Virus record (IMG/VR): IMGVR_UViG_3300030117_005808
Span: 1 to 64,000 of that record
DNA from: a virus
Reading direction: 5' to 3' (one strand)
Length of the DNA stretch: 64,000 nucleotides
Part shown: in pieces, positions 1 to 64,000 of the stretch
How positions within the stretch are numbered: position 1 is the first letter of the stretch
Layout: each line of letters begins with the position of its first letter
Notes under the pieces: model-generated
What the model saw: only the letters and a program-made list of their open reading frames with translations
What the model was told of the DNA's origin: nothing
The model's database searches: none
Made by a program: the position numbers and the translations under genes

Positions 1-225
1 CTCACGGCACACGAAGTAAAGACCATTCTGACCCGTGTTGGTGAGGGCACCAAGATTGTTTTGACAGGTGATATTGAACAAATTGATAACATATATGTTA
101 ACGAAATGTCATCCGGTTTGACGCACGCTGTTGAAAAAATGAAAGATCACGATATAACTGGCCATATTACACTCAAGAAGGGTGAAAGATCAAGAGTTGC
201 AACGTTAGCAGCTAAGATTTTATAG
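1..225 (+). CDS. phoH: PhoH-family ATPase, C-terminal fragment (5' end outside window)
   Basis: The window opens inside a gene; the frame from base 1 is open to a TAG at 223-225 and gives 74 residues. They carry LTAHEVKTILTRVGEGTKIV followed by LTGD and later KKGERS, which match the end of the PhoH/YlaK P-loop ATPase domain (family knowledge: an RNA-associated ATPase common in marine phages). The Walker A part lies outside the window, so activity cannot be judged. No terminator hairpin follows the stop; a promoter starts nine bases later, so the next genes are probably transcribed separately. Confidence 0.8.
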   Translation, partial: LTAHEVKTILTRVGEGTKIVLTGDIEQIDNIYVNEMSSGLTHAVEKMKDHDITGHITLKKGERSRVATLAAKIL

Positions 226-233
226 TTTTCTCC

Positions 234-262
234 TTGACAGAATACAAAATTGTGGTTATAAT
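234..262 (+). promoter_or_regulatory. sigma70-type promoter
   Basis: A consensus -35 box TTGACA (234-239) is followed after exactly 17 bases by a consensus -10 box TATAAT (257-262). It lies in the only gap in this part of the window, 22 bases before the ATG of the next gene, and AAGG at 271-274 can serve as the ribosome binding site. A perfect match in both boxes suggests recognition by the unmodified host RNA polymerase, as for early genes. It may drive the genes from 284 onward, perhaps into the glycan locus. Confidence 0.85.
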
Positions 263-283
263 ATAATATAAAGGATAAACATT

Positions 284-616
284 ATGCAAGTTGCTGATAG
301 AGAAAGTAAGGTCGCTAAAGAAAGTGAGATATATAAGAAGGTTACACCTGACTCACCAATGAAGGTCTGGCTTGTAGATTATGTTGGCGAAAAATTTCAA
401 CAAGAAATGATTCGGTTTAAAGCAGACACAGGAAAAGATTATGAATGGGATGGAAACATCACCGTTGAGATGATAGTTGATCTCATGGCCAAAGAGTTTC
501 CAGAATTTGTTATGGCTTTAGCAGAAGAAAATTTTATCAGAGGTTATCGTCAAGCCTTTGCTGATTTAGAGGCCGGCCAAGAAATGGTTAAAGCCGAGCA
601 AGATGGACAAAAATAG
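284..616 (+). CDS. hypothetical protein, 110 aa
   Basis: I do not recognise this family. The protein is acidic, probably mostly helical, with no signal peptide or membrane segment. The central part (residues about 20-95) contains WLVDYVGEKFQQEM and a C-terminal helix rich in Glu and Ala. The ATG at 284 sits just downstream of a strong promoter and an AAGG ribosome binding site, so it is likely expressed early. Its 3' end overlaps the next gene by 14 bases, which suggests translational coupling. No function is proposed. Confidence 0.75.
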   Translation: MQVADRESKVAKESEIYKKVTPDSPMKVWLVDYVGEKFQQEMIRFKADTGKDYEWDGNITVEMIVDLMAKEFPEFVMALAEENFIRGYRQAFADLEAGQEMVKAEQDGQK

Positions 617-1295
617 ACTTAATATAGAGGATATAATAAAAAAATCTCTGCTAGACCAAAAGGTTTTGCAGAAAGAACATCATTTGTTTGGAAAATTGTT
701 GTATGTTCAAGAGCCGTTCGCCGGCGCCGTAGATGTACAAAATGTCATAAATGAAATAGAACAGAATATTCCGCCCCACTTATTTGAAGAAATAGATACT
801 ATTATTGTTGGTTCTTTTGAAATTTTAGATAAAAGAGATTTAGAAGCTCTTTATAAAGATGGGGCCATATACATTAGCAGCAGAATAATCAGTAATAGGG
901 ACTTAATAGAAAATATTCTGCATGAAATGGCTCATTCTTTGGAAAATTCCATGGGGTATTATATTTATGCTGATGGAGTGCTACAATCTGAATTTTTAGC
1001 AAAAAGGCTAAGATTAAGGGATATGCTGGGGTCTGAAGAGCAAGAATATTATTATGATTTTTCTAATACCGAATACAAACTAGAGTTTGATGAATTTTTA
1101 TATCAAGATATAGGTTATCCAAAATTACGCTCTTTAACAAATGGGCTATTTCATACACCCTATGCTGTGACAAGTTTAAGAGAATATTGGGCCTCCGGTA
1201 TTGAGGATTATTTTCTTGGTGACAAAGAGTTGATCAAAAGAGTTAGTCCAGAACTATTTAGAAAAATAGAGGGAGTAATAACTCATGAGTACTAA
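603..1295 (+). CDS. putative HExxH metalloprotein, 230 aa
   Basis: Residues 107-111 read HEMAH within LIENILHEMAHSLE, the HExxH zinc-binding and catalytic signature of zincin metallopeptidases. A third ligand could be Glu129 or a later residue, but I cannot assign it. The protein has no signal peptide or membrane segment, so it would act in the cytoplasm or inside the particle. It overlaps its neighbours by 14 bases upstream and 11 bases downstream. The motif alone does not prove peptidase activity, and the substrate is unknown. Confidence 0.7.
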   Translation: MDKNRLNIEDIIKKSLLDQKVLQKEHHLFGKLLYVQEPFAGAVDVQNVINEIEQNIPPHLFEEIDTIIVGSFEILDKRDLEALYKDGAIYISSRIISNRDLIENILHEMAHSLENSMGYYIYADGVLQSEFLAKRLRLRDMLGSEEQEYYYDFSNTEYKLEFDEFLYQDIGYPKLRSLTNGLFHTPYAVTSLREYWASGIEDYFLGDKELIKRVSPELFRKIEGVITHEY

Positions 1296-1578
1296 AACAT
1301 TAAAAATAACACAAGATAAGGATGTGTTAGAGGTATATGTAAAGCTTGAAGAGAGAAATGATCGTCGTGGTATACCAAAGACGAGATTTGATACTCACGA
1401 TGTGGTGGAATTTTTAAGAGAAAAAAAAGTTGTTCATGGAAGATGCATACGCAAGGATACCCCAACACTTAAAAATTGGCACCCACAACTTTTAGAGGGA
1501 ACTTGGGTTTTTGAAAAAATCAAACAAAAACCACGACGTGCAAAAGTTACTACTAAAAAGAAAAACACGGGGGAATAA
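1285..1578 (+). CDS. hypothetical basic protein, 97 aa
   Basis: A small protein with a lysine-rich tail (residues about 80-97, PRRAKVTTKKKN), which may bind nucleic acid. I do not recognise the family. The start ATG overlaps the end of the HExxH gene and is preceded by a GGAG-containing stretch. The stop codon abuts the ATG of the nuclease gene at 1579, so the two are probably translated together. A role beside the nuclease is only guilt by association. Confidence 0.7.
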   Translation: MSTKTLKITQDKDVLEVYVKLEERNDRRGIPKTRFDTHDVVEFLREKKVVHGRCIRKDTPTLKNWHPQLLEGTWVFEKIKQKPRRAKVTTKKKNTGE

Positions 1579-2343
1579 ATGGCACATGTCTCTTATTCAG
1601 AGATAAAAACTTGGAACGAGTGCCCACACAAACACCGACTACAATATGTCGAAAAGATCGCAGGCTTCAAAGGCAATCTACACACTGCTTTTGGAACTGC
1701 GATCCACAGTGTTTGTGAACACGGGCTCTTAAACGAAGATCTAGACAGAGAGAAACACTTTCTGGAAGAGTTCGAAAAAGAGATCGTTTCATTAGAAAAG
1801 AAAGAAGTAGAGATCGACAAGACTTTGCGAGAGCAAATGATGGGCCAGTATGCGCCCATCGTTTCGTCGTTTCGTGAAGAACTTGACAACTACTTTGAGG
1901 ACTGTGAGGTTATTTCCACAGAAGAAATGCTTTACGAGGATATTGAAGGTCACGATTTGAAGTTTAAAGGCTTCATAGACCTCGTTGTCAAGACTAAAGA
2001 TGGCAAGTATCACATCCTTGACTGGAAGACTTGTGGATGGGGTTGGGACGCCAGAAAGAAGGCCGACAAGATCATCAACTACCAGTTGACCCTATACAAA
2101 GTATTTTGGGCTAAGAAACACAACATACCCTTAGATAAGGTTGAAACACATTTTGGGCTGCTCAAAAGAACAGCCAAAAAGAACAATACAGAGATTTTTC
2201 GAGTTACAAGCGGCAAAATAAAAGTAAAAAATGCCTTGACATTCCTCGAAAAAGCGGTTATTAATATAAAGAGAAAGATTTCTATTAAGAATAGATTATC
2301 TTGTAAATACTGTGATTTCTATAAAACAGAACATTGCAGATGA
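1579..2343 (+). CDS. RecB/Cas4-type PD-(D/E)XK nuclease, 254 aa
   Basis: The N-terminus has YSEIKTWNECPHKHRLQY, typical of the PD-(D/E)XK superfamily of RecB/AddB/Cas4 nucleases. It is followed by an HTAFGTAIH helix (about residues 35-43), FKGFIDLVV giving the catalytic Asp, and HILDWKT giving the D/E-x-K pair. The QLTLY motif follows. One Cys near the N-terminus (C15) and three at the C-terminus (C242, C245, C253) match the layout of the Fe-S cluster in AddB and Cas4 (family knowledge). It probably acts as a single-strand exonuclease in phage recombination or replication. GGGGG before the ATG is a good ribosome binding site. No CRISPR array or cas1 is nearby. Confidence 0.85.
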   Translation: MAHVSYSEIKTWNECPHKHRLQYVEKIAGFKGNLHTAFGTAIHSVCEHGLLNEDLDREKHFLEEFEKEIVSLEKKEVEIDKTLREQMMGQYAPIVSSFREELDNYFEDCEVISTEEMLYEDIEGHDLKFKGFIDLVVKTKDGKYHILDWKTCGWGWDARKKADKIINYQLTLYKVFWAKKHNIPLDKVETHFGLLKRTAKKNNTEIFRVTSGKIKVKNALTFLEKAVINIKRKISIKNRLSCKYCDFYKTEHCR

Positions 2344-2350
2344 GGTTTAA

Positions 2351-3619
2351 ATGAGTGATAAGAAAACGATCCTTGTAATAGCGGATCACCCACTTGCCCC
2401 TTCGGGCGTTGGAACACAAACAAGAAATTTTATTGAGACATTAATATTAACAGGACAATATAGATTTATTTGTTTTGGCGGCGCTATTAAACACCCTAAC
2501 TATGAGCCGCAATACATTACCGATGATAGATGGGAAGAAAAAGATTGGATTGTATATCCAGTGGATGGATACGGTTCGGCAGAATCGATTCGATCAATTT
2601 TGTGGACAGAGAAGCCAGATTTACTTTGGTTTATGACGGATCCACGTTTTTATCCATGGTTGTGGCAAATTGAAAACGAGGTTAGGCCCCTTGTTCCAAT
2701 GGTATACTATCATGTTTGGGATAATTATCCTCCACCAAAATATAATGCCAAGTGGTATCGTTCAACAGATGTAATTGCATCAATTTCTAAAGTTACTTAC
2801 GATATTGTATCAAAAGTAGCACCAGAGGTGGAAAATCATTATATTCCTCATGCAGTAAATGCTGAAATCTATAGAAAAATTGATTCTGAAAATGTACAAA
2901 AGTTTATTGATGATAGTTTTCCAAACCATAATGGCAGAACAGTATTTTTCTGGAATAATAGAAACGCACGGCGTAAACACTCCGGAACCCTGCTTCATTG
3001 GTTTAATAACTTTGCTGAGGAGGTGGGTCCTGAAAATGTTTGTTTAATAATGCATACGGACCCAAAAGACCCAAATGGTCAAGATCTAAATGAGTTGATT
3101 GAAGATCTGGGCATGACGGATGGTCGAGTTGTGTTATCCACAAATAAGATGCCAGCAGAAGGCCTTTCGATGATGTATAATATGGCTGATTGTACTGTTA
3201 ATATATCAGATGCTGAGGGGTTTGGTTTAGCTACACTTGAATCGTTATCTTGTGGAACGCCCATCATTGTAAATATGACTGGCGGCTTACAAGAGCAAGT
3301 TACGGATGGTGAAAATTGGTTTGGTATTGGTATCGAGCCAACTGCAAAAGCACTCATTGGTTCACAAACAGTTCCGTACATATATGAAGACAGAATCAGT
3401 GAAGAAGATTTTATAAATGCTATGAAGAAATTTTATAACATGTCTAAAGAGGAAAGAGAAAAAATGGGAGATTTAGGCATGGAGCATGTAAGAAAAAATT
3501 ACAGTTATGAAAAGTTTCAAAAAAGTTGGATTGATTTGATTGAAGATATTCTTGAAAGACTAGGTTCTTGGGAAACCAGAAAGGGTTATAAAGCGTGGTC
3601 GCTTAAGGAGGTATCATGA
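2351..3619 (+). CDS. glycosyltransferase, GT4-like (GT-B fold), 422 aa
   Basis: First gene of the glycan locus. An N-terminal Rossmann half begins with a glycine-rich loop PSGVGTQTRNF (about residues 17-27). The C-terminal half carries the E-x7-E signature in EGFGLATLESLSCGTPIIV, with E289 and E297 expected to contact the donor nucleotide sugar. The length is normal for GT4. It would transfer a hexose from an NDP-sugar to a growing glycan in the cytoplasm. GAGG precedes the ATG, and the gene overlaps the next by four bases. Donor and acceptor cannot be inferred. Confidence 0.88.
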   Translation: MSDKKTILVIADHPLAPSGVGTQTRNFIETLILTGQYRFICFGGAIKHPNYEPQYITDDRWEEKDWIVYPVDGYGSAESIRSILWTEKPDLLWFMTDPRFYPWLWQIENEVRPLVPMVYYHVWDNYPPPKYNAKWYRSTDVIASISKVTYDIVSKVAPEVENHYIPHAVNAEIYRKIDSENVQKFIDDSFPNHNGRTVFFWNNRNARRKHSGTLLHWFNNFAEEVGPENVCLIMHTDPKDPNGQDLNELIEDLGMTDGRVVLSTNKMPAEGLSMMYNMADCTVNISDAEGFGLATLESLSCGTPIIVNMTGGLQEQVTDGENWFGIGIEPTAKALIGSQTVPYIYEDRISEEDFINAMKKFYNMSKEEREKMGDLGMEHVRKNYSYEKFQKSWIDLIEDILERLGSWETRKGYKAWSLKEVS

Positions 3620-5571
3620 AGAAAATATTAGTTAGAGGCCCAGTGTTATCACAATCTGGATATGGGGAACATACTCGATTTGTTCTACGCGCCTTACGTT
3701 TGCAAGAATCTGAGCTAGATATTCATATTCTTCCAACTGGCTGGGGCGAGACTGGCTGGCTAGCGATCAACGATGAAGAAAGAGAATGGATTGATTCTAG
3801 AGTAGCTGCCGGCGCAGCACACTTGCAGCAAAAACTATCATATGATATTTCTGTTCAAGTCACTATCCCTAATGAGTGGCAAAAACTTGCACCTATTAAT
3901 ATTGGAGTTACAGCAGGAATCGAAACTAATAAAGTTTCTCCAACTTGGCTTGAAATGTGTAATATTATGGATAAAATTATTACTATTTCAGAACACTCTA
4001 AAAACGGTTTTGTAGCGACCGAATATCATGGTCATAATAAACAAACTGGCGCCCCTATGCATCTAAAGTGTAACGTGCCTGTTGAAGTAGCTGGGTATCC
4101 CGTAAAAGATCACAAACCTGTTGAAATATCGCTGGAGCTTGATTATGATTTTAACTACTTGGCTATTTCTCAGTGGGGTCCGAGAAAGAATATGGACAAA
4201 CTTATTAAATGGTTTGTAGAAGAAAATCATGATCAAGAGGTTGGGCTTATTATAAAAACGAGTCTTAAAAACAATTCTGTGGTGGATAGAGAATACATCG
4301 AACAGGTCGTATTGCAATCAATACCAAAGGTGGAAGATCGCAAATGTAAAATATATCTTTTGCACGGTGACATGTCTGAATCTGAGATTCATTCACTTTA
4401 TTTGCACCCAAAGGTTAAGGCACTTGTATCTTTAACCCACGGGGAGGGTTTCGGACTTCCTTTATTCGAAGCTGCATATAGTGGAATACCAGTTATCGCA
4501 CCCGGATGGTCAGGGCAAACAGATTTTTTATATGCTCCAACTAAGAACAACTCAAAGAAAAACAAGAATAAACGTAAAGCATACTTTGCTGATGTGGACT
4601 ACACGCTTGGACCTATTGAAGAACATGCAGTTTGGCCGGGTGTTCTAGAAAAAGAGACAATGTGGTGTTACCCAACAGAGGGTTCGTTCAAAATGAGGCT
4701 ACGTCAGGTTAGAAAAAGTTACAATAAGTGGCTTACTAAGGCGAAGCATCTTCAAGAGTGGGTTCACAAAGAGTTTAGCTGGGATAAAAAGCATAAAGAA
4801 CTCTCTTTTATGATCAATACACCAGATCCTGCACTAACCTTTTCATCTGATAAACTTCCAAAAATCTCTATTATTACTTCTGTATATAATGGTGATGAGT
4901 TCATTCGCTCATTCTTAGAAGACATCACAAGTCAAACTATTTTTGAAGATAAGTGCGAGCTTATTCTAATAAATGCTAACTCACCGGGCAATGAAGAATG
5001 GGCCATTCAAGAGTACATGGAAAAATATCCTAATAATATTATTTATAAGCGCCTTGAAGAGGATCCCGGCATTTATGGAGTATGGAATATGGGTGTTGAG
5101 ATGGCCTCTGGAGAGTACTTAACAAATGCCAACCTAGATGACAGGAAAGCTGTTAACTCTCTTGAGAGACACGCCAGAGAACTCTATACGAATGATGGTG
5201 TTGATCTGGTATATGCGGACATGGCAATTACGGACCGGCCCAATGAAACATTTAAAAATAATAACTCAGAGGGACGACAATATAACTTCCCAGAGTTTAG
5301 TTTTGATAATTTAAAAATGACAAATATGCCGCATGCATCACCTATGTGGCGCAAAAGTTATCATGATAAATACGGACTTTTTGATGATAAATATAAATCT
5401 GCTGGTGATTGGGAACTTTGGCTTAGAGGGGCATCTCAAGGAAGCAAATTTAAAAAGATTAATTCTATTTTAGGTCTGTATTATTTCAATCCCACAGGTA
5501 TCTCGACCAACCCAGAGAACTTTAGCTGGAAAAGAAAAGAAGAAAAAGAGGTTTTTGAAAAATATCAATGA
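3616..5571 (+). CDS. two-domain glycosyltransferase, GT4-like plus GT2, 651 aa
   Basis: Two catalytic domains are fused. The N-terminal about 400 residues are GT4-like, with the E-x7-E motif in HGEGFGLPLFEAAYSG (E277, E285). From residue 415 a GT2 (GT-A) domain starts at PKISIITSVYNG, with the metal-binding acidic pair NLDD (D508, D509) and a C-terminal WELWLRGA stretch typical of GT2 enzymes. One polypeptide may therefore add two sugars in succession. GGAGG at 3606-3610 is a strong ribosome binding site, and the ATG overlaps the previous stop. Confidence 0.88.
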   Translation: MKKILVRGPVLSQSGYGEHTRFVLRALRLQESELDIHILPTGWGETGWLAINDEEREWIDSRVAAGAAHLQQKLSYDISVQVTIPNEWQKLAPINIGVTAGIETNKVSPTWLEMCNIMDKIITISEHSKNGFVATEYHGHNKQTGAPMHLKCNVPVEVAGYPVKDHKPVEISLELDYDFNYLAISQWGPRKNMDKLIKWFVEENHDQEVGLIIKTSLKNNSVVDREYIEQVVLQSIPKVEDRKCKIYLLHGDMSESEIHSLYLHPKVKALVSLTHGEGFGLPLFEAAYSGIPVIAPGWSGQTDFLYAPTKNNSKKNKNKRKAYFADVDYTLGPIEEHAVWPGVLEKETMWCYPTEGSFKMRLRQVRKSYNKWLTKAKHLQEWVHKEFSWDKKHKELSFMINTPDPALTFSSDKLPKISIITSVYNGDEFIRSFLEDITSQTIFEDKCELILINANSPGNEEWAIQEYMEKYPNNIIYKRLEEDPGIYGVWNMGVEMASGEYLTNANLDDRKAVNSLERHARELYTNDGVDLVYADMAITDRPNETFKNNNSEGRQYNFPEFSFDNLKMTNMPHASPMWRKSYHDKYGLFDDKYKSAGDWELWLRGASQGSKFKKINSILGLYYFNPTGISTNPENFSWKRKEEKEVFEKYQ

Positions 5572-6233
5572 AACTGATTACTTTCTCCCTCTGGGGGCAA
5601 GATCCAAAATATTTGATTGGAGCGATTCGAAACGCGGAACTGGCAAAACAGATTTACCCAGATTGGCGTTGTAGGTTTTATGTTGGGCAGAGTGTACCAA
5701 GTCAAATTATTATACAGCTTGAAAGTTTCGATAATGTAGAAGTTATACAAAGACCCGAGTTTGGAGACTGGAGGGGCATGTTTTGGAGATTTTTGCCCGC
5801 ATCTGAAGAAGGTGTTGATGTCATGATATCAAGAGACACGGATTCCAGACTGAACATTAGAGAGAAAGCTGCCGTCGATGAGTGGTTAGCATCTGATAAA
5901 AAGCTTCATATTATGCGAGACCACCCTCACCATGGTTATCCAATCTTGGGAGGCATGTGGGGTGCTAAAAAAAGTGCCATAGAAAATATTGAGTATTTGA
6001 TAAATAACTTTGCACAAGAAGATGCTTACGGCACCGACTACAAATTTTTTGCTGAGTTAATTTTTCCAAAGCTAGAACCGGATAGTGTCATGATCCATGA
6101 CGAATTTTTTGGTGGACAGCCATTCCCAACAGAACGTGATGGATTGCAGTTTGTTGGTCAAGTTTTTGACGAAAATGAGGTAACAGTTTCAGAGCATGAT
6201 AAAGCTTTGCAGAGGTACTATGAAAATAGATAG
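5568..6233 (+). CDS. putative GT-A fold transferase, 221 aa
   Basis: The sequence begins MKLITFSLWGQDPKY and has a D-x-D-like motif SRDTDSR at residues 88-94 (D90, D92), as expected for a metal-dependent nucleotide-sugar transferase. A conserved-looking GGMWGAKK segment follows around residue 128. I do not recognise a numbered GT family. It starts in an ATGA overlap with the two-domain glycosyltransferase. The neighbours and motif support a sugar-transfer role, but the substrate is unknown. Confidence 0.7.
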   Translation: MKLITFSLWGQDPKYLIGAIRNAELAKQIYPDWRCRFYVGQSVPSQIIIQLESFDNVEVIQRPEFGDWRGMFWRFLPASEEGVDVMISRDTDSRLNIREKAAVDEWLASDKKLHIMRDHPHHGYPILGGMWGAKKSAIENIEYLINNFAQEDAYGTDYKFFAELIFPKLEPDSVMIHDEFFGGQPFPTERDGLQFVGQVFDENEVTVSEHDKALQRYYENR

Positions 6234-6969
6234 AGCTATAATGGCCACAGATGCGAATCCAGATTATTATAAGTTTTGGCCTACTGTTGCAAAAAGATGG
6301 ATTAGTTGGGGAATCACACCTACGCTATTTGTTATAAGTAAAGATAAGTTGGACATTGACTCGTCTTTGGGACATGTCGTATATGTGGACCCAGTGTCTG
6401 ACGTATCTACAGCACATCAAGCTCAAATTATTAGACTTTTCGCAGCGGCACATTTTAAAAATGATGTTTGCATTATCTCTGACATTGATATGATGCCCCT
6501 ACAAAGAGAATATTTTATAGAGTCTTGCGAGCCGTATAAGGATGATAAGCTAGTAGTTTATTCATCGGATGCTTATCTGCCGGGTGATCCAGCATATCCA
6601 GCATATCCAATGTGCTATCTTTGTTCAAGTGGCAAAACCTTTTATGATATAATAGGTGGAGACTTGGATACTTTTTCTAAACTTGTAAAGGAGTGGGTAT
6701 CTTATGGTCACGGTTGGCATACGGATGAGAAAGTCTTCTTCCAAAAACTCATGGATTGGCAAAAGCAAAATATAAAAACTGTTTTTTTGAGAAGAGGCTT
6801 TAATGTTAGCAATCACCCTATTACAATAGCGCGTATTGATCGTAGTAATGGTTCGGATTGTCGTATGGATCTTTTAGAAAAAAACTATTATGTAGATTAT
6901 CACATGCCAAGACCTTATGATAAATATAACGAAACTATAGACACAATTTACGAAAAGACCAAGGCCTAA
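6220..6969 (+). CDS. putative GT-A fold transferase, 249 aa
   Basis: A candidate nucleotide-diphospho-sugar transferase: ISDIDMMPL (D88, D90 counted from the chosen start) is a D-x-D motif on a predicted strand end, and a DYHMPRPYDKYN segment lies near the C-terminus. I chose the ATG at 6220 over the in-frame ATG at 6196 because AGAGG at 6211-6215 gives it a ribosome binding site. The gene overlaps the previous one by 14 bases. The family is not otherwise recognised. Confidence 0.7.
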   Translation: MKIDRAIMATDANPDYYKFWPTVAKRWISWGITPTLFVISKDKLDIDSSLGHVVYVDPVSDVSTAHQAQIIRLFAAAHFKNDVCIISDIDMMPLQREYFIESCEPYKDDKLVVYSSDAYLPGDPAYPAYPMCYLCSSGKTFYDIIGGDLDTFSKLVKEWVSYGHGWHTDEKVFFQKLMDWQKQNIKTVFLRRGFNVSNHPITIARIDRSNGSDCRMDLLEKNYYVDYHMPRPYDKYNETIDTIYEKTKA

Positions 6970-6973
6970 ACAT

Positions 6974-7774
6974 ATGAACCTGACGCAAGATTCATATCCA
7001 TATCTCACTGGAATGGGACTTAGAAATAGGTGTCATATGGTTTTTGATGAGTTTCATAAAGATGAAGCTGACAAAATTAAGCACGATGGACAAGTTATTT
7101 TTATAAAAACTGATTTGGTTCCCATGTTTTTTACACGCATTATGCCAAGAATCAACCGGAGTGTTGTTATAATAACACATAATAGTGCTCTTGGTATTGG
7201 TGAAAGATACAAGAAGTATCTAGATGATCCAAGGGTCATAAAATGGTACGCACAAAATGCAAATTTTAATCACCCAAAGCTGTGTTCGGTGCCTTTGGGT
7301 ATAGCAAATGCGCGTTGGCCACATGGAGATATATCTGAGATTAAAAAAGCTAATGAGGCAAAGAATAAAAAAGATCACTTAGTGTATATGAATTTTGATC
7401 TAAAAACAAATATTACAGAGCGAACAAAAGTGTATGATATGTTTAAGGACAAAGACTATGTTCTAAAGGGTGAAAGAAAACCATTTGGTGAATATTTAAA
7501 GGATCTCGCTAGATGCAAATATACTTTATCACCTCCCGGCGCAGGAATAGATTGTCATCGTATATGGGAATCAGTAGCTGTGGGCACGGTGCCCATAGTT
7601 CAGGATTGTCATAATATTTCCTTTCATAAAGATATGCCAATAATGATCATTGACGACTGGGGCAAGCTGACTGAGGAATATTTATCAAATAAATATGATA
7701 ACTTTACTAGTAATAAATATAGTTCTAGGGCTATAATGATCGATTATTGGTCCAAAAAAATAGGTTTATTATGA
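6974..7774 (+). CDS. exostosin/GT47-like glycosyltransferase, 266 aa
   Basis: The C-terminal half contains the segment SPPGAGIDCHRIWES (residues 186-200), followed by VAVGTVPIV. A glycine-rich loop, Arg/His and a Glu before a Val-Pro strand are the donor-binding pattern of exostosin-like GT-B transferases. The N-terminal half has alternating strands such as VVIITHNSALG. No transmembrane anchor is present, so it would act in the cytoplasm. The start has AAGG 10 bases upstream. The GT47-like assignment is by motif only. Confidence 0.65.
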   Translation: MNLTQDSYPYLTGMGLRNRCHMVFDEFHKDEADKIKHDGQVIFIKTDLVPMFFTRIMPRINRSVVIITHNSALGIGERYKKYLDDPRVIKWYAQNANFNHPKLCSVPLGIANARWPHGDISEIKKANEAKNKKDHLVYMNFDLKTNITERTKVYDMFKDKDYVLKGERKPFGEYLKDLARCKYTLSPPGAGIDCHRIWESVAVGTVPIVQDCHNISFHKDMPIMIIDDWGKLTEEYLSNKYDNFTSNKYSSRAIMIDYWSKKIGLL

Positions 7775-8493
7775 AAACAGCCATTTGTTTTACGGGTACT
7801 TGCAGAAGCTTACAACACACACACAAAAATATAAAAGAAAAACTCATAGACCCTTTTGGTGAATGCGATGTGTTTATGCTGGTGGCAAAAAATCCAGACT
7901 CTGAAAAGGCAAATACTTATTTTGGAAATCTTCCACAATTGAAGACGTTGTTAGTAGAGGATGAACCAGAATATGATGTGAGTAAACTTAACTTTAAGCC
8001 TAACTGGCCCTCTGGTAAACTTAGTTCTAAACAAGTATATATTAAGATGATTGAGTCAAGAAAACGCTGTGATGAAGTGTTATCTCTCTATGAGGAGAAA
8101 AGCGACATGACTTACGACAGGGTTATCTTTTCGCGCTTGGATGTTAAATATTTTAACAATGTTTCTAAAATTATAGCTGATCTACCGTTATCTAATCTCT
8201 ATGTGCCTGATTTTCACAATAGCTTTGGTGGAGTGATTGATGGATATAATGATAGATTTGCTGTTTCTGATAGAAAAAATATGAAAACGTATTTTAAAAT
8301 TCCTGATAGCATCGCAGATTTCCAGAGTGCTGGAGGAGAGCTTCACGCGGAAACGCTTTTAAAATGGCACCTCACTAAGAGTAGGGTGCCAGTTGATCAG
8401 GTGCCAGTTAGGTTTACTAGGGTAAGACCCTCGGGCAAAGAAATGGATCTTAGAATAGAAAGTCAAATTAACTGGTCTTTGGGGGATACATAA
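7771..8493 (+). CDS. putative glycosyltransferase-like protein, 240 aa
   Basis: The protein starts MKTAICFTGTCRSL, with a Gly-Thr-Cys-Arg loop seen in several uncharacterised GT-A-like proteins from surface-glycan loci. Residues about 120-130 carry VIFSRLDVKYF, a candidate S-x-x-D-x acidic metal site. I prefer the ATG at 7771, which forms an ATGA overlap with the preceding stop, to an upstream in-frame start at 7747 that would overlap more. The specific reaction is unknown. Confidence 0.62.
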   Translation: MKTAICFTGTCRSLQHTHKNIKEKLIDPFGECDVFMLVAKNPDSEKANTYFGNLPQLKTLLVEDEPEYDVSKLNFKPNWPSGKLSSKQVYIKMIESRKRCDEVLSLYEEKSDMTYDRVIFSRLDVKYFNNVSKIIADLPLSNLYVPDFHNSFGGVIDGYNDRFAVSDRKNMKTYFKIPDSIADFQSAGGELHAETLLKWHLTKSRVPVDQVPVRFTRVRPSGKEMDLRIESQINWSLGDT

Positions 8494-9152
8494 TGCAAGT
8501 TTATGAGTATAACATAGAAAAGTATAATTTTATTTCAATGTTTGAGCACCTGTTCGGGCGCACAAACTTACAAACAATACATGAGGATTTAAATAAGCAA
8601 TATGAACTTTTTAACGAACCGGGTAAAGACTCAGACACTCAGTTTCACACTACATTTTATGATAAAATGAGATCAGGCTGGCCAGAGTTTATATTGACGT
8701 ATAAGAAATTCATAAAAGAAGTTGTAGCTCCAATCTATGGATCACCAGACAAACTAATATATCAAAAATGGCCATCGTTTAGAGTTCATTTACCAAACAA
8801 TATGGCTGTTGGAGGTTGGCATAATGATAGCGATTACAACCACCCTGCTGGCGAAACAAACTTTATACTAGCTATTACACCCATGTTTGAGAGTAATACA
8901 GTCATAATGGAGACCTCGCCCGGCAAGAAAGACTTTAGACAACTTGAGATGAATCCCGGTCAGTTAGCTAGCTTTAATGGTAATAAATGTACTCATGGAA
9001 ATCTGCCTAATAGAACTGGAGTGTCAAGAGTGAGTTTTGATTTTCGTGTTATGAAGATAGAGGATTACGATTCTGCCCATGCTCTAAAATCTCTGAGCAA
9101 AGGAAATAAGTTTATTATTGGCGAGTACTATGAGATGATGGAGTTGAAATGA
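8493..9152 (+). CDS. 2-oxoglutarate/Fe(II)-dependent oxygenase-like protein, 219 aa
   Basis: A double-stranded beta-helix oxygenase pattern is visible: GGWHNDSDY gives the H-x-D iron ligands (H110, D112). KCTHGNLPNRTGVSRVSFDFR gives the distal His (H168) and the Arg that would bind 2-oxoglutarate (R179 or R185). Within a glycan locus it may hydroxylate, desaturate or epimerise a sugar or a nucleotide sugar; similar oxygenases occur in aminocyclitol biosynthesis (family knowledge). It starts in a TAATG overlap and ends in an ATGA overlap. The substrate is unknown. Confidence 0.75.
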   Translation: MQVYEYNIEKYNFISMFEHLFGRTNLQTIHEDLNKQYELFNEPGKDSDTQFHTTFYDKMRSGWPEFILTYKKFIKEVVAPIYGSPDKLIYQKWPSFRVHLPNNMAVGGWHNDSDYNHPAGETNFILAITPMFESNTVIMETSPGKKDFRQLEMNPGQLASFNGNKCTHGNLPNRTGVSRVSFDFRVMKIEDYDSAHALKSLSKGNKFIIGEYYEMMELK

Positions 9153-9988
9153 AGTATCTAGTATTAGGTTCAGAGGGTCAAATAGGATATGCCCTAAAAG
9201 ATTTCTTATTAGATAAAGGACATGAGGTTCTTGAGTATGATATTGTTAGGTCTAAATATGAAGATTTACGATTAACAAACAATACATTGCTTGAAAAGAA
9301 AATTTATGATTGCGATTTTGTATTTTTTCTAGCATTTGATGTTGGGGGTTCAAGATATCTAAAAAAATATCAAAACACTTTTGATTTTTTACACAACAAT
9401 ATATCGCTTATGAAAGAGACCTTTGCCCTTTTGAAAAAACACAATAAGAAATTTATATTTGCATCCAGTCAGATGTCTAACATGGATTATTCTCCATACG
9501 GGCTGTGCAAATCAATAGGAGAGAGGTATACAGAATGTTTAAATGGAATAGTGGTTAAGTTTTGGAACGTATATGGTTATGAGAGGGATCTAGAGAAAGC
9601 ACACGTTATCACGGATTTTATATTGAAATCTCTACAAAATAAGAAAATAAGTATGTTAACCAATGGCTCAGAACAGCGACAATTTTTGAATGCTACTGAC
9701 TGTAGTAACGCCTTGTATATCCTAAGTAAAAAATATAATCAGTTGCCAAGAGAAAAACAGTATCACATAACAAGCTTTGAGTGGATTAATATTAAGAAAA
9801 TTGCGGACATTATTTCAAATTTAACGGGAGACACGCCAGTAATACCATCAAATGAGGTAGATACGCTACAAAAGAATAGGAGAAACCAGCCTGATCCACA
9901 TATATTAAAATACTGGACACCTAAGATTACAATTGAGTCTGGAATAAAACAGATAATACAAAAAATTTTACAAGAGAATAAACTATGA
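9149..9988 (+). CDS. NAD-dependent epimerase/dehydratase (extended SDR), 279 aa
   Basis: The N-terminal nucleotide-binding loop is LGSEGQIG (GxxGxxG, residues 7-14). The catalytic Y-x3-K is in SPYGLCKSIGERY, preceded by a Ser-rich FASSQMS strand. The length is a little short for an extended SDR. It would oxidise, reduce or epimerise a nucleotide-activated sugar. A GGAG ribosome binding site and ATGA overlap couple it to the oxygenase, and a further ATGA overlap couples it to the GT29-like gene. Confidence 0.8.
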   Translation: MKYLVLGSEGQIGYALKDFLLDKGHEVLEYDIVRSKYEDLRLTNNTLLEKKIYDCDFVFFLAFDVGGSRYLKKYQNTFDFLHNNISLMKETFALLKKHNKKFIFASSQMSNMDYSPYGLCKSIGERYTECLNGIVVKFWNVYGYERDLEKAHVITDFILKSLQNKKISMLTNGSEQRQFLNATDCSNALYILSKKYNQLPREKQYHITSFEWINIKKIADIISNLTGDTPVIPSNEVDTLQKNRRNQPDPHILKYWTPKITIESGIKQIIQKILQENKL

Positions 9989-10722
9989 TAAATATAGAGA
10001 TAGGAGAAAACTTAAAAAACCTAACAGAAAATAAGCGCGTTGCATTAGTTGGCCCTGCTCCTTATCTTATAGACTCAAATGTAGGTGAGCAACTAGATCA
10101 ATATGACTTGATTTGTAGAGTTAATGATTTGATTCCTCCAGAACATCTTAGAAAAGACTATGGTTCACGAACAGATATCATGTTTCACAACTTGGGAACT
10201 CCGTGGATCGCCGGCTTAGAAAGAAAGACTGTTCAGCACCCAGAGCATTTTAAAAATCTTAAAATGGTTGTGTGTCCCGTAATAAAATCTGATCACTCTG
10301 AACTAAGTTATTTAAACTGGCAAGACCACTATGTCAGTAATGTAGTTAACAATTTTGATAAAATAAATAAGCATGACATACCGTTTAATTGGATCGGGGT
10401 CAAAGAATATAAGAAAGTATACAATGATGTCGGAGTTGAATTTAACTCGGGCCTCGGCGCCATGATAATGCTTTGCAACTGCCCGGTTAAGGAACTTCTA
10501 ATAACAGGTTTTACATTTTATTTGGGTGGTTCAACACACGATGAATTATATTATGATGGACACTGGGATAAACAAAACTTGGCTAAAACAACGGTTGGAT
10601 TATCTGGAGGCCACGGCTATAATGCCAACATGGCACAGATTGGATATTTTCGAAATATGGTGTCCGAACCACCAAAAGTGGTTCTTATAGATTCTTATAT
10701 GAAACAACTTTTTAAATTATAG
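9985..10722 (+). CDS. GT29 sialyltransferase-like protein, 245 aa
   Basis: Two blocks resemble the sialylmotifs of GT29. VALVGPAPYLIDSNVGEQLD, continuing QYDLICRVND (residues 19-48), corresponds to motif L, with the glycine-rich donor loop and the R-x-N. NSGLGAMIMLCNCPVKELLI, followed by TGFTFY (154-179), corresponds to motif S. A His-containing block, SGGHGYN, lies near the C-terminus, but the H-x4-E motif of animal enzymes is not obvious. There is no signal anchor, so unlike Golgi enzymes it would work in the cytoplasm. The nonulosonic acid activation genes lie directly downstream, which supports a CMP-sugar donor (inference). Confidence 0.8.
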   Translation: MINIEIGENLKNLTENKRVALVGPAPYLIDSNVGEQLDQYDLICRVNDLIPPEHLRKDYGSRTDIMFHNLGTPWIAGLERKTVQHPEHFKNLKMVVCPVIKSDHSELSYLNWQDHYVSNVVNNFDKINKHDIPFNWIGVKEYKKVYNDVGVEFNSGLGAMIMLCNCPVKELLITGFTFYLGGSTHDELYYDGHWDKQNLAKTTVGLSGGHGYNANMAQIGYFRNMVSEPPKVVLIDSYMKQLFKL

Positions 10723-10729
10723 TTTTTTC

Positions 10730-10758
10730 TTGCCTTTTTAAAAATAGTGTGTTATAAT
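10730..10758 (+). promoter_or_regulatory. putative internal sigma70-type promoter
   Basis: In the one sizeable gap of the glycan locus (59 bases), a perfect -10 box TATAAT lies at 10753-10758. The TTGCCT at 10730-10735 (4 of 6 matches to the -35 consensus) is 17 bases upstream. The spacer holds the palindrome TTTTTAAAAA (10735-10744). It would start a transcript 20-30 bases before the GTG of the cytidylyltransferase gene, so the nonulosonic acid genes may have extra or separate expression. Confidence 0.65.
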
Positions 10759-10781
10759 AATAACAAAGATTAGGATGTTCT

Positions 10782-11525
10782 GTGAAGGCAATATTTATCT
10801 CTGTTAGGCTAGGCTCAACTAGACTTCCTAAGAAAGCAATCTTAGATCTGTGTGGTGAACCATCCATACAGTATTTGATTAAAAACTTGAAATCTTCAAG
10901 GCATGCCGACAAGATAATTTTATGCACAACATTAAAATCTGAAGATGATGTTTTATGTGAACTAGCCGAAAAGAATGGAATCGAATTCTTTAGAGGATCT
11001 ACGGATGATAAGCTGTCAAGATGGCTTGGCGCATGTAAGAAAAATAACATTGAATTTTTTGTTAATGTTGACGGGGACGACCTATTTTTTGATACACCTC
11101 TAGCAGATTTATGTTTAGGCCAGAGCACAGGCATTGATTTTGTTGATGGTAGAGGCTTATATAACGATGTGTATGGTATTCGTACAACTGCCCTTGAGCT
11201 AGTGTGTAAACTAAAGAGTGCCAGCGACACAGAGTTTATCAGGCCTCATTTTATTGATCCCGTGAAAAAATTCAATATCAACAAGGTGCAGAATGTTCCT
11301 AACAAATATAAGAAAAGAAACATCAGAATGACATTAGACTACGTTGAAGATCACAAATTTTTTGAAACAGTGTTAAAACATTTTAAACAATTAAACGTAG
11401 CACCCACTTTCGACAAAATCTTGCAGTTCTTACAAAATAACCCAGAAGTGGTTAAAATAAACTGGTTTCGCGAAGAAGAGTGGAAAAACAATCAAAATAA
11501 AATGATAAATCGAGTGGTTTTATGA
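10782..11525 (+). CDS. SpsF-like CMP-sugar cytidylyltransferase, 247 aa
   Basis: The N-terminus SVRLGSTRLPKKAILDLCGE (from residue 7) is the nucleotide-binding loop of the SpsF/NeuA/KdsB cytidylyltransferases, and VNVDGDD around residue 92 is the metal-binding acidic site. Length is typical of SpsF. It would activate a nonulosonic or related acid sugar with CTP, supplying the GT29-like enzyme upstream. The start is GTG at 10782, with TTAGGA about 7 bases upstream; an ATG at 10775 is out of frame. The gene ends in an ATGA overlap with the aminotransferase. Confidence 0.83.
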   Translation: MKAIFISVRLGSTRLPKKAILDLCGEPSIQYLIKNLKSSRHADKIILCTTLKSEDDVLCELAEKNGIEFFRGSTDDKLSRWLGACKKNNIEFFVNVDGDDLFFDTPLADLCLGQSTGIDFVDGRGLYNDVYGIRTTALELVCKLKSASDTEFIRPHFIDPVKKFNINKVQNVPNKYKKRNIRMTLDYVEDHKFFETVLKHFKQLNVAPTFDKILQFLQNNPEVVKINWFREEEWKNNQNKMINRVVL

Positions 11526-12739
11526 GTAATCCCGGTAAATACCTTAACAACGAAATTAAATATCTAAAAAAAGTATTAGACTCGGAGTGTTGGTCGTCTA
11601 CAGCAGGGTCATGGTGTCAGGCTTTAGAGGAAAAGTTCGCAGAGAAATTTGAGTGTAATTACGCAGTTGCTATGAACTCTGGCACGTCAACTTTGCACGC
11701 CGCGCTAGAAGCTGTGGGCGTCGGGGCTGGTGATGAAGTTATATCACCTGCTTTAACTGTCATTATGGATACGACGGCCACTCTCCATGCAAACGCCATA
11801 CCAGTGTATGCGGACATCGACCCACACACGTTTAATATTGATCCGGATGATATTGAAAGAAAAATAACTGATAAAACAAAAGCAATTATTGCTGTATCTT
11901 TGTATGGCTTGCCATGCGATATGGATAGAATTATGAACATTGCAAACAAGCATGGCATAGCTGTCATTGAAGATAACGCACAGTGTTTCTTATCAACTTA
12001 CAAGGGCAAGCTTGCTGGCACCATGGGCCATGTTTCAAGCTGGAGTTTTGAAAATTCAAAACACATGAGTTGTGGCGAGGGCGGAATCATCACTACCAAT
12101 GATGAAAGATACGCCCAACTGGCTAGGAAAGTAGCAGGGCATGGATATAAAAATTTAGGAGCCAGTTATGGACAGATAAAGTTAAATCAAAGTGTGTATC
12201 AGAATCCAAATTATAAAAGACATGATTCTGTTGGATGGAATTATCGTATGCCCGAGTTTAATGCAGCTATCGCCCTAGCACAACTAGAGGAGCTTGATCA
12301 AAAAGTCGATTTACGAGTCCAAGCAGCATCAGAATTCCTAGACGTTGTATCAGGGTGCGATTACATTACACCACAACAAGTACCAAATGGATATGTGCAT
12401 TCATATTTTACACTTGGTTTACTTTATGAAGGTGCAGAGAAAATAGGAATATCTTGGGAAGATTTTAGAGAAAAGTATATTAGTTTTGGTGGCGATGGTT
12501 TTTATGGTGCGTGGAGTGTACCCTACCTAGAACCAGTGATGACTAGCAGAGCTTATGTAAAGAGATACCCCGAGATATATGAAAAGACATTATATCCACA
12601 AGGTATTTGTCCGGTTGCTGAAGCTATACAGCCAAAGTTGATGCAGTTTAAAACAAATTATAGAGACATTAAGTTGGCTCAACAAAAGGCTGATGCCTTG
12701 AGAAAAACAATAGAATTTTATGGAGAAAAAAATGAGTAG
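11522..12739 (+). CDS. DegT/DnrJ/EryC1 PLP aminotransferase, 405 aa
   Basis: A full-length fold-type I sugar aminotransferase. NSGTSTLHAAL (52-62) binds the phosphate of PLP, EDNAQ (150-154) contacts the ring (D151), and SFENSKHMSCGEGG places the Schiff-base lysine at K180. Such enzymes add an amino group to a 4-keto or 3-keto nucleotide sugar. Between the cytidylyltransferase and NeuB, it probably makes the amino sugar precursor of a legionaminic/pseudaminic-type acid (inference). No sugar N-acetyltransferase is recognised in the locus. Confidence 0.88.
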   Translation: MSNPGKYLNNEIKYLKKVLDSECWSSTAGSWCQALEEKFAEKFECNYAVAMNSGTSTLHAALEAVGVGAGDEVISPALTVIMDTTATLHANAIPVYADIDPHTFNIDPDDIERKITDKTKAIIAVSLYGLPCDMDRIMNIANKHGIAVIEDNAQCFLSTYKGKLAGTMGHVSSWSFENSKHMSCGEGGIITTNDERYAQLARKVAGHGYKNLGASYGQIKLNQSVYQNPNYKRHDSVGWNYRMPEFNAAIALAQLEELDQKVDLRVQAASEFLDVVSGCDYITPQQVPNGYVHSYFTLGLLYEGAEKIGISWEDFREKYISFGGDGFYGAWSVPYLEPVMTSRAYVKRYPEIYEKTLYPQGICPVAEAIQPKLMQFKTNYRDIKLAQQKADALRKTIEFYGEKNE

Positions 12740-13565
12740 TATTTATATTATTGCAGAGATTGGAATTAATCACAATGGTGATCTAGGTTTAGCGAAGAAA
12801 CTGATTGAACAATCCAAGCACTCTGGTGCTGATGCTGTTAAGTTTCAAAAGAGGACCATTGATTTGGTATACACTCCCGAAGAGTTAGATAAGTACAGAG
12901 AGTCGCCGTGGGGTACTACTAACAGGCAGCAGAAAGAGGGACTAGAGTTCTCGATGGAACAGTACAAAGCGTTGGAAAAATACACTAAAGACCTTGGTAT
13001 GGATTTTATCGTTTCATGCTGGGATACAAATAGTGTAGACGTTGTGGAGCAGCACTTGGATATTAAGTATCACAAGGTCGCCTCTGCCTTGGCAACGGAC
13101 AAGGCATTTTTAAAAAAGCTAAATGACACAGGTCGTCCAGTTATCTTGTCAACAGGTATGTGTACCACAGAAGAAATTAATGCTGCTATCCAAACACTTA
13201 ATAACGTTGAGATTGTGTTAGCTTGCACAAGCACATACCCTACCAAACCAGAAGAGGTTAACTTGAGGCATATAGATACCTTGAGAAAAGAGTATCCAGA
13301 TCTAAAGATCGGTTTCTCTAATCATTATAATGGTCTGGATGCATGTGTTGGCTCTGTAGCTGTTGGGGCAGAGTGCGTAGAGTTTCATATTACTAACGAT
13401 AGAGCTTCTTACGGTTCCGATCAGGCGGCGTCAATTGAAGATTCCCACTCTTTGATTCAGGCTATTAGAAATATGGAGTTAATGCTCGGAGACGGACAGA
13501 AAATGGTTTATGATTCTGAAGTCCCAATTATTAATAAGCTACGGAAAGTGAATGATATCGTCTAA
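12732..13565 (+). CDS. neuB: NeuB-family nonulosonic acid synthase, 277 aa, without SAF domain
   Basis: The protein starts IIAEIGINHNGDLGLAKKLI and has DAVKFQKR and IVSCWDTNS, all classic NeuB TIM-barrel motifs. The C-terminal GAECVEFHITNDR matches the conserved E-K/F-H-x-T-x-D-R block. NeuB condenses an N-acyl hexosamine with phosphoenolpyruvate. Usual length is about 340-350 residues with a C-terminal antifreeze-like (SAF) domain; here the protein stops after the barrel, so SAF is missing. I chose ATG 12732, served by GGAG at 12722-12725, over ATG 12720. Confidence 0.87.
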   Translation: MSSIYIIAEIGINHNGDLGLAKKLIEQSKHSGADAVKFQKRTIDLVYTPEELDKYRESPWGTTNRQQKEGLEFSMEQYKALEKYTKDLGMDFIVSCWDTNSVDVVEQHLDIKYHKVASALATDKAFLKKLNDTGRPVILSTGMCTTEEINAAIQTLNNVEIVLACTSTYPTKPEEVNLRHIDTLRKEYPDLKIGFSNHYNGLDACVGSVAVGAECVEFHITNDRASYGSDQAASIEDSHSLIQAIRNMELMLGDGQKMVYDSEVPIINKLRKVNDIV

Positions 13566-14262
13566 TAAGAGGGTGCTTGTTACTGGTGCTTCACGCGGCC
13601 TCGGAGCAAGCATAGCCAAAGAATATGCTAGGATAGGCTATGACGTTATCCTAGTGGGTCGCTCCGAGGAAGACTTAAATAAACTCAAAGAGCAACTTCG
13701 TGGATACGAGGTTGATGTTCAAATAAAAGTTTGTGATCTTTTAAACTCGGCAGAAATCCTGTTAATGACCGACTCACTTAGTGACACTAACGTTGATATT
13801 CTCGTCAACTGCGCCGGAGTCTTTCCAGTTAAAAAACTAACTGATATGTCTATGGAGGAATACGACAGATGCATGAATATAAACGTAAGAGCACCTTTTT
13901 TGCTGACAAGAGAGCTATCAAAGAATATGGTAAAAAATAAATGGGGTCAAATCATTAATGTGGCATCCTCGTCAGCTTATGGGGGTTCACCTTTAACTTC
14001 CGTCTATTGTGCCTCCAAACATGCTTTACTTGGCCTTTCTAGGTCTTTATATAAAGAGCTTAAAGCTGATAACATAAGAGTCATGTGTGTCTCACCCGGC
14101 TCAATAAAGACAAATATGGGCAAAAAAGTAGAGGCCCTTGGCCAATTGTATGATACGTTCATGGAACCTGATGAGGTAGCTCAATATATTGTGTTTAACT
14201 CTTCATGGGACGGCGCCATGGTGAACGAGGAGCTAAGATTAAACAGGATCGTAGTTCAATGA
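13552..14262 (+). CDS. classical short-chain dehydrogenase/reductase, 236 aa
   Basis: All classical SDR marks are present: VTGASRGLG (cofactor loop, residues 10-18), NCAG, a catalytic Ser in VASSSAYGG and Y-x3-K in YCASKHALLG, then SPGSIKTNM. The sequence is FabG-like, but the position after neuB points to a sugar or nonulosonic acid oxidoreductase. The gene overlaps neuB by 14 bases, with GGAAAG just upstream. The C-terminus ends at the ATGATG of the next gene, so translation is coupled. Confidence 0.87.
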   Translation: MISSNKRVLVTGASRGLGASIAKEYARIGYDVILVGRSEEDLNKLKEQLRGYEVDVQIKVCDLLNSAEILLMTDSLSDTNVDILVNCAGVFPVKKLTDMSMEEYDRCMNINVRAPFLLTRELSKNMVKNKWGQIINVASSSAYGGSPLTSVYCASKHALLGLSRSLYKELKADNIRVMCVSPGSIKTNMGKKVEALGQLYDTFMEPDEVAQYIVFNSSWDGAMVNEELRLNRIVVQ

Positions 14263-15038
14263 TGTTAGGGTTGATGCAAGGAAGGCTTTTGCCCCCTGTG
14301 GACGGCCATATTCAAGAGTTCCCAAATCAGTGGCAAGATGAATTTGATATATTAAGCGAGTGTGGATTGTGTTGTGTTGAGTGGCTAATAACAACAAATA
14401 GCTTAACTTTCAATCCGGCCGTCAAATCACCAAGTATGCTTGCTGGCCTACCCATATCCTCAGTGTGCGTGGACACTTTAGTTGACGAAAGAATCAATGA
14501 TCCAAAATATTTGTACTCAAACCTTGTTTCCTTATGTTCTTTAATTACAAGACATCATTTTACAAAAGTTATTACGATTCCGCTGCTAGAAGATAGCAGC
14601 ATGCAAGACCAAACTAAAAGAATGGCGTTTATAAAAAACATTGCCGACATTGCAGATATGTTTCCAAATATCAATTTTTCATTTGAAGCCGAGCTAGGTA
14701 TTAAAGAACTGGAAGAGATCGTATCTTTACGAGATAACTTTTTAGTAACATATGATACAGGAAACATTACGTCGTTTGGTCTAGACCATGCGGAATACAT
14801 AAGAGCATTTTCAAATAAAATAAACAATGTGCATTTAAAAGACAGAACTTTTGGTGCAAAAACAGTCGAACCGGGCCATGGAGATACAGATTTTAAGAAG
14901 ATTTTTGACACTTTAAAAGATATAAATTATAGTGGACCTTTTATTTTACAGACCGCTAGGTCAGCTTCAGGCAAAGAAAAAGAGACTATTTTAAGACATA
15001 TACAGTATTTTGGGGGCCTATATGAAGGGGATATTTGA
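14259..15038 (+). CDS. sugar phosphate isomerase/epimerase-like TIM-barrel protein, 259 aa
   Basis: The sequence begins MMLGLMQGRLLPP and carries the metal-ligand strands of the xylose isomerase-like (AP endonuclease 2) family: NFSFEAELG (Glu), VTYDTGN (Asp), NNVHLKDR (His and Asp) and a late PGHGDTDF. It probably isomerises or epimerises a sugar or keto-sugar. The start overlaps the previous stop (ATGATGA); AGGA at 14244-14247 is the likely ribosome binding site. A longer reading from 14205 starts inside the SDR gene and is less likely. Confidence 0.8.
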   Translation: MMLGLMQGRLLPPVDGHIQEFPNQWQDEFDILSECGLCCVEWLITTNSLTFNPAVKSPSMLAGLPISSVCVDTLVDERINDPKYLYSNLVSLCSLITRHHFTKVITIPLLEDSSMQDQTKRMAFIKNIADIADMFPNINFSFEAELGIKELEEIVSLRDNFLVTYDTGNITSFGLDHAEYIRAFSNKINNVHLKDRTFGAKTVEPGHGDTDFKKIFDTLKDINYSGPFILQTARSASGKEKETILRHIQYFGGLYEGDI

Positions 15039-15753
15039 TCTTACAGGCAAGACCGCTGTAATCACTGGCGGCGCCGGTCTGTTAGGCCGTAAACACGCCG
15101 AGGCTATCAAGTCTGCGGGCGGCTCTGTTGTATTAACAGACATCGTAGACGATCCTGATTGCGTATATATGGATGTTACAGACAAAGCCAGCATAGAAAA
15201 GGTAGCTAGCAGCATCGAGCGCGTGGACATTTTAATAAACAACGCAGCTTTGAATCCCAAAATGGTGGAAAAAGGAGATAATAATTTTGAAACTTTTTCT
15301 CTTGAGAGATGGAACCAAGGGATCAACGTAAACCTAACAGGCGCATTTTTATGCAGCCAAGTATTCATCAACAAGATGGTTCAGCAAGGATCTACAGGAG
15401 TGGTTATTAACGTTGCATCGGACCTTGGAGTCATAGCCCCAGATCAAAGAATCTACGACGGAGATGTTAAGCCAGTGGATTATAGTGTGACAAAACATGG
15501 TATTATAGGTTTAACAAAATATTTGTCAACATATTATGCTGACAAAGGAATAAGAGTTAATAGTCTAAGTCCAGCCGGCGTTTATACCAATCAGGATCCT
15601 GAGTTTGTAAAAAGACTATCTAATCTCATTCCAATGGGCAGGATGGCTAATATTCGTGATTATATGGGGGCCATAATATTTTTGTGCTCCAACGCTAGCT
15701 CCTATATGACTGGAACAAATTTGATTATCGATGGAGGTAGAACAACATGGTAG
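15022..15753 (+). CDS. short-chain dehydrogenase/reductase, 243 aa
   Basis: A second classical SDR. TGGAGLLG is the cofactor loop, NNAAL replaces the usual NAG block, the catalytic Ser lies in NVASDLG, and Y-x3-K is in YSVTKHGIIG; SPAGVYTNQ and a C-terminal GTNLIIDGG complete the family pattern. ATG 15022 follows GGGGG at 15012-15016; an in-frame TTG at 15010 is unlikely. It closes the run of cytidylyltransferase, aminotransferase, synthase, SDR, isomerase and SDR, so a role in the same acid-sugar pathway is likely. Confidence 0.87.
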   Translation: MKGIFDLTGKTAVITGGAGLLGRKHAEAIKSAGGSVVLTDIVDDPDCVYMDVTDKASIEKVASSIERVDILINNAALNPKMVEKGDNNFETFSLERWNQGINVNLTGAFLCSQVFINKMVQQGSTGVVINVASDLGVIAPDQRIYDGDVKPVDYSVTKHGIIGLTKYLSTYYADKGIRVNSLSPAGVYTNQDPEFVKRLSNLIPMGRMANIRDYMGAIIFLCSNASSYMTGTNLIIDGGRTTW

Positions 15754-16409
15754 ATAGAACACTATTAGAAAATATGGACTTGCCAGATTTGTCAGACGCG
15801 ATTGATGTGTACACAAGACACGCTAGATTTTGCCAGCCAACTCCTGAAAATAGTCATTTGTCTTTGTTATATAAGATCAGAGAACTGCACGATAAGGAGT
15901 GCAACTACCTTGAAATAGGTACTTTGTTCGGATTTAGCATGGTAAATGCCAGTCGAAGCTCTACTAAGGGTAAGTTTGTAGGCATTGATCTTTTTGAAAC
16001 CACAGGTAAAATATATGTTAACGACTACACACCTGACATAAGAGACAGAAACCTATCTATTGGCAAAACAACAAGATTAGTTGAAACTTGTAATATTCAC
16101 AATCATGATATTGAGTTGATTCTTGGTAACTCTACTTTAGACACTACATACGATAGAGCAGTTAATATTTGTTCAAACTATCATTTAATGTTTATAGATG
16201 GTGACCACTCCTATGAGGGAACCCTAAGAGATTTTCTTAAATACACACCTCTTCTAGAGTCAGGTGGGTATCTTTTACTTGACGATCAGGATTATCCTGA
16301 TATTGAAGCTGTTATTAAAACTATAAGAACAGACTTCAAAGACGAGTATGAGTGGGTTCCATGGCCAGAATATGCGCCAAAATTTAATGGCTTTTTTATA
16401 AAAAAATGA
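15747..16409 (+). CDS. class I SAM-dependent methyltransferase, 220 aa
   Basis: YLEIGTLFGFS (about 54-64) is the SAM-binding motif I of the class I Rossmann methyltransferases, and FIDGDHSYEG (about 150) is the acidic motif typical of the Methyltransf_24 family. It ends with a strand GYLLLDDQDYP. The type is often found in glycan loci, where it O-methylates sugars. GGAGG at 15733-15737 is the ribosome binding site, and the gene overlaps the SDR before it by 7 bases and the next gene by an ATGA. Confidence 0.82.
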   Translation: MVDRTLLENMDLPDLSDAIDVYTRHARFCQPTPENSHLSLLYKIRELHDKECNYLEIGTLFGFSMVNASRSSTKGKFVGIDLFETTGKIYVNDYTPDIRDRNLSIGKTTRLVETCNIHNHDIELILGNSTLDTTYDRAVNICSNYHLMFIDGDHSYEGTLRDFLKYTPLLESGGYLLLDDQDYPDIEAVIKTIRTDFKDEYEWVPWPEYAPKFNGFFIKK

Positions 16410-17347
16410 GTTCCAAAGTAGTTTTTACAGGTCTGTATAGGCACAATCATGGCATCACCAATTTATCGCTAGCAGATAGGATAAATCTAATCAGAGACAA
16501 TGGTATTGATGAGATTTATTGGTATGTATGGGAAGGCTATGTAGACCCAGAGGTGGCTAACCAAGATATAAACATCGTCGAGATCCCAGAGCCATTCCCA
16601 CACACTAGAGGGGTTATGGGTCGCCAAAGGCAAATATTTAACTTTAAAAAGTGCTTGTCTGATTTTAAAGACGATGATATAATCTTAAAGCTAAGGTGGG
16701 ACCTAGATTTTAATAAGAAGCTAATACAAAATATTAAAGATCCTAGTTTTTTTGACAAGGTAGAAAACGGGGTATTAGGCAATAAAATATGGACAGGATT
16801 TTATAGTATTAGGGAATTATTCAGCCCAGCAGATTTGACATTTGCAGGATTTAAGAGAGATTTGGATAAGGCAATAAATTTTGATTACAAGATAGATGGA
16901 GAGCCAGCTAACAATTATATAAGTCACGATGGAATGATGCTTATGCCTTTCTTGTTATCTCAAAACAAAGAAGTGTGCAGTTTAATCAAGGCAGAAAAGC
17001 CAGATCCAGATGGATTGTCTTATGAAAGACACTTTGAGAATATTGATCAATATTGTGATGCTTGGGCTTACTCATATTTTCTTTTTTATAAATACTTCAA
17101 AACTGGCCCTATTGGGACTTGCTTTTTTAAGAGAGGCGACCTCGCTCGCTGGCCGCACTCTATAGTTGATTACAATAGGTTTTTGCACAACTACGACACC
17201 ATGGTAGGAAGAGCACCAAAATTAGGAATGTACTCTAGGTATAGGGTTTATGATGATTATTTTGTGTCTAGCTTGGTTAAAGGTAATTACAATGATCCGT
17301 TCGCAAATAAGATCTCAAAGATAATAAATAAGAAATATTTAAAATGA
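16406..17347 (+). CDS. WavE-like glycan synthesis protein, 313 aa
   Basis: The protein begins with a strand and a possible nucleotide-binding region, KVVFTGLYRHNHG, and has ILKLRWDLDF (residues 93-102). This resembles the K-x-R-x-D-x-x-F block of WavE-type lipopolysaccharide synthesis proteins, possibly a GT-A metal site. No membrane segment is visible. The start is in an ATGA overlap with the methyltransferase gene, and its end overlaps the phosphofructokinase-like gene. The function is inferred from one motif and context. Confidence 0.58.
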   Translation: MSSKVVFTGLYRHNHGITNLSLADRINLIRDNGIDEIYWYVWEGYVDPEVANQDINIVEIPEPFPHTRGVMGRQRQIFNFKKCLSDFKDDDIILKLRWDLDFNKKLIQNIKDPSFFDKVENGVLGNKIWTGFYSIRELFSPADLTFAGFKRDLDKAINFDYKIDGEPANNYISHDGMMLMPFLLSQNKEVCSLIKAEKPDPDGLSYERHFENIDQYCDAWAYSYFLFYKYFKTGPIGTCFFKRGDLARWPHSIVDYNRFLHNYDTMVGRAPKLGMYSRYRVYDDYFVSSLVKGNYNDPFANKISKIINKKYLK

Positions 17348-18504
17348 AGAATCTTTTGGTTACAATGTCTGGTGGTACCACATCAGTGATAAACGCAACT
17401 CTAGCTGGTATTATCCATCAAGCCCAGAAATCTAAAGACATAGATAAGGTGTACGCTGGGTTTCCGGGTATTCTTGGATTTATGGAGGATAACTTACTTG
17501 ACTTAACGAATACAACCCCAGACGAGTTGGAGATAATAAAACTAAGCCCCGGATCTGCATCCATCGGGACTACTAGAACAAAAATTTTCAATGCGAAAGA
17601 TGCTGACGAACTCAGGCGCTGTTTTAAAAAGCATAATATAGAATATTTTGTAAACATTGGCGGTAATGGGACAATCAAGCAGACCAAAGCAATAGCCTCT
17701 TTTATTTCTGATGTGAAAATGGCTGCTGTTCCAAAAACTGTTGATAATGATTTGGGTGACGCTGAATTTGAGGATTTATGGTTTACACCGGGATTTCCAA
17801 GCTGTGTTAACTTTTGGTATCACAAAATGCATATGCTTGACAATGAAAGTCGAGGGGCACACTCTCACGATAGAATTTTAGTAGCACAAACATTCGGCCG
17901 CGAAACGGGCTTTATTGTAGGCGCCATGAGGATGTTTGATCCAGACCGATCTCTTCCGATTGTACTGTTGATACCAGAAGATCAACAGCCTTTAGACAAA
18001 GTAATGTCCCATATAGATAATACTCTTAGTAAACACAATAGGGCCATAGTTGGCATATGCGAAGGCTACAATATTAAAAAATATAACTATGAGTATGATT
18101 TAACCGGACAAAGAATGTATGGTAGTAGTCATTCAACTGCTGCACAGGAGATGGTTAACGCATGCATCAAGAATAACATGCAAGCAAGAGGTTATAATCC
18201 CACTTTTGATCAAAGACAAAATTTTAACTATACTCTTGACAACGACGTACAAATAAGTTATGATATAGGTGAAGAGGTAATAAAAAACCTTATATCTGGG
18301 GAGAGTCATTTCTTTCAATCATTCTCCACGAATGGAACTCATATGATTCCTTTGGATGAAATTGGTAACTATTCTCGTGTTTTGAAAGAAGAGTGGATTA
18401 GGCGTGGCGAATTTGATGTGTCTGATAAATACATCGACTATTTATCTGAGTTTACACCAATATCTCCAAGAAGAAAACTTTTTTCGTCCGGACAAATTCT
18501 GTGA
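17344..18504 (+). CDS. phosphofructokinase-family sugar kinase-like protein, 386 aa
   Basis: The protein has the PFK scaffold: an N-terminal glycine-rich MSGGTTSVINATL (8-20), NIGGNGT (104-110) at the position of the GGDGS or GGDDT donor motif, and VPKTVDNDL (129-137) matching the catalytic PKTIDND, where D134 would be the base. It also has FGRETG where PFK has MGRxxG. The GGDxx aspartate is replaced by Asn, which may change phosphodonor use. The family phosphorylates fructose 6-phosphate with ATP or PPi, but in this locus it may act on another sugar phosphate (inference). Confidence 0.85.
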   Translation: MKNLLVTMSGGTTSVINATLAGIIHQAQKSKDIDKVYAGFPGILGFMEDNLLDLTNTTPDELEIIKLSPGSASIGTTRTKIFNAKDADELRRCFKKHNIEYFVNIGGNGTIKQTKAIASFISDVKMAAVPKTVDNDLGDAEFEDLWFTPGFPSCVNFWYHKMHMLDNESRGAHSHDRILVAQTFGRETGFIVGAMRMFDPDRSLPIVLLIPEDQQPLDKVMSHIDNTLSKHNRAIVGICEGYNIKKYNYEYDLTGQRMYGSSHSTAAQEMVNACIKNNMQARGYNPTFDQRQNFNYTLDNDVQISYDIGEEVIKNLISGESHFFQSFSTNGTHMIPLDEIGNYSRVLKEEWIRRGEFDVSDKYIDYLSEFTPISPRRKLFSSGQIL

Positions 18505-19196
18505 ATACTAAAGAACTTAATGTTGTAGTGCTGGCATATACCCGTCCAGATACATTTGCAAGAGTTATAAAAGCATGTGAGAAGAACTTACACAGTGTGA
18601 AGGTCATGATGGATTTCCCAGAGAATGATCTTGTATCAAAGAAACAAGAAGAAATTGTGGATATCATAAACAATTTAAGTATCGATTGCACTCTGACTAG
18701 AAGAGCAGAAAATTATGGCCTTGTTCGCTCTGTACTCACGACGATTGAGGATGAGTTGCAATTGCACGACCACGTTGTGCTACTTGAAGATGATTGTATG
18801 CCAGATGAGAAGTTTTTTAGTTTTGTTAGCAACTCACTAAAACATTATAAAGATGACCCGAGTGTGTCTTCGATATGTGGTACCGTGAGCAAGTGTAGAT
18901 TTAATCCGTGGGGATGGGCCACATGGTCTCACAAATGGAAATACGAAACCCTCTCAAAAAAGCAAATACTAGATATTTTAGATTTAGATCCAAGTTTAAG
19001 AGATTTTCTAGAAAACAATAATGTGGAGCATTCGATATGGTCCCTAAATTGGCTGGCTAGTCAATATAAAAACGGCACCGTTGCTCACATGCCGCAGAAC
19101 ACTTTAGTACAAAACATAGGGGTAGATGAATCTGGTGTTCACTCCCCAAAAAAAGGCTATACAAGTTGGTTACTTTCCCAAATCAAGGAAAAATAG
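18501..19196 (+). CDS. glycosyltransferase family 2-like, 231 aa
   Basis: A GT-A enzyme with the metal-binding motif VVLLEDDC (E96, D97, D98) and the acceptor-side block NPWGWATWSHKW (135-146), which is characteristic of a GT2 subgroup from surface-polysaccharide clusters. The N-terminus NVVVLAYTRPDTF is the nucleotide-sugar-binding strand. The start is GTG at 18501, overlapping the stop of the previous gene by four bases (GTGA). No signal or anchor sequence is seen. Confidence 0.82.
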   Translation: MNTKELNVVVLAYTRPDTFARVIKACEKNLHSVKVMMDFPENDLVSKKQEEIVDIINNLSIDCTLTRRAENYGLVRSVLTTIEDELQLHDHVVLLEDDCMPDEKFFSFVSNSLKHYKDDPSVSSICGTVSKCRFNPWGWATWSHKWKYETLSKKQILDILDLDPSLRDFLENNNVEHSIWSLNWLASQYKNGTVAHMPQNTLVQNIGVDESGVHSPKKGYTSWLLSQIKEK

Positions 19197-19861
19197 AAAG
19201 ATTAGAGTTGCATGGACAAATGTGCATGTTAGATACTACCAATAAAGAAGTGGTGGTTGTACTATTATCTGGGTGTTTTACTCTAGGGGACAAAAAGTTT
19301 TCTAGAGTAAATGTTTTTAGTGATCCTGCAAATGGCTTTATAGCTTCAAATCAAGGTGTCTTAGAGATAAATGTTGAACAAATGGCTGAGATATGTATCA
19401 TAGAGAGTAAATCAAGTACACCAATACCGCTTCAAATAATAGAAAAGACTAAGGTAAGAACAGTTGGGAGCGATAATTTTATGAGAGATGTGTTCACGTT
19501 GGTTGATAATGATAATGGTTTACAAGGCTTGATTGTTGGAGAAACGTTTAAGAAACCCGGCAACTGGTCTAGTTGGCCTCCACATAAGCACGATACTTAC
19601 CAAGAGGATACAGAATCCGAACAACAAGAAGTTTATTTATATAAGTTTGAAAAATCAAACGGCTATGGCTTACAAATGATCTATGAGGGTGACATCTCCG
19701 ACGCTAATGTGGAGGTAGTAACAAATAATCAAGAAGTAAAAATACAGAGAGGTTACCACCCAGTGGTGGCCAGCCCTAGTTCAGGCATGTATTATTTATG
19801 GGCTTTATTTGGGAGTAACAAAATGTTCAAGACATCCGATGATCCGAGGTTTTCAAAATGA
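19166..19861 (+). CDS. IolB-like bicupin protein, up to 231 aa
   Basis: KKPGNWSSWPPHKHD (129-143) with H140 and H142, a Glu at about 155 (QEVYLYKF) and a C-terminal RGYHPVVASPSSGMYYLW match the metal-binding and closing motifs of IolB, 5-deoxy-glucuronate isomerase. IolB is about 270 residues; this version is shorter at the N-terminus. The reading frame opens with a TTG at 19166 inside the previous gene, and no clear ATG serves the start, so the true start may lie slightly downstream. It may isomerise an acidic or deoxy sugar; inositol catabolism itself is unlikely here. Confidence 0.72.
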   Translation: MVTFPNQGKIERLELHGQMCMLDTTNKEVVVVLLSGCFTLGDKKFSRVNVFSDPANGFIASNQGVLEINVEQMAEICIIESKSSTPIPLQIIEKTKVRTVGSDNFMRDVFTLVDNDNGLQGLIVGETFKKPGNWSSWPPHKHDTYQEDTESEQQEVYLYKFEKSNGYGLQMIYEGDISDANVEVVTNNQEVKIQRGYHPVVASPSSGMYYLWALFGSNKMFKTSDDPRFSK

Positions 19862-20601
19862 ACTGGGTTTTTCCGATAGCTGGCCATGGCACCAGAACTT
19901 CTATGTTTGGAGAATATAAACCTCAAATTGAAGTTTATCCTAATTATAGTATTCTAAAGTTATGTTTAATGGGATTAAAAAGTCTTATTAAGGAAACAGA
20001 CACTTTAGTTTTTGCTGCGTCAAAACAACAGGAGGAGGAATATTCAGTCACTCATAATATTAAAAAAGTATTAAAAGAGTTAAATTTAAACAATAATGTG
20101 CATATGGCCATTCTGGAACAGACTCCACCCGGTCAAGCCTTAACGGTAAAAAAAGCAGTGCAATCCTTGTGTGATAGTCACAAGAAAGATGGGACGTTTA
20201 TCATAAATTCAGATCAGGTTGTTTTCTTTGATATTGAAAGTATAGATAAAGATTACAATTCTGTTGGCTTATATTTTAATGATGGCACCTCTTCTTGTTT
20301 CTACGATCTAGATTTTTATAACAAACGAGTGACAAATATTAAAGAGAAAGAGAAGATAAGTTGTTATGCATCAGCCGGCGTGTTTTTCTTTACAAGTGGA
20401 AAACAAGTACTGGAGTGTATAGAATGGGGACAAAAAGAACAAAAACTATACAATAATGAATTGTACTTGGGTCCTTGTATGGAATATTTTAAAGAAATCA
20501 AATATTTTAAAACAATGATCAAATTTGATTTAGGTAATGAAAATAGCCTAAACTTGTTTAAGAAATTTACAAAACAAATACTGATAGAGGAAAAAAGATG
20601 A
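19858..20601 (+). CDS. sugar nucleotidyltransferase-like protein, 247 aa
   Basis: The start MNWVFPIAGHGTRTS followed by KPQIEV (21-26) is the G-x-G-T-R...K-P loop of nucleotidyltransferases that join NTP and a sugar 1-phosphate. FIINSDQVVFF near residue 120 stands where the metal-binding Asp of the family lies. It is about the length of one catalytic domain with no C-terminal left-handed helix. It may activate the sugar made by the kinase and isomerase genes just upstream (inference). The ATG overlaps the previous stop. Confidence 0.72.
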   Translation: MNWVFPIAGHGTRTSMFGEYKPQIEVYPNYSILKLCLMGLKSLIKETDTLVFAASKQQEEEYSVTHNIKKVLKELNLNNNVHMAILEQTPPGQALTVKKAVQSLCDSHKKDGTFIINSDQVVFFDIESIDKDYNSVGLYFNDGTSSCFYDLDFYNKRVTNIKEKEKISCYASAGVFFFTSGKQVLECIEWGQKEQKLYNNELYLGPCMEYFKEIKYFKTMIKFDLGNENSLNLFKKFTKQILIEEKR

Positions 20602-21446
20602 AAATTGTAGTGTTGACGTTGGCGAACGATGAAATATGTATATGTTCCAGATGCCAGCGAGATGGTCGAACACGGGCCTACAGCGAAATGATCACAGCGA
20701 TTCGTAAAACGTGGGCTGCGGAAGAAGTTGAAGGGATAAAAAAATACTACATCTACGGACATAGAGAGGGTGTTGAATTTCCAAAAGACTCGGTGATTAT
20801 AAACTCTAAAGAGCGATACTGGCCAGATGGAGGCGCAGGAGATGGTGGGAAGCCTCACGATGTTGAACAAAAAAGAAAAGCTTTCGCAATTGACGATTGT
20901 ATTTATTCAGATACACCGGAAGGTAGAGAGAACTTATATTATAAAACAGTGGACGGCTTTGAGTGGCTAATAGAGAATGAGGATTTTGATTATTTAATAC
21001 GACCATCGGCCGGCAGCTACATTGATTTGCGACTTTTTAAAAGGTATTTAGATAATATTGGTATTAAAGATAATTTTTACGCTGGCTCGATTGGGCAGTA
21101 TAACAACTCACATAGTAAAGATCAGGCACATAATATCAAATACGCATCTGGCTCTGGGTTTATCGCCAGCAGAAACTTAATAGAAGATTTAGTCAAGAAT
21201 AGAAATGTAATCAAGCCTGTTCGCAGCAAATATGCATCAGCCACAATAGCGGATGATGTAACTTTCGCAAACCATTTTGTTCACACTCTTGGTGCAGATA
21301 TTACACCATTTCAAAAGGTACAACTCACTAGCTTAAATCAAGTATCAGCAGGGCTTAGAGATGTTATGCACTGCTATTTTACTCACACAATAAACCCCGA
21401 TTTGATGTATGCGGTGCATAAGGTCAAAGGATTATCAAATAAATGA
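20598..21446 (+). CDS. putative glycosyltransferase, GT31/fringe-like, 282 aa
   Basis: The order of motifs recalls fringe-type GT-A enzymes: YLIRPSAGSYIDLRLF (near residue 133), a FYAGSIG strand, YASGSGFIASRNLI (acceptor loop and serine-rich segment) and IADDVTF (catalytic Asp-Asp). N-terminal residues 15-20 hold a C-x2-C, CICSRC. There is no transmembrane segment, unlike Golgi members. The similarity is by motif only. The start and end both sit in ATGA overlaps. Confidence 0.6.
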   Translation: MKIVVLTLANDEICICSRCQRDGRTRAYSEMITAIRKTWAAEEVEGIKKYYIYGHREGVEFPKDSVIINSKERYWPDGGAGDGGKPHDVEQKRKAFAIDDCIYSDTPEGRENLYYKTVDGFEWLIENEDFDYLIRPSAGSYIDLRLFKRYLDNIGIKDNFYAGSIGQYNNSHSKDQAHNIKYASGSGFIASRNLIEDLVKNRNVIKPVRSKYASATIADDVTFANHFVHTLGADITPFQKVQLTSLNQVSAGLRDVMHCYFTHTINPDLMYAVHKVKGLSNK

Positions 21447-22657
21447 AAGACATATATTCTAAGAAATCAAAAATATTCAATCCACAGTCAAAAATAACAG
21501 CAAACGTAGACAGGGTTGTTGAGTTTCTTGAGACCGGAAATACATCCCCAGTTCTAATAGAGGTTGATCCTAGTAACGCTTGTAACCATGCGTGCTCATT
21601 TTGTTTGTCATCGTATATACATTTTGACAAATATAAGGGCACAGAGACTTTTTCTAGAGCAGTTATGCCAAGAGACATGTTAATGGGGTTATGTCAAGAC
21701 TTTGTTGATATGGGAGTACGCGCTGTCAATTGGACAGGGGGAGGCGAACCAACTTTGAATAAGCACCTCAAAGAAGCTATTGAATATTGTGGGTCACATG
21801 GAATTAAGATGGGGATGTTTACGAATGGAACATTATTTGATAAATGGGATATGTTTGACGCTCTAGTTGACAATATGACGTGGGTTCGCATATCAGTGGA
21901 CGCTGGCACTAGAGAAACTTATAATAATGTTCGAAGAGCGAGGGGTAAACAAAACTGGGACAAAATGGTGGAAAATTTGACCAAACTTATTGAGGTCAAT
22001 AACAGCAAAGGTAAGAAAATAGACATAGGCGTTGGTTATGTTGTCTCTCCTGACACATACCATGAAATAGTTGATTTTGCAAAATTCTTTAAAGACTTTG
22101 ATCTAACTTACTGCCAATACAAGCCAGAAATCGTTATTCGCGAGGACGGCGGCGAGCAACGAGAGTTAGAATTTTGGAGAGACAAAGTTGGCCCTTTGCT
22201 AGCGGAAGCAGAGGAGATACTGGGAGACAAGTTTCAGGTTAATGGATATAAATTTGAAGACCTTGCAACTGACAGAGAGAAGTTTGGGCGCAACTATAAG
22301 AAATGTTTAGGGTCGCAAATATCTCCATGTATTGGTGCTGATGGGCACATATATGTATGCACCAACCACAGGGGGTGGAAGCAATACAGTTATGGTTGTT
22401 TGTACGATGGTAAAACATTTAAAGAAATCTGGTCTGATATGGAGCGTCGAGGGGCTGTAATGGGTCTAATAGAAAATATTGAGTGCTTTTCTAATTGCAC
22501 GAAGTTGTGTAAGCCCCATGAGAGCAACAAGGCTATATGGAACATATCTCAACACATGGGATCTTTAGGTCCTGCCGAGAAAGAGTCTTACATTAAATCT
22601 TTGGTTGAAGACCAAATTGAGGCCTTGAGGACAGTCCGTCACCCGGAGTTTATATGA
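21443..22657 (+). CDS. radical SAM enzyme with SPASM-like domain, 404 aa
   Basis: EVDPSNACNHACSFC carries the C-x3-C-x2-C motif (C47, C51, C54) that binds the SAM [4Fe-4S] cluster, and NWTGGGEPTLNKHL is the GGE motif that holds SAM. A C-terminal set of Cys, starting KKCLGSQISPCIGADGHIYVC and ending CFSNCTKLC, looks like a SPASM domain for auxiliary Fe-S clusters. SPASM enzymes modify peptides or, in some sugar loci, carry out dehydrations or epimerisations (family knowledge). In this locus a sugar substrate is more likely than a peptide, as no short precursor peptide gene is seen. Anaerobic chemistry is implied. Confidence 0.87.
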   Translation: MKDIYSKKSKIFNPQSKITANVDRVVEFLETGNTSPVLIEVDPSNACNHACSFCLSSYIHFDKYKGTETFSRAVMPRDMLMGLCQDFVDMGVRAVNWTGGGEPTLNKHLKEAIEYCGSHGIKMGMFTNGTLFDKWDMFDALVDNMTWVRISVDAGTRETYNNVRRARGKQNWDKMVENLTKLIEVNNSKGKKIDIGVGYVVSPDTYHEIVDFAKFFKDFDLTYCQYKPEIVIREDGGEQRELEFWRDKVGPLLAEAEEILGDKFQVNGYKFEDLATDREKFGRNYKKCLGSQISPCIGADGHIYVCTNHRGWKQYSYGCLYDGKTFKEIWSDMERRGAVMGLIENIECFSNCTKLCKPHESNKAIWNISQHMGSLGPAEKESYIKSLVEDQIEALRTVRHPEFI

Positions 22658-23157
22658 TTACTATTGTTGATGGTTTAGGCCAAGTTGGAAAGGCCTTGCA
22701 GACCAAAACAAATGATCGAGTATTCAAAAGGTCTGCGTTTGTTTATCACACATGGAATCCATGGGATAAAAGTCGTAATATACAAAAACAAGAACATTTA
22801 AAATTCAAAGCGTTTGTTGACGAGCACAAAGATGAAAGAATTATATTTGTCTCCACTTACTCACAAGATAACAATTACTACGTTCACTACAAGCAAATAT
22901 CGGAGGCATATTTAATAACAAACTGCAAATTTGGTTTTGTTATTAGGCTACCAAACCTAATCGGAAACAAGGGAATATTTAAGAAACTAAAAGAAAAACA
23001 GGCGCTACCATATGGTTCGATGGAACTAATGAAAGTTGATCAAGCTGTTGAACAAATATTAGATTTAGTTAATTATGATGGAGTTGTAAGAGTGCATACT
23101 GCCAAGGGTGAGAATGTATCGGCCAGTATTGTCAACGAATTAATACATAAAATTTAA
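22654..23157 (+). CDS. short NAD-binding SDR-like protein, 167 aa
   Basis: The N-terminus MITIVDGLGQVGKAL is a Rossmann dinucleotide loop (GxGxxG-like). A short FVSTYSQDNNYYVHYKQ keeps the SDR Ser and a Y-x3-K pair, and FGFVIRLPNLIGNKG resembles the substrate-side block of dTDP-4-dehydrorhamnose reductase-type SDRs. At 167 residues it is about half the usual size, so it may be a minimal reductase, a partner of another enzyme or a degraded gene. It is in an ATGA overlap with the radical SAM gene. Confidence 0.65.
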   Translation: MITIVDGLGQVGKALQTKTNDRVFKRSAFVYHTWNPWDKSRNIQKQEHLKFKAFVDEHKDERIIFVSTYSQDNNYYVHYKQISEAYLITNCKFGFVIRLPNLIGNKGIFKKLKEKQALPYGSMELMKVDQAVEQILDLVNYDGVVRVHTAKGENVSASIVNELIHKI

Positions 23158-23169
23158 GGGGTGCATCAT

Positions 23170-24315
23170 ATGGAAAAAGAAAAAAACCCGACATCAAAAA
23201 TAGCTTTACTATTTAACAGCCGGAATAATTACAGATTATTTGAGGATATATTCTTTAGACACACAGTCGTAGACTTTTCAGATTATTATATTTTTAATAT
23301 CGATCTAGGCTCTAGGGAAGAACAGAGAGAAAATGCGAAACAACTCTTAGAAAACTATGGGATTATCGACATTGAAGTTAATATGAAAGATCCTAATATT
23401 TATTCTGCTAGTCGAACTATGGAACTCTGCATGGAATACATAGAGGAAAATAATTTAGATATTGATTGGCTAATGTGGTATTCTCATGATTGTCATATGA
23501 TCGGTAATCAGTTTATGATTAAACTAGAAGAAAAGATAGAGGAAAATCCTAGATTTAATGAAGAAGTGGGTATGATTGGGTTTTGTGATTATAATACGGT
23601 TGAAGTGGGTAGCCCAATTCATGGCCGTGGCATGCTTCTAAAAGGAATAGCAGACAAGCCTCACCGTGGCTGGTATGAACACATGCCTGAAGAATATCAA
23701 AAAGCTGAATATTTTATTGTTGAAGCACCACAGGATAATGGTGCCCTTTTCAATATCAAATTATATAAGAAATACATTGTTTCAGATTATAAGTACATAC
23801 TTTACAACTGGATGGATGATATCGCTGCTCAATTTGGTGTGAATCGGATAGCATCGATTTGTATCCCATCGTTAGAAATGGCAGACCTATATAGAGAAAA
23901 ACACAATTTTAATGTTTCTCGTTCGCTTTCAAATAATAATGAATTTCACATGGATTCTCCACAAAAGGCAAAAAGCTTGACACCTCATTGGCGAAAAAAA
24001 TATTTATACTCTCGACCGAAAGGTCACGAAGAACAGTTCATCAAAGAAATAGATAAGTATAGAAACTCCATACAAGATCATCTATTTAACTGGAGTGTCG
24101 CTGACGGACCAAAAACATTGGATGACTTGAGAAGCAATTCTGACCTCACATTGAGTGAGTTAAGAGGGATGGCCCGCGCACGCGGAATCAAGCGATATTC
24201 TACAATGAATAAAACAGAATTGTTGCGCTCTTTGGATACTAAAATTAACCCTATACGAGTTTACCCATATGGGCTAATGACCGAGAAACCAAAGGAAGAT
24301 GCAGTCAGTGAATAA
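23170..24315 (+). CDS. glycan-locus protein with C-terminal Rho_N/SAP-like domain, 381 aa
   Basis: Residues about 1-290 contain the strand SKIALLFNSRNNYRLFEDIF and a DWLMWYSHDCHMIG segment with acidic/His residues, compatible with a GT-A-like domain but unproven. The C-terminus, about 326-355, reads LTLSELRGMARARGIKRYS, then MNKTELLRSL, a clear helix-extended-helix Rho_N/SAP-like motif usually found in nucleic acid-binding proteins. Finding it in a sugar gene is unusual. The ATG at 23170 is preceded by AAGGGG; the GTG at 23161 is less likely. The role is unknown. Confidence 0.65.
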   Translation: MEKEKNPTSKIALLFNSRNNYRLFEDIFFRHTVVDFSDYYIFNIDLGSREEQRENAKQLLENYGIIDIEVNMKDPNIYSASRTMELCMEYIEENNLDIDWLMWYSHDCHMIGNQFMIKLEEKIEENPRFNEEVGMIGFCDYNTVEVGSPIHGRGMLLKGIADKPHRGWYEHMPEEYQKAEYFIVEAPQDNGALFNIKLYKKYIVSDYKYILYNWMDDIAAQFGVNRIASICIPSLEMADLYREKHNFNVSRSLSNNNEFHMDSPQKAKSLTPHWRKKYLYSRPKGHEEQFIKEIDKYRNSIQDHLFNWSVADGPKTLDDLRSNSDLTLSELRGMARARGIKRYSTMNKTELLRSLDTKINPIRVYPYGLMTEKPKEDAVSE

Positions 24316-24715
24316 GATATATTCTAAACAACAAGAAGGCAAATTATTACACATAATACTAAGAAAAGAAGATGTTTGTAGTGAGCGAATGAATGTTATA
24401 GAAGATGAGCAATTTTTGCAACTCGCCGCAATGAGATTACCAGCCGGTAAAACGTTTAAGCCTCACAAGCATATTCACTGTGAAAAACATACTCTTATTG
24501 CTCAAGAATCTTGGGTAGTTATTTCAGGAAAAGTAAAAGCAATCCTTTATGACTTGGACGATACAATCATATCCGAGGTTGTATTAAACGCTGGAGATTG
24601 TAGTATAACTTTGTATGGTGGCCATACTTATGAGATTTTAGAGGATGGCACCTTGGTCTATGAATATAAAACCGGGCCGTATTTAGGAATAGAGATGGAT
24701 AAGGAATTTATATGA
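24299..24715 (+). CDS. small cupin protein, 138 aa
   Basis: A single cupin domain with FKPHKHIHCEKHT (His-rich metal site) followed by SWVVISGKVKAILYD and AGDCSITLYGGHTYEIL, the two conserved cupin blocks. The type resembles WbuC/FdtA-like cupins of polysaccharide loci, which isomerise or bind nucleotide sugars (family knowledge). The ATG at 24299 is very close to AAGGAAG (24292-24298), so the in-frame GTG at 24308 could be the true start. Both overlap the Rho_N-domain gene. Confidence 0.78.
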   Translation: MQSVNKIYSKQQEGKLLHIILRKEDVCSERMNVIEDEQFLQLAAMRLPAGKTFKPHKHIHCEKHTLIAQESWVVISGKVKAILYDLDDTIISEVVLNAGDCSITLYGGHTYEILEDGTLVYEYKTGPYLGIEMDKEFI

Positions 24716-25254
24716 TAAAATTGCATTTAGGTTGCGGGTGGAGAAACTTTGGACCCGATTGGGTACACATAGATGGTGGAGATTATGAGCATTTAGATGC
24801 TAAATCAATCACGGACTTATCTCAATATAATGACGCATCAGTTGATCTTATTTATTCATCTCATGTGGTTGAGTATTTTGATAGGGATGAGTTTGCCAGT
24901 GTTCTACTAGAATGGAAGCGAGTGCTTAAGCCAGAGGGGAGATTAAGAATAGCAGTGCCAAACTTTGAAGTTTTAAGTAGTCTTTATAATAAAGGTAAGA
25001 TTGGGTTGGATAAGGTTTTAGGTCCGCTATACGGAAAAATGATTATGAGTAATAAAACTATTTATCATCGAACAGTATATGATTTTAAAAGTTTAAAAAA
25101 TATGTTGACAAAGGCTGATTTTCGTGATATAGTTATATATGACTGGCGTGAAACTGAACACTCGAACTTTGATGATCATTCGCAAGCATATATACCACAC
25201 ATGGATAAAGATAATGGAGTCTTGATTAGCTTAAATGTCGAGTGCCGCAAGTGA
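24712..25254 (+). CDS. class I SAM-dependent methyltransferase, 180 aa
   Basis: KLHLGCGWRNF (3-13) is motif I and DLIYSSHVVEYF is the motif II region, followed by EWKRVLKPEGRLRIAVPNF, a hallmark of Methyltransf_11-type enzymes. It is at the short end of the range for the family. In the glycan locus it probably O-methylates a sugar residue. Its start overlaps the cupin gene by four bases (ATGA), and its stop lies in the GTGA start of the next gene. Confidence 0.83.
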   Translation: MIKLHLGCGWRNFGPDWVHIDGGDYEHLDAKSITDLSQYNDASVDLIYSSHVVEYFDRDEFASVLLEWKRVLKPEGRLRIAVPNFEVLSSLYNKGKIGLDKVLGPLYGKMIMSNKTIYHRTVYDFKSLKNMLTKADFRDIVIYDWRETEHSNFDDHSQAYIPHMDKDNGVLISLNVECRK

Positions 25255-25850
25255 GCTTTGAGTCTGTGGAACATTTTGAAAATGCGATCGCAGAGTTTTA
25301 TGGTTCCCCTTACGCTGTAGCTACAGATTGTTGCACTCATGCGATTGAGTTATGTCTAAGATACAGCAATATCACATCCTTAGTAGTGCCAAAGCGGACT
25401 TATATATCCGTTCCCTTTTTGGCCAATAAATTAAATATAGAATTAAAGTGGAAAGATGAAGAATGGAGCGACTATTATTATTTAGGTGATACTAATATCA
25501 TAGATGCTGCCGTTTTGTGGAGAGAGGATTCTTACATACCGGGCACACTCATGTGCCTTAGTTTTCAGTTTAGAAAGCACTTAAATTTAGGAAGAGGGGG
25601 TATGATTCTCACAGACAATCAAGATTCATTTTCAATGCTAAAGAAAATGTCTTATGATGGTAGAGACCCAAACATTCCATGGCGGGAACAAGACATAGAA
25701 ACTGTTGGATATCACTACTACATGACCCCGGAGACAGCGACTTTAGGGCTGAACAAATTACCAGACGCTATAAAAACCCAGCCAACAAAATGGTCTATAT
25801 TAGACTGGCCAGATCTAACAAAGATGAAAATTTTTAGAGAGAAAAAGTGA
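25251..25850 (+). CDS. short DegT/DnrJ-like protein, 199 aa
   Basis: The protein keeps parts of the DegT aminotransferase fold: FYGSPYAVATDCCTHAIELC (PLP phosphate loop region) and LSFQFRKHLNLGRGGMIL, with a Lys at the Schiff-base position and the GRGG that follows it. At 199 residues it is about half of the usual 370-400 and lacks the C-terminal small domain. The acidic D-x-A-Q block is replaced by IIDAAVLW. The GTG at 25251, in a GTGA overlap, is preferred to GTG 25242. It may be a minimal enzyme or a catalytically weak partner. Confidence 0.68.
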   Translation: MSFESVEHFENAIAEFYGSPYAVATDCCTHAIELCLRYSNITSLVVPKRTYISVPFLANKLNIELKWKDEEWSDYYYLGDTNIIDAAVLWREDSYIPGTLMCLSFQFRKHLNLGRGGMILTDNQDSFSMLKKMSYDGRDPNIPWREQDIETVGYHYYMTPETATLGLNKLPDAIKTQPTKWSILDWPDLTKMKIFREKK

Positions 25851-26611
25851 AACCACAAATATCAATTATAACCGCTACACACTACAGGCCTGATTTATTA
25901 GCAAGATGTATCAAGGCGGTGCAACAGTCTACTTTTAAAAACTACGAACACATAGTGGTTTCAGATCACTGTCCCAAGGCTCGTCAAGTATATGATATGT
26001 TTAAGGATGATAAGAGAATTAGGTTTTTTGAAAATCCGCCACCCCATATACCAAACCAAGGTTCCCGTGCCCAAAATTTAGGAATACAGGTTTCAAGATC
26101 TGAAAATATTTGTTATTGTAATGATGATAATATTATCATGCCTAATCACTTAGGCCTGCTACACAATGCATTATCAACGGGAGAACATGATGTTGTTTAT
26201 TTAATGACACATGAAATACGCTGCGGACGTGGAGACAACTCTATCAAAAATATTGTGAAGCGGGACTTCTTTAAAGACTTAGAACCAGAAAAATATGTTA
26301 AATCAGATTTATTATATTCAAACCCAAGGGATATGTCCAATCTTGGGCACACAAAAGAGATAATTAAGAAGTCTGGACAGTGGAAGTTAGCGCACGAATG
26401 TCACCTGAACGTAGAGGATACTGATTTTTTGAATCGCTTGGATGAGGCCGCAGGCGATAGAATAAAAAATATCTTAACTTATAGCAATGTGTACTACGTT
26501 AGAAATTCTTGTTTTCATCGAGATAATGTTTATCATGATAAAGTAAAAAATATGTCACAAGATGAAGTATTTGTTTATCCTGAGCTTTTGAAAACAACAG
26601 GTGTTATTTAA
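25847..26611 (+). CDS. glycosyltransferase family 2, 254 aa
   Basis: QISIITATHYRPDLLARCIK is the standard GT2 N-terminal strand and helix, NQGSRAQNLGIQVSRSE is the nucleotide-contact segment, and CYCNDDN (D93, D94) is the metal site. The length fits a single GT2 domain. It starts with GTG at 25847, overlapping the previous stop (GTGA). No membrane segment is visible. Donor and acceptor are unknown, though GDP-sugar genes follow directly. Confidence 0.86.
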   Translation: MKPQISIITATHYRPDLLARCIKAVQQSTFKNYEHIVVSDHCPKARQVYDMFKDDKRIRFFENPPPHIPNQGSRAQNLGIQVSRSENICYCNDDNIIMPNHLGLLHNALSTGEHDVVYLMTHEIRCGRGDNSIKNIVKRDFFKDLEPEKYVKSDLLYSNPRDMSNLGHTKEIIKKSGQWKLAHECHLNVEDTDFLNRLDEAAGDRIKNILTYSNVYYVRNSCFHRDNVYHDKVKNMSQDEVFVYPELLKTTGVI

Positions 26612-26612
26612 T

Positions 26613-27590
26613 ATGGCCAAGCGAGCACTAATAACAGGAATCTCAGGTCAGGACGGAAGTTATTTGGCTGAACACTTACTTGATCTTGGGTATGAAGTTC
26701 ATGGTGTTATCAGGAGGACTTCTGTTGCTGAAAATCAAGATAGCAGGATCAAACACTTGCAGGACATAGTTAACACTCACTATGGTGATATGTTAGATCA
26801 GCCATCCTTAACAAAAATATTAGTGGATGTTCAGCCGGATGAAATCTATAATTTAGCAGCGATGAGTCACGTTCGAATCAGCTTTGATGTCCCGTCATTT
26901 ACTATACAGACTAATGGCATAGCGGTTCTAAACTTGCTGGAAGCGTATAGAATGTTTGCACCGAGTGCAAAATTTTATCAAGCTAGTTCATCAGAAATGT
27001 TCGGCAATTCAGTGGATGAGGATGGAGTCCAAAGACTAACAACTCCGATGAATCCGGTTAGCCCATATGGATGTGCCAAGCTATTAGCATATAATCTGGT
27101 TAGACACTACAGACACGCTTATGGTCTTCATGCTTGCAATGGAATTTTGTTTAATCACGAATCTCCTCGGAGGGGTTCAAATTTTGTTACCAACAAGGTT
27201 GTAAAAACAGCCGTTGAAATAAAGAAAGGTTTAAAAGATAGGCTTGAATTAGGCAACCTAGACTCTTATCGAGACTGGGGCCATTCTAAAGATTATGTGA
27301 AAGCCATGCATATGATAGTAAATCATCACACCCCTGATGAGTTTATAGTCGCCACTGGTGAAACAAATTCTGTTCGCGACTTGTGTGACTACGTTTTTAA
27401 AAAGTTAGGTATGGATTATAAAGACTGGGTTATACAGAATCCAAAGTTTATGAGGCCTGAAGAATTAAATTATTTAAAAGGGGACTCAACAAAAATAAGG
27501 AAAACTTTATCTTGGGAACCAGTATATGATTTTGAGGATCTCATAGATGAAATGATAGCACACTGGATAATAAAACTGGAGAACACATAA
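26613..27590 (+). CDS. gmd: GDP-mannose 4,6-dehydratase-like protein, 325 aa (copy 1)
   Basis: The N-terminus [20 protein letters not shown] is the cofactor loop typical of Gmd. The triad lies in [10 protein letters not shown] (Ser/Thr and E128) and SPYGCAK (Y152, K156), and the substrate block FNHESPRRG is diagnostic for GDP-mannose dehydratases. It converts GDP-mannose to GDP-4-keto-6-deoxymannose in the cytoplasm. ATG 26613 fits the family start; an upstream in-frame GTG would add only four residues. It is one of two such genes here. Confidence 0.87.
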   Translation: MAKRALITGISGQDGSYLAEHLLDLGYEVHGVIRRTSVAENQDSRIKHLQDIVNTHYGDMLDQPSLTKILVDVQPDEIYNLAAMSHVRISFDVPSFTIQTNGIAVLNLLEAYRMFAPSAKFYQASSSEMFGNSVDEDGVQRLTTPMNPVSPYGCAKLLAYNLVRHYRHAYGLHACNGILFNHESPRRGSNFVTNKVVKTAVEIKKGLKDRLELGNLDSYRDWGHSKDYVKAMHMIVNHHTPDEFIVATGETNSVRDLCDYVFKKLGMDYKDWVIQNPKFMRPEELNYLKGDSTKIRKTLSWEPVYDFEDLIDEMIAHWIIKLENT

Positions 27591-27940
27591 TGGAAAAAAT
27601 TAAGTTTGTGCCCAAAGGATGGGGTTTTGAAAAATGGATTGTTAACTGCGAGGAGTATTGTGGCAAACTGTTATACTTTGTTAAGGATAAGCGATGTTCA
27701 TGGCACTATCACAAGCTAAAAGATGAAGTATTCTATATACAGTCAGGCAGAATGCTTGTGAGATATTCGGATGAAGACGATTTAAATAATGCAGAAGAAA
27801 TAGAACTTGGTCCGGGCGACAAATTTCATGTTTATCGTGGATTACGACATCAGATGTACGCATTAGAAGACACAGAGCTATTTGAATTTTCAACTCAGCA
27901 TTTTGATTCTGACAGTTATAGAATAGTAAGAGGAGATTAG
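27590..27940 (+). CDS. mannose-6-phosphate isomerase-like cupin, 116 aa
   Basis: A single cupin: SWHYHKLKDEVFYIQSGRML gives the metal ligands H39, H41 and E46, and PGDKFHVYRGLRHQM gives the distal His (H87). It resembles the C-terminal cupin of type II mannose-6-phosphate isomerase/GDP-mannose pyrophosphorylase, but without the pyrophosphorylase. It might help supply mannose 6-phosphate or adjust a GDP-sugar. It starts in a TAATG overlap with gmd and is followed by the GDP-fucose synthase-like gene. Confidence 0.78.
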   Translation: MEKIKFVPKGWGFEKWIVNCEEYCGKLLYFVKDKRCSWHYHKLKDEVFYIQSGRMLVRYSDEDDLNNAEEIELGPGDKFHVYRGLRHQMYALEDTELFEFSTQHFDSDSYRIVRGD

Positions 27941-27944
27941 CTGT

Positions 27945-28859
27945 ATGTCTACAGGACTTGTGGTAACAGGCGGCTCAGGCATGGTGGGAACAGCGTTTAA
28001 AAAACTCTGCCCGGAGGCTGATTATCCGAATAGAAGCCAATTTCATAGCGGAATGTACGACGCAGAAGGCAAGAACTTAGTTCACCTTGCTGCTAAGGTT
28101 GGTGGTGTAAAGGCAAACACTGATGAGATAGGTGATTTTTATAGAACAAACTCTATGATTAATCAAAAGCTTCTGCATCATGCATATGTATCAAAGGCAA
28201 ATAAAGTCGTTTCAATGTTATCAACTTGTGTTTATCCTGATGCACCTTACATCACATATCCATTAACAGAGGAGCAACTGCATCTTGGGCCACCACATTC
28301 ATCAAACTTTGGCTACGCTTATGCAAAAAGAATGGTGGATGTTATGTCCCGCGCATACCGTCAGCAATATGGGTGTAATTTTATTACTGCTATACCTAAT
28401 AATTTGTATGGTGAGAATGATAATTTTCACTTAGAAGATAGCCATGTTATACCTGCTATTATTCGTAAGGTGTGGGAAGCTAAAATAAACAAGAAGCCTT
28501 TTGTAAAGTGTTGGGGCGACGGATCTCCGCTGAGAGAGTTTACATATTCTGAAGACGCTGCTAAAATATTATTATTTTTGTTAGACAACTATGATGATCC
28601 CGAGCCCATAAACATAGGAAATACAGAGGAATACTCTATTAAGCAAGTTGCCGAAATGATATGCTCTATCATGGAATACGATGGTAAAATTCTATGGGAT
28701 ACAGCTATGCCAGCAGGTCAGTATAGAAAACCAAGTTCAAATCAAAAGCTTTTAGATCTTGGTTGGAAAAAAGAATGGTATACTTCTTTGCAAAAAGGCT
28801 TGACTAAAACTTGCAAATGGGTTATATTAAAGTATCCAAGCATAAGAGGTGTCTCTTGA
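27945..28859 (+). CDS. fcl: GDP-L-fucose synthase-like SDR, 304 aa
   Basis: [10 protein letters not shown] (6-15) is the cofactor loop, [12 protein letters not shown] and STCVYPDAP (93-101) are signatures of GDP-fucose synthase, and YAYAK gives the catalytic Y124 and K128. The enzyme epimerises and reduces GDP-4-keto-6-deoxymannose to GDP-L-fucose, so it is the natural partner of the gmd genes on both sides. AGGAGA just upstream is a strong ribosome binding site. The stop overlaps the TTG start of the second gmd. Confidence 0.85.
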
Positions 28860-29818
28860 AAACAGCTTTAATAACTGGAATAACAGGACAAGATGGATCT
28901 TATCTAGCAGAACTTCTTCTGGAAAAAGGATATAGAGTAGTTGGTCTTAAGCGAAGAACTTCTACTATTTGCACCGAACGTCTTGATCACATTTTTGAAC
29001 ACCCTAAATTTACCATGAGATATTTTGAACTAAATGATTCCGGATGCATGTGGCGATTACTTAACGAGTACAAGCCAGATGAAATTTACAATCTTGCAGC
29101 CCAGTCTCATGTTCGAGTATCCTTTGAAGTGCCAGAAAGCACTACGGACACTATCGTGATGGGGACTCTTCGTTTACTGGAGGCAATGCGGCATATTGTA
29201 CCGAATGCACGTTTTTATCAAGCATCCTCTTCAGAGATGTTTGGGGATAACCCTGAGAGTCCACAGGATGAGTCTACAGCCCTTCAGCCCGCTTCCCCAT
29301 ACGCCTGCGCTAAAGTGTATGCTCATCACCTTGTAAGGAACTACAGAGAGGCTTACGGACTACATGCCTCATCAGGCATTCTTTTTAATCATGAGTCTCC
29401 CCGCAGGGGCGAAACGTTTGTCACACGAAAAATTACTTTAGCTGCTGCTAAAATTAAATTGGGATTACAGGATAAGCTTTATCTTGGTAATTTAGATGCC
29501 ATGCGCGACTGGGGTTTCGCTGGAGACTACGTTAAAATGATGTGGCTAATGTTACAACAAGACGAACCAGACGATTATGTCATCGCGACTGGCGAGACTC
29601 ACTCTGTTAAAGAATTCTTAGAGGTGGTTTTTGATCACGCTGGTCTAGACATTGAAAAATACGTCGAACAAGATCCGCGCCTGTTCAGACCCCATGAGGT
29701 CCCGCTGCTGTTGGGGGATGCCACAAAGGCAAAAAATAAACTAGGCTGGAAACCTGAAATTAAATTCAAAGAACTGGCTATTATGATGTATGAAGAGGAA
29801 TATAAATCCCTTCTATAA
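28856..29818 (+). CDS. gmd: GDP-mannose 4,6-dehydratase-like protein, 320 aa (copy 2)
   Basis: The protein starts [20 protein letters not shown] and keeps all Gmd marks: [15 protein letters not shown] (E127), SPYACAK (Y149, K153) and FNHESPRRG. The best start is TTG 28856, in a TTGA overlap with the previous stop and with AGAGG about seven bases upstream; starting further upstream adds residues not found in the family. It is clearly related to, but diverged from, the copy at 26613. One copy may take a different substrate or give a different product such as GDP-rhamnose or a GDP-keto sugar. Confidence 0.88.
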
Positions 29819-29828
29819 AGGAGATACG

Positions 29829-30677
29829 ATGAGAAAAGTATTAGTTACGGGTGGTTGTGGTTTCATTGGTAGCAATCTAGTTGATTACCTGAGAGATTTA
29901 AATTACAACGTGGTTGTTGTAGACAATATGTCATCCGGAAAAAAAGAGTATTGTAGAGATGATGTTGAATACCACTTTGATGATTTTCAAAAAATTCTTA
30001 GTGATGGAACCCTAGATGGAGCGGGGATTGAAGCTGTTTTTCATCTGGCCGCAGAAGCTAGAATTCAACCAAGTTTTGAGGATCCAGTTTATACCTGCAA
30101 CAACAATTCTTTTGGAACGGTAATCGTTTGTGAATTTGCACGAAAGAACAAGTGTAAAGTTGTATACGCTGGCTCTAGTTCTTATTATGGTGGAGTTTAT
30201 CTTAATCCTTACTGTTTTGCAAAGTGGCAAGGCGAGGAGGCATGCAAGATGTATTCTGAGGTATACGGAGTTAGTACAGCTATTATGAGATTTTTTAATG
30301 TGTATGGGCCACGCAATCCAATGATTGGTCAATACACTCCGGTGGTCGCTATTTTTGAGCGACAAAAGAAGGATAATACTCCTTTAACAATCGTTGGAGA
30401 TGGAGAGCAGAGAAGAGATTTCACGTTCGTTCGAGATATTTGCAGCGGACTTGAGTTAGCTAGTAGAGACACTTGGAATGGTGAAATATTTAATCTTGGC
30501 ACTGGAATGAACTACTCAATCAATGAGTTAGCAGGCATGTATAACCATGAAAAAGTTCACATCCCGGCCCGCCCCGGTGAAGCAAGATTCTCTCTAGCTG
30601 ATAACTCAAAAACTGTTGAACTGCTAGGCTGGGAACCACAACAAGATTTAGAGGAATATATAAAGAGTATAACATGA
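29829..30677 (+). CDS. NAD-dependent sugar epimerase (extended SDR), 282 aa
   Basis: VLVTGGCGFIGSNLVDYL (residues 4-21) is the perfect Rossmann start of UDP-glucose 4-epimerase-like SDRs. YAGSSSYYGG holds the catalytic Ser and YCFAK the Y-x3-K pair; VYGPRNP and EQRRDFTFVRDI are typical substrate-side blocks. It is some 30-50 residues shorter than GalE. ATG 29829 is preceded by AAGGAGA, a nearly ideal ribosome binding site. Overlap with the next gene is four bases. The substrate could be any UDP- or GDP-sugar. Confidence 0.85.
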   Translation: MRKVLVTGGCGFIGSNLVDYLRDLNYNVVVVDNMSSGKKEYCRDDVEYHFDDFQKILSDGTLDGAGIEAVFHLAAEARIQPSFEDPVYTCNNNSFGTVIVCEFARKNKCKVVYAGSSSYYGGVYLNPYCFAKWQGEEACKMYSEVYGVSTAIMRFFNVYGPRNPMIGQYTPVVAIFERQKKDNTPLTIVGDGEQRRDFTFVRDICSGLELASRDTWNGEIFNLGTGMNYSINELAGMYNHEKVHIPARPGEARFSLADNSKTVELLGWEPQQDLEEYIKSIT

Positions 30678-31516
30678 AAGTAGGCTTAATAGGAAACGGT
30701 TTCGTTGGAAGGGCTATCTATGAAAATTTAAAGCAAAATTATGATTTTGTTATTTATGACAAAAACCCTGCGTTAGCCAACTGCTGTAACATTTCAGAAA
30801 TAACGCAAGATTGTAAATTTATTTTTGTCGCAGTGCCGACACCAATGCACTTAGATGGATCCCCAGATCTGTCAATAGTATTAGAGGTAGTTAAGGAAAT
30901 ATATGAAAATTACAATAATAATATTGTAATATTGAAGTCCACTGTGGTTCCGGGCACATCTAAGATGATAAAACAACAGTTTTCCAATCTAAGAATCGTA
31001 TTCAGTCCAGAGTTCTTGACAGAGGCTCATTCAATAGAGGATTTTAAAAATTGCAGTTATATGATTTTTGGTGGACAAGATGAAGATACTCATGAGTGTG
31101 TGAATCTTATGGAGAGTGTTTTTCCTAATAAAAAATATGTTACCTCTGATTGTCAGACCTCTGAAATGGTAAAATATCTGATGAATTGTTTTTTATCGAT
31201 AAAGGTGTCGTTTGCAAACGAGATGAAGCAGGTATGCGACACTATTGGTATTTCATATGATAAGGTTAGTGAACTAGCACTGTTGGATGATAGGATGGGC
31301 AAAAGCCATTTTAGAGTCCCCGGCCCTGATGGATTTCACGGCTTCGGTGGTAAATGTTTTCCAAAAGATTTGAATGCTTTGATGTATTATTGTATTTCAA
31401 ACAATATAAAGCCCACGATGTTAAGAGCAGCGTGGCAAAAAAACTTAGAAGTTAGAGAAGAAAAAGATTGGCTCAATATAGAGGGAGCCGTGACTAAGGA
31501 GAAAAAAGATGAGTAA
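30674..31516 (+). CDS. UDP-glucose/GDP-mannose dehydrogenase-like protein, 280 aa, lacking C-terminal domain
   Basis: The NAD-binding start VGLIGNGFVGRAIYENL, the FVAVPTPM strand, LKSTVVPGT, FSPEFLTEA (E113), K167-x3-N171 and the catalytic Cys in FGGKCFPKDLNAL (C228) are all those of the UDP-glucose 6-dehydrogenase family. The usual length is about 430; here the protein ends soon after the central domain, so the C-terminal sugar-nucleotide domain is missing. The reaction of the family is oxidation of a C6 alcohol to a uronic acid. It is the last gene of the glycan locus. Confidence 0.83.
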   Translation: MKVGLIGNGFVGRAIYENLKQNYDFVIYDKNPALANCCNISEITQDCKFIFVAVPTPMHLDGSPDLSIVLEVVKEIYENYNNNIVILKSTVVPGTSKMIKQQFSNLRIVFSPEFLTEAHSIEDFKNCSYMIFGGQDEDTHECVNLMESVFPNKKYVTSDCQTSEMVKYLMNCFLSIKVSFANEMKQVCDTIGISYDKVSELALLDDRMGKSHFRVPGPDGFHGFGGKCFPKDLNALMYYCISNNIKPTMLRAAWQKNLEVREEKDWLNIEGAVTKEKKDE

Positions 31517-31709
31517 TAACGATATGTATATGTCAGATCAGGCCCTTGGGTCACTGATGATGGCGCTTCAAAGATCTTTAATGGAGCAATCGGATATAGT
31601 ACCAGTACTGAAAGGTTTTAAATTTAGACTTTCAGAACAAGGTTTGGTGGTTATTAACCCTCCGTTGGTCAAATTACAAGAAGATTTTGAGGAAAACGAG
31701 GAGGAATGA
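31509..31709 (+). CDS. hypothetical protein, 66 aa
   Basis: A small protein with no recognised family. It contains a stretch SLMMALQRSLMEQSDIVPVL, predicted helix, and an acidic tail. Its ATG has AAGGAG eight bases upstream, and it overlaps the dehydrogenase gene by eight bases. The next gene starts two bases after its stop. It marks the switch from glycan to late-expression genes. Confidence 0.6.
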   Translation: MSNNDMYMSDQALGSLMMALQRSLMEQSDIVPVLKGFKFRLSEQGLVVINPPLVKLQEDFEENEEE

Positions 31710-31710
31710 C

Positions 31711-31965
31711 TTGCCACGTTATACTTATAGATGCGATGTCTGTGGCAATTCTTTCGAAGTATCTCACTCAATTTCTGAGAAATTAACTAACTGCAAATGT
31801 GGTAAAGAGGGTTCATTAAAAAGAATCCCCTCTTTGCCTTTTCGTGTTTCTACTAAACCAAATAAACAAAAAGCAGGGGAAATGGTTAAAGATTTTATTG
31901 AAGATACTAAAAAAGAGATAGCGGCCTCCAAATCAGAGATGCTAAAAGAGGTGGATAATGACTGA
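31711..31965 (+). CDS. FmdB-like zinc ribbon protein, 84 aa
   Basis: The N-terminus MPRYTYRCDVCGNSFEV with a second C-K-C pair (NCKCGKEG) is the FmdB-type zinc ribbon (C-x2-C, C-x-C). The family start MP-x-Y-x-Y-x-C fixes the TTG at 31711 as the start codon, served by GAGGA at 31701-31705. The C-terminus is charged and helical. It may regulate transcription or bind a partner protein; the exact role is unknown. Confidence 0.75.
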   Translation: MPRYTYRCDVCGNSFEVSHSISEKLTNCKCGKEGSLKRIPSLPFRVSTKPNKQKAGEMVKDFIEDTKKEIAASKSEMLKEVDND

Positions 31966-32305
31966 GTTAATATTTATATCTCTATTTGTGCTTTCTGTTT
32001 TACTAAACATTTTTGTTATTTGGTATTGCCGAAATCTTATAGTGAGTTTGTTCGACGTGTCAAGCAATATGCAAACACTTGTCGAGGAAGTGTTGGCTTT
32101 TGATCAACACTTAAATAGCGTTCATGAGCTAGAAGTATTTTATGGAGACGAAACGCTAGGAAATCTAATACGACATTCTAAGGGTTTAACCGAAACGCTG
32201 GAAGACTTCGTAGAAATCTACACTCTCTTTGACCAAGAAACAGAAGAGAGATTAACCGAGGAGGTGCCTGATGATGCCGATGCCCAGACCCAAGAAACGC
32301 CGTAG
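31958..32305 (+). CDS. hypothetical single-pass membrane protein, 115 aa
   Basis: The first 24 residues, ELIFISLFVLSVLLNIFVIW and neighbours, form one hydrophobic segment, likely a membrane anchor with a short exposed N-terminus. The rest is acidic and helical, ending DDADAQTQETP. It starts with AGAGGTGG upstream in an overlap with the zinc ribbon gene, and overlaps the sigma factor gene by 35 bases. Small anchored proteins of this kind often sit near gp55 in T4-like phages, but I do not recognise the family. Confidence 0.7.
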   Translation: MTELIFISLFVLSVLLNIFVIWYCRNLIVSLFDVSSNMQTLVEEVLAFDQHLNSVHELEVFYGDETLGNLIRHSKGLTETLEDFVEIYTLFDQETEERLTEEVPDDADAQTQETP

Positions 32306-32975
32306 AAAGGGTAAACAGTATTTTACCAAAGAGCACGAAAATGCAATAATACAATATGTGGCATCGACAGACATTAGGGAGAGATCCTATCTGTATAACG
32401 AGTTTATCGGCCCTGTATTTAGTGAGATGGTAGACAAAATAGTTTACACTTATAAGTTTACCACACTTCCCAACATCGCGGATTTACAGGACGAATGCAA
32501 GGTGTGGCTTGTCACTATTCTTCCCAAATACAATCCAGAGAAGGCCAAAGCTTTCTCATACTTCTCAGTCATTACCAAAAACTGGTTTATCCATAAAGTC
32601 AAGAAACAAAACAAAAAGCGTAGAACAGAACTTGAGATTGTCGAGCAGTTACCAAAAGAAATGGAAATGAAGTATCTTTCCACTGCCAACCCTTATCCTA
32701 GTCGTCGTGAACACGAAGAGTTTTTCAACTTTCTAAAGAGCGAGATTGATACTTGGGAGCACGACAAAATGAAAGAAAACGAAGAAAAGGTACTAAATGC
32801 CGTCCGTATTCTATTTGAAAGCGCCGAAGACATAGAAATTTTTAACAAGAAAGCTATTTATTTATATATGAGAGAGATAACTGGTTTAAACACCAAACAA
32901 GTTGTCAACAACCTTAATAAAATGCGTGTTAAATATGCAGTCTTCCGCAAAAAATGGAATAAGGGCGAGTTATGA
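32271..32975 (+). CDS. 55: T4 gp55-like late sigma factor, 234 aa
   Basis: A basic start, RPKKRRRKGKQYFTKEHENA, leads into a region 2-like helix set (LYNEFIGPVFSEMVDKIVY, LQDECKVWLV, YNPEKAKAFSYFSVITKNWF) that matches the DNA melting and core-binding region of T4 gp55. There is no region 4-like helix-turn-helix of the usual kind. It would redirect host RNA polymerase to late promoters of the structural genes that follow. The start at 32271 has GAGGAGGTG before it; ATG 32274 is equally possible. Confidence 0.82.
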   Translation: MMPMPRPKKRRRKGKQYFTKEHENAIIQYVASTDIRERSYLYNEFIGPVFSEMVDKIVYTYKFTTLPNIADLQDECKVWLVTILPKYNPEKAKAFSYFSVITKNWFIHKVKKQNKKRRTELEIVEQLPKEMEMKYLSTANPYPSRREHEEFFNFLKSEIDTWEHDKMKENEEKVLNAVRILFESAEDIEIFNKKAIYLYMREITGLNTKQVVNNLNKMRVKYAVFRKKWNKGEL

Positions 32976-33265
32976 AAGATTTAGATCACTATCTTGAGAC
33001 AGCGATCAAAAACATACAAGACGACCGTGAGGTCACCAAAGAACTCTTAGACGATGTGATGCGGTACCTCTCCAAAGACGAGGAGAGACACACGCAGGTG
33101 GGCTCCGTGGCGGCTAAGTATGTGGAGACCCTGCAACGCTCCAACGAGCAGCTAGTGAAGATCTCAGGCCTTATTCACAAGCAACAGGCTGGTGACACAG
33201 GCTTGTCAGACTCTGACCGTGAAGACATCTTTGAGATGTTGCAACAGGAGAACGCTGATGGCTGA
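32972..33265 (+). CDS. hypothetical helical protein, 97 aa
   Basis: No family is recognised. The protein is acidic and predicted all helical, with KYVETLQRSNEQLVKISGLI suggesting a coiled coil. It overlaps the sigma factor stop by four bases (ATGA) and the baseplate gene by eight. AAGGGCGAG upstream is a plausible ribosome binding site. Positioned between the sigma factor and the tail genes, it could be a chaperone or scaffold, but this is speculation. Confidence 0.7.
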   Translation: MKDLDHYLETAIKNIQDDREVTKELLDDVMRYLSKDEERHTQVGSVAAKYVETLQRSNEQLVKISGLIHKQQAGDTGLSDSDREDIFEMLQQENADG

Positions 33266-34403
33266 AGTAGATTTTCGCAATATCCTTCCGGGCCAATTGA
33301 ATCCAGACCTCACGCCGGTTATTGGTAGTCCGATTGCACGTTCGTCCAATATTATTGATGACCCGATGTCCATATATCGCAGGTCTATCAAAAATGTGTT
33401 TGCCCCAAATGTGTTTGAAAATGTTACCGTTCTCCGAGCAGTGGTTTTATATGTTTATCAAACGCCGGGCCAGCCAATCCTTGGTAACCTGCCGCTTAAA
33501 CAACGTTCAAGAAACGAGAGGTCGGACGCTACCTCCGTACATTTAGTTCAGTACGGCCTTGAAGCCGGCGATGAGGTTTATATTAAATGTATGATTCCAG
33601 AGGTTCATTTGCACAACCCCAACCCATTTGAGGCTAATGATGCTGCTGGGTTTTTAAGTATTTCGGATGCTTTTTATCCTGCATATCAAGTCACTGATAA
33701 GATGGTGGCCTCTGATTGCAAAGGTTTAATGCCGGGCTCTATTGTTGAGGTTAGGTTTGATGACCCAAACAGATCTATTGGGTATGTATCCATGGTTGTG
33801 AATAGAGCGACAAATCATATTCTCGGAGATCTTATTCAGCAAAACTCTGCCCGAGGTGCTTTTAACGGAGCTAGCCCAGCAACAACCCCATATCCCGGCG
33901 AGGAGTCGAGCAGCGAAGGTGACTTGGATCCGGAGTTCGCAGAATTATTAAATAATTTATTGGACAGCGTTTTTGCTGAATATGGCTACACGTTTACTAT
34001 TGAAAGAACTTTCCGATCGGAAGAAAGGCAAGAATTCTATAAAGATCAGGGATGGTCTTCGGTCACGCGTGGCCAGCACAACAATGTTGACTCCTCTGGC
34101 AATCCTGCCGCACTCGCGGCTGATGTTAATGTGACTGGTATACCAACTCCGGGCACATCAGGCACCGGACCCATGAGTCCAAATGAAGCAGCAGCTTATA
34201 TCGCACTAAGAGACACAGCACCTAGATTCGGACTTCGCACTGGCGGCGCATATAGCACTACTGCCCCTAATGGCGAACCATCGGCGGGAGCAGCTTATGG
34301 GCTCGGTTGGGATCCTTTCCATATTGAGTACGCGCCTCCACGAAGCGTACAAATAGCAAGCGATGTTGGCGTAGCAGACCCCGACGCAACAGAGATCGTT
34401 TAG
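33258..34403 (+). CDS. baseplate hub-like protein with M15 peptidase domain, 381 aa
   Basis: Residues about 55-190 look like an OB-fold, with PGSIVEVRFDDPNRSIGYVS near its end, as in T4 gp5. The C-terminal 160 residues carry the zinc peptidase M15 pattern: RTFRS, H274 in TRGQHNNVD, D289 in LAADVNV and H355 in WDPFHIEY. These peptidases cut peptide bonds of murein, so the protein may open the cell wall during injection, like the lysozyme domain in T4 gp5. ATG 33258 follows CAGGAG; starting upstream would overlap the preceding gene more. Confidence 0.8.
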   Translation: MAEVDFRNILPGQLNPDLTPVIGSPIARSSNIIDDPMSIYRRSIKNVFAPNVFENVTVLRAVVLYVYQTPGQPILGNLPLKQRSRNERSDATSVHLVQYGLEAGDEVYIKCMIPEVHLHNPNPFEANDAAGFLSISDAFYPAYQVTDKMVASDCKGLMPGSIVEVRFDDPNRSIGYVSMVVNRATNHILGDLIQQNSARGAFNGASPATTPYPGEESSSEGDLDPEFAELLNNLLDSVFAEYGYTFTIERTFRSEERQEFYKDQGWSSVTRGQHNNVDSSGNPAALAADVNVTGIPTPGTSGTGPMSPNEAAAYIALRDTAPRFGLRTGGAYSTTAPNGEPSAGAAYGLGWDPFHIEYAPPRSVQIASDVGVADPDATEIV

Positions 34404-34413
34404 AGAGTTTAAA

Positions 34414-35448
34414 ATGGCAAGAGATAAAAAAATAAATAAGAAGAATAAGAAATTAAGCCCGTTTGATGGAAAACTGAGCCCTAAAGACGGAGCAGGGTTC
34501 GACAACACGGTTTTAAAAGAAAAGCAACCACACTATGTGTTGGCAGAATGTGAAAAACAATATCCACCAAGTGTTTTGAATAATGCTAGAATTGTATTTG
34601 GCCGCGACCGAAACTCTTCTATTAGTTCGGGCTATGGTGGTAAAGGCCACACCAGAGCCGGCGCAATTGATTTAGTTGTTGGTCTTCAAGGGTGGTCACC
34701 GGGTGAAAACTATAAAGAGATTAAAAAGACCGGTGAAGAGAAGATGGGTTTTGCTGATAAAAGCTTTGGCTCGATGAATAACGGACAGCCCGGCGATGCT
34801 GCAAGGATTTATATATCCCAACGCGCCGACATCGATAAATATTTTGATATATGTGATGGCAATGTTGGACAATCAATAGCAGAGTCTGCCATTGGCATGA
34901 AGGCCGATTCCATTAGGATTATGGCCAGAAAAGGCATTAAAATTGTTACCGGAAAGAACCCGCCCGGTAGAAACTCTTTAGATGGTAAACTAAATGAGAC
35001 TTACGGTATTGACCTCATTGCCGGAAACCGCGATTTTAGCACAGGACTAGAAACCGTGGGTGCCAAAGTGGCTGATATGTTGGATTTACCATTTGGCCGA
35101 CCACACCCTCTACAGCCCATCCCTAAAGGGGACAATCTAGTATTCTTTTTAGATATATTGTCAGATAACATAGTGCTCCTTAACTCTGTTGTTGCTGGTT
35201 TACTTATGATTGTTCCTCTTTTATCAAACGCAACACTCTCGCCAAAAGCAGGCCTAGGCCCAACAGGCCCAGTAACTACTTTTCCGGGCCTCTCGGATCT
35301 ATCCAGTGTCTCAGCATATTTATCTCTTATTAATAAACAAATGACCAAGCTGATATCGCAACAAGCAAATATGACGGCTGTAAAAAACAACTATTTGCAA
35401 CACGGTAGCATATACTATATTAATAGCCGACATAACAGGACCAACTAA
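34414..35448 (+). CDS. putative baseplate spike-like structural protein, 344 aa
   Basis: The N-terminus is lysine-rich (KKINKKNKK). Alternating strands in GDAARIYISQRADIDKYF and DSIRIMARKGIKIVTG recall the repetitive beta-helix of phage spike proteins such as gp5C/gpV (pattern only). A segment GYGGKGHTRAGAIDLVVG resembles a block seen in phage baseplate proteins. A hydrophobic stretch, VLLNSVVAGLLMIVPLL, lies near residue 255. It follows the hub-like protein, which suggests that the spike is on a separate chain. Confidence 0.6.
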   Translation: MARDKKINKKNKKLSPFDGKLSPKDGAGFDNTVLKEKQPHYVLAECEKQYPPSVLNNARIVFGRDRNSSISSGYGGKGHTRAGAIDLVVGLQGWSPGENYKEIKKTGEEKMGFADKSFGSMNNGQPGDAARIYISQRADIDKYFDICDGNVGQSIAESAIGMKADSIRIMARKGIKIVTGKNPPGRNSLDGKLNETYGIDLIAGNRDFSTGLETVGAKVADMLDLPFGRPHPLQPIPKGDNLVFFLDILSDNIVLLNSVVAGLLMIVPLLSNATLSPKAGLGPTGPVTTFPGLSDLSSVSAYLSLINKQMTKLISQQANMTAVKNNYLQHGSIYYINSRHNRTN

Positions 35449-35450
35449 AA

Positions 35451-38400
35451 ATGTCAAAGATTAAAAGAGAAGACGGTAAAAGCAGTATAGAAGAATATAC
35501 TGGTGCAGAAACCGAAGAGGGCTTTGAGTCTGGATCCCGTCGTGGAAGAAGTCGAGATGGGGAAGATACCGGCTCATACCTTGATCCCAATCAGGATCCC
35601 TCCGCTCCCGATGATGAGTCAGAAGGCAAAGACACATCTGATGGTTCTTTGTTAGAAGATTATGCTGATCTTTACGACCCGATAGACGAAAGTTTCAAAT
35701 TTCTTGAATGTGATCCAGTTGAACAAGTAGATGACAAGCCACCTTGTCCTGTATGTCGCCCTAATCCGTATGCTTATGTCCCCGACTATCGTATGATGGA
35801 AAACGGTGAAGTGTTTTTTAACGGCAAGAACTGTACACAAAACATAGTGTTAACCTTCGACGCACCGGCAAACTCTGTTTTAACTGGTGCGACAATCAAA
35901 GAAAGCCGCGAAGACTCAGAGGTATTTGCACCAGCGCCCGATAGACAAATAATCGAATCAACTGGCCCGACCGTTTCGGAACTAAAAAGCCCAAACTTTA
36001 AGAAAGAGCAAAAACAAATTGGCATTGGAAAACTCCTAGATTATTTTAATAAATCCACAGAGGCAACAGCTTTTATTTACCGAGCTAAACCACCAAAAGA
36101 TAGAGTGTTGGCTGGAACTACTGCTGCTCTTGGGACAGGTGGCACAGCAGCGGCAATAGCTTTAGCAGCTACAGCCCCTGCATCTTTAGCTCTTCTAGTC
36201 GGCGCCACCGCCGCAGTCACACTTGGCCTTGGGTATGCAGCATTATTACCTAAGAAGAAAGGTTATGATCTATCAACAGAAGAAATAGATATCCCAAAAG
36301 AGTTGATGAAATATGCAACATATGAATATCATATTCCCTTACAACTTAAAGCAAGGACAAGGGTTTTGATATCGATTCCTGTCGAACAATTTAACCGTGC
36401 GCCAGATAGGCTTGTTTCGGAACCAGAAACGGACTTTGAAGATAAGCTAGAAGTCACATTTATGGGTAACGATATTAACGGTATGATAAAAAGAGCAACG
36501 TCTGCTTTTAGGGTTTATGATAATGAACTTAAGAGATGGAGAGGATTTGAGGGAGGCAAGCTTGTTGAGGTCAACAGTGGTAGAACAAGTGCTTTTAGTC
36601 TAGCTTCTGAGGCTGACAAGCTTGTGACATTTAAGCATGAACTTGACAATTTAATGGAGGAGCTTGGCTTTTCTTTAGATCCGTTTAAACCCGGCAAAAG
36701 ACCAGAAAAAATACTTATTAAGTTTAAGTTTGAGAACGAAAAATATTCTATTCGACAAATACATGTTAATCTACCGGGCTGTCCTGTTGTTAAAGTTGGA
36801 CCCCGAGGCAAATTTAAGGGCTTATATGAAAAGTATACTAAAAAGTCCCCGCTTGGCCGTTCTAGAACTCTGCATTATGTCGGCGCATTGCCAGAAATCG
36901 ATATTGCATTAACTGCACGAACACCAATGCCATGGCTCGAAGTCACAACCAAGTTCACATATCCTCCTCTTGAAATACAAAACGGTATTAACTCAAATAC
37001 TATGTTTAATGATCCAACTATGTTGGGCTGTCTGATAAACTCAAACCTTGCAGATGAGAGAGTGGATGATTTTTTCAATGATATAACTGGCCTTCTTGAT
37101 GGTTTTGACGATTTATTTTTGGCCAAACTCGGAGAGTTTAGTTGTAAAACACGCGAGCAACTTCAAGACGATTTAACTGTATTACAAAATTTCGACAATG
37201 TGTTCACAGCCCAAAGTAAGCGAGTCCTAACGCAACTTCGCAATGAACTACGCGCTGACGATCCATATTTAGATATTGTTGTACAAGAAATGTTCCCGGC
37301 ACAGACTGCTTGGGGCGAACTTAGCCCCCAACAGCAAGCTGCTGAAATTAAAGAGCATGGCTCTCTGAAGGCCGCTAAGGAATCAAATGCTCCAAAAGAC
37401 GTTCAGGAAAAGTTTTTTGTTAGATTGAACGATAGGTTAGGTCATTGCGGGTGGATCGCTTTAACGATGAGAGCTATTGATTGTGTCGCACAAGGTATAA
37501 CTGGTGACGCTGCAACAAAACTCCTCGCGGAAGCAGCTTTTGATGCTATGGAAGACGCAGCGTTAACAAGATCTTTCTTAGGACTTTCACCAGAGGCTCA
37601 ACAGAAAGTTGTCGATTCTATGCGAAATAACTTTGGTGATATGCCAGCGCCTTGGGATACTGACTATCAGCCCGGAAATTATACAGGTGCAGGCTTTTCG
37701 GTTAGCCCACTTAGTGCAGACCAGAAAAACTTTCTCGATGAGGAAGGAGGCCAAGAGGCGGTTGATGAGGCTCTTGCTGATGTAAGAGAAGCCGAGGCGG
37801 ACACGCCACCCAAACCTCTCAGTCAGAGGGGATCGGGCGGCACATATGGTCGAGCTTTGGGCGGCGTCCAAAAGGAGGCTTACGATGCACTTAAGCAGTC
37901 CATGTTTGATGCTCTCGGCGCGGAAGAGCTACTAGAGGCTGCGAATCAACTTCCCGGCGCTCCAATCATATCACAGATACTTAAAAGAGTAGCTTGTAGG
38001 CAGACACCCCTTATCTATAGTGAACCAAAACTGGATTCGTTCCTAAGCACCGTAGAATTTGATTTCTGCCAGTGGGATTCTGACATGACATTCCCTGAAT
38101 TTGGCATACTTAGTATTCCTGATCTTTTTGCAAGATTGTTAAAAGCTTTGGAAGAAGCCATTATTGAGACTGCCGTAGCTATTGCAATGCAAGTGGTTAA
38201 ATTAATCTTAGAAAAGATCTTTTCTCTTGCTTGTGATGCTTTGGCATTACTCGGAGCTAACTTACTCGACCTTACTAACGGAAACAATCACTTTAGGAAC
38301 CTATTGAAGGACAACCTGTGCCCCGATGCATCTCAAGAGGATATGAACGATACAATCAAAAACCTGTTTGACGCCCTTGGAGATCCTGATCAGGATTGTC

Positions 38401-41400
38401 TTGAAAGATTGACAAACGATGAGATGGGAGATTTCATTGATGATATATCCTTGATGTTAACACAAGGCCAAATATGTCAACTTCTAAGGGGCAACCCAAG
38501 CGACGAAACAATGAAAATGGCAATGGAGCTTGCACAAACATCAGGTTCGGAGTGTATTAGGGATATATTTTCAGATCCCAACGCGTTCAGAGATTTCTTT
38601 AGGTCACTCGCGCCATTTATCCCCAACTTAAATGAGTTATGTGATAACTTACTACCAAATGCTAGCGATTTGGATGTCTACCCTTGTGCCCCCGGCACTG
38701 CTGACAAGATCGAAGAGTTTAGGTGTGACCTCTTGCAACAGAAGGGACTCACAAAGGAAGAGTGCAGAGATATTCTTGACGATCTTAAAGATAAGGCTCT
38801 AATGGATTTGGCAGATCTAGCCGATGTAATGCAGAACGGACCATTTGCAAACACACCTCCAATGAGATCCGACGCCGATTGTCCAGCCGCTGGTTTCTTC
38901 CCAAATGAACACCCGCTTCAAAAGGCTCTTAATAATAATATTTCTAAATCAATGATGGAAACTATTGAGAAGGCTCACTTAAGAGACCTGTGGGGCAATA
39001 TTAATAAAGGCACAGGCCAAGGCGGTTTCTTAAATGCTGTCTTGTCCGATACATTAGGACGCCCCTACAAACAACACAACTGGTATGTTGAACACCTTGG
39101 TGCTCCATTGGCAGCAGATTTTGGTTTTTTCGATTATCATTGTGATAATGCGATTATGAAACCCCAAGAGGGCAAGGTTGATGGTAACAAAAACAAGCCT
39201 ATAAATGTATTTGGTGAAGAACTGGCAGGCGAAGAGGGTGGTAAGTCTGGAAGGCAATCTTTCGGCGCCGGCTATTCTAATGGCGGGTATCCTCCAACCG
39301 TAGCGGCTCATCTTTCCAAGAAGTTTAAAAATATGCACAAAAACATGACGTTTAGCACTACAACTAAGCCTCCGGGTTTTCCAAATATGGCATCAGCCAT
39401 AGAAGAGTTTGAAAGAGTTCAAAGAGTTAACGAAAAACGCATTGATGAGCGTAGCAAATATATCGAAGCTTGGATTAGAGAGAATGATATTGAAGATAGA
39501 TTTCAATCTAAGAGATCGGTCCTCGCGCAAGATCTTCGTTCGGGTATCACTAAGAAGATATTCTTTGCCGAGTTTGCCAGAGACGAAGATAAAGTCAGCA
39601 CAACTAATATCGCAAGAAAATCCAATCCCAAAAACTCAGCCGGTGACTTGGCCCGAGAGGTTTTATTAGGTAAGCAAGTTTTAGGTGGTGTTGGAAAGAA
39701 GGGGGAAAAAGGAGTTCCATCTCGCTCGGGCACCAAGGGAGAAGTATTTATTGATTTTTATGCCGGAAAACATCAGTTACTTCCGCTTCCCGATACTTCA
39801 TCTGCTGACGTTGTACTAAAATATGGAGCATACTCAACAGACCCTGAAGACAATGAATCACCGTATCAGTTCACGATTGAGTATGATTACAATTTGTTTG
39901 ATCAAGAAACACAACGCATAATCGATGATAACAGATACAAAATTAAAGTCACTGAAACATATAGAACTGGCAAACCCTCTGGCAAGACCAAGAAGGAGTT
40001 ACGCAAGCTTGGCAACCAACAACTAACAACATCAATTTATCAACCGAATGCTACGGGGTACTCTTTTCCTAGATATGAATTTGAAGTTGTGTCCAACCCA
40101 CCGGGTGACATAGCTGATTTCTTAGATGGTTTGACTGAAGCAACACCGGGCGAACCATTAACAAGGCCAACTGCGGATCCATTGGGCGATTCTTTTGAGA
40201 CCGAGGCATTGTATAACTTCTTTAGAAGTCAGTTAACTGACATTTCGGAGGACCAACGCACAGCAGTTAGAGTTATGGATAGAGGAGCATTTAGAAACTA
40301 TTTTGCCAAAAAAGAAGATGTTTTTGACCCGCTAAATATTAATGAGCCAATAAAAAAATTAAACCTATTTGATCAACTCTCAACAGGATTTATAGAAAGA
40401 ATCTCCACACTTGTGTCAACTGGAAACCCAAATGACGGATACAAGGGCAGAGATGACGACGATCTTAGTAAAACAGAAAAGAAAATCGCGGATAAGATGA
40501 GCCTTGACAATATATCCAGAGCCTTCCAGTTCGGGTATAACCCAGATCGGCAGGCTAAGATTGTTGAACTTGATCCATTAAAATTTGGTGGCCCTATCGC
40601 TCGGGCAAACCCTGATTTAGTTCCCCCTCCGTTTTATGTAAAGGCTAGAAGATTCAAAGGCTGGTTAGATTTGTGCGACACACTAGTTCCAGAGGTATCA
40701 GGTTGTGAGCCAGAATCCAAAGCCATATATAACTTAGAAGATTTGTCAGATCTCGTAAGCTCGCTAGAATCGCAACTAACAGCAGATCCAAGATTACAAA
40801 ACGATCCGCTTTGTTCCCAAGAAGCACCATGCGATAAGATTCTTAGTTCTTTTGATGCCGCCAACCTTGAAGCCTCCATGAGGGCAATCATAAGAATATA
40901 CACTTTGGACGTGTTCTTAAGAACGATACCAGTCTTCACAGCATTCGCATTAACAAAAGATAACTATGATGACCTAATGTTGACGTTTGTTGTTGAAAGA
41001 ATGAAGCAAGGTCTTGTCATTGATGGTGCTAAGAGAACAGGTGCAGCCGACAACACTTATTACTACAGGTTCCTAGAGCAAGCGGTTAACAATACTAAAA
41101 GAAAACTAGACGCTGGAATATTAACTGCTGAAGATTTAACTGATGAAGAGAACGCTGCTTTTGATAGAATATCCATGGAAATAGCAAAGTTTTACGATCA
41201 ATTTGATGGACAGTTAGAGTGCCTATCTGATGCAGCTATTAAAGGTAAAGGTATTTTTGATGGATTCTTTTCTACTTCCGCTGCTGCCTCTGCGGTCGGT
41301 ATTGGTGCGGGAAGCAACAGATTTAATAAGGGAGTTGCTAAAAATGCGAAAGACAGGGCATTTAAAGATTTTGTCGGCCGCACCGAAAAAGACGCGCTCC

Positions 41401-42503
41401 TGTTCTTAAGAAGGTACGTTAGGGAAGAGTTTGCATTTTTAAGGGATAAGTTGTCGAATGCAATCCCACCAGTGGTCAATGATGTTAATAATCTCATGGC
41501 ACTTAGCCCTGATTGGGTTCGTGGTGCTGTAGACGCCGAGGGTCCATATAATGTTATGGGCGACGTAAATGATCCAACCGATTATGTGATAGAGGCCGCA
41601 CCGGCCCGACGAGGCTCTAATGATTCGGTGAGTTTTGTTACAAATAATTACTGGCCGTTTGTGTTAGAAAAATATATCAGAATACACGAAAAGGAAACCC
41701 CCGGCTCCGACGTAGACAGATCTTCAAATCTTTACGACATTGTAAACATAGACGACTGGGAAGCGTACATTAAAGAAGTGGCCTCTAGAGGAATAGAGGG
41801 TGATATATCTGACTTGTGGGAAGGCTGGAGTTTTGGACTGCGATTAAGCTATCTTGTTGCCAAGGAGGATAACGCGACATTTGAAGAAGTTATGAACACA
41901 GTACCAGAGTCTGTTTCCAGAGAGAATAAGGCATTTAATGTTGTGGATCGCGCCGGAGAAACCAGATACCTTATCCCAATCGCCTCTGGCGAGCTTCCAA
42001 TACCAGATCAGAAATATGATTTGTTCACGGCAGAGTCTTACGATGTTTACTGCCTGATCCCAGAGATGCAAAAAACTCCTGAGTTCCGAACAATGTTTAA
42101 ATATATTTTCCCGTTGCCTCGTTTTATTTCTTTGATCGCGATGTACTCAACAATGGGCTTTACATCATCAATAGGCAATACCGGCTATCCAAACGAAGGT
42201 GGAGACGTATGGGAATATCCGGGTGGAAAGCCCCATAAGAAATTTAGAAAGTGGAATCACAGCCCACAGAAAGCTTTTCAAAGATCCCGTCAGGCTGCGA
42301 GAAGAGTGTTCGAAAGCTTCTATGAAGCAGCCCAAGCTCTTGATTTTGATATGTCTTCCGATAGGGATCCAAAAAACAGTGCTGATTCTTTAAGAAACTC
42401 AATCCGTCCAAAAGTTAACTTTGAAGACGGGCTTCGTTGGTGGGAAAGGGGTCTTAGAGTTAAAGGTAATCCATATAACGATGACGGCGACTTGTGTGAC
42501 TAA
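35451..42503 (+). CDS. giant virion protein, 2350 aa, function unknown
   Basis: One continuous frame of 7 kb. The acidic N-terminus contains a C-x-V-C-like pair (C98, C101). Residues about 220-267 are Ala/Gly-rich and hydrophobic (TAAAIALAATAPASLALLVG), and a second hydrophobic helix stretch is at about 890-940 (IIETAVAIAMQVVKLILEKI). Most of the rest is mixed helix and loop with many Cys. It lies between baseplate genes and the gp25-like gene, so a baseplate, tape-measure or injected protein is plausible. I do not recognise a family. Confidence 0.75.
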   Translation: MSKIKREDGKSSIEEYTGAETEEGFESGSRRGRSRDGEDTGSYLDPNQDPSAPDDESEGKDTSDGSLLEDYADLYDPIDESFKFLECDPVEQVDDKPPCPVCRPNPYAYVPDYRMMENGEVFFNGKNCTQNIVLTFDAPANSVLTGATIKESREDSEVFAPAPDRQIIESTGPTVSELKSPNFKKEQKQIGIGKLLDYFNKSTEATAFIYRAKPPKDRVLAGTTAALGTGGTAAAIALAATAPASLALLVGATAAVTLGLGYAALLPKKKGYDLSTEEIDIPKELMKYATYEYHIPLQLKARTRVLISIPVEQFNRAPDRLVSEPETDFEDKLEVTFMGNDINGMIKRATSAFRVYDNELKRWRGFEGGKLVEVNSGRTSAFSLASEADKLVTFKHELDNLMEELGFSLDPFKPGKRPEKILIKFKFENEKYSIRQIHVNLPGCPVVKVGPRGKFKGLYEKYTKKSPLGRSRTLHYVGALPEIDIALTARTPMPWLEVTTKFTYPPLEIQNGINSNTMFNDPTMLGCLINSNLADERVDDFFNDITGLLDGFDDLFLAKLGEFSCKTREQLQDDLTVLQNFDNVFTAQSKRVLTQLRNELRADDPYLDIVVQEMFPAQTAWGELSPQQQAAEIKEHGSLKAAKESNAPKDVQEKFFVRLNDRLGHCGWIALTMRAIDCVAQGITGDAATKLLAEAAFDAMEDAALTRSFLGLSPEAQQKVVDSMRNNFGDMPAPWDTDYQPGNYTGAGFSVSPLSADQKNFLDEEGGQEAVDEALADVREAEADTPPKPLSQRGSGGTYGRALGGVQKEAYDALKQSMFDALGAEELLEAANQLPGAPIISQILKRVACRQTPLIYSEPKLDSFLSTVEFDFCQWDSDMTFPEFGILSIPDLFARLLKALEEAIIETAVAIAMQVVKLILEKIFSLACDALALLGANLLDLTNGNNHFRNLLKDNLCPDASQEDMNDTIKNLFDALGDPDQDCLERLTNDEMGDFIDDISLMLTQGQICQLLRGNPSDETMKMAMELAQTSGSECIRDIFSDPNAFRDFFRSLAPFIPNLNELCDNLLPNASDLDVYPCAPGTADKIEEFRCDLLQQKGLTKEECRDILDDLKDKALMDLADLADVMQNGPFANTPPMRSDADCPAAGFFPNEHPLQKALNNNISKSMMETIEKAHLRDLWGNINKGTGQGGFLNAVLSDTLGRPYKQHNWYVEHLGAPLAADFGFFDYHCDNAIMKPQEGKVDGNKNKPINVFGEELAGEEGGKSGRQSFGAGYSNGGYPPTVAAHLSKKFKNMHKNMTFSTTTKPPGFPNMASAIEEFERVQRVNEKRIDERSKYIEAWIRENDIEDRFQSKRSVLAQDLRSGITKKIFFAEFARDEDKVSTTNIARKSNPKNSAGDLAREVLLGKQVLGGVGKKGEKGVPSRSGTKGEVFIDFYAGKHQLLPLPDTSSADVVLKYGAYSTDPEDNESPYQFTIEYDYNLFDQETQRIIDDNRYKIKVTETYRTGKPSGKTKKELRKLGNQQLTTSIYQPNATGYSFPRYEFEVVSNPPGDIADFLDGLTEATPGEPLTRPTADPLGDSFETEALYNFFRSQLTDISEDQRTAVRVMDRGAFRNYFAKKEDVFDPLNINEPIKKLNLFDQLSTGFIERISTLVSTGNPNDGYKGRDDDDLSKTEKKIADKMSLDNISRAFQFGYNPDRQAKIVELDPLKFGGPIARANPDLVPPPFYVKARRFKGWLDLCDTLVPEVSGCEPESKAIYNLEDLSDLVSSLESQLTADPRLQNDPLCSQEAPCDKILSSFDAANLEASMRAIIRIYTLDVFLRTIPVFTAFALTKDNYDDLMLTFVVERMKQGLVIDGAKRTGAADNTYYYRFLEQAVNNTKRKLDAGILTAEDLTDEENAAFDRISMEIAKFYDQFDGQLECLSDAAIKGKGIFDGFFSTSAAASAVGIGAGSNRFNKGVAKNAKDRAFKDFVGRTEKDALLFLRRYVREEFAFLRDKLSNAIPPVVNDVNNLMALSPDWVRGAVDAEGPYNVMGDVNDPTDYVIEAAPARRGSNDSVSFVTNNYWPFVLEKYIRIHEKETPGSDVDRSSNLYDIVNIDDWEAYIKEVASRGIEGDISDLWEGWSFGLRLSYLVAKEDNATFEEVMNTVPESVSRENKAFNVVDRAGETRYLIPIASGELPIPDQKYDLFTAESYDVYCLIPEMQKTPEFRTMFKYIFPLPRFISLIAMYSTMGFTSSIGNTGYPNEGGDVWEYPGGKPHKKFRKWNHSPQKAFQRSRQAARRVFESFYEAAQALDFDMSSDRDPKNSADSLRNSIRPKVNFEDGLRWWERGLRVKGNPYNDDGDLCD

Positions 42504-42530
42504 CTATATATTAATGTGGAGGAATAAATA

Positions 42531-42980
42531 ATGGCTCAAGGTTTAGCAGTAGCACTGCCGCTGGAATTAGACACGACTGACGGTCCGTATAAGTTACATA
42601 AGAACTTGACCGATATGGCCGCACAAAATTTAAAAATGGTTATTTTAACCTCCCCCGGCGAGAGAGTGATGATCCCAGAGTTTGGAGTTGGCATTAGAAA
42701 CTTTCTTTTTGAGCCAAACAATAATGACACAAGAGAAAGAATTAGAAACAGAATTCAAGTTCAAGTTGAAAAATACTTACCATATATTGAGCTAGTAAGT
42801 CTTGAATTATACAAGCCACAAAGCGCATTAGTGGGCGAGACAGAAGATAATGGTTTAGTCATAAGAATAAAATATTCAATACCAGCCGCAAATGTCGTCT
42901 CAGAGTTAACCATAGACGCAGGCACCGGCGCCTCCACTTCTACTGGAGGTAGCTCTGGCGGTTCTGGCGGCGGCTATTAA
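42531..42980 (+). CDS. 25: T4 gp25-like baseplate wedge protein, 149 aa
   Basis: PGERVMIPEFGVGIRNFLF (around residues 44-62) is the core motif of the gp25/GPW family, which starts sheath assembly and joins wedge proteins in the baseplate. The size matches T4 gp25 plus a C-terminal tail: the end is GGSSGGSGGGY, a glycine-serine tail with a final Tyr. GGAGGA (42518-42523) precedes the ATG. The 27-base gap before it contains TATATATTAA but no clear promoter. Confidence 0.88.
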   Translation: MAQGLAVALPLELDTTDGPYKLHKNLTDMAAQNLKMVILTSPGERVMIPEFGVGIRNFLFEPNNNDTRERIRNRIQVQVEKYLPYIELVSLELYKPQSALVGETEDNGLVIRIKYSIPAANVVSELTIDAGTGASTSTGGSSGGSGGGY

Positions 42981-43034
42981 TCTATGTGTTTAAATGTTTG
43001 TTTGAATACTATTTAAAGAGTGGAGAAACACTAG

Positions 43035-44831
43035 ATGGCTAGAAGAAATGTACCCATAGATTATACCAGTAGAGATTTTGATTCCATTAGGGATGATCTC
43101 GTAAACTATGCAAAAAGATACTATCCTGATACTTTTAAAGATTTTAGCGAAGCCTCTTTTGGGTCTCTAATGCTGGATACAGTCGCCTACGTCGGTGACA
43201 TTATGTCATTCTATCTTGATTATCAGGTCAACGAGTCATTCATTGACACGGCCGTCGATTTTAAAAATATCCTTCGATTAGCCAAACAAATGGGATATAA
43301 ATATACCGGAGCCAAAACGACTTCTGGTATGGTGTCTTTCTACGCCATTGTCCCAGCAACATCAATCGGGCTTGGTCCAAAAACAAGCCATATGCCAATC
43401 CTAAAAGCAAATACTGTAGTTAAGTCAGATTCGGGCGCCTCGTTTATCTTGACAGATGATGTTCGTTTTGATGATCCATCTAACGAAACTGTAGCTGCAC
43501 AAACAAATGCTACAACAGGAATTCCAATAAGCTACGCTGTTAAAGCCGAGGGCCAAGTAATATCAGGCATATTTAATCAAACCACTCAAACTATAGGTGC
43601 CTTTCAGAAGTTTCTCCCAGTCCGTATAGACAATGCTAATTTGATAGAGATTGTTAGTGTGTTCGATTCTGAGGGTCATGAATATTTCGAGGTTGAATAT
43701 TTAACACAAGATGTAGTTTACAAGGCTGTCCCCAATAGGGATGAAAATACAAGACAAAATGCCCCATCCCTTATGAGGCCATTCGTTGCCGCTCGACGAT
43801 TTACAGTCGAAAGAGACATTAACGGAGTTACTCTTACATTTGGACATGGCTCTGACTCGGAGTCAGGATCCCAGACGATTGCGGATCCGGCAAATGTTGT
43901 TTTGCAGAGAGCAGCAAAAGATTATACCACCGATGAATCTTTTGATCCGTCAAACTTAGTTGGAAACGATAAACTAGGCATAGGCCCTGCAAACACTACT
44001 CTAACAATCAGGTACAGGGAAAACACTGCCTCAAGTGCAAACGCTGCGATCGGATCGATCACTTCGGTGACAAGTCCTATCTTTGAATTTAACGACCCAT
44101 CTATAGCAAACACGTCAGCAGCAAGAGATGTTGTTGCAAGTATAGAGTGTTCAAACGAGGAGCCATTGGTCGGCTCAACTGCTATCCCATCACGGGAAGA
44201 AGTGAGACAAGAGGCCATGATGGCCTTCTCTAGTCAGAATAGAGCGGTAACCTCACAAGATTATGAGGCTCTTGTTTATATGATGCCCGGTAAGTTTGGT
44301 TCTGTTAAGCGTGCGAGAGTGGTTAGAGACCAAGACTCACTAAAAAGAAATCTGAACATTTACGTTATTTCTGAAAACTCTTTTGGTAAGATGGCAGCTA
44401 CAAACAGCGCGATCAAAGAAAACTTGAAAGTTCACTTAAATAGATATCGCATGATTAACGATACGGTAGATATTTTAGATGCAAAAGTGGTTAACATAGC
44501 TATTGACTTTGAGGTTGTTTCTAGTGAAGAGGTTAATAAATATGAGGTCCTTGATTCCTGCATACAAGCACTCAGGAGAAAATATTCTTCTCCAATGTTT
44601 ATAGGAGAAAGATTTTATCTTACAGATGTGTATACAGAACTCAATAAAGTGCGCGGTGTCGTGGATACTTCTAGAGTCAAGCTTGTTAACAAATCAGGTG
44701 GCAATTATTCATCCTCGGCTCTTAATATAGATCAATATATGTCCCTCGACGGTAGATACTTATCAGTCCCAGACAATGTAATACTTGAGATCAAGTTCCC
44801 AAGAATAGATATTAAAGGAACTGTGAGATAA
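43035..44831 (+). CDS. 6: T4 gp6/Baseplate_J-like wedge protein, 598 aa
   Basis: The N-terminus is typical of gp6 and P2 gpJ: DYTSRDFDSIRDDLVNYAK, FSEASFGSLMLDTVAYVGD and YLDYQVNESFIDTA. T4 gp6 forms the dimers that connect wedges in the baseplate inner ring. The 598 residues compare with about 660 in T4. It is directly downstream of gp25, as in many contractile tails. A GGAG ribosome binding site precedes the ATG; the 54-base gap has no terminator hairpin. Confidence 0.87.
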   Translation: MARRNVPIDYTSRDFDSIRDDLVNYAKRYYPDTFKDFSEASFGSLMLDTVAYVGDIMSFYLDYQVNESFIDTAVDFKNILRLAKQMGYKYTGAKTTSGMVSFYAIVPATSIGLGPKTSHMPILKANTVVKSDSGASFILTDDVRFDDPSNETVAAQTNATTGIPISYAVKAEGQVISGIFNQTTQTIGAFQKFLPVRIDNANLIEIVSVFDSEGHEYFEVEYLTQDVVYKAVPNRDENTRQNAPSLMRPFVAARRFTVERDINGVTLTFGHGSDSESGSQTIADPANVVLQRAAKDYTTDESFDPSNLVGNDKLGIGPANTTLTIRYRENTASSANAAIGSITSVTSPIFEFNDPSIANTSAARDVVASIECSNEEPLVGSTAIPSREEVRQEAMMAFSSQNRAVTSQDYEALVYMMPGKFGSVKRARVVRDQDSLKRNLNIYVISENSFGKMAATNSAIKENLKVHLNRYRMINDTVDILDAKVVNIAIDFEVVSSEEVNKYEVLDSCIQALRRKYSSPMFIGERFYLTDVYTELNKVRGVVDTSRVKLVNKSGGNYSSSALNIDQYMSLDGRYLSVPDNVILEIKFPRIDIKGTVR

Positions 44832-46345
44832 TGGCTATTAAAAGATACTATGCAAAAATAGACAATACTATAACTAACGCTTTCAAAGAAAATTTAGTTA
44901 CTCGCGGCACAGGGTCTAATATGGGGGCCTCAGATATTCTTGAGGTGTTTTCTATTTATGGTCAAGCTAGTTCGGCATCAGCCGAAGAGGCTAGAGTGCT
45001 TATTAAATTTAATTGTACAGCATCAACAGATTCTATTAAAGCAGACAGAGATGCCGGCGTTCTACCAGCTAGCGGAAGTGTGAATTTTTATTTAAGACTT
45101 TACAATGCGCCTCATAGTCAAACTCTTCCAAAATCTTATACAATGGATGTCTCTGCAATTTCCGGCGGATGGACAGAGGGCACCGGTCTTGATATGGAGG
45201 GCTATAAAGATATAGGAATATCTAATTGGGTGAATAGGATAGCTTCTCGATCTGCTGGCGACCACGCGTGGAGCACCACCGGTGGAGACTACTATTCAGA
45301 CGCGTCGTCATCTTTTACTGCTTCTTTTGATGGTGGAGTCGAGGACATACAACTAGATATCACATCACTTGTCGAACAATGGATCGCGGCCGATAAAGAG
45401 GACGACGGCATAGGCATATTCCTGTCCAGCGAATACTCCAGCGCCGCTCGCTCTTATTACACAAAGAAGTTTTTTGCGCGTGGCACAGAATTTTTCTATA
45501 AGCAACCAAATATTGAGGCACGATGGGATTCTTCTATAGAGGACGACCGAGGTAACTTTTATTATAGTAGTTCCCTAGCCACCGCCGGCGAAAACTTAAA
45601 TACCATTTATTTCTACAATTATTTTAGGGGCCGACTTCGTAATATTCCCGATATCGGAACAGGAAACATAGGTGTAAGTGTCTTTTCTGCAAGTGCTGGA
45701 ACCCCCAACGGTTCGGCTATTCGTTTGGTTGCAGATGGCGCACATGTTCTATCAACCGGCCTGTTTGCTGTGACAGGCGGGCATGTATCAACAGGTATTT
45801 ACTCTGCGTCTTTTGCCATGACTGCGGCCACCACCCCTTTGCCCGTTGTTAATGATGTATGGTTTAAATTAGACAACGCAGTCGCCGATGCATCAACGGG
45901 TGTTCAATATGGCACTGGAACAATCGAGCCTAGAACCATTACAAACATGTACAACGCCCCCACAAATGATTATGTGGTTACGATAACAAACTTGCGAGAA
46001 AAGTATCGCCCTGATGAGACAGCACGTTTTAGAGTCTACAGTCGCCAAAAAGATTGGACACCAACTATTTATACTAAGGCGGTAAGCACGCCAGAGGTTC
46101 AAATTGTTGAAAGCGGCTCTTTCGAAGTCTTCAGGGTTATAGATGATCTAAAAGTTATACCACACGGAACGGGAAGCACACCATATTATACTTTCCTTTC
46201 ATACGACACATCCGGATCATATTTTGATTTAGATATGGCACTCTTTGAGCCCGGATATGTCCACGGTATAAAACTAGCATTCTATAACGAAGATATAGGG
46301 AGTTGGGTTGAGCAATCAGAAACCTTTAAATTTAGAGTTGAGTAA
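44831..46345 (+). CDS. structural protein with DNRLRE-like domain, 504 aa
   Basis: VNFYLRLYNAPHSQTLPKSY and DIQLDITSLVEQWIAADKED (around residues 175-195) resemble the DNRLRE beta-sandwich found in phage and bacterial surface proteins: a linear order of strands ending with a V-x-x-W-x-x block. The C-terminal third contains further strands (FRVYSRQKDWTPTIY). The gene shares a one-base TAATG overlap with the gp6-like gene. It may be a wedge or an adhesin part. I am confident of structural context, less so of the domain. Confidence 0.6.
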   Translation: MAIKRYYAKIDNTITNAFKENLVTRGTGSNMGASDILEVFSIYGQASSASAEEARVLIKFNCTASTDSIKADRDAGVLPASGSVNFYLRLYNAPHSQTLPKSYTMDVSAISGGWTEGTGLDMEGYKDIGISNWVNRIASRSAGDHAWSTTGGDYYSDASSSFTASFDGGVEDIQLDITSLVEQWIAADKEDDGIGIFLSSEYSSAARSYYTKKFFARGTEFFYKQPNIEARWDSSIEDDRGNFYYSSSLATAGENLNTIYFYNYFRGRLRNIPDIGTGNIGVSVFSASAGTPNGSAIRLVADGAHVLSTGLFAVTGGHVSTGIYSASFAMTAATTPLPVVNDVWFKLDNAVADASTGVQYGTGTIEPRTITNMYNAPTNDYVVTITNLREKYRPDETARFRVYSRQKDWTPTIYTKAVSTPEVQIVESGSFEVFRVIDDLKVIPHGTGSTPYYTFLSYDTSGSYFDLDMALFEPGYVHGIKLAFYNEDIGSWVEQSETFKFRVE

Positions 46346-46361
46346 CTAAGGTAGTTAAAGT

Positions 46362-49300
46362 ATGAGTATCAAAAAACTATTTGATTCAAATAAAACAAAC
46401 GACATACTCGTCTCAACTAATCTAGAAGAAGAGGTAGTCAAAAACGTCCCCGAGCTTGAATCTGCGGATAACGTCAGAGAGCAGATCGAGAGGATCAATC
46501 GTTTTATACCACAGGTGGATTATAGTGATCCAGCCAACTTTGCTGTTTATGGATCAGCCGAGCGATATTATAGGGATTCATTCCACAGAATCGCTACTCA
46601 ATACCCGTATGATGGTTCCGAAGAAGAGATAACTCGCTACGACAACGAGTCCAACTATCTTGACCTTCATATCCTTGAGAATGAGTATCCTAGGACGCTT
46701 GGGCACGTTCGGTTTCCTTCAAACAATCTTGGCCCAAACGCTACCGCTAACCAGTTTGGTCAGAACACCCACGCAGCAAACATTACATTTTTTGGTGGAC
46801 CAAATGCTATAGCAGGTGGGATGACAACTGGCTCATTCCACCTACAGTTCACTGGTTCCAACTATTACGATACAGATATTTATCAAACTGATGGTACGCT
46901 TGCATTAGACAGAGTTGGGTCAAGAGAAAGTAACTTAACTTATAACCTTCCTAGCAAAGGACTCACAGTTGAGTTTTGGCAAGGAACCGAAGGAAACCTG
47001 ATAGGTGGGACCGGCGCGTTTGGCCGACAAGCCAGACACGCTTTGTTTGATTTGTGGAACGGAGAAGCCTCAAGTTCGGCTCAATATGGTCGCCTAACTG
47101 TATACGCTTCAGGTTCTACAACAGCCTTTAAAGGCATTTATCTAAACGCATATTCAGGCACTGTTGGAATCCAAGAACTTAAGTTATTGGATCCTGCTGT
47201 AGCTGCTCAAATCCCACCACAATATGTTGATACTTCATCTCCCACGCCGGGTCACTTGGCTTTTGCTTTTAGTTCTGGGTCAACTCTGGGCTTAACTGTT
47301 AAGACATATATTAATGGTGTTCTAACCACAACAACAGGCTCTTCAATCGCCCTAAATGAAGTCACTGGCGCCCTCCGAGGCCGTATTGGTGCTCTCCTAA
47401 CGAATCCATCAGGCACTTCTATAGGCACAGATATGGATGGTTATGGTACCAGTATTCGCAGTGCCTACGACGAGTTTAGGTACTGGAAAGCCGAGAGAAC
47501 AGAAAAAGAAATACAACAAAACTATTGGACACAAGTTCGTGGCGGCACAAATAACGAAATAGCAAACGCAGAACTTGGTGTATATTACAAGTTTAACGAG
47601 GGCATTACAGGGGACGCAACAACTGATGCGACTGTTTTAGACTATTCTGGCCGTATTACAAACGGAACCATCACAAACTACGGCACTGATGCTACCAGTA
47701 CGCTAGTAAGAAATGCCCATCCAGCCCCCGCACGCAGTTCGCTTATTGTTGCTGCTGGAGCAGCTACATCAGAGTTCAAAGACCCAATCATTTATGCAAG
47801 CCACCCGGATGTTGTCTCTGCACTTGACAGATTGGTCGCATCTGGTAGCGTCCACGACTTTGAAAACCAAGCAAGCATAAAAGATTCTATCCCAAGCTGG
47901 ATTATAGAAGAAGACGAAACATCAGGCGGTGAAGAGTTAGGCAAGCTTACACAGATCCTCGGTTCCTATATGGATACTCTCAACCTGCAAATCCAGTCCC
48001 TGCCTACATTAGCAGACAATACATACTTAAGCGGCAGCGATAAGCCTACACCATTTATGAAAAATCTGTTAAGCTCCCGAGGCCTAGCAGTCCCAGAAAT
48101 CTTTGTGGATGCTGACCTTCTCCAGCGATTCGCCAACAGAAGCGACACCGAAAGCTACACTCTTGATATTAACGATACCAAGAATCTTATTTACAAGAAT
48201 ATCTACAACAACCTTACTTACCTTTACAAGTCAAAGGGCACAGAAAAAGCATTTAGAAACCTTATCCGTTGTTACGGTATTGGCGAAGATGTCATTAGAT
48301 TCAACGCATACGCAAGCAATCAAACCTTTGACATCCAAGAAACAAGACAAGACAGAGTTATTAGAAAGAACTATGTTGACTTTAACCACCCTGATAGGTT
48401 TGATGGCGTTGTTTACCAGAGAGGCAACAGCATTGTGCCAGAGGCAGATGGCATTTCTTTCTTCTCGGCATCCTCACCAGACGCCGCCTTTGCTCAAACC
48501 GCAGAACTAGAAGTTATATTCCCAAGAAAGTTTGAGTTCGCTAACTCACAATATTTTGATACACCTTTTGTTACAGCATCTCTCTACGGTAAAGCATCAG
48601 CATCAGCAGACCCAGCATCCTTTGACGCATCATTCAGTAATAACCCAGCCAACGCGCCTTGGCTTGTTGCTTATGCTGTTCGGACCCATCAGAATTCAAA
48701 GGACGCTTATTTTGTTCTTGATTCTAACTTATTTACAAATCCGCTCACAAGTGATATTTACTCAAACATTTATGATAATCAGAAATGGAATCTGGCGATA
48801 AGAGTTAACTCTAAAGCTTGGCCATACGCAGCATCCTCCAGTGTTAACGGTGCGTTAGATGATCAAGACATAAGTTTTATTGGATATAATGTAGAGAACG
48901 GAGTCGTAAAAAATAGTTTTGTCTTAACAACTTCATCAGTGTCTTCCAACTTGGGGCCAAGTTTACCTTACCGCTACTTTGTTGGATCACAAATAACAAA
49001 CTATACCGGTGCAGTAGACCATCGAACTGATGTTTTGGCATCCTCACTGCGAGTGTATACAACCTACCTAGATGACGATGTTATCAAATCACACGCCCTT
49101 GATCCCGAAAACTACGGAACAAGAAACCCAAGCAGAAACTTTTTATTTTACAACGACTCTGGTCCCCAACTCGCGAGCGTTGTTGGAGGCATTAAAAACT
49201 CTATCCCAGAGTCTGTTTCTCTTGCTCTTAATTGGGATTATTCGCAGGTCACCACAACAGACCCCAACGGCCGCTTCATCGTCCAAGATGCATCATCTGG

Positions 49301-52300
49301 TTCAACAGGACTAACCAGCAGATACCCGCAAGAGAATGTTCTTACAAATGTTAATAAACAGTTCGCAGGCCGAGGTCAGTTTGGGGCTAGCGCATACAGT
49401 TCAACGGATGTCATCTCCAAGCAATTTGTTCAATCAGCACAACAAAGACTACCCGAAGTTGTTAATACCAACGACGACGTAAACGTTCTATCCAGAGATG
49501 ATGAACTTTATCCAAGAGATGCGTCTATTTCGCAGACCTACTACACCTTTGAAAAGAGCATGTACGGTATTGTTTCACAAGAAATGATCAATATGTTCTC
49601 GTCTATTGTTGAGTTCAACAACCTTATCGGTGAAGTTGTCCATAAGTATCGTGGCGAGTACAAGAGTTTAAGGCTTTTAAGAGAACTTTTCTTCGAGAAG
49701 ATTCAAAACAACCCTGACCTCGACAAGTTTATTGATTACTATAAGTGGATTGATTCCTCACTCAATATTTTCCTACAGCAGTTTGTTCCTGCTTCTGCTG
49801 ATGTTTCCGATGAGATTCGCACTGTGGTTGAAGATTATGTTCTTAACCGCTCCAAATACCAGCACAAGTACCCACAACTAGATTATAAGGGCAACGCTCG
49901 CTTTGGTGGCGACGAGGCCAAGTTAGAAGGCAGAGTCAAGGGCATTAGAGAACTAGAGTACAACTGGCAGTTTGGCCACGCGCCAACAACTAACTCTCAG
50001 ACTGAACATTCTACTTGGTGGAAAGAACGAGCAGAAAGAAACAACACAGCATTTAATACCGCTGCGCTTATTGATACAGCAAGAGAAGACATCCTCAACA
50101 TCATCCAGCTATTCAACTCTGCAAGCGCCCCATCGCTTAATGACGGCACCGGAGCCTCTGGGGTATACGAAGGGTCCACTTACGCCACAAGACGCTTCAC
50201 AAGGCAATATAAGCTTGATGCAGCCATCGTCCCTGACATCGGCGGTGGCTACAACTACCCAAGGGGCCATAAGCCGGATGCTATTTATTCTATAGTTTAC
50301 GACCGGCCGGTCGACGTGTCAGGCCTGACAAACGAGGAAGCAATACAGTTTGAAAAACAAGCGACGTTCACGCTTCCAAGCGAGGAACTAAGGCCTGTCA
50401 CAAAACAAGAAAAAAGAAGAGTCTCTGCCATTAATCCAAATGGCGTGTATTCCTCCAATTTGGGACCCCAAACGCCCGGAGGTGGATCAAAACTTGTTGC
50501 GCCTTTCATAGCGTTTAGCTCCTCTGTTTCTCCTGCTGGCGGTTACGGTACACAATGGCAAGAATACAATCGTAGACCAGACGTTAGTAAAGAAGAGTTG
50601 GCTGGGTACCATAATGATTCTTATGGTGACGACTATGAAGTTCCAATGCAAGGGCCGTTTACTAATCAACACGTTGGAGGCAATAGGCACAGGCATACAG
50701 ATTTAAATCAAGGTTCTGACAATCTAAAAACTCGGGCCGAGGCTTGGCTCGTTGCCGGCGCCGGTAACGATGGCATCTTCGCGCCGGCCAAGACCGCCTT
50801 CGCCAACCCGCCTGCTCCATTGAACCCAACCGTACCCGGATCTAGCCCCAACTACCGCAGAGACCAAACAGCCAAGCGCCCTGTTAACATCAAAAACATC
50901 AAACACAGAACAGGCTCACTCGGAACCATCGCGATGGGCAACTATTCTGCAAGTTATGAAATCGTTCAAACAACCGGCAGAACTCAAAACAACTCTGCGT
51001 TTGTAAAGTCAGAAGGTATAAGAGACAACTTTACCATCTCTGTTGCAGGCGCTGATGAGGTTGGTTATATCGATCACGTCACAGACTACGCCAAGCCTAC
51101 CCGCCGTAGAGCAGCCCATGTTATAGTTAACCGCTTCTCCGCACCCGGCGGTCCTGAAACAGCAGGTGATAGTCAGGGTGGACCGGGCCTCGACTTTGAA
51201 GCAGCAGAGTTTAGCCCTTACAACAACTTAAACTATAGAAACACTACAGTCCGAGATCCATTAAGAACGCTTTTGACCGACCACACAGCGTTTGGCGGTA
51301 TTGAGTCTGGGTCTGCTGTCTCCGCGCTGAACTATACGGACGTTACGGCTAGTTATCACAAGGTTAATCGAAACCCGCTGCATCGTTTGGAAGGATATGA
51401 TAACGGACAAGAAACGGCAGTTACCGGAACAGTGTTCGATAATTATTTTGTGCAGCATATGATTCCAAGATCTGATTTTCAATATTCTTGGATAACAGCA
51501 TCAACAGATAGATTTAATGCCGCCCTCGGCGCAGCAAATAATATATATGGATATTTTCCTTACGATGGACTTGCAAGAGTTTCAAGTTCTGCTAATGGCT
51601 TTAGGTACGAAGCAGCAGTTAATTTTGCTAGCGCAAGCGAAGTAGGCTCTGGCAATCCATTAGGAGTCCAGCAAGCGACAAGGCAGATCAGATTGATAAC
51701 AAGTGCGCTGATGCAAGATGCATCATTCGTCCCAACTGACTTTGCTGGCATAAACTCAAATGTTATAGAGCCTATTAGCGCATCTGAATTTACTATTGGT
51801 TATCCTCTGGATGCGGATCCTATGAATTATTATAACTACGGACCCTTTGGACAGGTTCCAGCCTTTGGTTCAGCTCATCGTGGTGGGTTTATAACTAGAA
51901 TAAACTCTAATGTCGCCGCAAACTTTAATGCATATTTTACTATGTTGATGGCTCATAGGGGAGGTAATGTTGGGCACCCAACTTGGAAACAGATCAGAGT
52001 CGGAGAGACTCAACTTGCACGACACTATCGTAAAAATAACTTATATACTAATACTTATGAGCCTGTCATAGCATCAAGCGTGGCCGATTTGTCTGGGACA
52101 AGACAAAAAATTTCTTCAACGACCGAAAGTGTTATACTAACTCAATCTGTTGTTACCGACCGATACTTCCCAGTCGTGTTTGAGGTTGAAGCAAGAGATG
52201 ATGAGCAAAATAGTAAAGTCCTTAAATCATCAAATTTTGTTATTCGAACTTCTTTTGTGAATGATACTATTACTTTTGACGACGCCACTATAGTCAACAG

Positions 52301-55300
52301 GCTGCTAGACGAGAACGTTATAAGTAATGCGGCAAGAAAATCCTCATATAAACAAATCATTGATGATTTTAGCATTTATGATAGTTTCTTAGACGAACAG
52401 AAGCCTATACTTCAAATTAATAGTTTAAAATATAGAGAAACTGTGTTCCCTCCACAACTACATGCTTATACTAGTAAAATACGCGGAAGAACAAACTATG
52501 AAAATGATTTCTGGCGTGACAGCCGAACAGATAGGACTGCTAAGGGAGCCTTGAAAAAAGCCAAAAACAGTCAAGGTACCGCCGTTCTTCAAAGCGCGTG
52601 GTCACTTGATGGCCTAGAATCTAATACAAATTCTAATATTGCAACTGGCCTGATTGGATATCCAACAGGTGGCATCAACGCCAATAACGCAACTGGGTAC
52701 AAACCCGGTGAACTTCAGAACTTATATACACATTTTGTAAGAGCACCTGACGGCCGAGATGTTAATTCCGAATTAAGGAATCAGTTGAGAACAGGCGCCT
52801 TATACTCTAGAAAGCATCTCATGCCTTTTACTTCATCAGTTGTTGGTATGTCAGGGATGAGGAAACAAATCGGTATTGAACCATTTGTATACGGCGGCAC
52901 AAGTTATTTGCTGTTAACATCATCTATTGGGGCTGGTGAAGCTTTTTGGGACGCAGGAAACTTAGCAGGTAAATACGAGGGTACGTCTAGCATCTTTGTT
53001 ACAACCCCAGCGAAACCATTTTATGATGATTACGATCAATATTTTGCAGATATAAAAAATAAAAATCGAGGTAAAGCGATTTTGCCAGAGTTTAGAATAA
53101 CAGAACATTTAGATTTTTATGAAAATGAGGGCAACAATTTTCTTGTTGAAAATGAAAAACTTTTTTCTTTCGCCGGAACCCCCTCGGGCTCTTCTTTGCC
53201 GCAAAATAGTTCAGAGGCAGACTTTTTCTCGATTTACACAAACTCAGATTTTATGAAATATTTTGAAGTAGTGAGAGAGGATGGAGCCAAAGAGGGTGGC
53301 ATTTTGGAGCCCACAGCAGTTAAATTGCGATGTAGGGGGATCAAAAAGTTTATTCCGTATGATGGCTTTTACCCTGCCGAAAGAACCATCCAATTGGCGA
53401 ACGCATTTTCAGCGTCAATAGCACCTACAACAGGCTTGACGGGCGATGACGCAGCAAAGCAAGTTGCTTTCCGTAGCATGCTCAAGCCTTTTTTCGCCCC
53501 CGGAATTGTATACAATACTATCAAGTCGGGTGTTGCTGTTGACTATCCAATAATGACTGGCTCTTTTAATAGAGCAAACTTAATCAACTCTGCTGCTAAT
53601 GCGGGTATTAGATTTTGCACTACAGCCTCTGCTGGAATATTTTCTAACTCAAGGGCTGTTTCGGTGACACCCTCTGGTGATGGTAGCGGCTTTGGAACGG
53701 TCTCACACAATGATGGTTGGGATTATCGTGTGCCGTTTGAGGCTGTGGTTGATCCAGCAAAATATGTATACGCCAAAAACATTGTCGATGACGAGCCCAG
53801 TGCTTATGCTAATATTCACTCAACAGCTTCGTGGGCCACCTCTCTGGCCACCAATAAATATAAATATATGATGCACAATTTCCTAGCTTCGTCTTTAGAT
53901 TTCTTTATTAAAGACGGCAAACCAACAGAAATTATATCAGCACCAGAAAGTGAATTTAAGTCTGTCACACCCGGCCAGCCTTACGGCCTACGCATTAAAA
54001 TGTTTAAGAGTTATGAAACGGGCTCACAAAATCCGACCTCTGGTGACTGGGGCGACTTTTCTGTGCCTCAGTTTGTTAGTGGCTCACTATCAAACTTTAC
54101 AATGTATAGTCGCCCCTCGGCCTTCGGTCCTCCCGTCTTGGCCGGCTCCGGATCTAGTACACTGGCACAACAAAAATACGTTGTCACAGGATCAAGAGAG
54201 ATGACCCCGGCTCGCGGCCGCTACCTGTCCCATACACCACCGTATTATGATGGTGAATCTTGGATTGATTTAATTTATTATCCGTACAAGTCTTTCGATA
54301 CAGGATCCGGCGGTTTGCTTATAGAAAACAATCAAACCAAAGTAGTGCGAATTGATGAACTACACAACCTTGCACTATCTGAATTTAACACTGGGTCAGC
54401 AATCTTACAAATAGAGGATTACGAAGGCACTAGATTTGGAGGAGAGGGAACTTATGTTGTTCGCTGGCGTTTTGACCAAGAGGCCCTTCGAGTCGATCGG
54501 CCAGACCTTTCATCTTATCACGACATTGGCAAAGACATCGGCCCTATGGGAGGCCCATGGGCAAACCGGTGGGCAATGCAACTAGATGCATCTCTCAATA
54601 TCTTTACTAAGCTTCGTGGTGCCGGCAGTCTTGCGTCTGAGGCAGTCTCTGCTGATTTGGCAGGCCTCGGTGCGACCGGAGCGACCGAACCTCAAGATGA
54701 TCGTTGGAGAATCCAAACTAAGTTTGAAACACCAATGTTAAATTTCCAACATGTAAAAACCGCCGATATAACAGTTAATGGCACTCTTGGTAGCTTAACA
54801 CAATATCAAAAGGCAGTGAATAGTGTTATACCAAGAGGTATGTGGCACCAATTTGGTAGAATTCCAAAACCTGACGAAGGAGTATACTTGCAGGTAACAG
54901 ATATTCCAGACGATTTTATAAACAATCACCCATCATCAAGTATCGTGTTTGACCCAGCCGGTCATTTTGACTCAAGAAATAGTGCCTCAGAAGCAATAAA
55001 AGCTTTGGCTGATGTTAATGCAGGCGCAAATATACGCGATATAATTGCAAAAGATTTGAACGGATACAGGATACCTCAGAATTTACAAATACCCGCCTCT
55101 GCATTCTCTGTAGCCACCGACCGCCCACCAGCACCAACTACACCTCCCCCTTTATCACTTGTTGACATATGTGGCTTCCCCACAGATCCAGTAAAAATTG
55201 GAGAGTTGCCAGAAGCTAAAACTGTTTATGAGGCTGTTGTTGCGGTGCCCTTTGTTGAGAAAGAAGGTGAAAGAGAGTTCTTTAAAATTATGTCTCCAAA

Positions 55301-55919
55301 ACAAGGAGATATATTTGACGATTATGCTGGCAAAAGTATTAAGAGACAAGCTGAGTTAATGGAGAAATATGTTTTTCCACCTACTTTTGATTTTGTTCAA
55401 AATATTTCTGTGGACCCAATAGCTATGTATATTTTTGAATTCTCACATAAGTTTACACAAGATGATTTATCTCACATGTGGCAGAACCTATCGCCAAAAG
55501 TTGGCACCCAAGCAGAAAATGCCATGGCAACAGTCTCTCATCCGCTCTTAGCTAATCAGCTTTTAAACTTTGATTTTGCAGAAGCACAGGATGCTTTTGA
55601 AGAATCCCGTAAGCCAGCAAAGGCCGAGTTCCCAGAAAATCTCCAGTGGATGGTTTTTAAAGTTAAGCAAAGAGCAAAAACAAATTATTATGAACAGATT
55701 GCTAGCACTGAATCTGCCGTAATTCCATTTTACACTCAAAATTGGCCGTATGACTTCTTTTCTCTTATTGAGGTAGCTGAGATTGATGCTGAAGTTAATC
55801 TTAAGCCTACACAAAATAATTTAGATATGAAGACTCAACAACGCACCGCTGCTCAAGAAGCCCTGAATGAAGTGACAAGCAGGCAACAGCCGCTAGATAT
55901 CGGACCAGCGGAGGACTAA
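46362..55919 (+). CDS. giant baseplate/tail protein, 3185 aa, with LamG-like domain
   Basis: Residues about 195-390 form a laminin-G/concanavalin-like domain (GLTVEFWQGTEGN at the start, YDEFRYWKAERTEKEIQQNY at the end). Residues about 520-720 have YKSKGTEKAFRNLIRCYGIG, which resembles the K-G-T-x-x-A block of P2 gpI/T4 gp7-like wedge proteins. The remainder is repetitive beta-strand sequence without repeats I can define. The gene follows gp25- and gp6-like genes in the place where gp7 lies in T4, so it may be a much enlarged gp7 with binding domains (inference). The frame is intact over 9.5 kb. Confidence 0.75.
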   Translation: MSIKKLFDSNKTNDILVSTNLEEEVVKNVPELESADNVREQIERINRFIPQVDYSDPANFAVYGSAERYYRDSFHRIATQYPYDGSEEEITRYDNESNYLDLHILENEYPRTLGHVRFPSNNLGPNATANQFGQNTHAANITFFGGPNAIAGGMTTGSFHLQFTGSNYYDTDIYQTDGTLALDRVGSRESNLTYNLPSKGLTVEFWQGTEGNLIGGTGAFGRQARHALFDLWNGEASSSAQYGRLTVYASGSTTAFKGIYLNAYSGTVGIQELKLLDPAVAAQIPPQYVDTSSPTPGHLAFAFSSGSTLGLTVKTYINGVLTTTTGSSIALNEVTGALRGRIGALLTNPSGTSIGTDMDGYGTSIRSAYDEFRYWKAERTEKEIQQNYWTQVRGGTNNEIANAELGVYYKFNEGITGDATTDATVLDYSGRITNGTITNYGTDATSTLVRNAHPAPARSSLIVAAGAATSEFKDPIIYASHPDVVSALDRLVASGSVHDFENQASIKDSIPSWIIEEDETSGGEELGKLTQILGSYMDTLNLQIQSLPTLADNTYLSGSDKPTPFMKNLLSSRGLAVPEIFVDADLLQRFANRSDTESYTLDINDTKNLIYKNIYNNLTYLYKSKGTEKAFRNLIRCYGIGEDVIRFNAYASNQTFDIQETRQDRVIRKNYVDFNHPDRFDGVVYQRGNSIVPEADGISFFSASSPDAAFAQTAELEVIFPRKFEFANSQYFDTPFVTASLYGKASASADPASFDASFSNNPANAPWLVAYAVRTHQNSKDAYFVLDSNLFTNPLTSDIYSNIYDNQKWNLAIRVNSKAWPYAASSSVNGALDDQDISFIGYNVENGVVKNSFVLTTSSVSSNLGPSLPYRYFVGSQITNYTGAVDHRTDVLASSLRVYTTYLDDDVIKSHALDPENYGTRNPSRNFLFYNDSGPQLASVVGGIKNSIPESVSLALNWDYSQVTTTDPNGRFIVQDASSGSTGLTSRYPQENVLTNVNKQFAGRGQFGASAYSSTDVISKQFVQSAQQRLPEVVNTNDDVNVLSRDDELYPRDASISQTYYTFEKSMYGIVSQEMINMFSSIVEFNNLIGEVVHKYRGEYKSLRLLRELFFEKIQNNPDLDKFIDYYKWIDSSLNIFLQQFVPASADVSDEIRTVVEDYVLNRSKYQHKYPQLDYKGNARFGGDEAKLEGRVKGIRELEYNWQFGHAPTTNSQTEHSTWWKERAERNNTAFNTAALIDTAREDILNIIQLFNSASAPSLNDGTGASGVYEGSTYATRRFTRQYKLDAAIVPDIGGGYNYPRGHKPDAIYSIVYDRPVDVSGLTNEEAIQFEKQATFTLPSEELRPVTKQEKRRVSAINPNGVYSSNLGPQTPGGGSKLVAPFIAFSSSVSPAGGYGTQWQEYNRRPDVSKEELAGYHNDSYGDDYEVPMQGPFTNQHVGGNRHRHTDLNQGSDNLKTRAEAWLVAGAGNDGIFAPAKTAFANPPAPLNPTVPGSSPNYRRDQTAKRPVNIKNIKHRTGSLGTIAMGNYSASYEIVQTTGRTQNNSAFVKSEGIRDNFTISVAGADEVGYIDHVTDYAKPTRRRAAHVIVNRFSAPGGPETAGDSQGGPGLDFEAAEFSPYNNLNYRNTTVRDPLRTLLTDHTAFGGIESGSAVSALNYTDVTASYHKVNRNPLHRLEGYDNGQETAVTGTVFDNYFVQHMIPRSDFQYSWITASTDRFNAALGAANNIYGYFPYDGLARVSSSANGFRYEAAVNFASASEVGSGNPLGVQQATRQIRLITSALMQDASFVPTDFAGINSNVIEPISASEFTIGYPLDADPMNYYNYGPFGQVPAFGSAHRGGFITRINSNVAANFNAYFTMLMAHRGGNVGHPTWKQIRVGETQLARHYRKNNLYTNTYEPVIASSVADLSGTRQKISSTTESVILTQSVVTDRYFPVVFEVEARDDEQNSKVLKSSNFVIRTSFVNDTITFDDATIVNRLLDENVISNAARKSSYKQIIDDFSIYDSFLDEQKPILQINSLKYRETVFPPQLHAYTSKIRGRTNYENDFWRDSRTDRTAKGALKKAKNSQGTAVLQSAWSLDGLESNTNSNIATGLIGYPTGGINANNATGYKPGELQNLYTHFVRAPDGRDVNSELRNQLRTGALYSRKHLMPFTSSVVGMSGMRKQIGIEPFVYGGTSYLLLTSSIGAGEAFWDAGNLAGKYEGTSSIFVTTPAKPFYDDYDQYFADIKNKNRGKAILPEFRITEHLDFYENEGNNFLVENEKLFSFAGTPSGSSLPQNSSEADFFSIYTNSDFMKYFEVVREDGAKEGGILEPTAVKLRCRGIKKFIPYDGFYPAERTIQLANAFSASIAPTTGLTGDDAAKQVAFRSMLKPFFAPGIVYNTIKSGVAVDYPIMTGSFNRANLINSAANAGIRFCTTASAGIFSNSRAVSVTPSGDGSGFGTVSHNDGWDYRVPFEAVVDPAKYVYAKNIVDDEPSAYANIHSTASWATSLATNKYKYMMHNFLASSLDFFIKDGKPTEIISAPESEFKSVTPGQPYGLRIKMFKSYETGSQNPTSGDWGDFSVPQFVSGSLSNFTMYSRPSAFGPPVLAGSGSSTLAQQKYVVTGSREMTPARGRYLSHTPPYYDGESWIDLIYYPYKSFDTGSGGLLIENNQTKVVRIDELHNLALSEFNTGSAILQIEDYEGTRFGGEGTYVVRWRFDQEALRVDRPDLSSYHDIGKDIGPMGGPWANRWAMQLDASLNIFTKLRGAGSLASEAVSADLAGLGATGATEPQDDRWRIQTKFETPMLNFQHVKTADITVNGTLGSLTQYQKAVNSVIPRGMWHQFGRIPKPDEGVYLQVTDIPDDFINNHPSSSIVFDPAGHFDSRNSASEAIKALADVNAGANIRDIIAKDLNGYRIPQNLQIPASAFSVATDRPPAPTTPPPLSLVDICGFPTDPVKIGELPEAKTVYEAVVAVPFVEKEGEREFFKIMSPKQGDIFDDYAGKSIKRQAELMEKYVFPPTFDFVQNISVDPIAMYIFEFSHKFTQDDLSHMWQNLSPKVGTQAENAMATVSHPLLANQLLNFDFAEAQDAFEESRKPAKAEFPENLQWMVFKVKQRAKTNYYEQIASTESAVIPFYTQNWPYDFFSLIEVAEIDAEVNLKPTQNNLDMKTQQRTAAQEALNEVTSRQQPLDIGPAED

Positions 55920-55922
55920 TAG

Positions 55923-56963
55923 ATGAAGTTTTTTAACCCAAAAGAGGAAGTGTTAGATATAAAGATGACCCAATATGGTCGCCATTTGCTTTCAAAAGGA
56001 GAGTGGAGACCAGAGTTTTATGCATTTTTTGATGATAATGTTCTTTATGATTCGCAGTACGCTGGCACCACCGAAAATAAAAATAGCACCGAGGGTAGGA
56101 TTCAAAACGAAACTCCGTTGCTAAGAACTCAACATACTTTTACCGGCCGCGACGAGTATCTATTTGACGGGGCTAACGATATCGTTGATAGAGTTAGACT
56201 AAGCACTTATGAAAAACTTAATGTTATGCCGATGTCCCTTGGCACTTCTGATTATGAGTCAACAAAAACTCCCGCCTTTCGAGCACAATTTTTAGCGGGG
56301 GAGATAAAAAGTTTAGAATATAATCTTACGGGGAGTTCTAGAACGGTGTCAGGAGTCTCGTCAACAGCCCATCAACTACAAAAAATACCCCAGTTAGAGT
56401 TTGATATTGAATATAAAATACAAATAATCGATCCAGAGTTCCCAGACGAAGAAGTGGTTCAATTTGAGGTAGACCCAGCATTAACACCGGGCACAACATA
56501 TAGCGACGGAAAGCAGGTTGTTGTCGGCCCAGAACAGATAATATTTACTCTTGAAGAACTAAATGCACCATTTGATTTTAAAAACTATGATATAGAGGTT
56601 TTTGAAATAACAGATGAATTTGGTGAGAGTGGAGAGCGAATATTAAATCCACTTAATTTTGTTAAACCTCTTGAGATGGTTGAGAACAATATATTGATAG
56701 ATAAAAGAGATGCCGAAATAAAGGCTGGAAGAGTAGCAGGTTCTATACCTGAAACTGATCCAACTTTTGTTAGTTACTTTTTTGATATCAATGTGGACGA
56801 CGAGATATCTGAAACCATTCTATGCAAGTCAGTAAGCGAACTTAAAGCCAAAGGCAAAAGCCTATATACAGATATTGATATTAATTGTCCCGATCTCTCA
56901 ATTCCTGTGCGTCAAAATATTTACGGATCCGACGCACTTGACGAAGATTGTTCAGATTATTAA
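55923..56963 (+). CDS. phage structural protein of unknown function, 346 aa
   Basis: The N-terminus MKFFNPKEEVLDIKMTQYGR followed by HLLSKGEWRPEFYAFFDDN is a block I associate with tail or baseplate proteins of large marine phages, but its role is not known to me. The middle has FDIEYKIQIIDPEFPDEEV with beta-strand character. An acidic C-terminus ends DEDCSDY. It starts three bases after the giant protein gene, in a run of structural genes. No signal sequence is present. Confidence 0.65.
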   Translation: MKFFNPKEEVLDIKMTQYGRHLLSKGEWRPEFYAFFDDNVLYDSQYAGTTENKNSTEGRIQNETPLLRTQHTFTGRDEYLFDGANDIVDRVRLSTYEKLNVMPMSLGTSDYESTKTPAFRAQFLAGEIKSLEYNLTGSSRTVSGVSSTAHQLQKIPQLEFDIEYKIQIIDPEFPDEEVVQFEVDPALTPGTTYSDGKQVVVGPEQIIFTLEELNAPFDFKNYDIEVFEITDEFGESGERILNPLNFVKPLEMVENNILIDKRDAEIKAGRVAGSIPETDPTFVSYFFDINVDDEISETILCKSVSELKAKGKSLYTDIDINCPDLSIPVRQNIYGSDALDEDCSDY

Positions 56964-56997
56964 TGGAAAACTACTTAGATATGTGAGGTTCTAGTTT

Positions 56998-59900
56998 ATG
57001 CGAATACAAGTCGATTTTCCAAGTATTTTTAATACGGCGCTTCCAAAAGTTTATATTAAAAGGGTGTCGTTGATGCCTACTGTTGAGGTAGGTAATAGAA
57101 ATGGGGTGTCCTATGATCTAGAGGCTAACGATGGCCTCCGGACCAACAAATATGGAAAGAAAAAACCAAAAAGAACTTCTCCAAGATTTAACGCATCCGG
57201 CGAAAAAGGTAAAGCCCTAGAGGTAAAAACCGAGGTTACTATAAAAGAACGCATAAAAGAAGATGGTGACACAACTTGGTATGGCAATGACGAGTTTAGG
57301 AAGTTTTTAAAACTAAAAGTTGTGTTAGCAAAAAATAGAGGCGCCATAGAAGACCTTGAAGACGGCCGCTTTACACCTAGATTCTTGAGACGCCTCAAGG
57401 CGCGGAACTTTGTGATGGAAAAAATCATCACATTAAGAAAAGATAATACATCAATATTAAAACAAAAAATTGAAATAATAGATGGTAGAGAAGTTTATTG
57501 TACGACGTATGAAGTAAGTTTTGTCATTCCTAATTACAGGCCCCGGAACATGTCAGTTTTTGCTGCGACTTTTGTTGATCTTAGAGAATATTACTCATAT
57601 AAATCACCGGGCACAAAATCTTCTCGACGTTTTTTGCAAGGCACTGCTGTGTCGCAAAAAATAATCAAAGCTGGCGATGTGATAACGGACGCAAACATTT
57701 ATTTACTTCCTAACAATAAGCTTTGGGCCGGCCCTATACACTATCATGAAGGCACTGGGTACATGGCCGGCGCATTTCATTCGGCCAAACCTCACAGCAC
57801 TCTTCAGCAGAGAAAAGTTCCTAATTTGGTCATCCGAGATTTTAGAATACTTGACACGGTGAGGAAGGCAAACTTTTTGCTACGTCCTGAAAGAAAAACT
57901 AGAAACAAAAAACTCGAAAATAAAAGGGCACAAGGAAATAGAAATATTACAAAAAATCTATACATATCTGAGCCCGACTATGCATTTGATGAAAAAAACG
58001 AACTTAGATTTATTTTTCATCTTGATATGCATAAATTAATAGCAGAAAAGTCCCAGTTTGGGGCTTTGTTTCGTCAAGCCGACGCAGCCGCGCAAAAACA
58101 AATTATGACGGACACAAAAATAAAAAACTTAGTTATTTTACGACGACGCGTAAGAGAGGGGTTATCTGATAAAGATATTATCATTGTTGATAACGCTGAT
58201 CAAGATGAGACTGTGGCACAAAGCAGCGATGGTAAACGAAACCGGTTGAGGCCGCGAAGAACCACAAGACCCCTAAATCCTCAGTTGGTAGACTCAGAAA
58301 AAATATTAGTTGGCGGAATAAGAGAGGTAAAACTGGATGTTCCCGGCGCCGTAGGCATTAGAACTTTTACAGTTTCTGATTTTGGAATGTCAAGCAAAAC
58401 TGACGGTATATTTTCATATAGTGTCGATTTTGATATACAAGATGGTACAATAACGTTTGTAAATGACCAGAAGAAAAAATTATCACAAGCTATTAATGCT
58501 TTGACAGAATATTATGATGTTGCGAAAAGGCCTGAAAATACAAATATCGCAACTGGCCTATTTACTGATGAATTTATTAAAATGATGGAAGAGCAGTATA
58601 GTATACCAGAGTTTGCATCAGTTAACATACCTAACCGCCGCCGGCGGCGCCGCATAGTTCAGTCGAGTATCGCAAAGGCGCCATGGCTAAATGCAATAGC
58701 AGTTTATACTGATGTTATGAAAAACTTAACAAATGTTCAAACAAATGACATAACACGCGCAGCTTTTCTCCTACATAGCTTAGTGGAGCCATCAAGCGGC
58801 ACAGTGGGAGGGATTGAAATACTGATGTCAACGTTGCAGGCCACTCAAAGCAAGATATCTACATCCGTTATAGGCGGAAAAAATAGATCTGGTTCTCCAA
58901 CACCTAACACAAATATGCAAATGGAGGACGAGGTTGATTACAATGCCAAAACTCCTGCCTTCAAAGGCAAAGCACCAAAATCAGAAATTCGACTTAAAAA
59001 GCATTTTAAAACAGTTCACGACAGTAACATACAAAATTCTGTTGGATACGATTTTCTCAACTTACGTCGTTCAAAAAACTTAGGTTTAAGAGTGCTCACT
59101 ACTGAGCAGTTATCTCAAAGATTGTCATTAGAAAATCAGAAGTATTATAGTAGAAATATAACTGACGAGGCACCGGACGATGTAGCCGACAATACCACTC
59201 CAGAAGATTTTACTAGATTCATTAATTTAGAGGATGCATATTATTCATATTTGACGCCTGCTAGGGTATTATATGGAAATAAAAGGCTTAAACTAATTAA
59301 TCGCGGCCGTCGCTTGTGGAATGTAAAACAATATCAGTCATTTATTTCGAACATAGAAAATTCAACACGAACAAGAGGCGGTCTTGCGTCCAAGGGTGGC
59401 CCTGCCGGCAGAACTCCAAGAACAAGCCCATACATGCCGTCATTCCCAGTATTAGATTACGGTTCAGACTATGATAGAGGAAGAGCAAAAGTACGCGCCG
59501 AACAATATGAAGTAAATTCTATTAATAGTGTTGTGGTAGCGAAGTATGGTGTTTCAATGTCTACAAAAAAAACCGAGAAACAGTTTGTTAGGTCAGAAAA
59601 CAAACTAAATGGCATTGATTTGGAGGAGGCTGGAATCCTGACATCAAATCAATATCTGGGCGAAAGTTCTACTTTTGTATCAGGTGGGTTGAATGTTTTG
59701 GAAAATGTCTTAGAGAAAATTGACGATTCGCAGCAAAAAGATTTTTCTTCAGTTTCAAATATATTTATTGGCGCCTCAAGAAAAGCGAAAAAGGATAAGC
59801 TTGCTGCAAAATCAAGCCTTACAATTAAATCTTTTAGGCCCTCAGATGAAAATAACGTTATGGATCAAGAACTAGAAAAATACAATGATATGGAAAACCC

Positions 59901-60768
59901 AAACAGCAAAAAACAAAGGTTTATTTCTAGAATTCCAAATCAGATAAAATCTATTTTCTTAGGAGATGATCCAAGAGTTAATAAGAATTGGTTTACTTTT
60001 TTAGAGGACAAAGGTCTTGATGTATCCAGTTCCTCTAGATATACGGGATTATATTATTTTAACTACAACCATATAAACCAAATAGAAGTGTTAGTTGGTT
60101 TTAAAGAGGACAGGGATGGAAACGCACAAGTTTCTTCCCCATTATATAGGCTTATGACGAGAGAGGAATTTGATAAGATATCAAATTCAAATAGGCCGTA
60201 TGTGTGCCGCATGCGTACCGCCAAGGTACCCTTTTTCAGCAAAAGTAGGAAACTTAATTTGCCAGAATACAATGAAACTTTTATTGTAGTGTCTAGAGCA
60301 AGTCAAGAAGATTTAACCGCTGATGCAGAGATGATAGAACTGCAAGACGAAGCAGCAGAAGATTTTGATTTTGAAACAGAGCAAGAGTCTATATTTGTAA
60401 GCCGCTTAACGGAATATGAAGACCTGAATACAACTGGTAGGAGAATACTTCGTAGGCTTATTCGAAGAAACACACGTTTAGGAGGATTAATGCCAGAGTT
60501 TACATCTACGGCTTTTGTGCAACAACCAGAACGCATTTCAAGAACCGGAGCAACGTTTGGGGTTGACACAGAACAACAACGTGGTCAGAACGTGTCTAAC
60601 GTCACTAGCGAGGCTATTACAACCAGCCGACGCGTCCGGACCCCACGGGCCGCTCCCACTCAGGCACAAGCCCAGACAACAACAGCCGCAAGGAGAACTA
60701 GCACAATGCCTCCACGCCCACGCGTTACAACTTCGACGCCTTCTGGCGGCGGGGGAGGAGGCTACTAA
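56998..60768 (+). CDS. large virion protein with Gly-rich C-terminal tail, 1256 aa
   Basis: One frame of 3.8 kb without a recognised domain. Basic and Arg-rich stretches occur (NRRRRRRIVQSS around residue 550), and a low-complexity Thr/Arg/Ala-rich region starts at about 1200 (TRAAPTQAQAQTTT), ending in GGGGGGY. The tail matches the end of the gp25-like protein in character. GAGG at 56985-56988 serves the ATG. It may be a wedge or tail fibre partner; the evidence is positional. Confidence 0.65.
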   Translation: MRIQVDFPSIFNTALPKVYIKRVSLMPTVEVGNRNGVSYDLEANDGLRTNKYGKKKPKRTSPRFNASGEKGKALEVKTEVTIKERIKEDGDTTWYGNDEFRKFLKLKVVLAKNRGAIEDLEDGRFTPRFLRRLKARNFVMEKIITLRKDNTSILKQKIEIIDGREVYCTTYEVSFVIPNYRPRNMSVFAATFVDLREYYSYKSPGTKSSRRFLQGTAVSQKIIKAGDVITDANIYLLPNNKLWAGPIHYHEGTGYMAGAFHSAKPHSTLQQRKVPNLVIRDFRILDTVRKANFLLRPERKTRNKKLENKRAQGNRNITKNLYISEPDYAFDEKNELRFIFHLDMHKLIAEKSQFGALFRQADAAAQKQIMTDTKIKNLVILRRRVREGLSDKDIIIVDNADQDETVAQSSDGKRNRLRPRRTTRPLNPQLVDSEKILVGGIREVKLDVPGAVGIRTFTVSDFGMSSKTDGIFSYSVDFDIQDGTITFVNDQKKKLSQAINALTEYYDVAKRPENTNIATGLFTDEFIKMMEEQYSIPEFASVNIPNRRRRRRIVQSSIAKAPWLNAIAVYTDVMKNLTNVQTNDITRAAFLLHSLVEPSSGTVGGIEILMSTLQATQSKISTSVIGGKNRSGSPTPNTNMQMEDEVDYNAKTPAFKGKAPKSEIRLKKHFKTVHDSNIQNSVGYDFLNLRRSKNLGLRVLTTEQLSQRLSLENQKYYSRNITDEAPDDVADNTTPEDFTRFINLEDAYYSYLTPARVLYGNKRLKLINRGRRLWNVKQYQSFISNIENSTRTRGGLASKGGPAGRTPRTSPYMPSFPVLDYGSDYDRGRAKVRAEQYEVNSINSVVVAKYGVSMSTKKTEKQFVRSENKLNGIDLEEAGILTSNQYLGESSTFVSGGLNVLENVLEKIDDSQQKDFSSVSNIFIGASRKAKKDKLAAKSSLTIKSFRPSDENNVMDQELEKYNDMENPNSKKQRFISRIPNQIKSIFLGDDPRVNKNWFTFLEDKGLDVSSSSRYTGLYYFNYNHINQIEVLVGFKEDRDGNAQVSSPLYRLMTREEFDKISNSNRPYVCRMRTAKVPFFSKSRKLNLPEYNETFIVVSRASQEDLTADAEMIELQDEAAEDFDFETEQESIFVSRLTEYEDLNTTGRRILRRLIRRNTRLGGLMPEFTSTAFVQQPERISRTGATFGVDTEQQRGQNVSNVTSEAITTSRRVRTPRAAPTQAQAQTTTAARRTSTMPPRPRVTTSTPSGGGGGGY

Positions 60769-63209
60769 TGGCCAAAAAAACTACAAGATTAGCAAATCCA
60801 AGTGTTATGAATGCTCAAGATAGGTTTCGCCTGTTGTTTGGCAGGTGGACACAAAACACAGACGGAATAAGCTTTTCAGTTTTAGAAAATGATAACACGG
60901 TTCAGCTTGATAAAATATTTGATCCCGTCCCACTAGAACCAGATCTTGCTACCGGTAATGTGTCGTTAACTGATGGCACGGAAAGTTTTACGGACGCTAT
61001 AACAAGTACAAGTGACGAGAACACATCTCTCTTCCGTCCCACTGAAGAGATAGAGAGGCCACTCGGCTCGGTAAGCGATAGAACAGGAAACCCAATCCCA
61101 TTTAATCCATATCCAACATTAGTGCCTACACATGTGCAAACAGTAAGATTGTTAGATACTAGGGATAAGAACACCACTACTCATCAATCTTGGGTGGATA
61201 TTGTTAACAATTTGTTTGATCCCACCATAGTGTACGAAGATTATGTAACTTCTTTCGATGCGCCTGCTACAAAAGAGGAAATGCTAAACATAGAAGGTAG
61301 TCCTGTATCTGCACCAGCTACAATTGATTATGTATACAATTTTAGCGACATTCCTTATGAGAGGGTCGCGGCTAATGTCACAAACCATGTTGTCTTGCCG
61401 AACTTATACTCTATGCTAGATGAAAGCACAAAAATAGGGACAACACCAGTAACAGATGATACAGATATTAATGTTCTTAGATCCCCTACTGCTAGGCAAC
61501 TAAGGCGAAACATTAGAAATAGAAATCAAAGATTGGGCCTTCAAAACAAAATAGTGCCCATTGAAAATATGCCATTATTAGCTGACTATGAGGGCAGTAA
61601 GTATTTATTTCAAATGTATGTGAATATGAATATACCACTTGATAAGAATAAGAAATTTGCTGAGGTGATGAAAGACAGTACGATGGGGATCGCTTTAACA
61701 AGAGATGTTGAAGGGGTGCCAGATGTCGCATCACAGCTAAAATCTGAACCTTTTGTTTTTTCTACGCAAGTCATAGCAAAACGATCTGGAGTAGAGGAGA
61801 CTAACATCTCCGAAATACAAGTTAAAACATTAAATCTTTTAGATTGGACCCTAATAGATGCTCCCTCGTATGTCACCGAAACAGACACCCTGTATGAAGC
61901 TCCTTTTACTTTCAGCTTTGTCGGCGCCGACGCAGGATCATTCCAAGAGTTAGGCAATTTTAATTCTGTTTCTACTGCGATTGCAAATAACGATGCTTTT
62001 GCACTAGCATTAGAAAATTGCTACGATGGGCTAAAAGATCTTGCGGACAACAATCGACGAACATTCCAAGACTTGATAGGCGGCAAAGAGGCATATTCTG
62101 AAATGCTCATGTACAAGGTGGAAAAGAGGCTAGGACCAGTCCAGCCAGTTTTGCAAGATCCAATACAAACATTTCATTTTATGAACTCTGCTGAAGTCGA
62201 AGAATTTTTATCAAATGAAAATCAATTTAAGTTTGTTGATACACAGGTTAAGTATGGCACCGAATACATCTACACGGTGACCGGATACAGAGCAGTCATT
62301 GGAACTCGCTACCAGTATGGTAACCCAACCACAGTCTCGGACTCGTTTGAGAATCCAAATAATCGCACTGCGTCGGTACCCGTATTTACCACCCCGATGA
62401 TTAAGTTAGTAGAAGTGCCTCTTCTTTCTTCAACAGGTAGAATACTTGACAACCCACCTCTAAAACCAGAGGTAAGATTTTTTCCAGTTGTTGGCGATAG
62501 AAGTAGTATAAAAATGTTTTTCACCACATCCACAGGGATGAAAGATGTTGAGCCTATAGCGTTCTCTCAAGAAGAAGCTAGCGAGCACGCACAAATTGCC
62601 ATTAATCAAAACAGGAACGATGGTAAACTAACATTTAAAACCGATGACTCAGCCTCAGCTTTTGAGATATATAGAATATCGGAGCCTCCAGTCACTATTG
62701 ATGATTTTGCGGAACAGTTGTTTGCAACAGTCTTAACCAGTTCTCCAACTAGTGTTCCCCTGAATGGCTCATCAGCCACAGCTTTAGTATCACAAATTCC
62801 AAATCAAAAGTATTATTATGTATTCCGAACGGTGGACACGCACGGCCACAAATCAAATCCAAGTGCAGTTTTTGAAATAGAACTATATAATGATGGAGGG
62901 GCAGGATATCCAATCATAAGACATTATGATATGGCTTCACCTGATCCCACTACAACCACTAAATCAGCAAGGAAAATAATACAGATTATTCCAAGAATAT
63001 CTCAAGTATATTTAAATGAGGCAGCATCTGGCTTGTTAAATGAAGACGGTCAAACACAGCCCGCCGGCGGAAATAGGAATATTCAACTTGGAACCGAGGA
63101 CGAGCCTTTATTTGGCAAAAAATTTAAGGTGCGGATAACATCTAGATCAACCGGAAAAAAACTTGATTTAAATATTGATTTTAAGACAAAACAACTCAAG
63201 AGTTCATAG
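60768..63209 (+). CDS. large virion protein with FN3-like segments, 813 aa
   Basis: Residues about 480-520 (FVDTQVKYGTEYIYTVTGYR) and about 680-700 (IPNQKYYYVFRTVDTHGHKS) read like the F/G strands of fibronectin type III domains, which are common in phage tail proteins. An Arg-rich helix RQLRRNIRNRNQRLGLQN lies near 245. The gene starts at the stop codon of the previous one (TAATG). The following 59 bases hold no terminator that I can see. The exact role is unknown. Confidence 0.62.
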   Translation: MAKKTTRLANPSVMNAQDRFRLLFGRWTQNTDGISFSVLENDNTVQLDKIFDPVPLEPDLATGNVSLTDGTESFTDAITSTSDENTSLFRPTEEIERPLGSVSDRTGNPIPFNPYPTLVPTHVQTVRLLDTRDKNTTTHQSWVDIVNNLFDPTIVYEDYVTSFDAPATKEEMLNIEGSPVSAPATIDYVYNFSDIPYERVAANVTNHVVLPNLYSMLDESTKIGTTPVTDDTDINVLRSPTARQLRRNIRNRNQRLGLQNKIVPIENMPLLADYEGSKYLFQMYVNMNIPLDKNKKFAEVMKDSTMGIALTRDVEGVPDVASQLKSEPFVFSTQVIAKRSGVEETNISEIQVKTLNLLDWTLIDAPSYVTETDTLYEAPFTFSFVGADAGSFQELGNFNSVSTAIANNDAFALALENCYDGLKDLADNNRRTFQDLIGGKEAYSEMLMYKVEKRLGPVQPVLQDPIQTFHFMNSAEVEEFLSNENQFKFVDTQVKYGTEYIYTVTGYRAVIGTRYQYGNPTTVSDSFENPNNRTASVPVFTTPMIKLVEVPLLSSTGRILDNPPLKPEVRFFPVVGDRSSIKMFFTTSTGMKDVEPIAFSQEEASEHAQIAINQNRNDGKLTFKTDDSASAFEIYRISEPPVTIDDFAEQLFATVLTSSPTSVPLNGSSATALVSQIPNQKYYYVFRTVDTHGHKSNPSAVFEIELYNDGGAGYPIIRHYDMASPDPTTTTKSARKIIQIIPRISQVYLNEAASGLLNEDGQTQPAGGNRNIQLGTEDEPLFGKKFKVRITSRSTGKKLDLNIDFKTKQLKSS

Positions 63210-63268
63210 AATAAGACAAAACCTTTTTAATATACTATTTATTATGATGCCTTTAGGAGAGGAAACGA
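63210..63268 (+). other. intergenic gap (59 bases) before the last gene
   Basis: This is one of the few gaps over 50 bases. It is AT-rich (TTTTTAATATACTATTTATTA) and ends in a purine-rich ribosome binding site (AGGAGAGGAA). I see no GC-rich hairpin and no exact match to the T4 late box TATAAATA. It could hold a weak late promoter, but nothing decisive is visible. Confidence 0.3.
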
Positions 63269-64000
63269 ATGGCTTTTTTAGATAATTCGGGTGATATTAT
63301 ACTCGACGCTGTGCTGACCGATACTGGTCGAATGAGACTTGCAAGAGGAGACGGCAGTTTTAAAATTGAAAAGTTCGCCCTTGGCGACGATGAAATCAAT
63401 TACGAACTTTACAATAAGAACCATTCAAGTGGTTCTGCTTATTATGATTTAGAGGTTTTGCAGTCTCCTGTCCTTGAGGCTTTTACTGATAATGCAGCCT
63501 CCATGAAGTCTAAGCTTATTTCTATTCCAAGAAATAACCTGCTATATCTCCCAGTATTGGCACTTAATGAAGTTTTTGATACAACTGCAACAGCTAAACA
63601 CACCTCTGGATTTTTTCTTGTGGCGGTTGATTCTGATACACAAACTGAGCTAGAGGTTAATACTTCTGGTGAGTCTGTGGCCGGTATCCTTTTTGGCGAG
63701 GATCCGGGCGCAAATGGCAATCGTATTCGAGTAGACCAAGGTTTGAACACAACAGCGATATCTCCGGGTAAAACTATTGGACCCCTATTACTTGAAACTC
63801 AATATTTGATTGAGATAGATAACCGTCTTGGGTCTGTTTCTAACCTTAAGGGCGGTGAAGCATCACCATCATTTATTGACGACGATAACCTTGCGTCTTA
63901 CTATCTTTCTAGGGGAACAGACCGAGAATTTGTAACAAACAATACAGACACTACCAACTCTGCTAATCAGATTATTAGTGGCCCGCGCGGCACTATTCTT
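63269..64000 (+). CDS. phage structural protein, partial (3' end outside window)
   Basis: From the ATG at 63269, preceded by AGGAGAGGAA, the frame stays open to the window edge, giving 244 residues. The start MAFLDNSGDIILDAVLTDTG and the following RMRLARGDGSFKI with KFALGDDEINYELY recall tail/baseplate proteins from T4-like marine phages, whose function is unclear. In the visible part I see predicted beta-strands and loops with Ser/Thr/Asn-rich segments. Its full length cannot be judged. Confidence 0.7.
   Translation, partial: MAFLDNSGDIILDAVLTDTGRMRLARGDGSFKIEKFALGDDEINYELYNKNHSSGSAYYDLEVLQSPVLEAFTDNAASMKSKLISIPRNNLLYLPVLALNEVFDTTATAKHTSGFFLVAVDSDTQTELEVNTSGESVAGILFGEDPGANGNRIRVDQGLNTTAISPGKTIGPLLLETQYLIEIDNRLGSVSNLKGGEASPSFIDDDNLASYYLSRGTDREFVTNNTDTTNSANQIISGPRGTIL

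Follow-up and report, generated by a model that had tools for sequence, protein, structure and literature searches.

Absence of CCWGG from a 106-kb record of a predicted T4-like phage and its probable origin in restriction-site avoidance

Coliphages T7 and T3 have few CCWGG sites and are refractory to EcoRII, as Kruger et al. reportedly described in 1988. Avoidance of type II recognition sites has already been described more generally for virulent double-stranded DNA phages (Rusinov et al. 2018, PMC6286503). Elimination was found to be almost confined to orthodox type II sites, of which 7.1% were eliminated, compared with less than 0.5% for the other types. T4-like coliphages without a hydroxymethylase avoided 55.8% of sites, whereas those with one avoided 2.4% (PMC6286503). 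The case described here very probably represents this known anti-restriction strategy in an extreme, unusually complete (0 of 110 expected CCWGG sites) and multi-site form.

The DNA analysed, hereafter the window, comprises the first 64,000 nucleotides of an IMG/VR virus record of 106,523 bp that is apparently itself a fragment. Judging from its genes, the phage is a T4-like myovirus. The record encodes a gp17-type terminase, a portal, a gp23-type capsid protein, a head protease and a gp25/baseplate wedge. The baseplate genes in particular point to this assignment; they lie on the forward strand at 42531-44831, with a gp25-like gene (PF04965) at 42531-42980 and a baseplate wedge subunit (phrog_219) at 43035-44831. 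The lifestyle of the phage is likewise read from the genes of this incomplete record, among which those for packaging, capsid and baseplate are T4-like. Its closest isolated relatives by terminase are Flavobacterium phage immuto (45% identity) and Microcystis phage Mel-JY01 (43.5%), joined by Rhodothermus phage RM378 when the capsid protein is compared. A megablast search of the first 25 kb of the window against known phages returned no match.

Absence and specificity of CCWGG loss

Neither CCAGG nor CCTGG is present in the window (positions 1-64000, no strand assigned), where 67.5 copies are expected from a third-order Markov model and 59-73 from orders 0-3 (P(0) ≤1.7e-26). Exact counts for related words are 39 for CCCGG and 28 for CCGGG (67 CCSGG in total), 46 for GGWCC and 61 for GGSCC. 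An earlier sequence-only reading of this DNA had reported CCWGG to be wholly missing from the 64 kb, with several tens of copies to be expected, more than fifty copies of CCCGG and CCGGG, and GGWCC present; each of these statements agrees with the counts. The absence extends to the end of the record. Positions 64,001-106,523 also contain no CCWGG, giving 0 in the whole record against 110 expected (third-order Markov; 110-127 across orders 0-3). Every 5-mer other than CCAGG and CCTGG occurs in the record, the rarest of these in 13 copies.

A second expectation was derived from synonymous codon shuffles (300 trials, 100 ORFs) in which each protein and the codon usage of each gene were preserved. 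The shuffled sequences contained 119.3±8.0 CCWGG sites, with a minimum of 95, spread over the three codon phases as 61/21/36. CCWGG is therefore far below both composition- and codon-based expectation, and the claim of avoidance holds by the Markov measure (0 against about 110) as well as by the codon-shuffled one (0 against 119±8). The codon signature remarked upon in the sequence-only reading is also borne out when Pro-Gly is compared with Pro-X. All 97 proline codons preceding GGN are CCC (58) or CCG (39), with no CCA or CCT, whereas elsewhere CCA (633) and CCT (352) account for 985 of 1,354 proline codons (73%), followed by CCC (199) and CCG (170). Near neighbours of the site (CCSGG, GGWCC and CCWGA) are spared. 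In the record as a whole, CCSGG shows no avoidance, with 120 copies against 70 expected, and the 81 copies of GGWCC are a normal number for an expectation of 90. The loss of CCWGG is thus site-specific, independent of protein and codon usage, and present in all codon phases.

A glycan biosynthesis cassette of approximately 30 genes occupies positions 2351-31516 on the forward strand. It encodes glycosyltransferases, a cytidylyltransferase, DegT aminotransferases, NeuB (12720-13565), GDP-mannose dehydratase-type enzymes and a UDP-glucose/GDP-mannose dehydrogenase. Because the cassette also lacks CCWGG (the codon shuffle predicts 26.3 sites in the window genes ending by 31.6 kb, which contain none), it is either a long-term resident or was purged after its arrival. 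An ORF of 3,185 amino acids at 46362-55919 on the forward strand, which has no family match, is also free of CCWGG.

Other avoided palindromes and the relatives of the phage

An unbiased scan of the record for depleted 6-mers, with both strands pooled and words of expectation of at least 6 considered, identified 14 strongly depleted words. Eleven of these are perfect palindromes, so that 11 of 58 palindromes are depleted compared with 3 of 2,007 other words (Fisher 1e-15), and the avoided words are palindromes of the orthodox type II kind. The three non-palindromic words, CACGAG, CAGCTC and CACGTA, are members of CWCGWG, SAGCTS and YACGTR, respectively. For SAGCTS and CWCGWG, the log10 P of depletion is -9.6 and -12.8, while the most extreme value among 18,577 non-palindromic control motifs is -3.8. 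Under the codon shuffle, SAGCTS is observed once against 75 expected.

About 15 palindromic motifs are avoided, CCWGG most strongly. The others are assigned to the window (1-64000), and their figures are observed/expected over the whole 106,523-bp record. Besides CWCGWG (2/36), SAGCTS (1/25) and YACGTR (0/15.5), which we take to be the BsaAI site, they include CTGCAG (0/12.7), CCCGGG (0/12.9), CTCGAG (0/9.2), GTGCAC (0/8.8), GACGTC (0/8.1), AGCGCT (0/7.2), GGGCCC (0/7.0), CCGCGG (0/6.9) and TGCGCA (0/6.6). GTCGAC (1/10.5), GGCNGCC (1/12.1) and GCTNAGC (0/8.1) complete the set. The sequence-only reading was thus correct as to CCWGG and too narrow in scope, having missed about 10-15 further palindromic motifs. 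A literature search for CWCGWG gave no published enzyme with this specificity. SAGCTS has been shown by experiment to be recognised by M.Ble402III, a type II m4C methyltransferase of Beggiatoa leptomitiformis (PMC4675945), and its depletion in the phage record was recovered blind. The degenerate palindrome is the same in both cases, although M.Ble402III is a methyltransferase of another organism, and no connection between it and the phage host came to light.

Relatives of the phage were collected by terminase (n=80), and 71 could be scored for CCWGG. Avoidance was scored in 30 of these and retention in 41. The terminase tree implies about 15 changes of state, at least 12 of them required by branches with good support, compared with 22.5 when labels are randomised. 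The observed/expected ratio is two-peaked, with 15 informative records at 0-0.23, a gap at 0.23-0.51 and the others at 0.51-1.56. CCWGG avoidance has therefore been switched on and off independently, and many times, among close relatives. Some relatives show partial depletion of CCWGG (0.5-0.6), which counts against a restriction reading and is left unaccounted for.

The closest relatives that keep the site (L009-L012) have terminases 88-89% identical to that of the window phage and normal CCWGG counts. In one of these (G005/L011), CCWGG is observed/expected at 71/66 and AGCT at 29/119. None of its 26 CCWGG sites alignable to the window phage is kept in the latter, compared with 9 of 29 CCWGA and 6 of 21 TCWGG words used as neighbouring controls. 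The changes at the 26 sites affect all five positions, W>S and G>A being the most frequent. Several close relatives avoid other restriction sites in place of CCWGG. Across the wider set of relatives, observed/expected counts are 57/721 for AATT and 9/106 for CCWGG in G031, 47/578 for AGCT and 35/195 for CGCG in G027, 0/35 for CGCG in G022, 0/27 for ACGT in G033 and 17/69 for GGCC in G041.

Explanations for the loss

We propose that this is very probably a virulent T4-like phage that avoids orthodox type II restriction sites, CCWGG foremost, on an unmodified genome. The evidence supports selection against a CCWGG-cutting restriction activity (EcoRII/PspGI/MvaI-type) as the best explanation of the CCWGG loss, because this loss is site-specific, independent of codons, not attributable to deamination, present in all phases and toggled between close relatives. 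Restriction is presumably the selecting agent. The phage DNA would carry no modification at the avoided sites, and a genome without the sites would be uncuttable there. The same process would have purged the sites of about 10-15 other palindromic type II specificities, and since these are also missing, the genome may be a fingerprint of the restriction enzymes encountered by its recent ancestors. No match to the DNA methyltransferase families PF00145 and PF01555 (C5, N6/N4) or to PF00303 (thymidylate synthase/dCMP hydroxymethylase family) was found in the 106-kb record, a fragment. This fits with an unprotected site, though the missing part of the genome may encode a modification enzyme. A C5 methyltransferase is encoded in just one of 43 clade records, G027.

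The sequence-only reading had attributed the loss to selection against an EcoRII/Dcm/PspGI-type site. The responsible enzyme may be of the EcoRII, PspGI/BstNI or MvaI type. Dcm by itself, which methylates but does not cut DNA, would not select against CCWGG. EcoRII proper requires two sites. Since total loss exceeds what would be needed against a two-site enzyme, the responsible CCWGG enzyme is more likely to be a single-site cutter.

In the search for the host, a single-terminase scan of genome contigs gave no match, and a profile scan placed members of the clade (64-68% identity) in bins labelled WOR-3, Flavobacteriaceae and Acidiferrobacteraceae. These three labels disagree and may reflect binning errors. 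A Shine-Dalgarno motif precedes 51% of genes, against a background of 12% at randomly chosen positions and 2% of genes in immuto, and a Flavobacterium-like host is therefore disfavoured. The phage-encoded ribosomal protein S21 (bS21) is about equally similar to those of Pseudomonadota and Bacteroidota.

Restriction is deduced here from the phage sequence and not from a host, which leaves some room for selection against CCWGG of another kind, for example through regulatory interference by host methylation of CCWGG or through a DNA-binding protein with this site. Such selection is very unlikely, given that total loss in all codon phases over 106 kb, joined to the loss of unrelated type II palindromes, is the reported type II signature. 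Slightly less likely again is that the phage or a helper element encodes its own CCWGG endonuclease for use against host or competitor DNA, its lack of sites preventing self-cutting. Total elimination would follow from this as well, the record is incomplete, and one PD-(D/E)XK nuclease is encoded on the forward strand at 1579-2343. However, this protein belongs to Cas4/RecB-like exonuclease families (PF12705; phrog_69 exonuclease), outside the type II restriction enzyme families. Further, the EcoRII-C profile, which served as the search for CCWGG cutters in the incomplete record, had no matches in 22 phage records, whereas the same profile gave hits in 14 of 299 genomes of Pseudomonadota. An endonuclease of this kind would also leave the 10-15 other avoided palindromes and the differing sets of the relatives unexplained.

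Mutational loss, in which a Dcm-like C5 methyltransferase and deamination convert CCWGG to CTWGG or CCWAG, is highly improbable and was rejected. Four of the 26 aligned sites did change from CCAGG to CCAAG, but CTWGG and CCWAG together occur 385 times in the record, in line with the 375.5 expected, leaving no deamination signature. The changes at aligned sites, W>S included, are not confined to those that deamination would produce, and 0 of 110 is beyond the reach of mutation pressure alone. An artefact of composition, codon usage or assembly/library, for which nothing speaks except a general AT-rich composition, has a negligible chance of being correct and was rejected, since Markov orders 0-3 and synonymous shuffles predict 60-130 sites and both CCWGG states are found within one metagenome (sample number taken from the contig name) in two cases, 3300030419 (L034, 7/11 observed/expected; L046, 5/74) and 3300037991 (L052, 0/4; L076, 8/8).

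Implications and comparison with known systems

If restriction avoidance is the correct explanation, the signal is legible from raw phage sequence without knowledge of the host. Whether the clade as a whole offers readable fingerprints of fast-changing host restriction arsenals, with CWCGWG and others predicting undescribed specificities, is an evenly balanced question. Each lineage has its own missing type II set and CCWGG has switched about 15 times, from which a turnover of these arsenals in short evolutionary time would follow with similarly even chances. Should this be true, metagenomic phage genomes could reveal which restriction systems hosts possess, and how these come and go, with no need to culture the host. 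The repeated flipping between near kin is itself a natural experiment on the pace at which sites are purged and regained. A testable prediction is that enzymes specific for CCWGG, SAGCTS, YACGTR, CTGCAG and CWCGWG are present in the host population. Value is added by the repeated switching in kin and by the recovery of SAGCTS, a rare site known from experiment, from sequence alone.

As in the phages described by Rusinov et al. (2018), short palindromic orthodox type II sites have been purged here and non-palindromic words are spared; no protective modification was found in the incomplete record of the present phage. In that study the hosts were known and the sites were matched to annotated enzymes, whereas here the specificities come from the phage alone. 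The present case also differs in combining 0 of 110 for one 5-bp site with about 15 more motifs in one genome.

Microcystis phage Mel-JY01 (PP395634; 49 kb) resembles the window phage in completely avoiding a set of sites, with observed/expected counts of 0/93 for GATC, 0/21 for GAATTC, 0/31 for TTATAA and 0/9 for CTGCAG. Its sites are different and its host is cyanobacterial, and CCWGG, with a single copy against 2.7 expected, is uninformative in it. Flavobacterium phage immuto (MW353175) shares T4-like head and packaging genes with the window phage but, in the 49 kb examined, shows no site avoidance, with CCWGG at 54/61 and no depleted palindromes.

In T7 and T3, the scarcity of CCWGG is tied to EcoRII-type restriction, as we propose for the window phage. 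T7 retains a few CCWGG sites and evades EcoRII owing to that enzyme's two-site requirement; the window phage retains none.

Avoided words and a C5 methyltransferase among relatives

GAGCTC is nearly missing clade-wide, with 6 sites observed in the pooled relatives against ~98 expected, and its scarcity is common to the CCWGG-avoiding and CCWGG-keeping groups. In 128 kb of the related virus record G031 (L099-L105), AATT occurs 57 times against 721 expected; the leftover sites cluster towards one end (18 within the last 8 kb), suggesting a recent influx of genes. Only one of 43 related records, G027, encodes a C5 DNA methyltransferase (88,592-89,548, within stretch L085; PF00145, E 2e-85), and its gene is immediately preceded by a RuvC-like gene.

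Glycan-biosynthesis run and ORFs of putative function

Some 30 glycan-biosynthesis genes form a single operon-like run (window 2351-31516) encoding glycosyltransferases, NeuB, a cytidylyltransferase, DegT, GDP-mannose dehydratases, UDP-glucose dehydrogenase, a phosphofructokinase-family protein, and a radical SAM protein. A run of this size is unusual among T4-like phages.

Two giant ORFs of 2,350 aa (window 35451-42503) and 3,185 aa (window 46362-55919) adjoin baseplate genes; neither has a family match, and both probably encode tail or fibre proteins. Five consecutive ORFs at record 68,385-71,169 (L002:4385-7169) have similar N-terminal leaders (MKxTxxxLxQxIxEE...), possibly a capsid-targeting sequence for co-packaged internal proteins. 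The ORF at record 105,266-106,096 (L004:1266-2096) has no match in Pfam or PHROG; its start, MNIIGLGQAGCNIADAM, resembles that of a tubulin/FtsZ-type nucleotide-binding protein.

Ribosomal protein bS21 and Shine-Dalgarno use

The phage encodes its own ribosomal protein bS21 (record 83,220-83,495, L002:19220-19495; PF01165, E 1.9e-12), as does the Microcystis phage Mel-JY01. Shine-Dalgarno motifs are used by ~50% of genes in the phage's clade, whereas they are avoided in the related Flavobacterium phage immuto (2% of genes).
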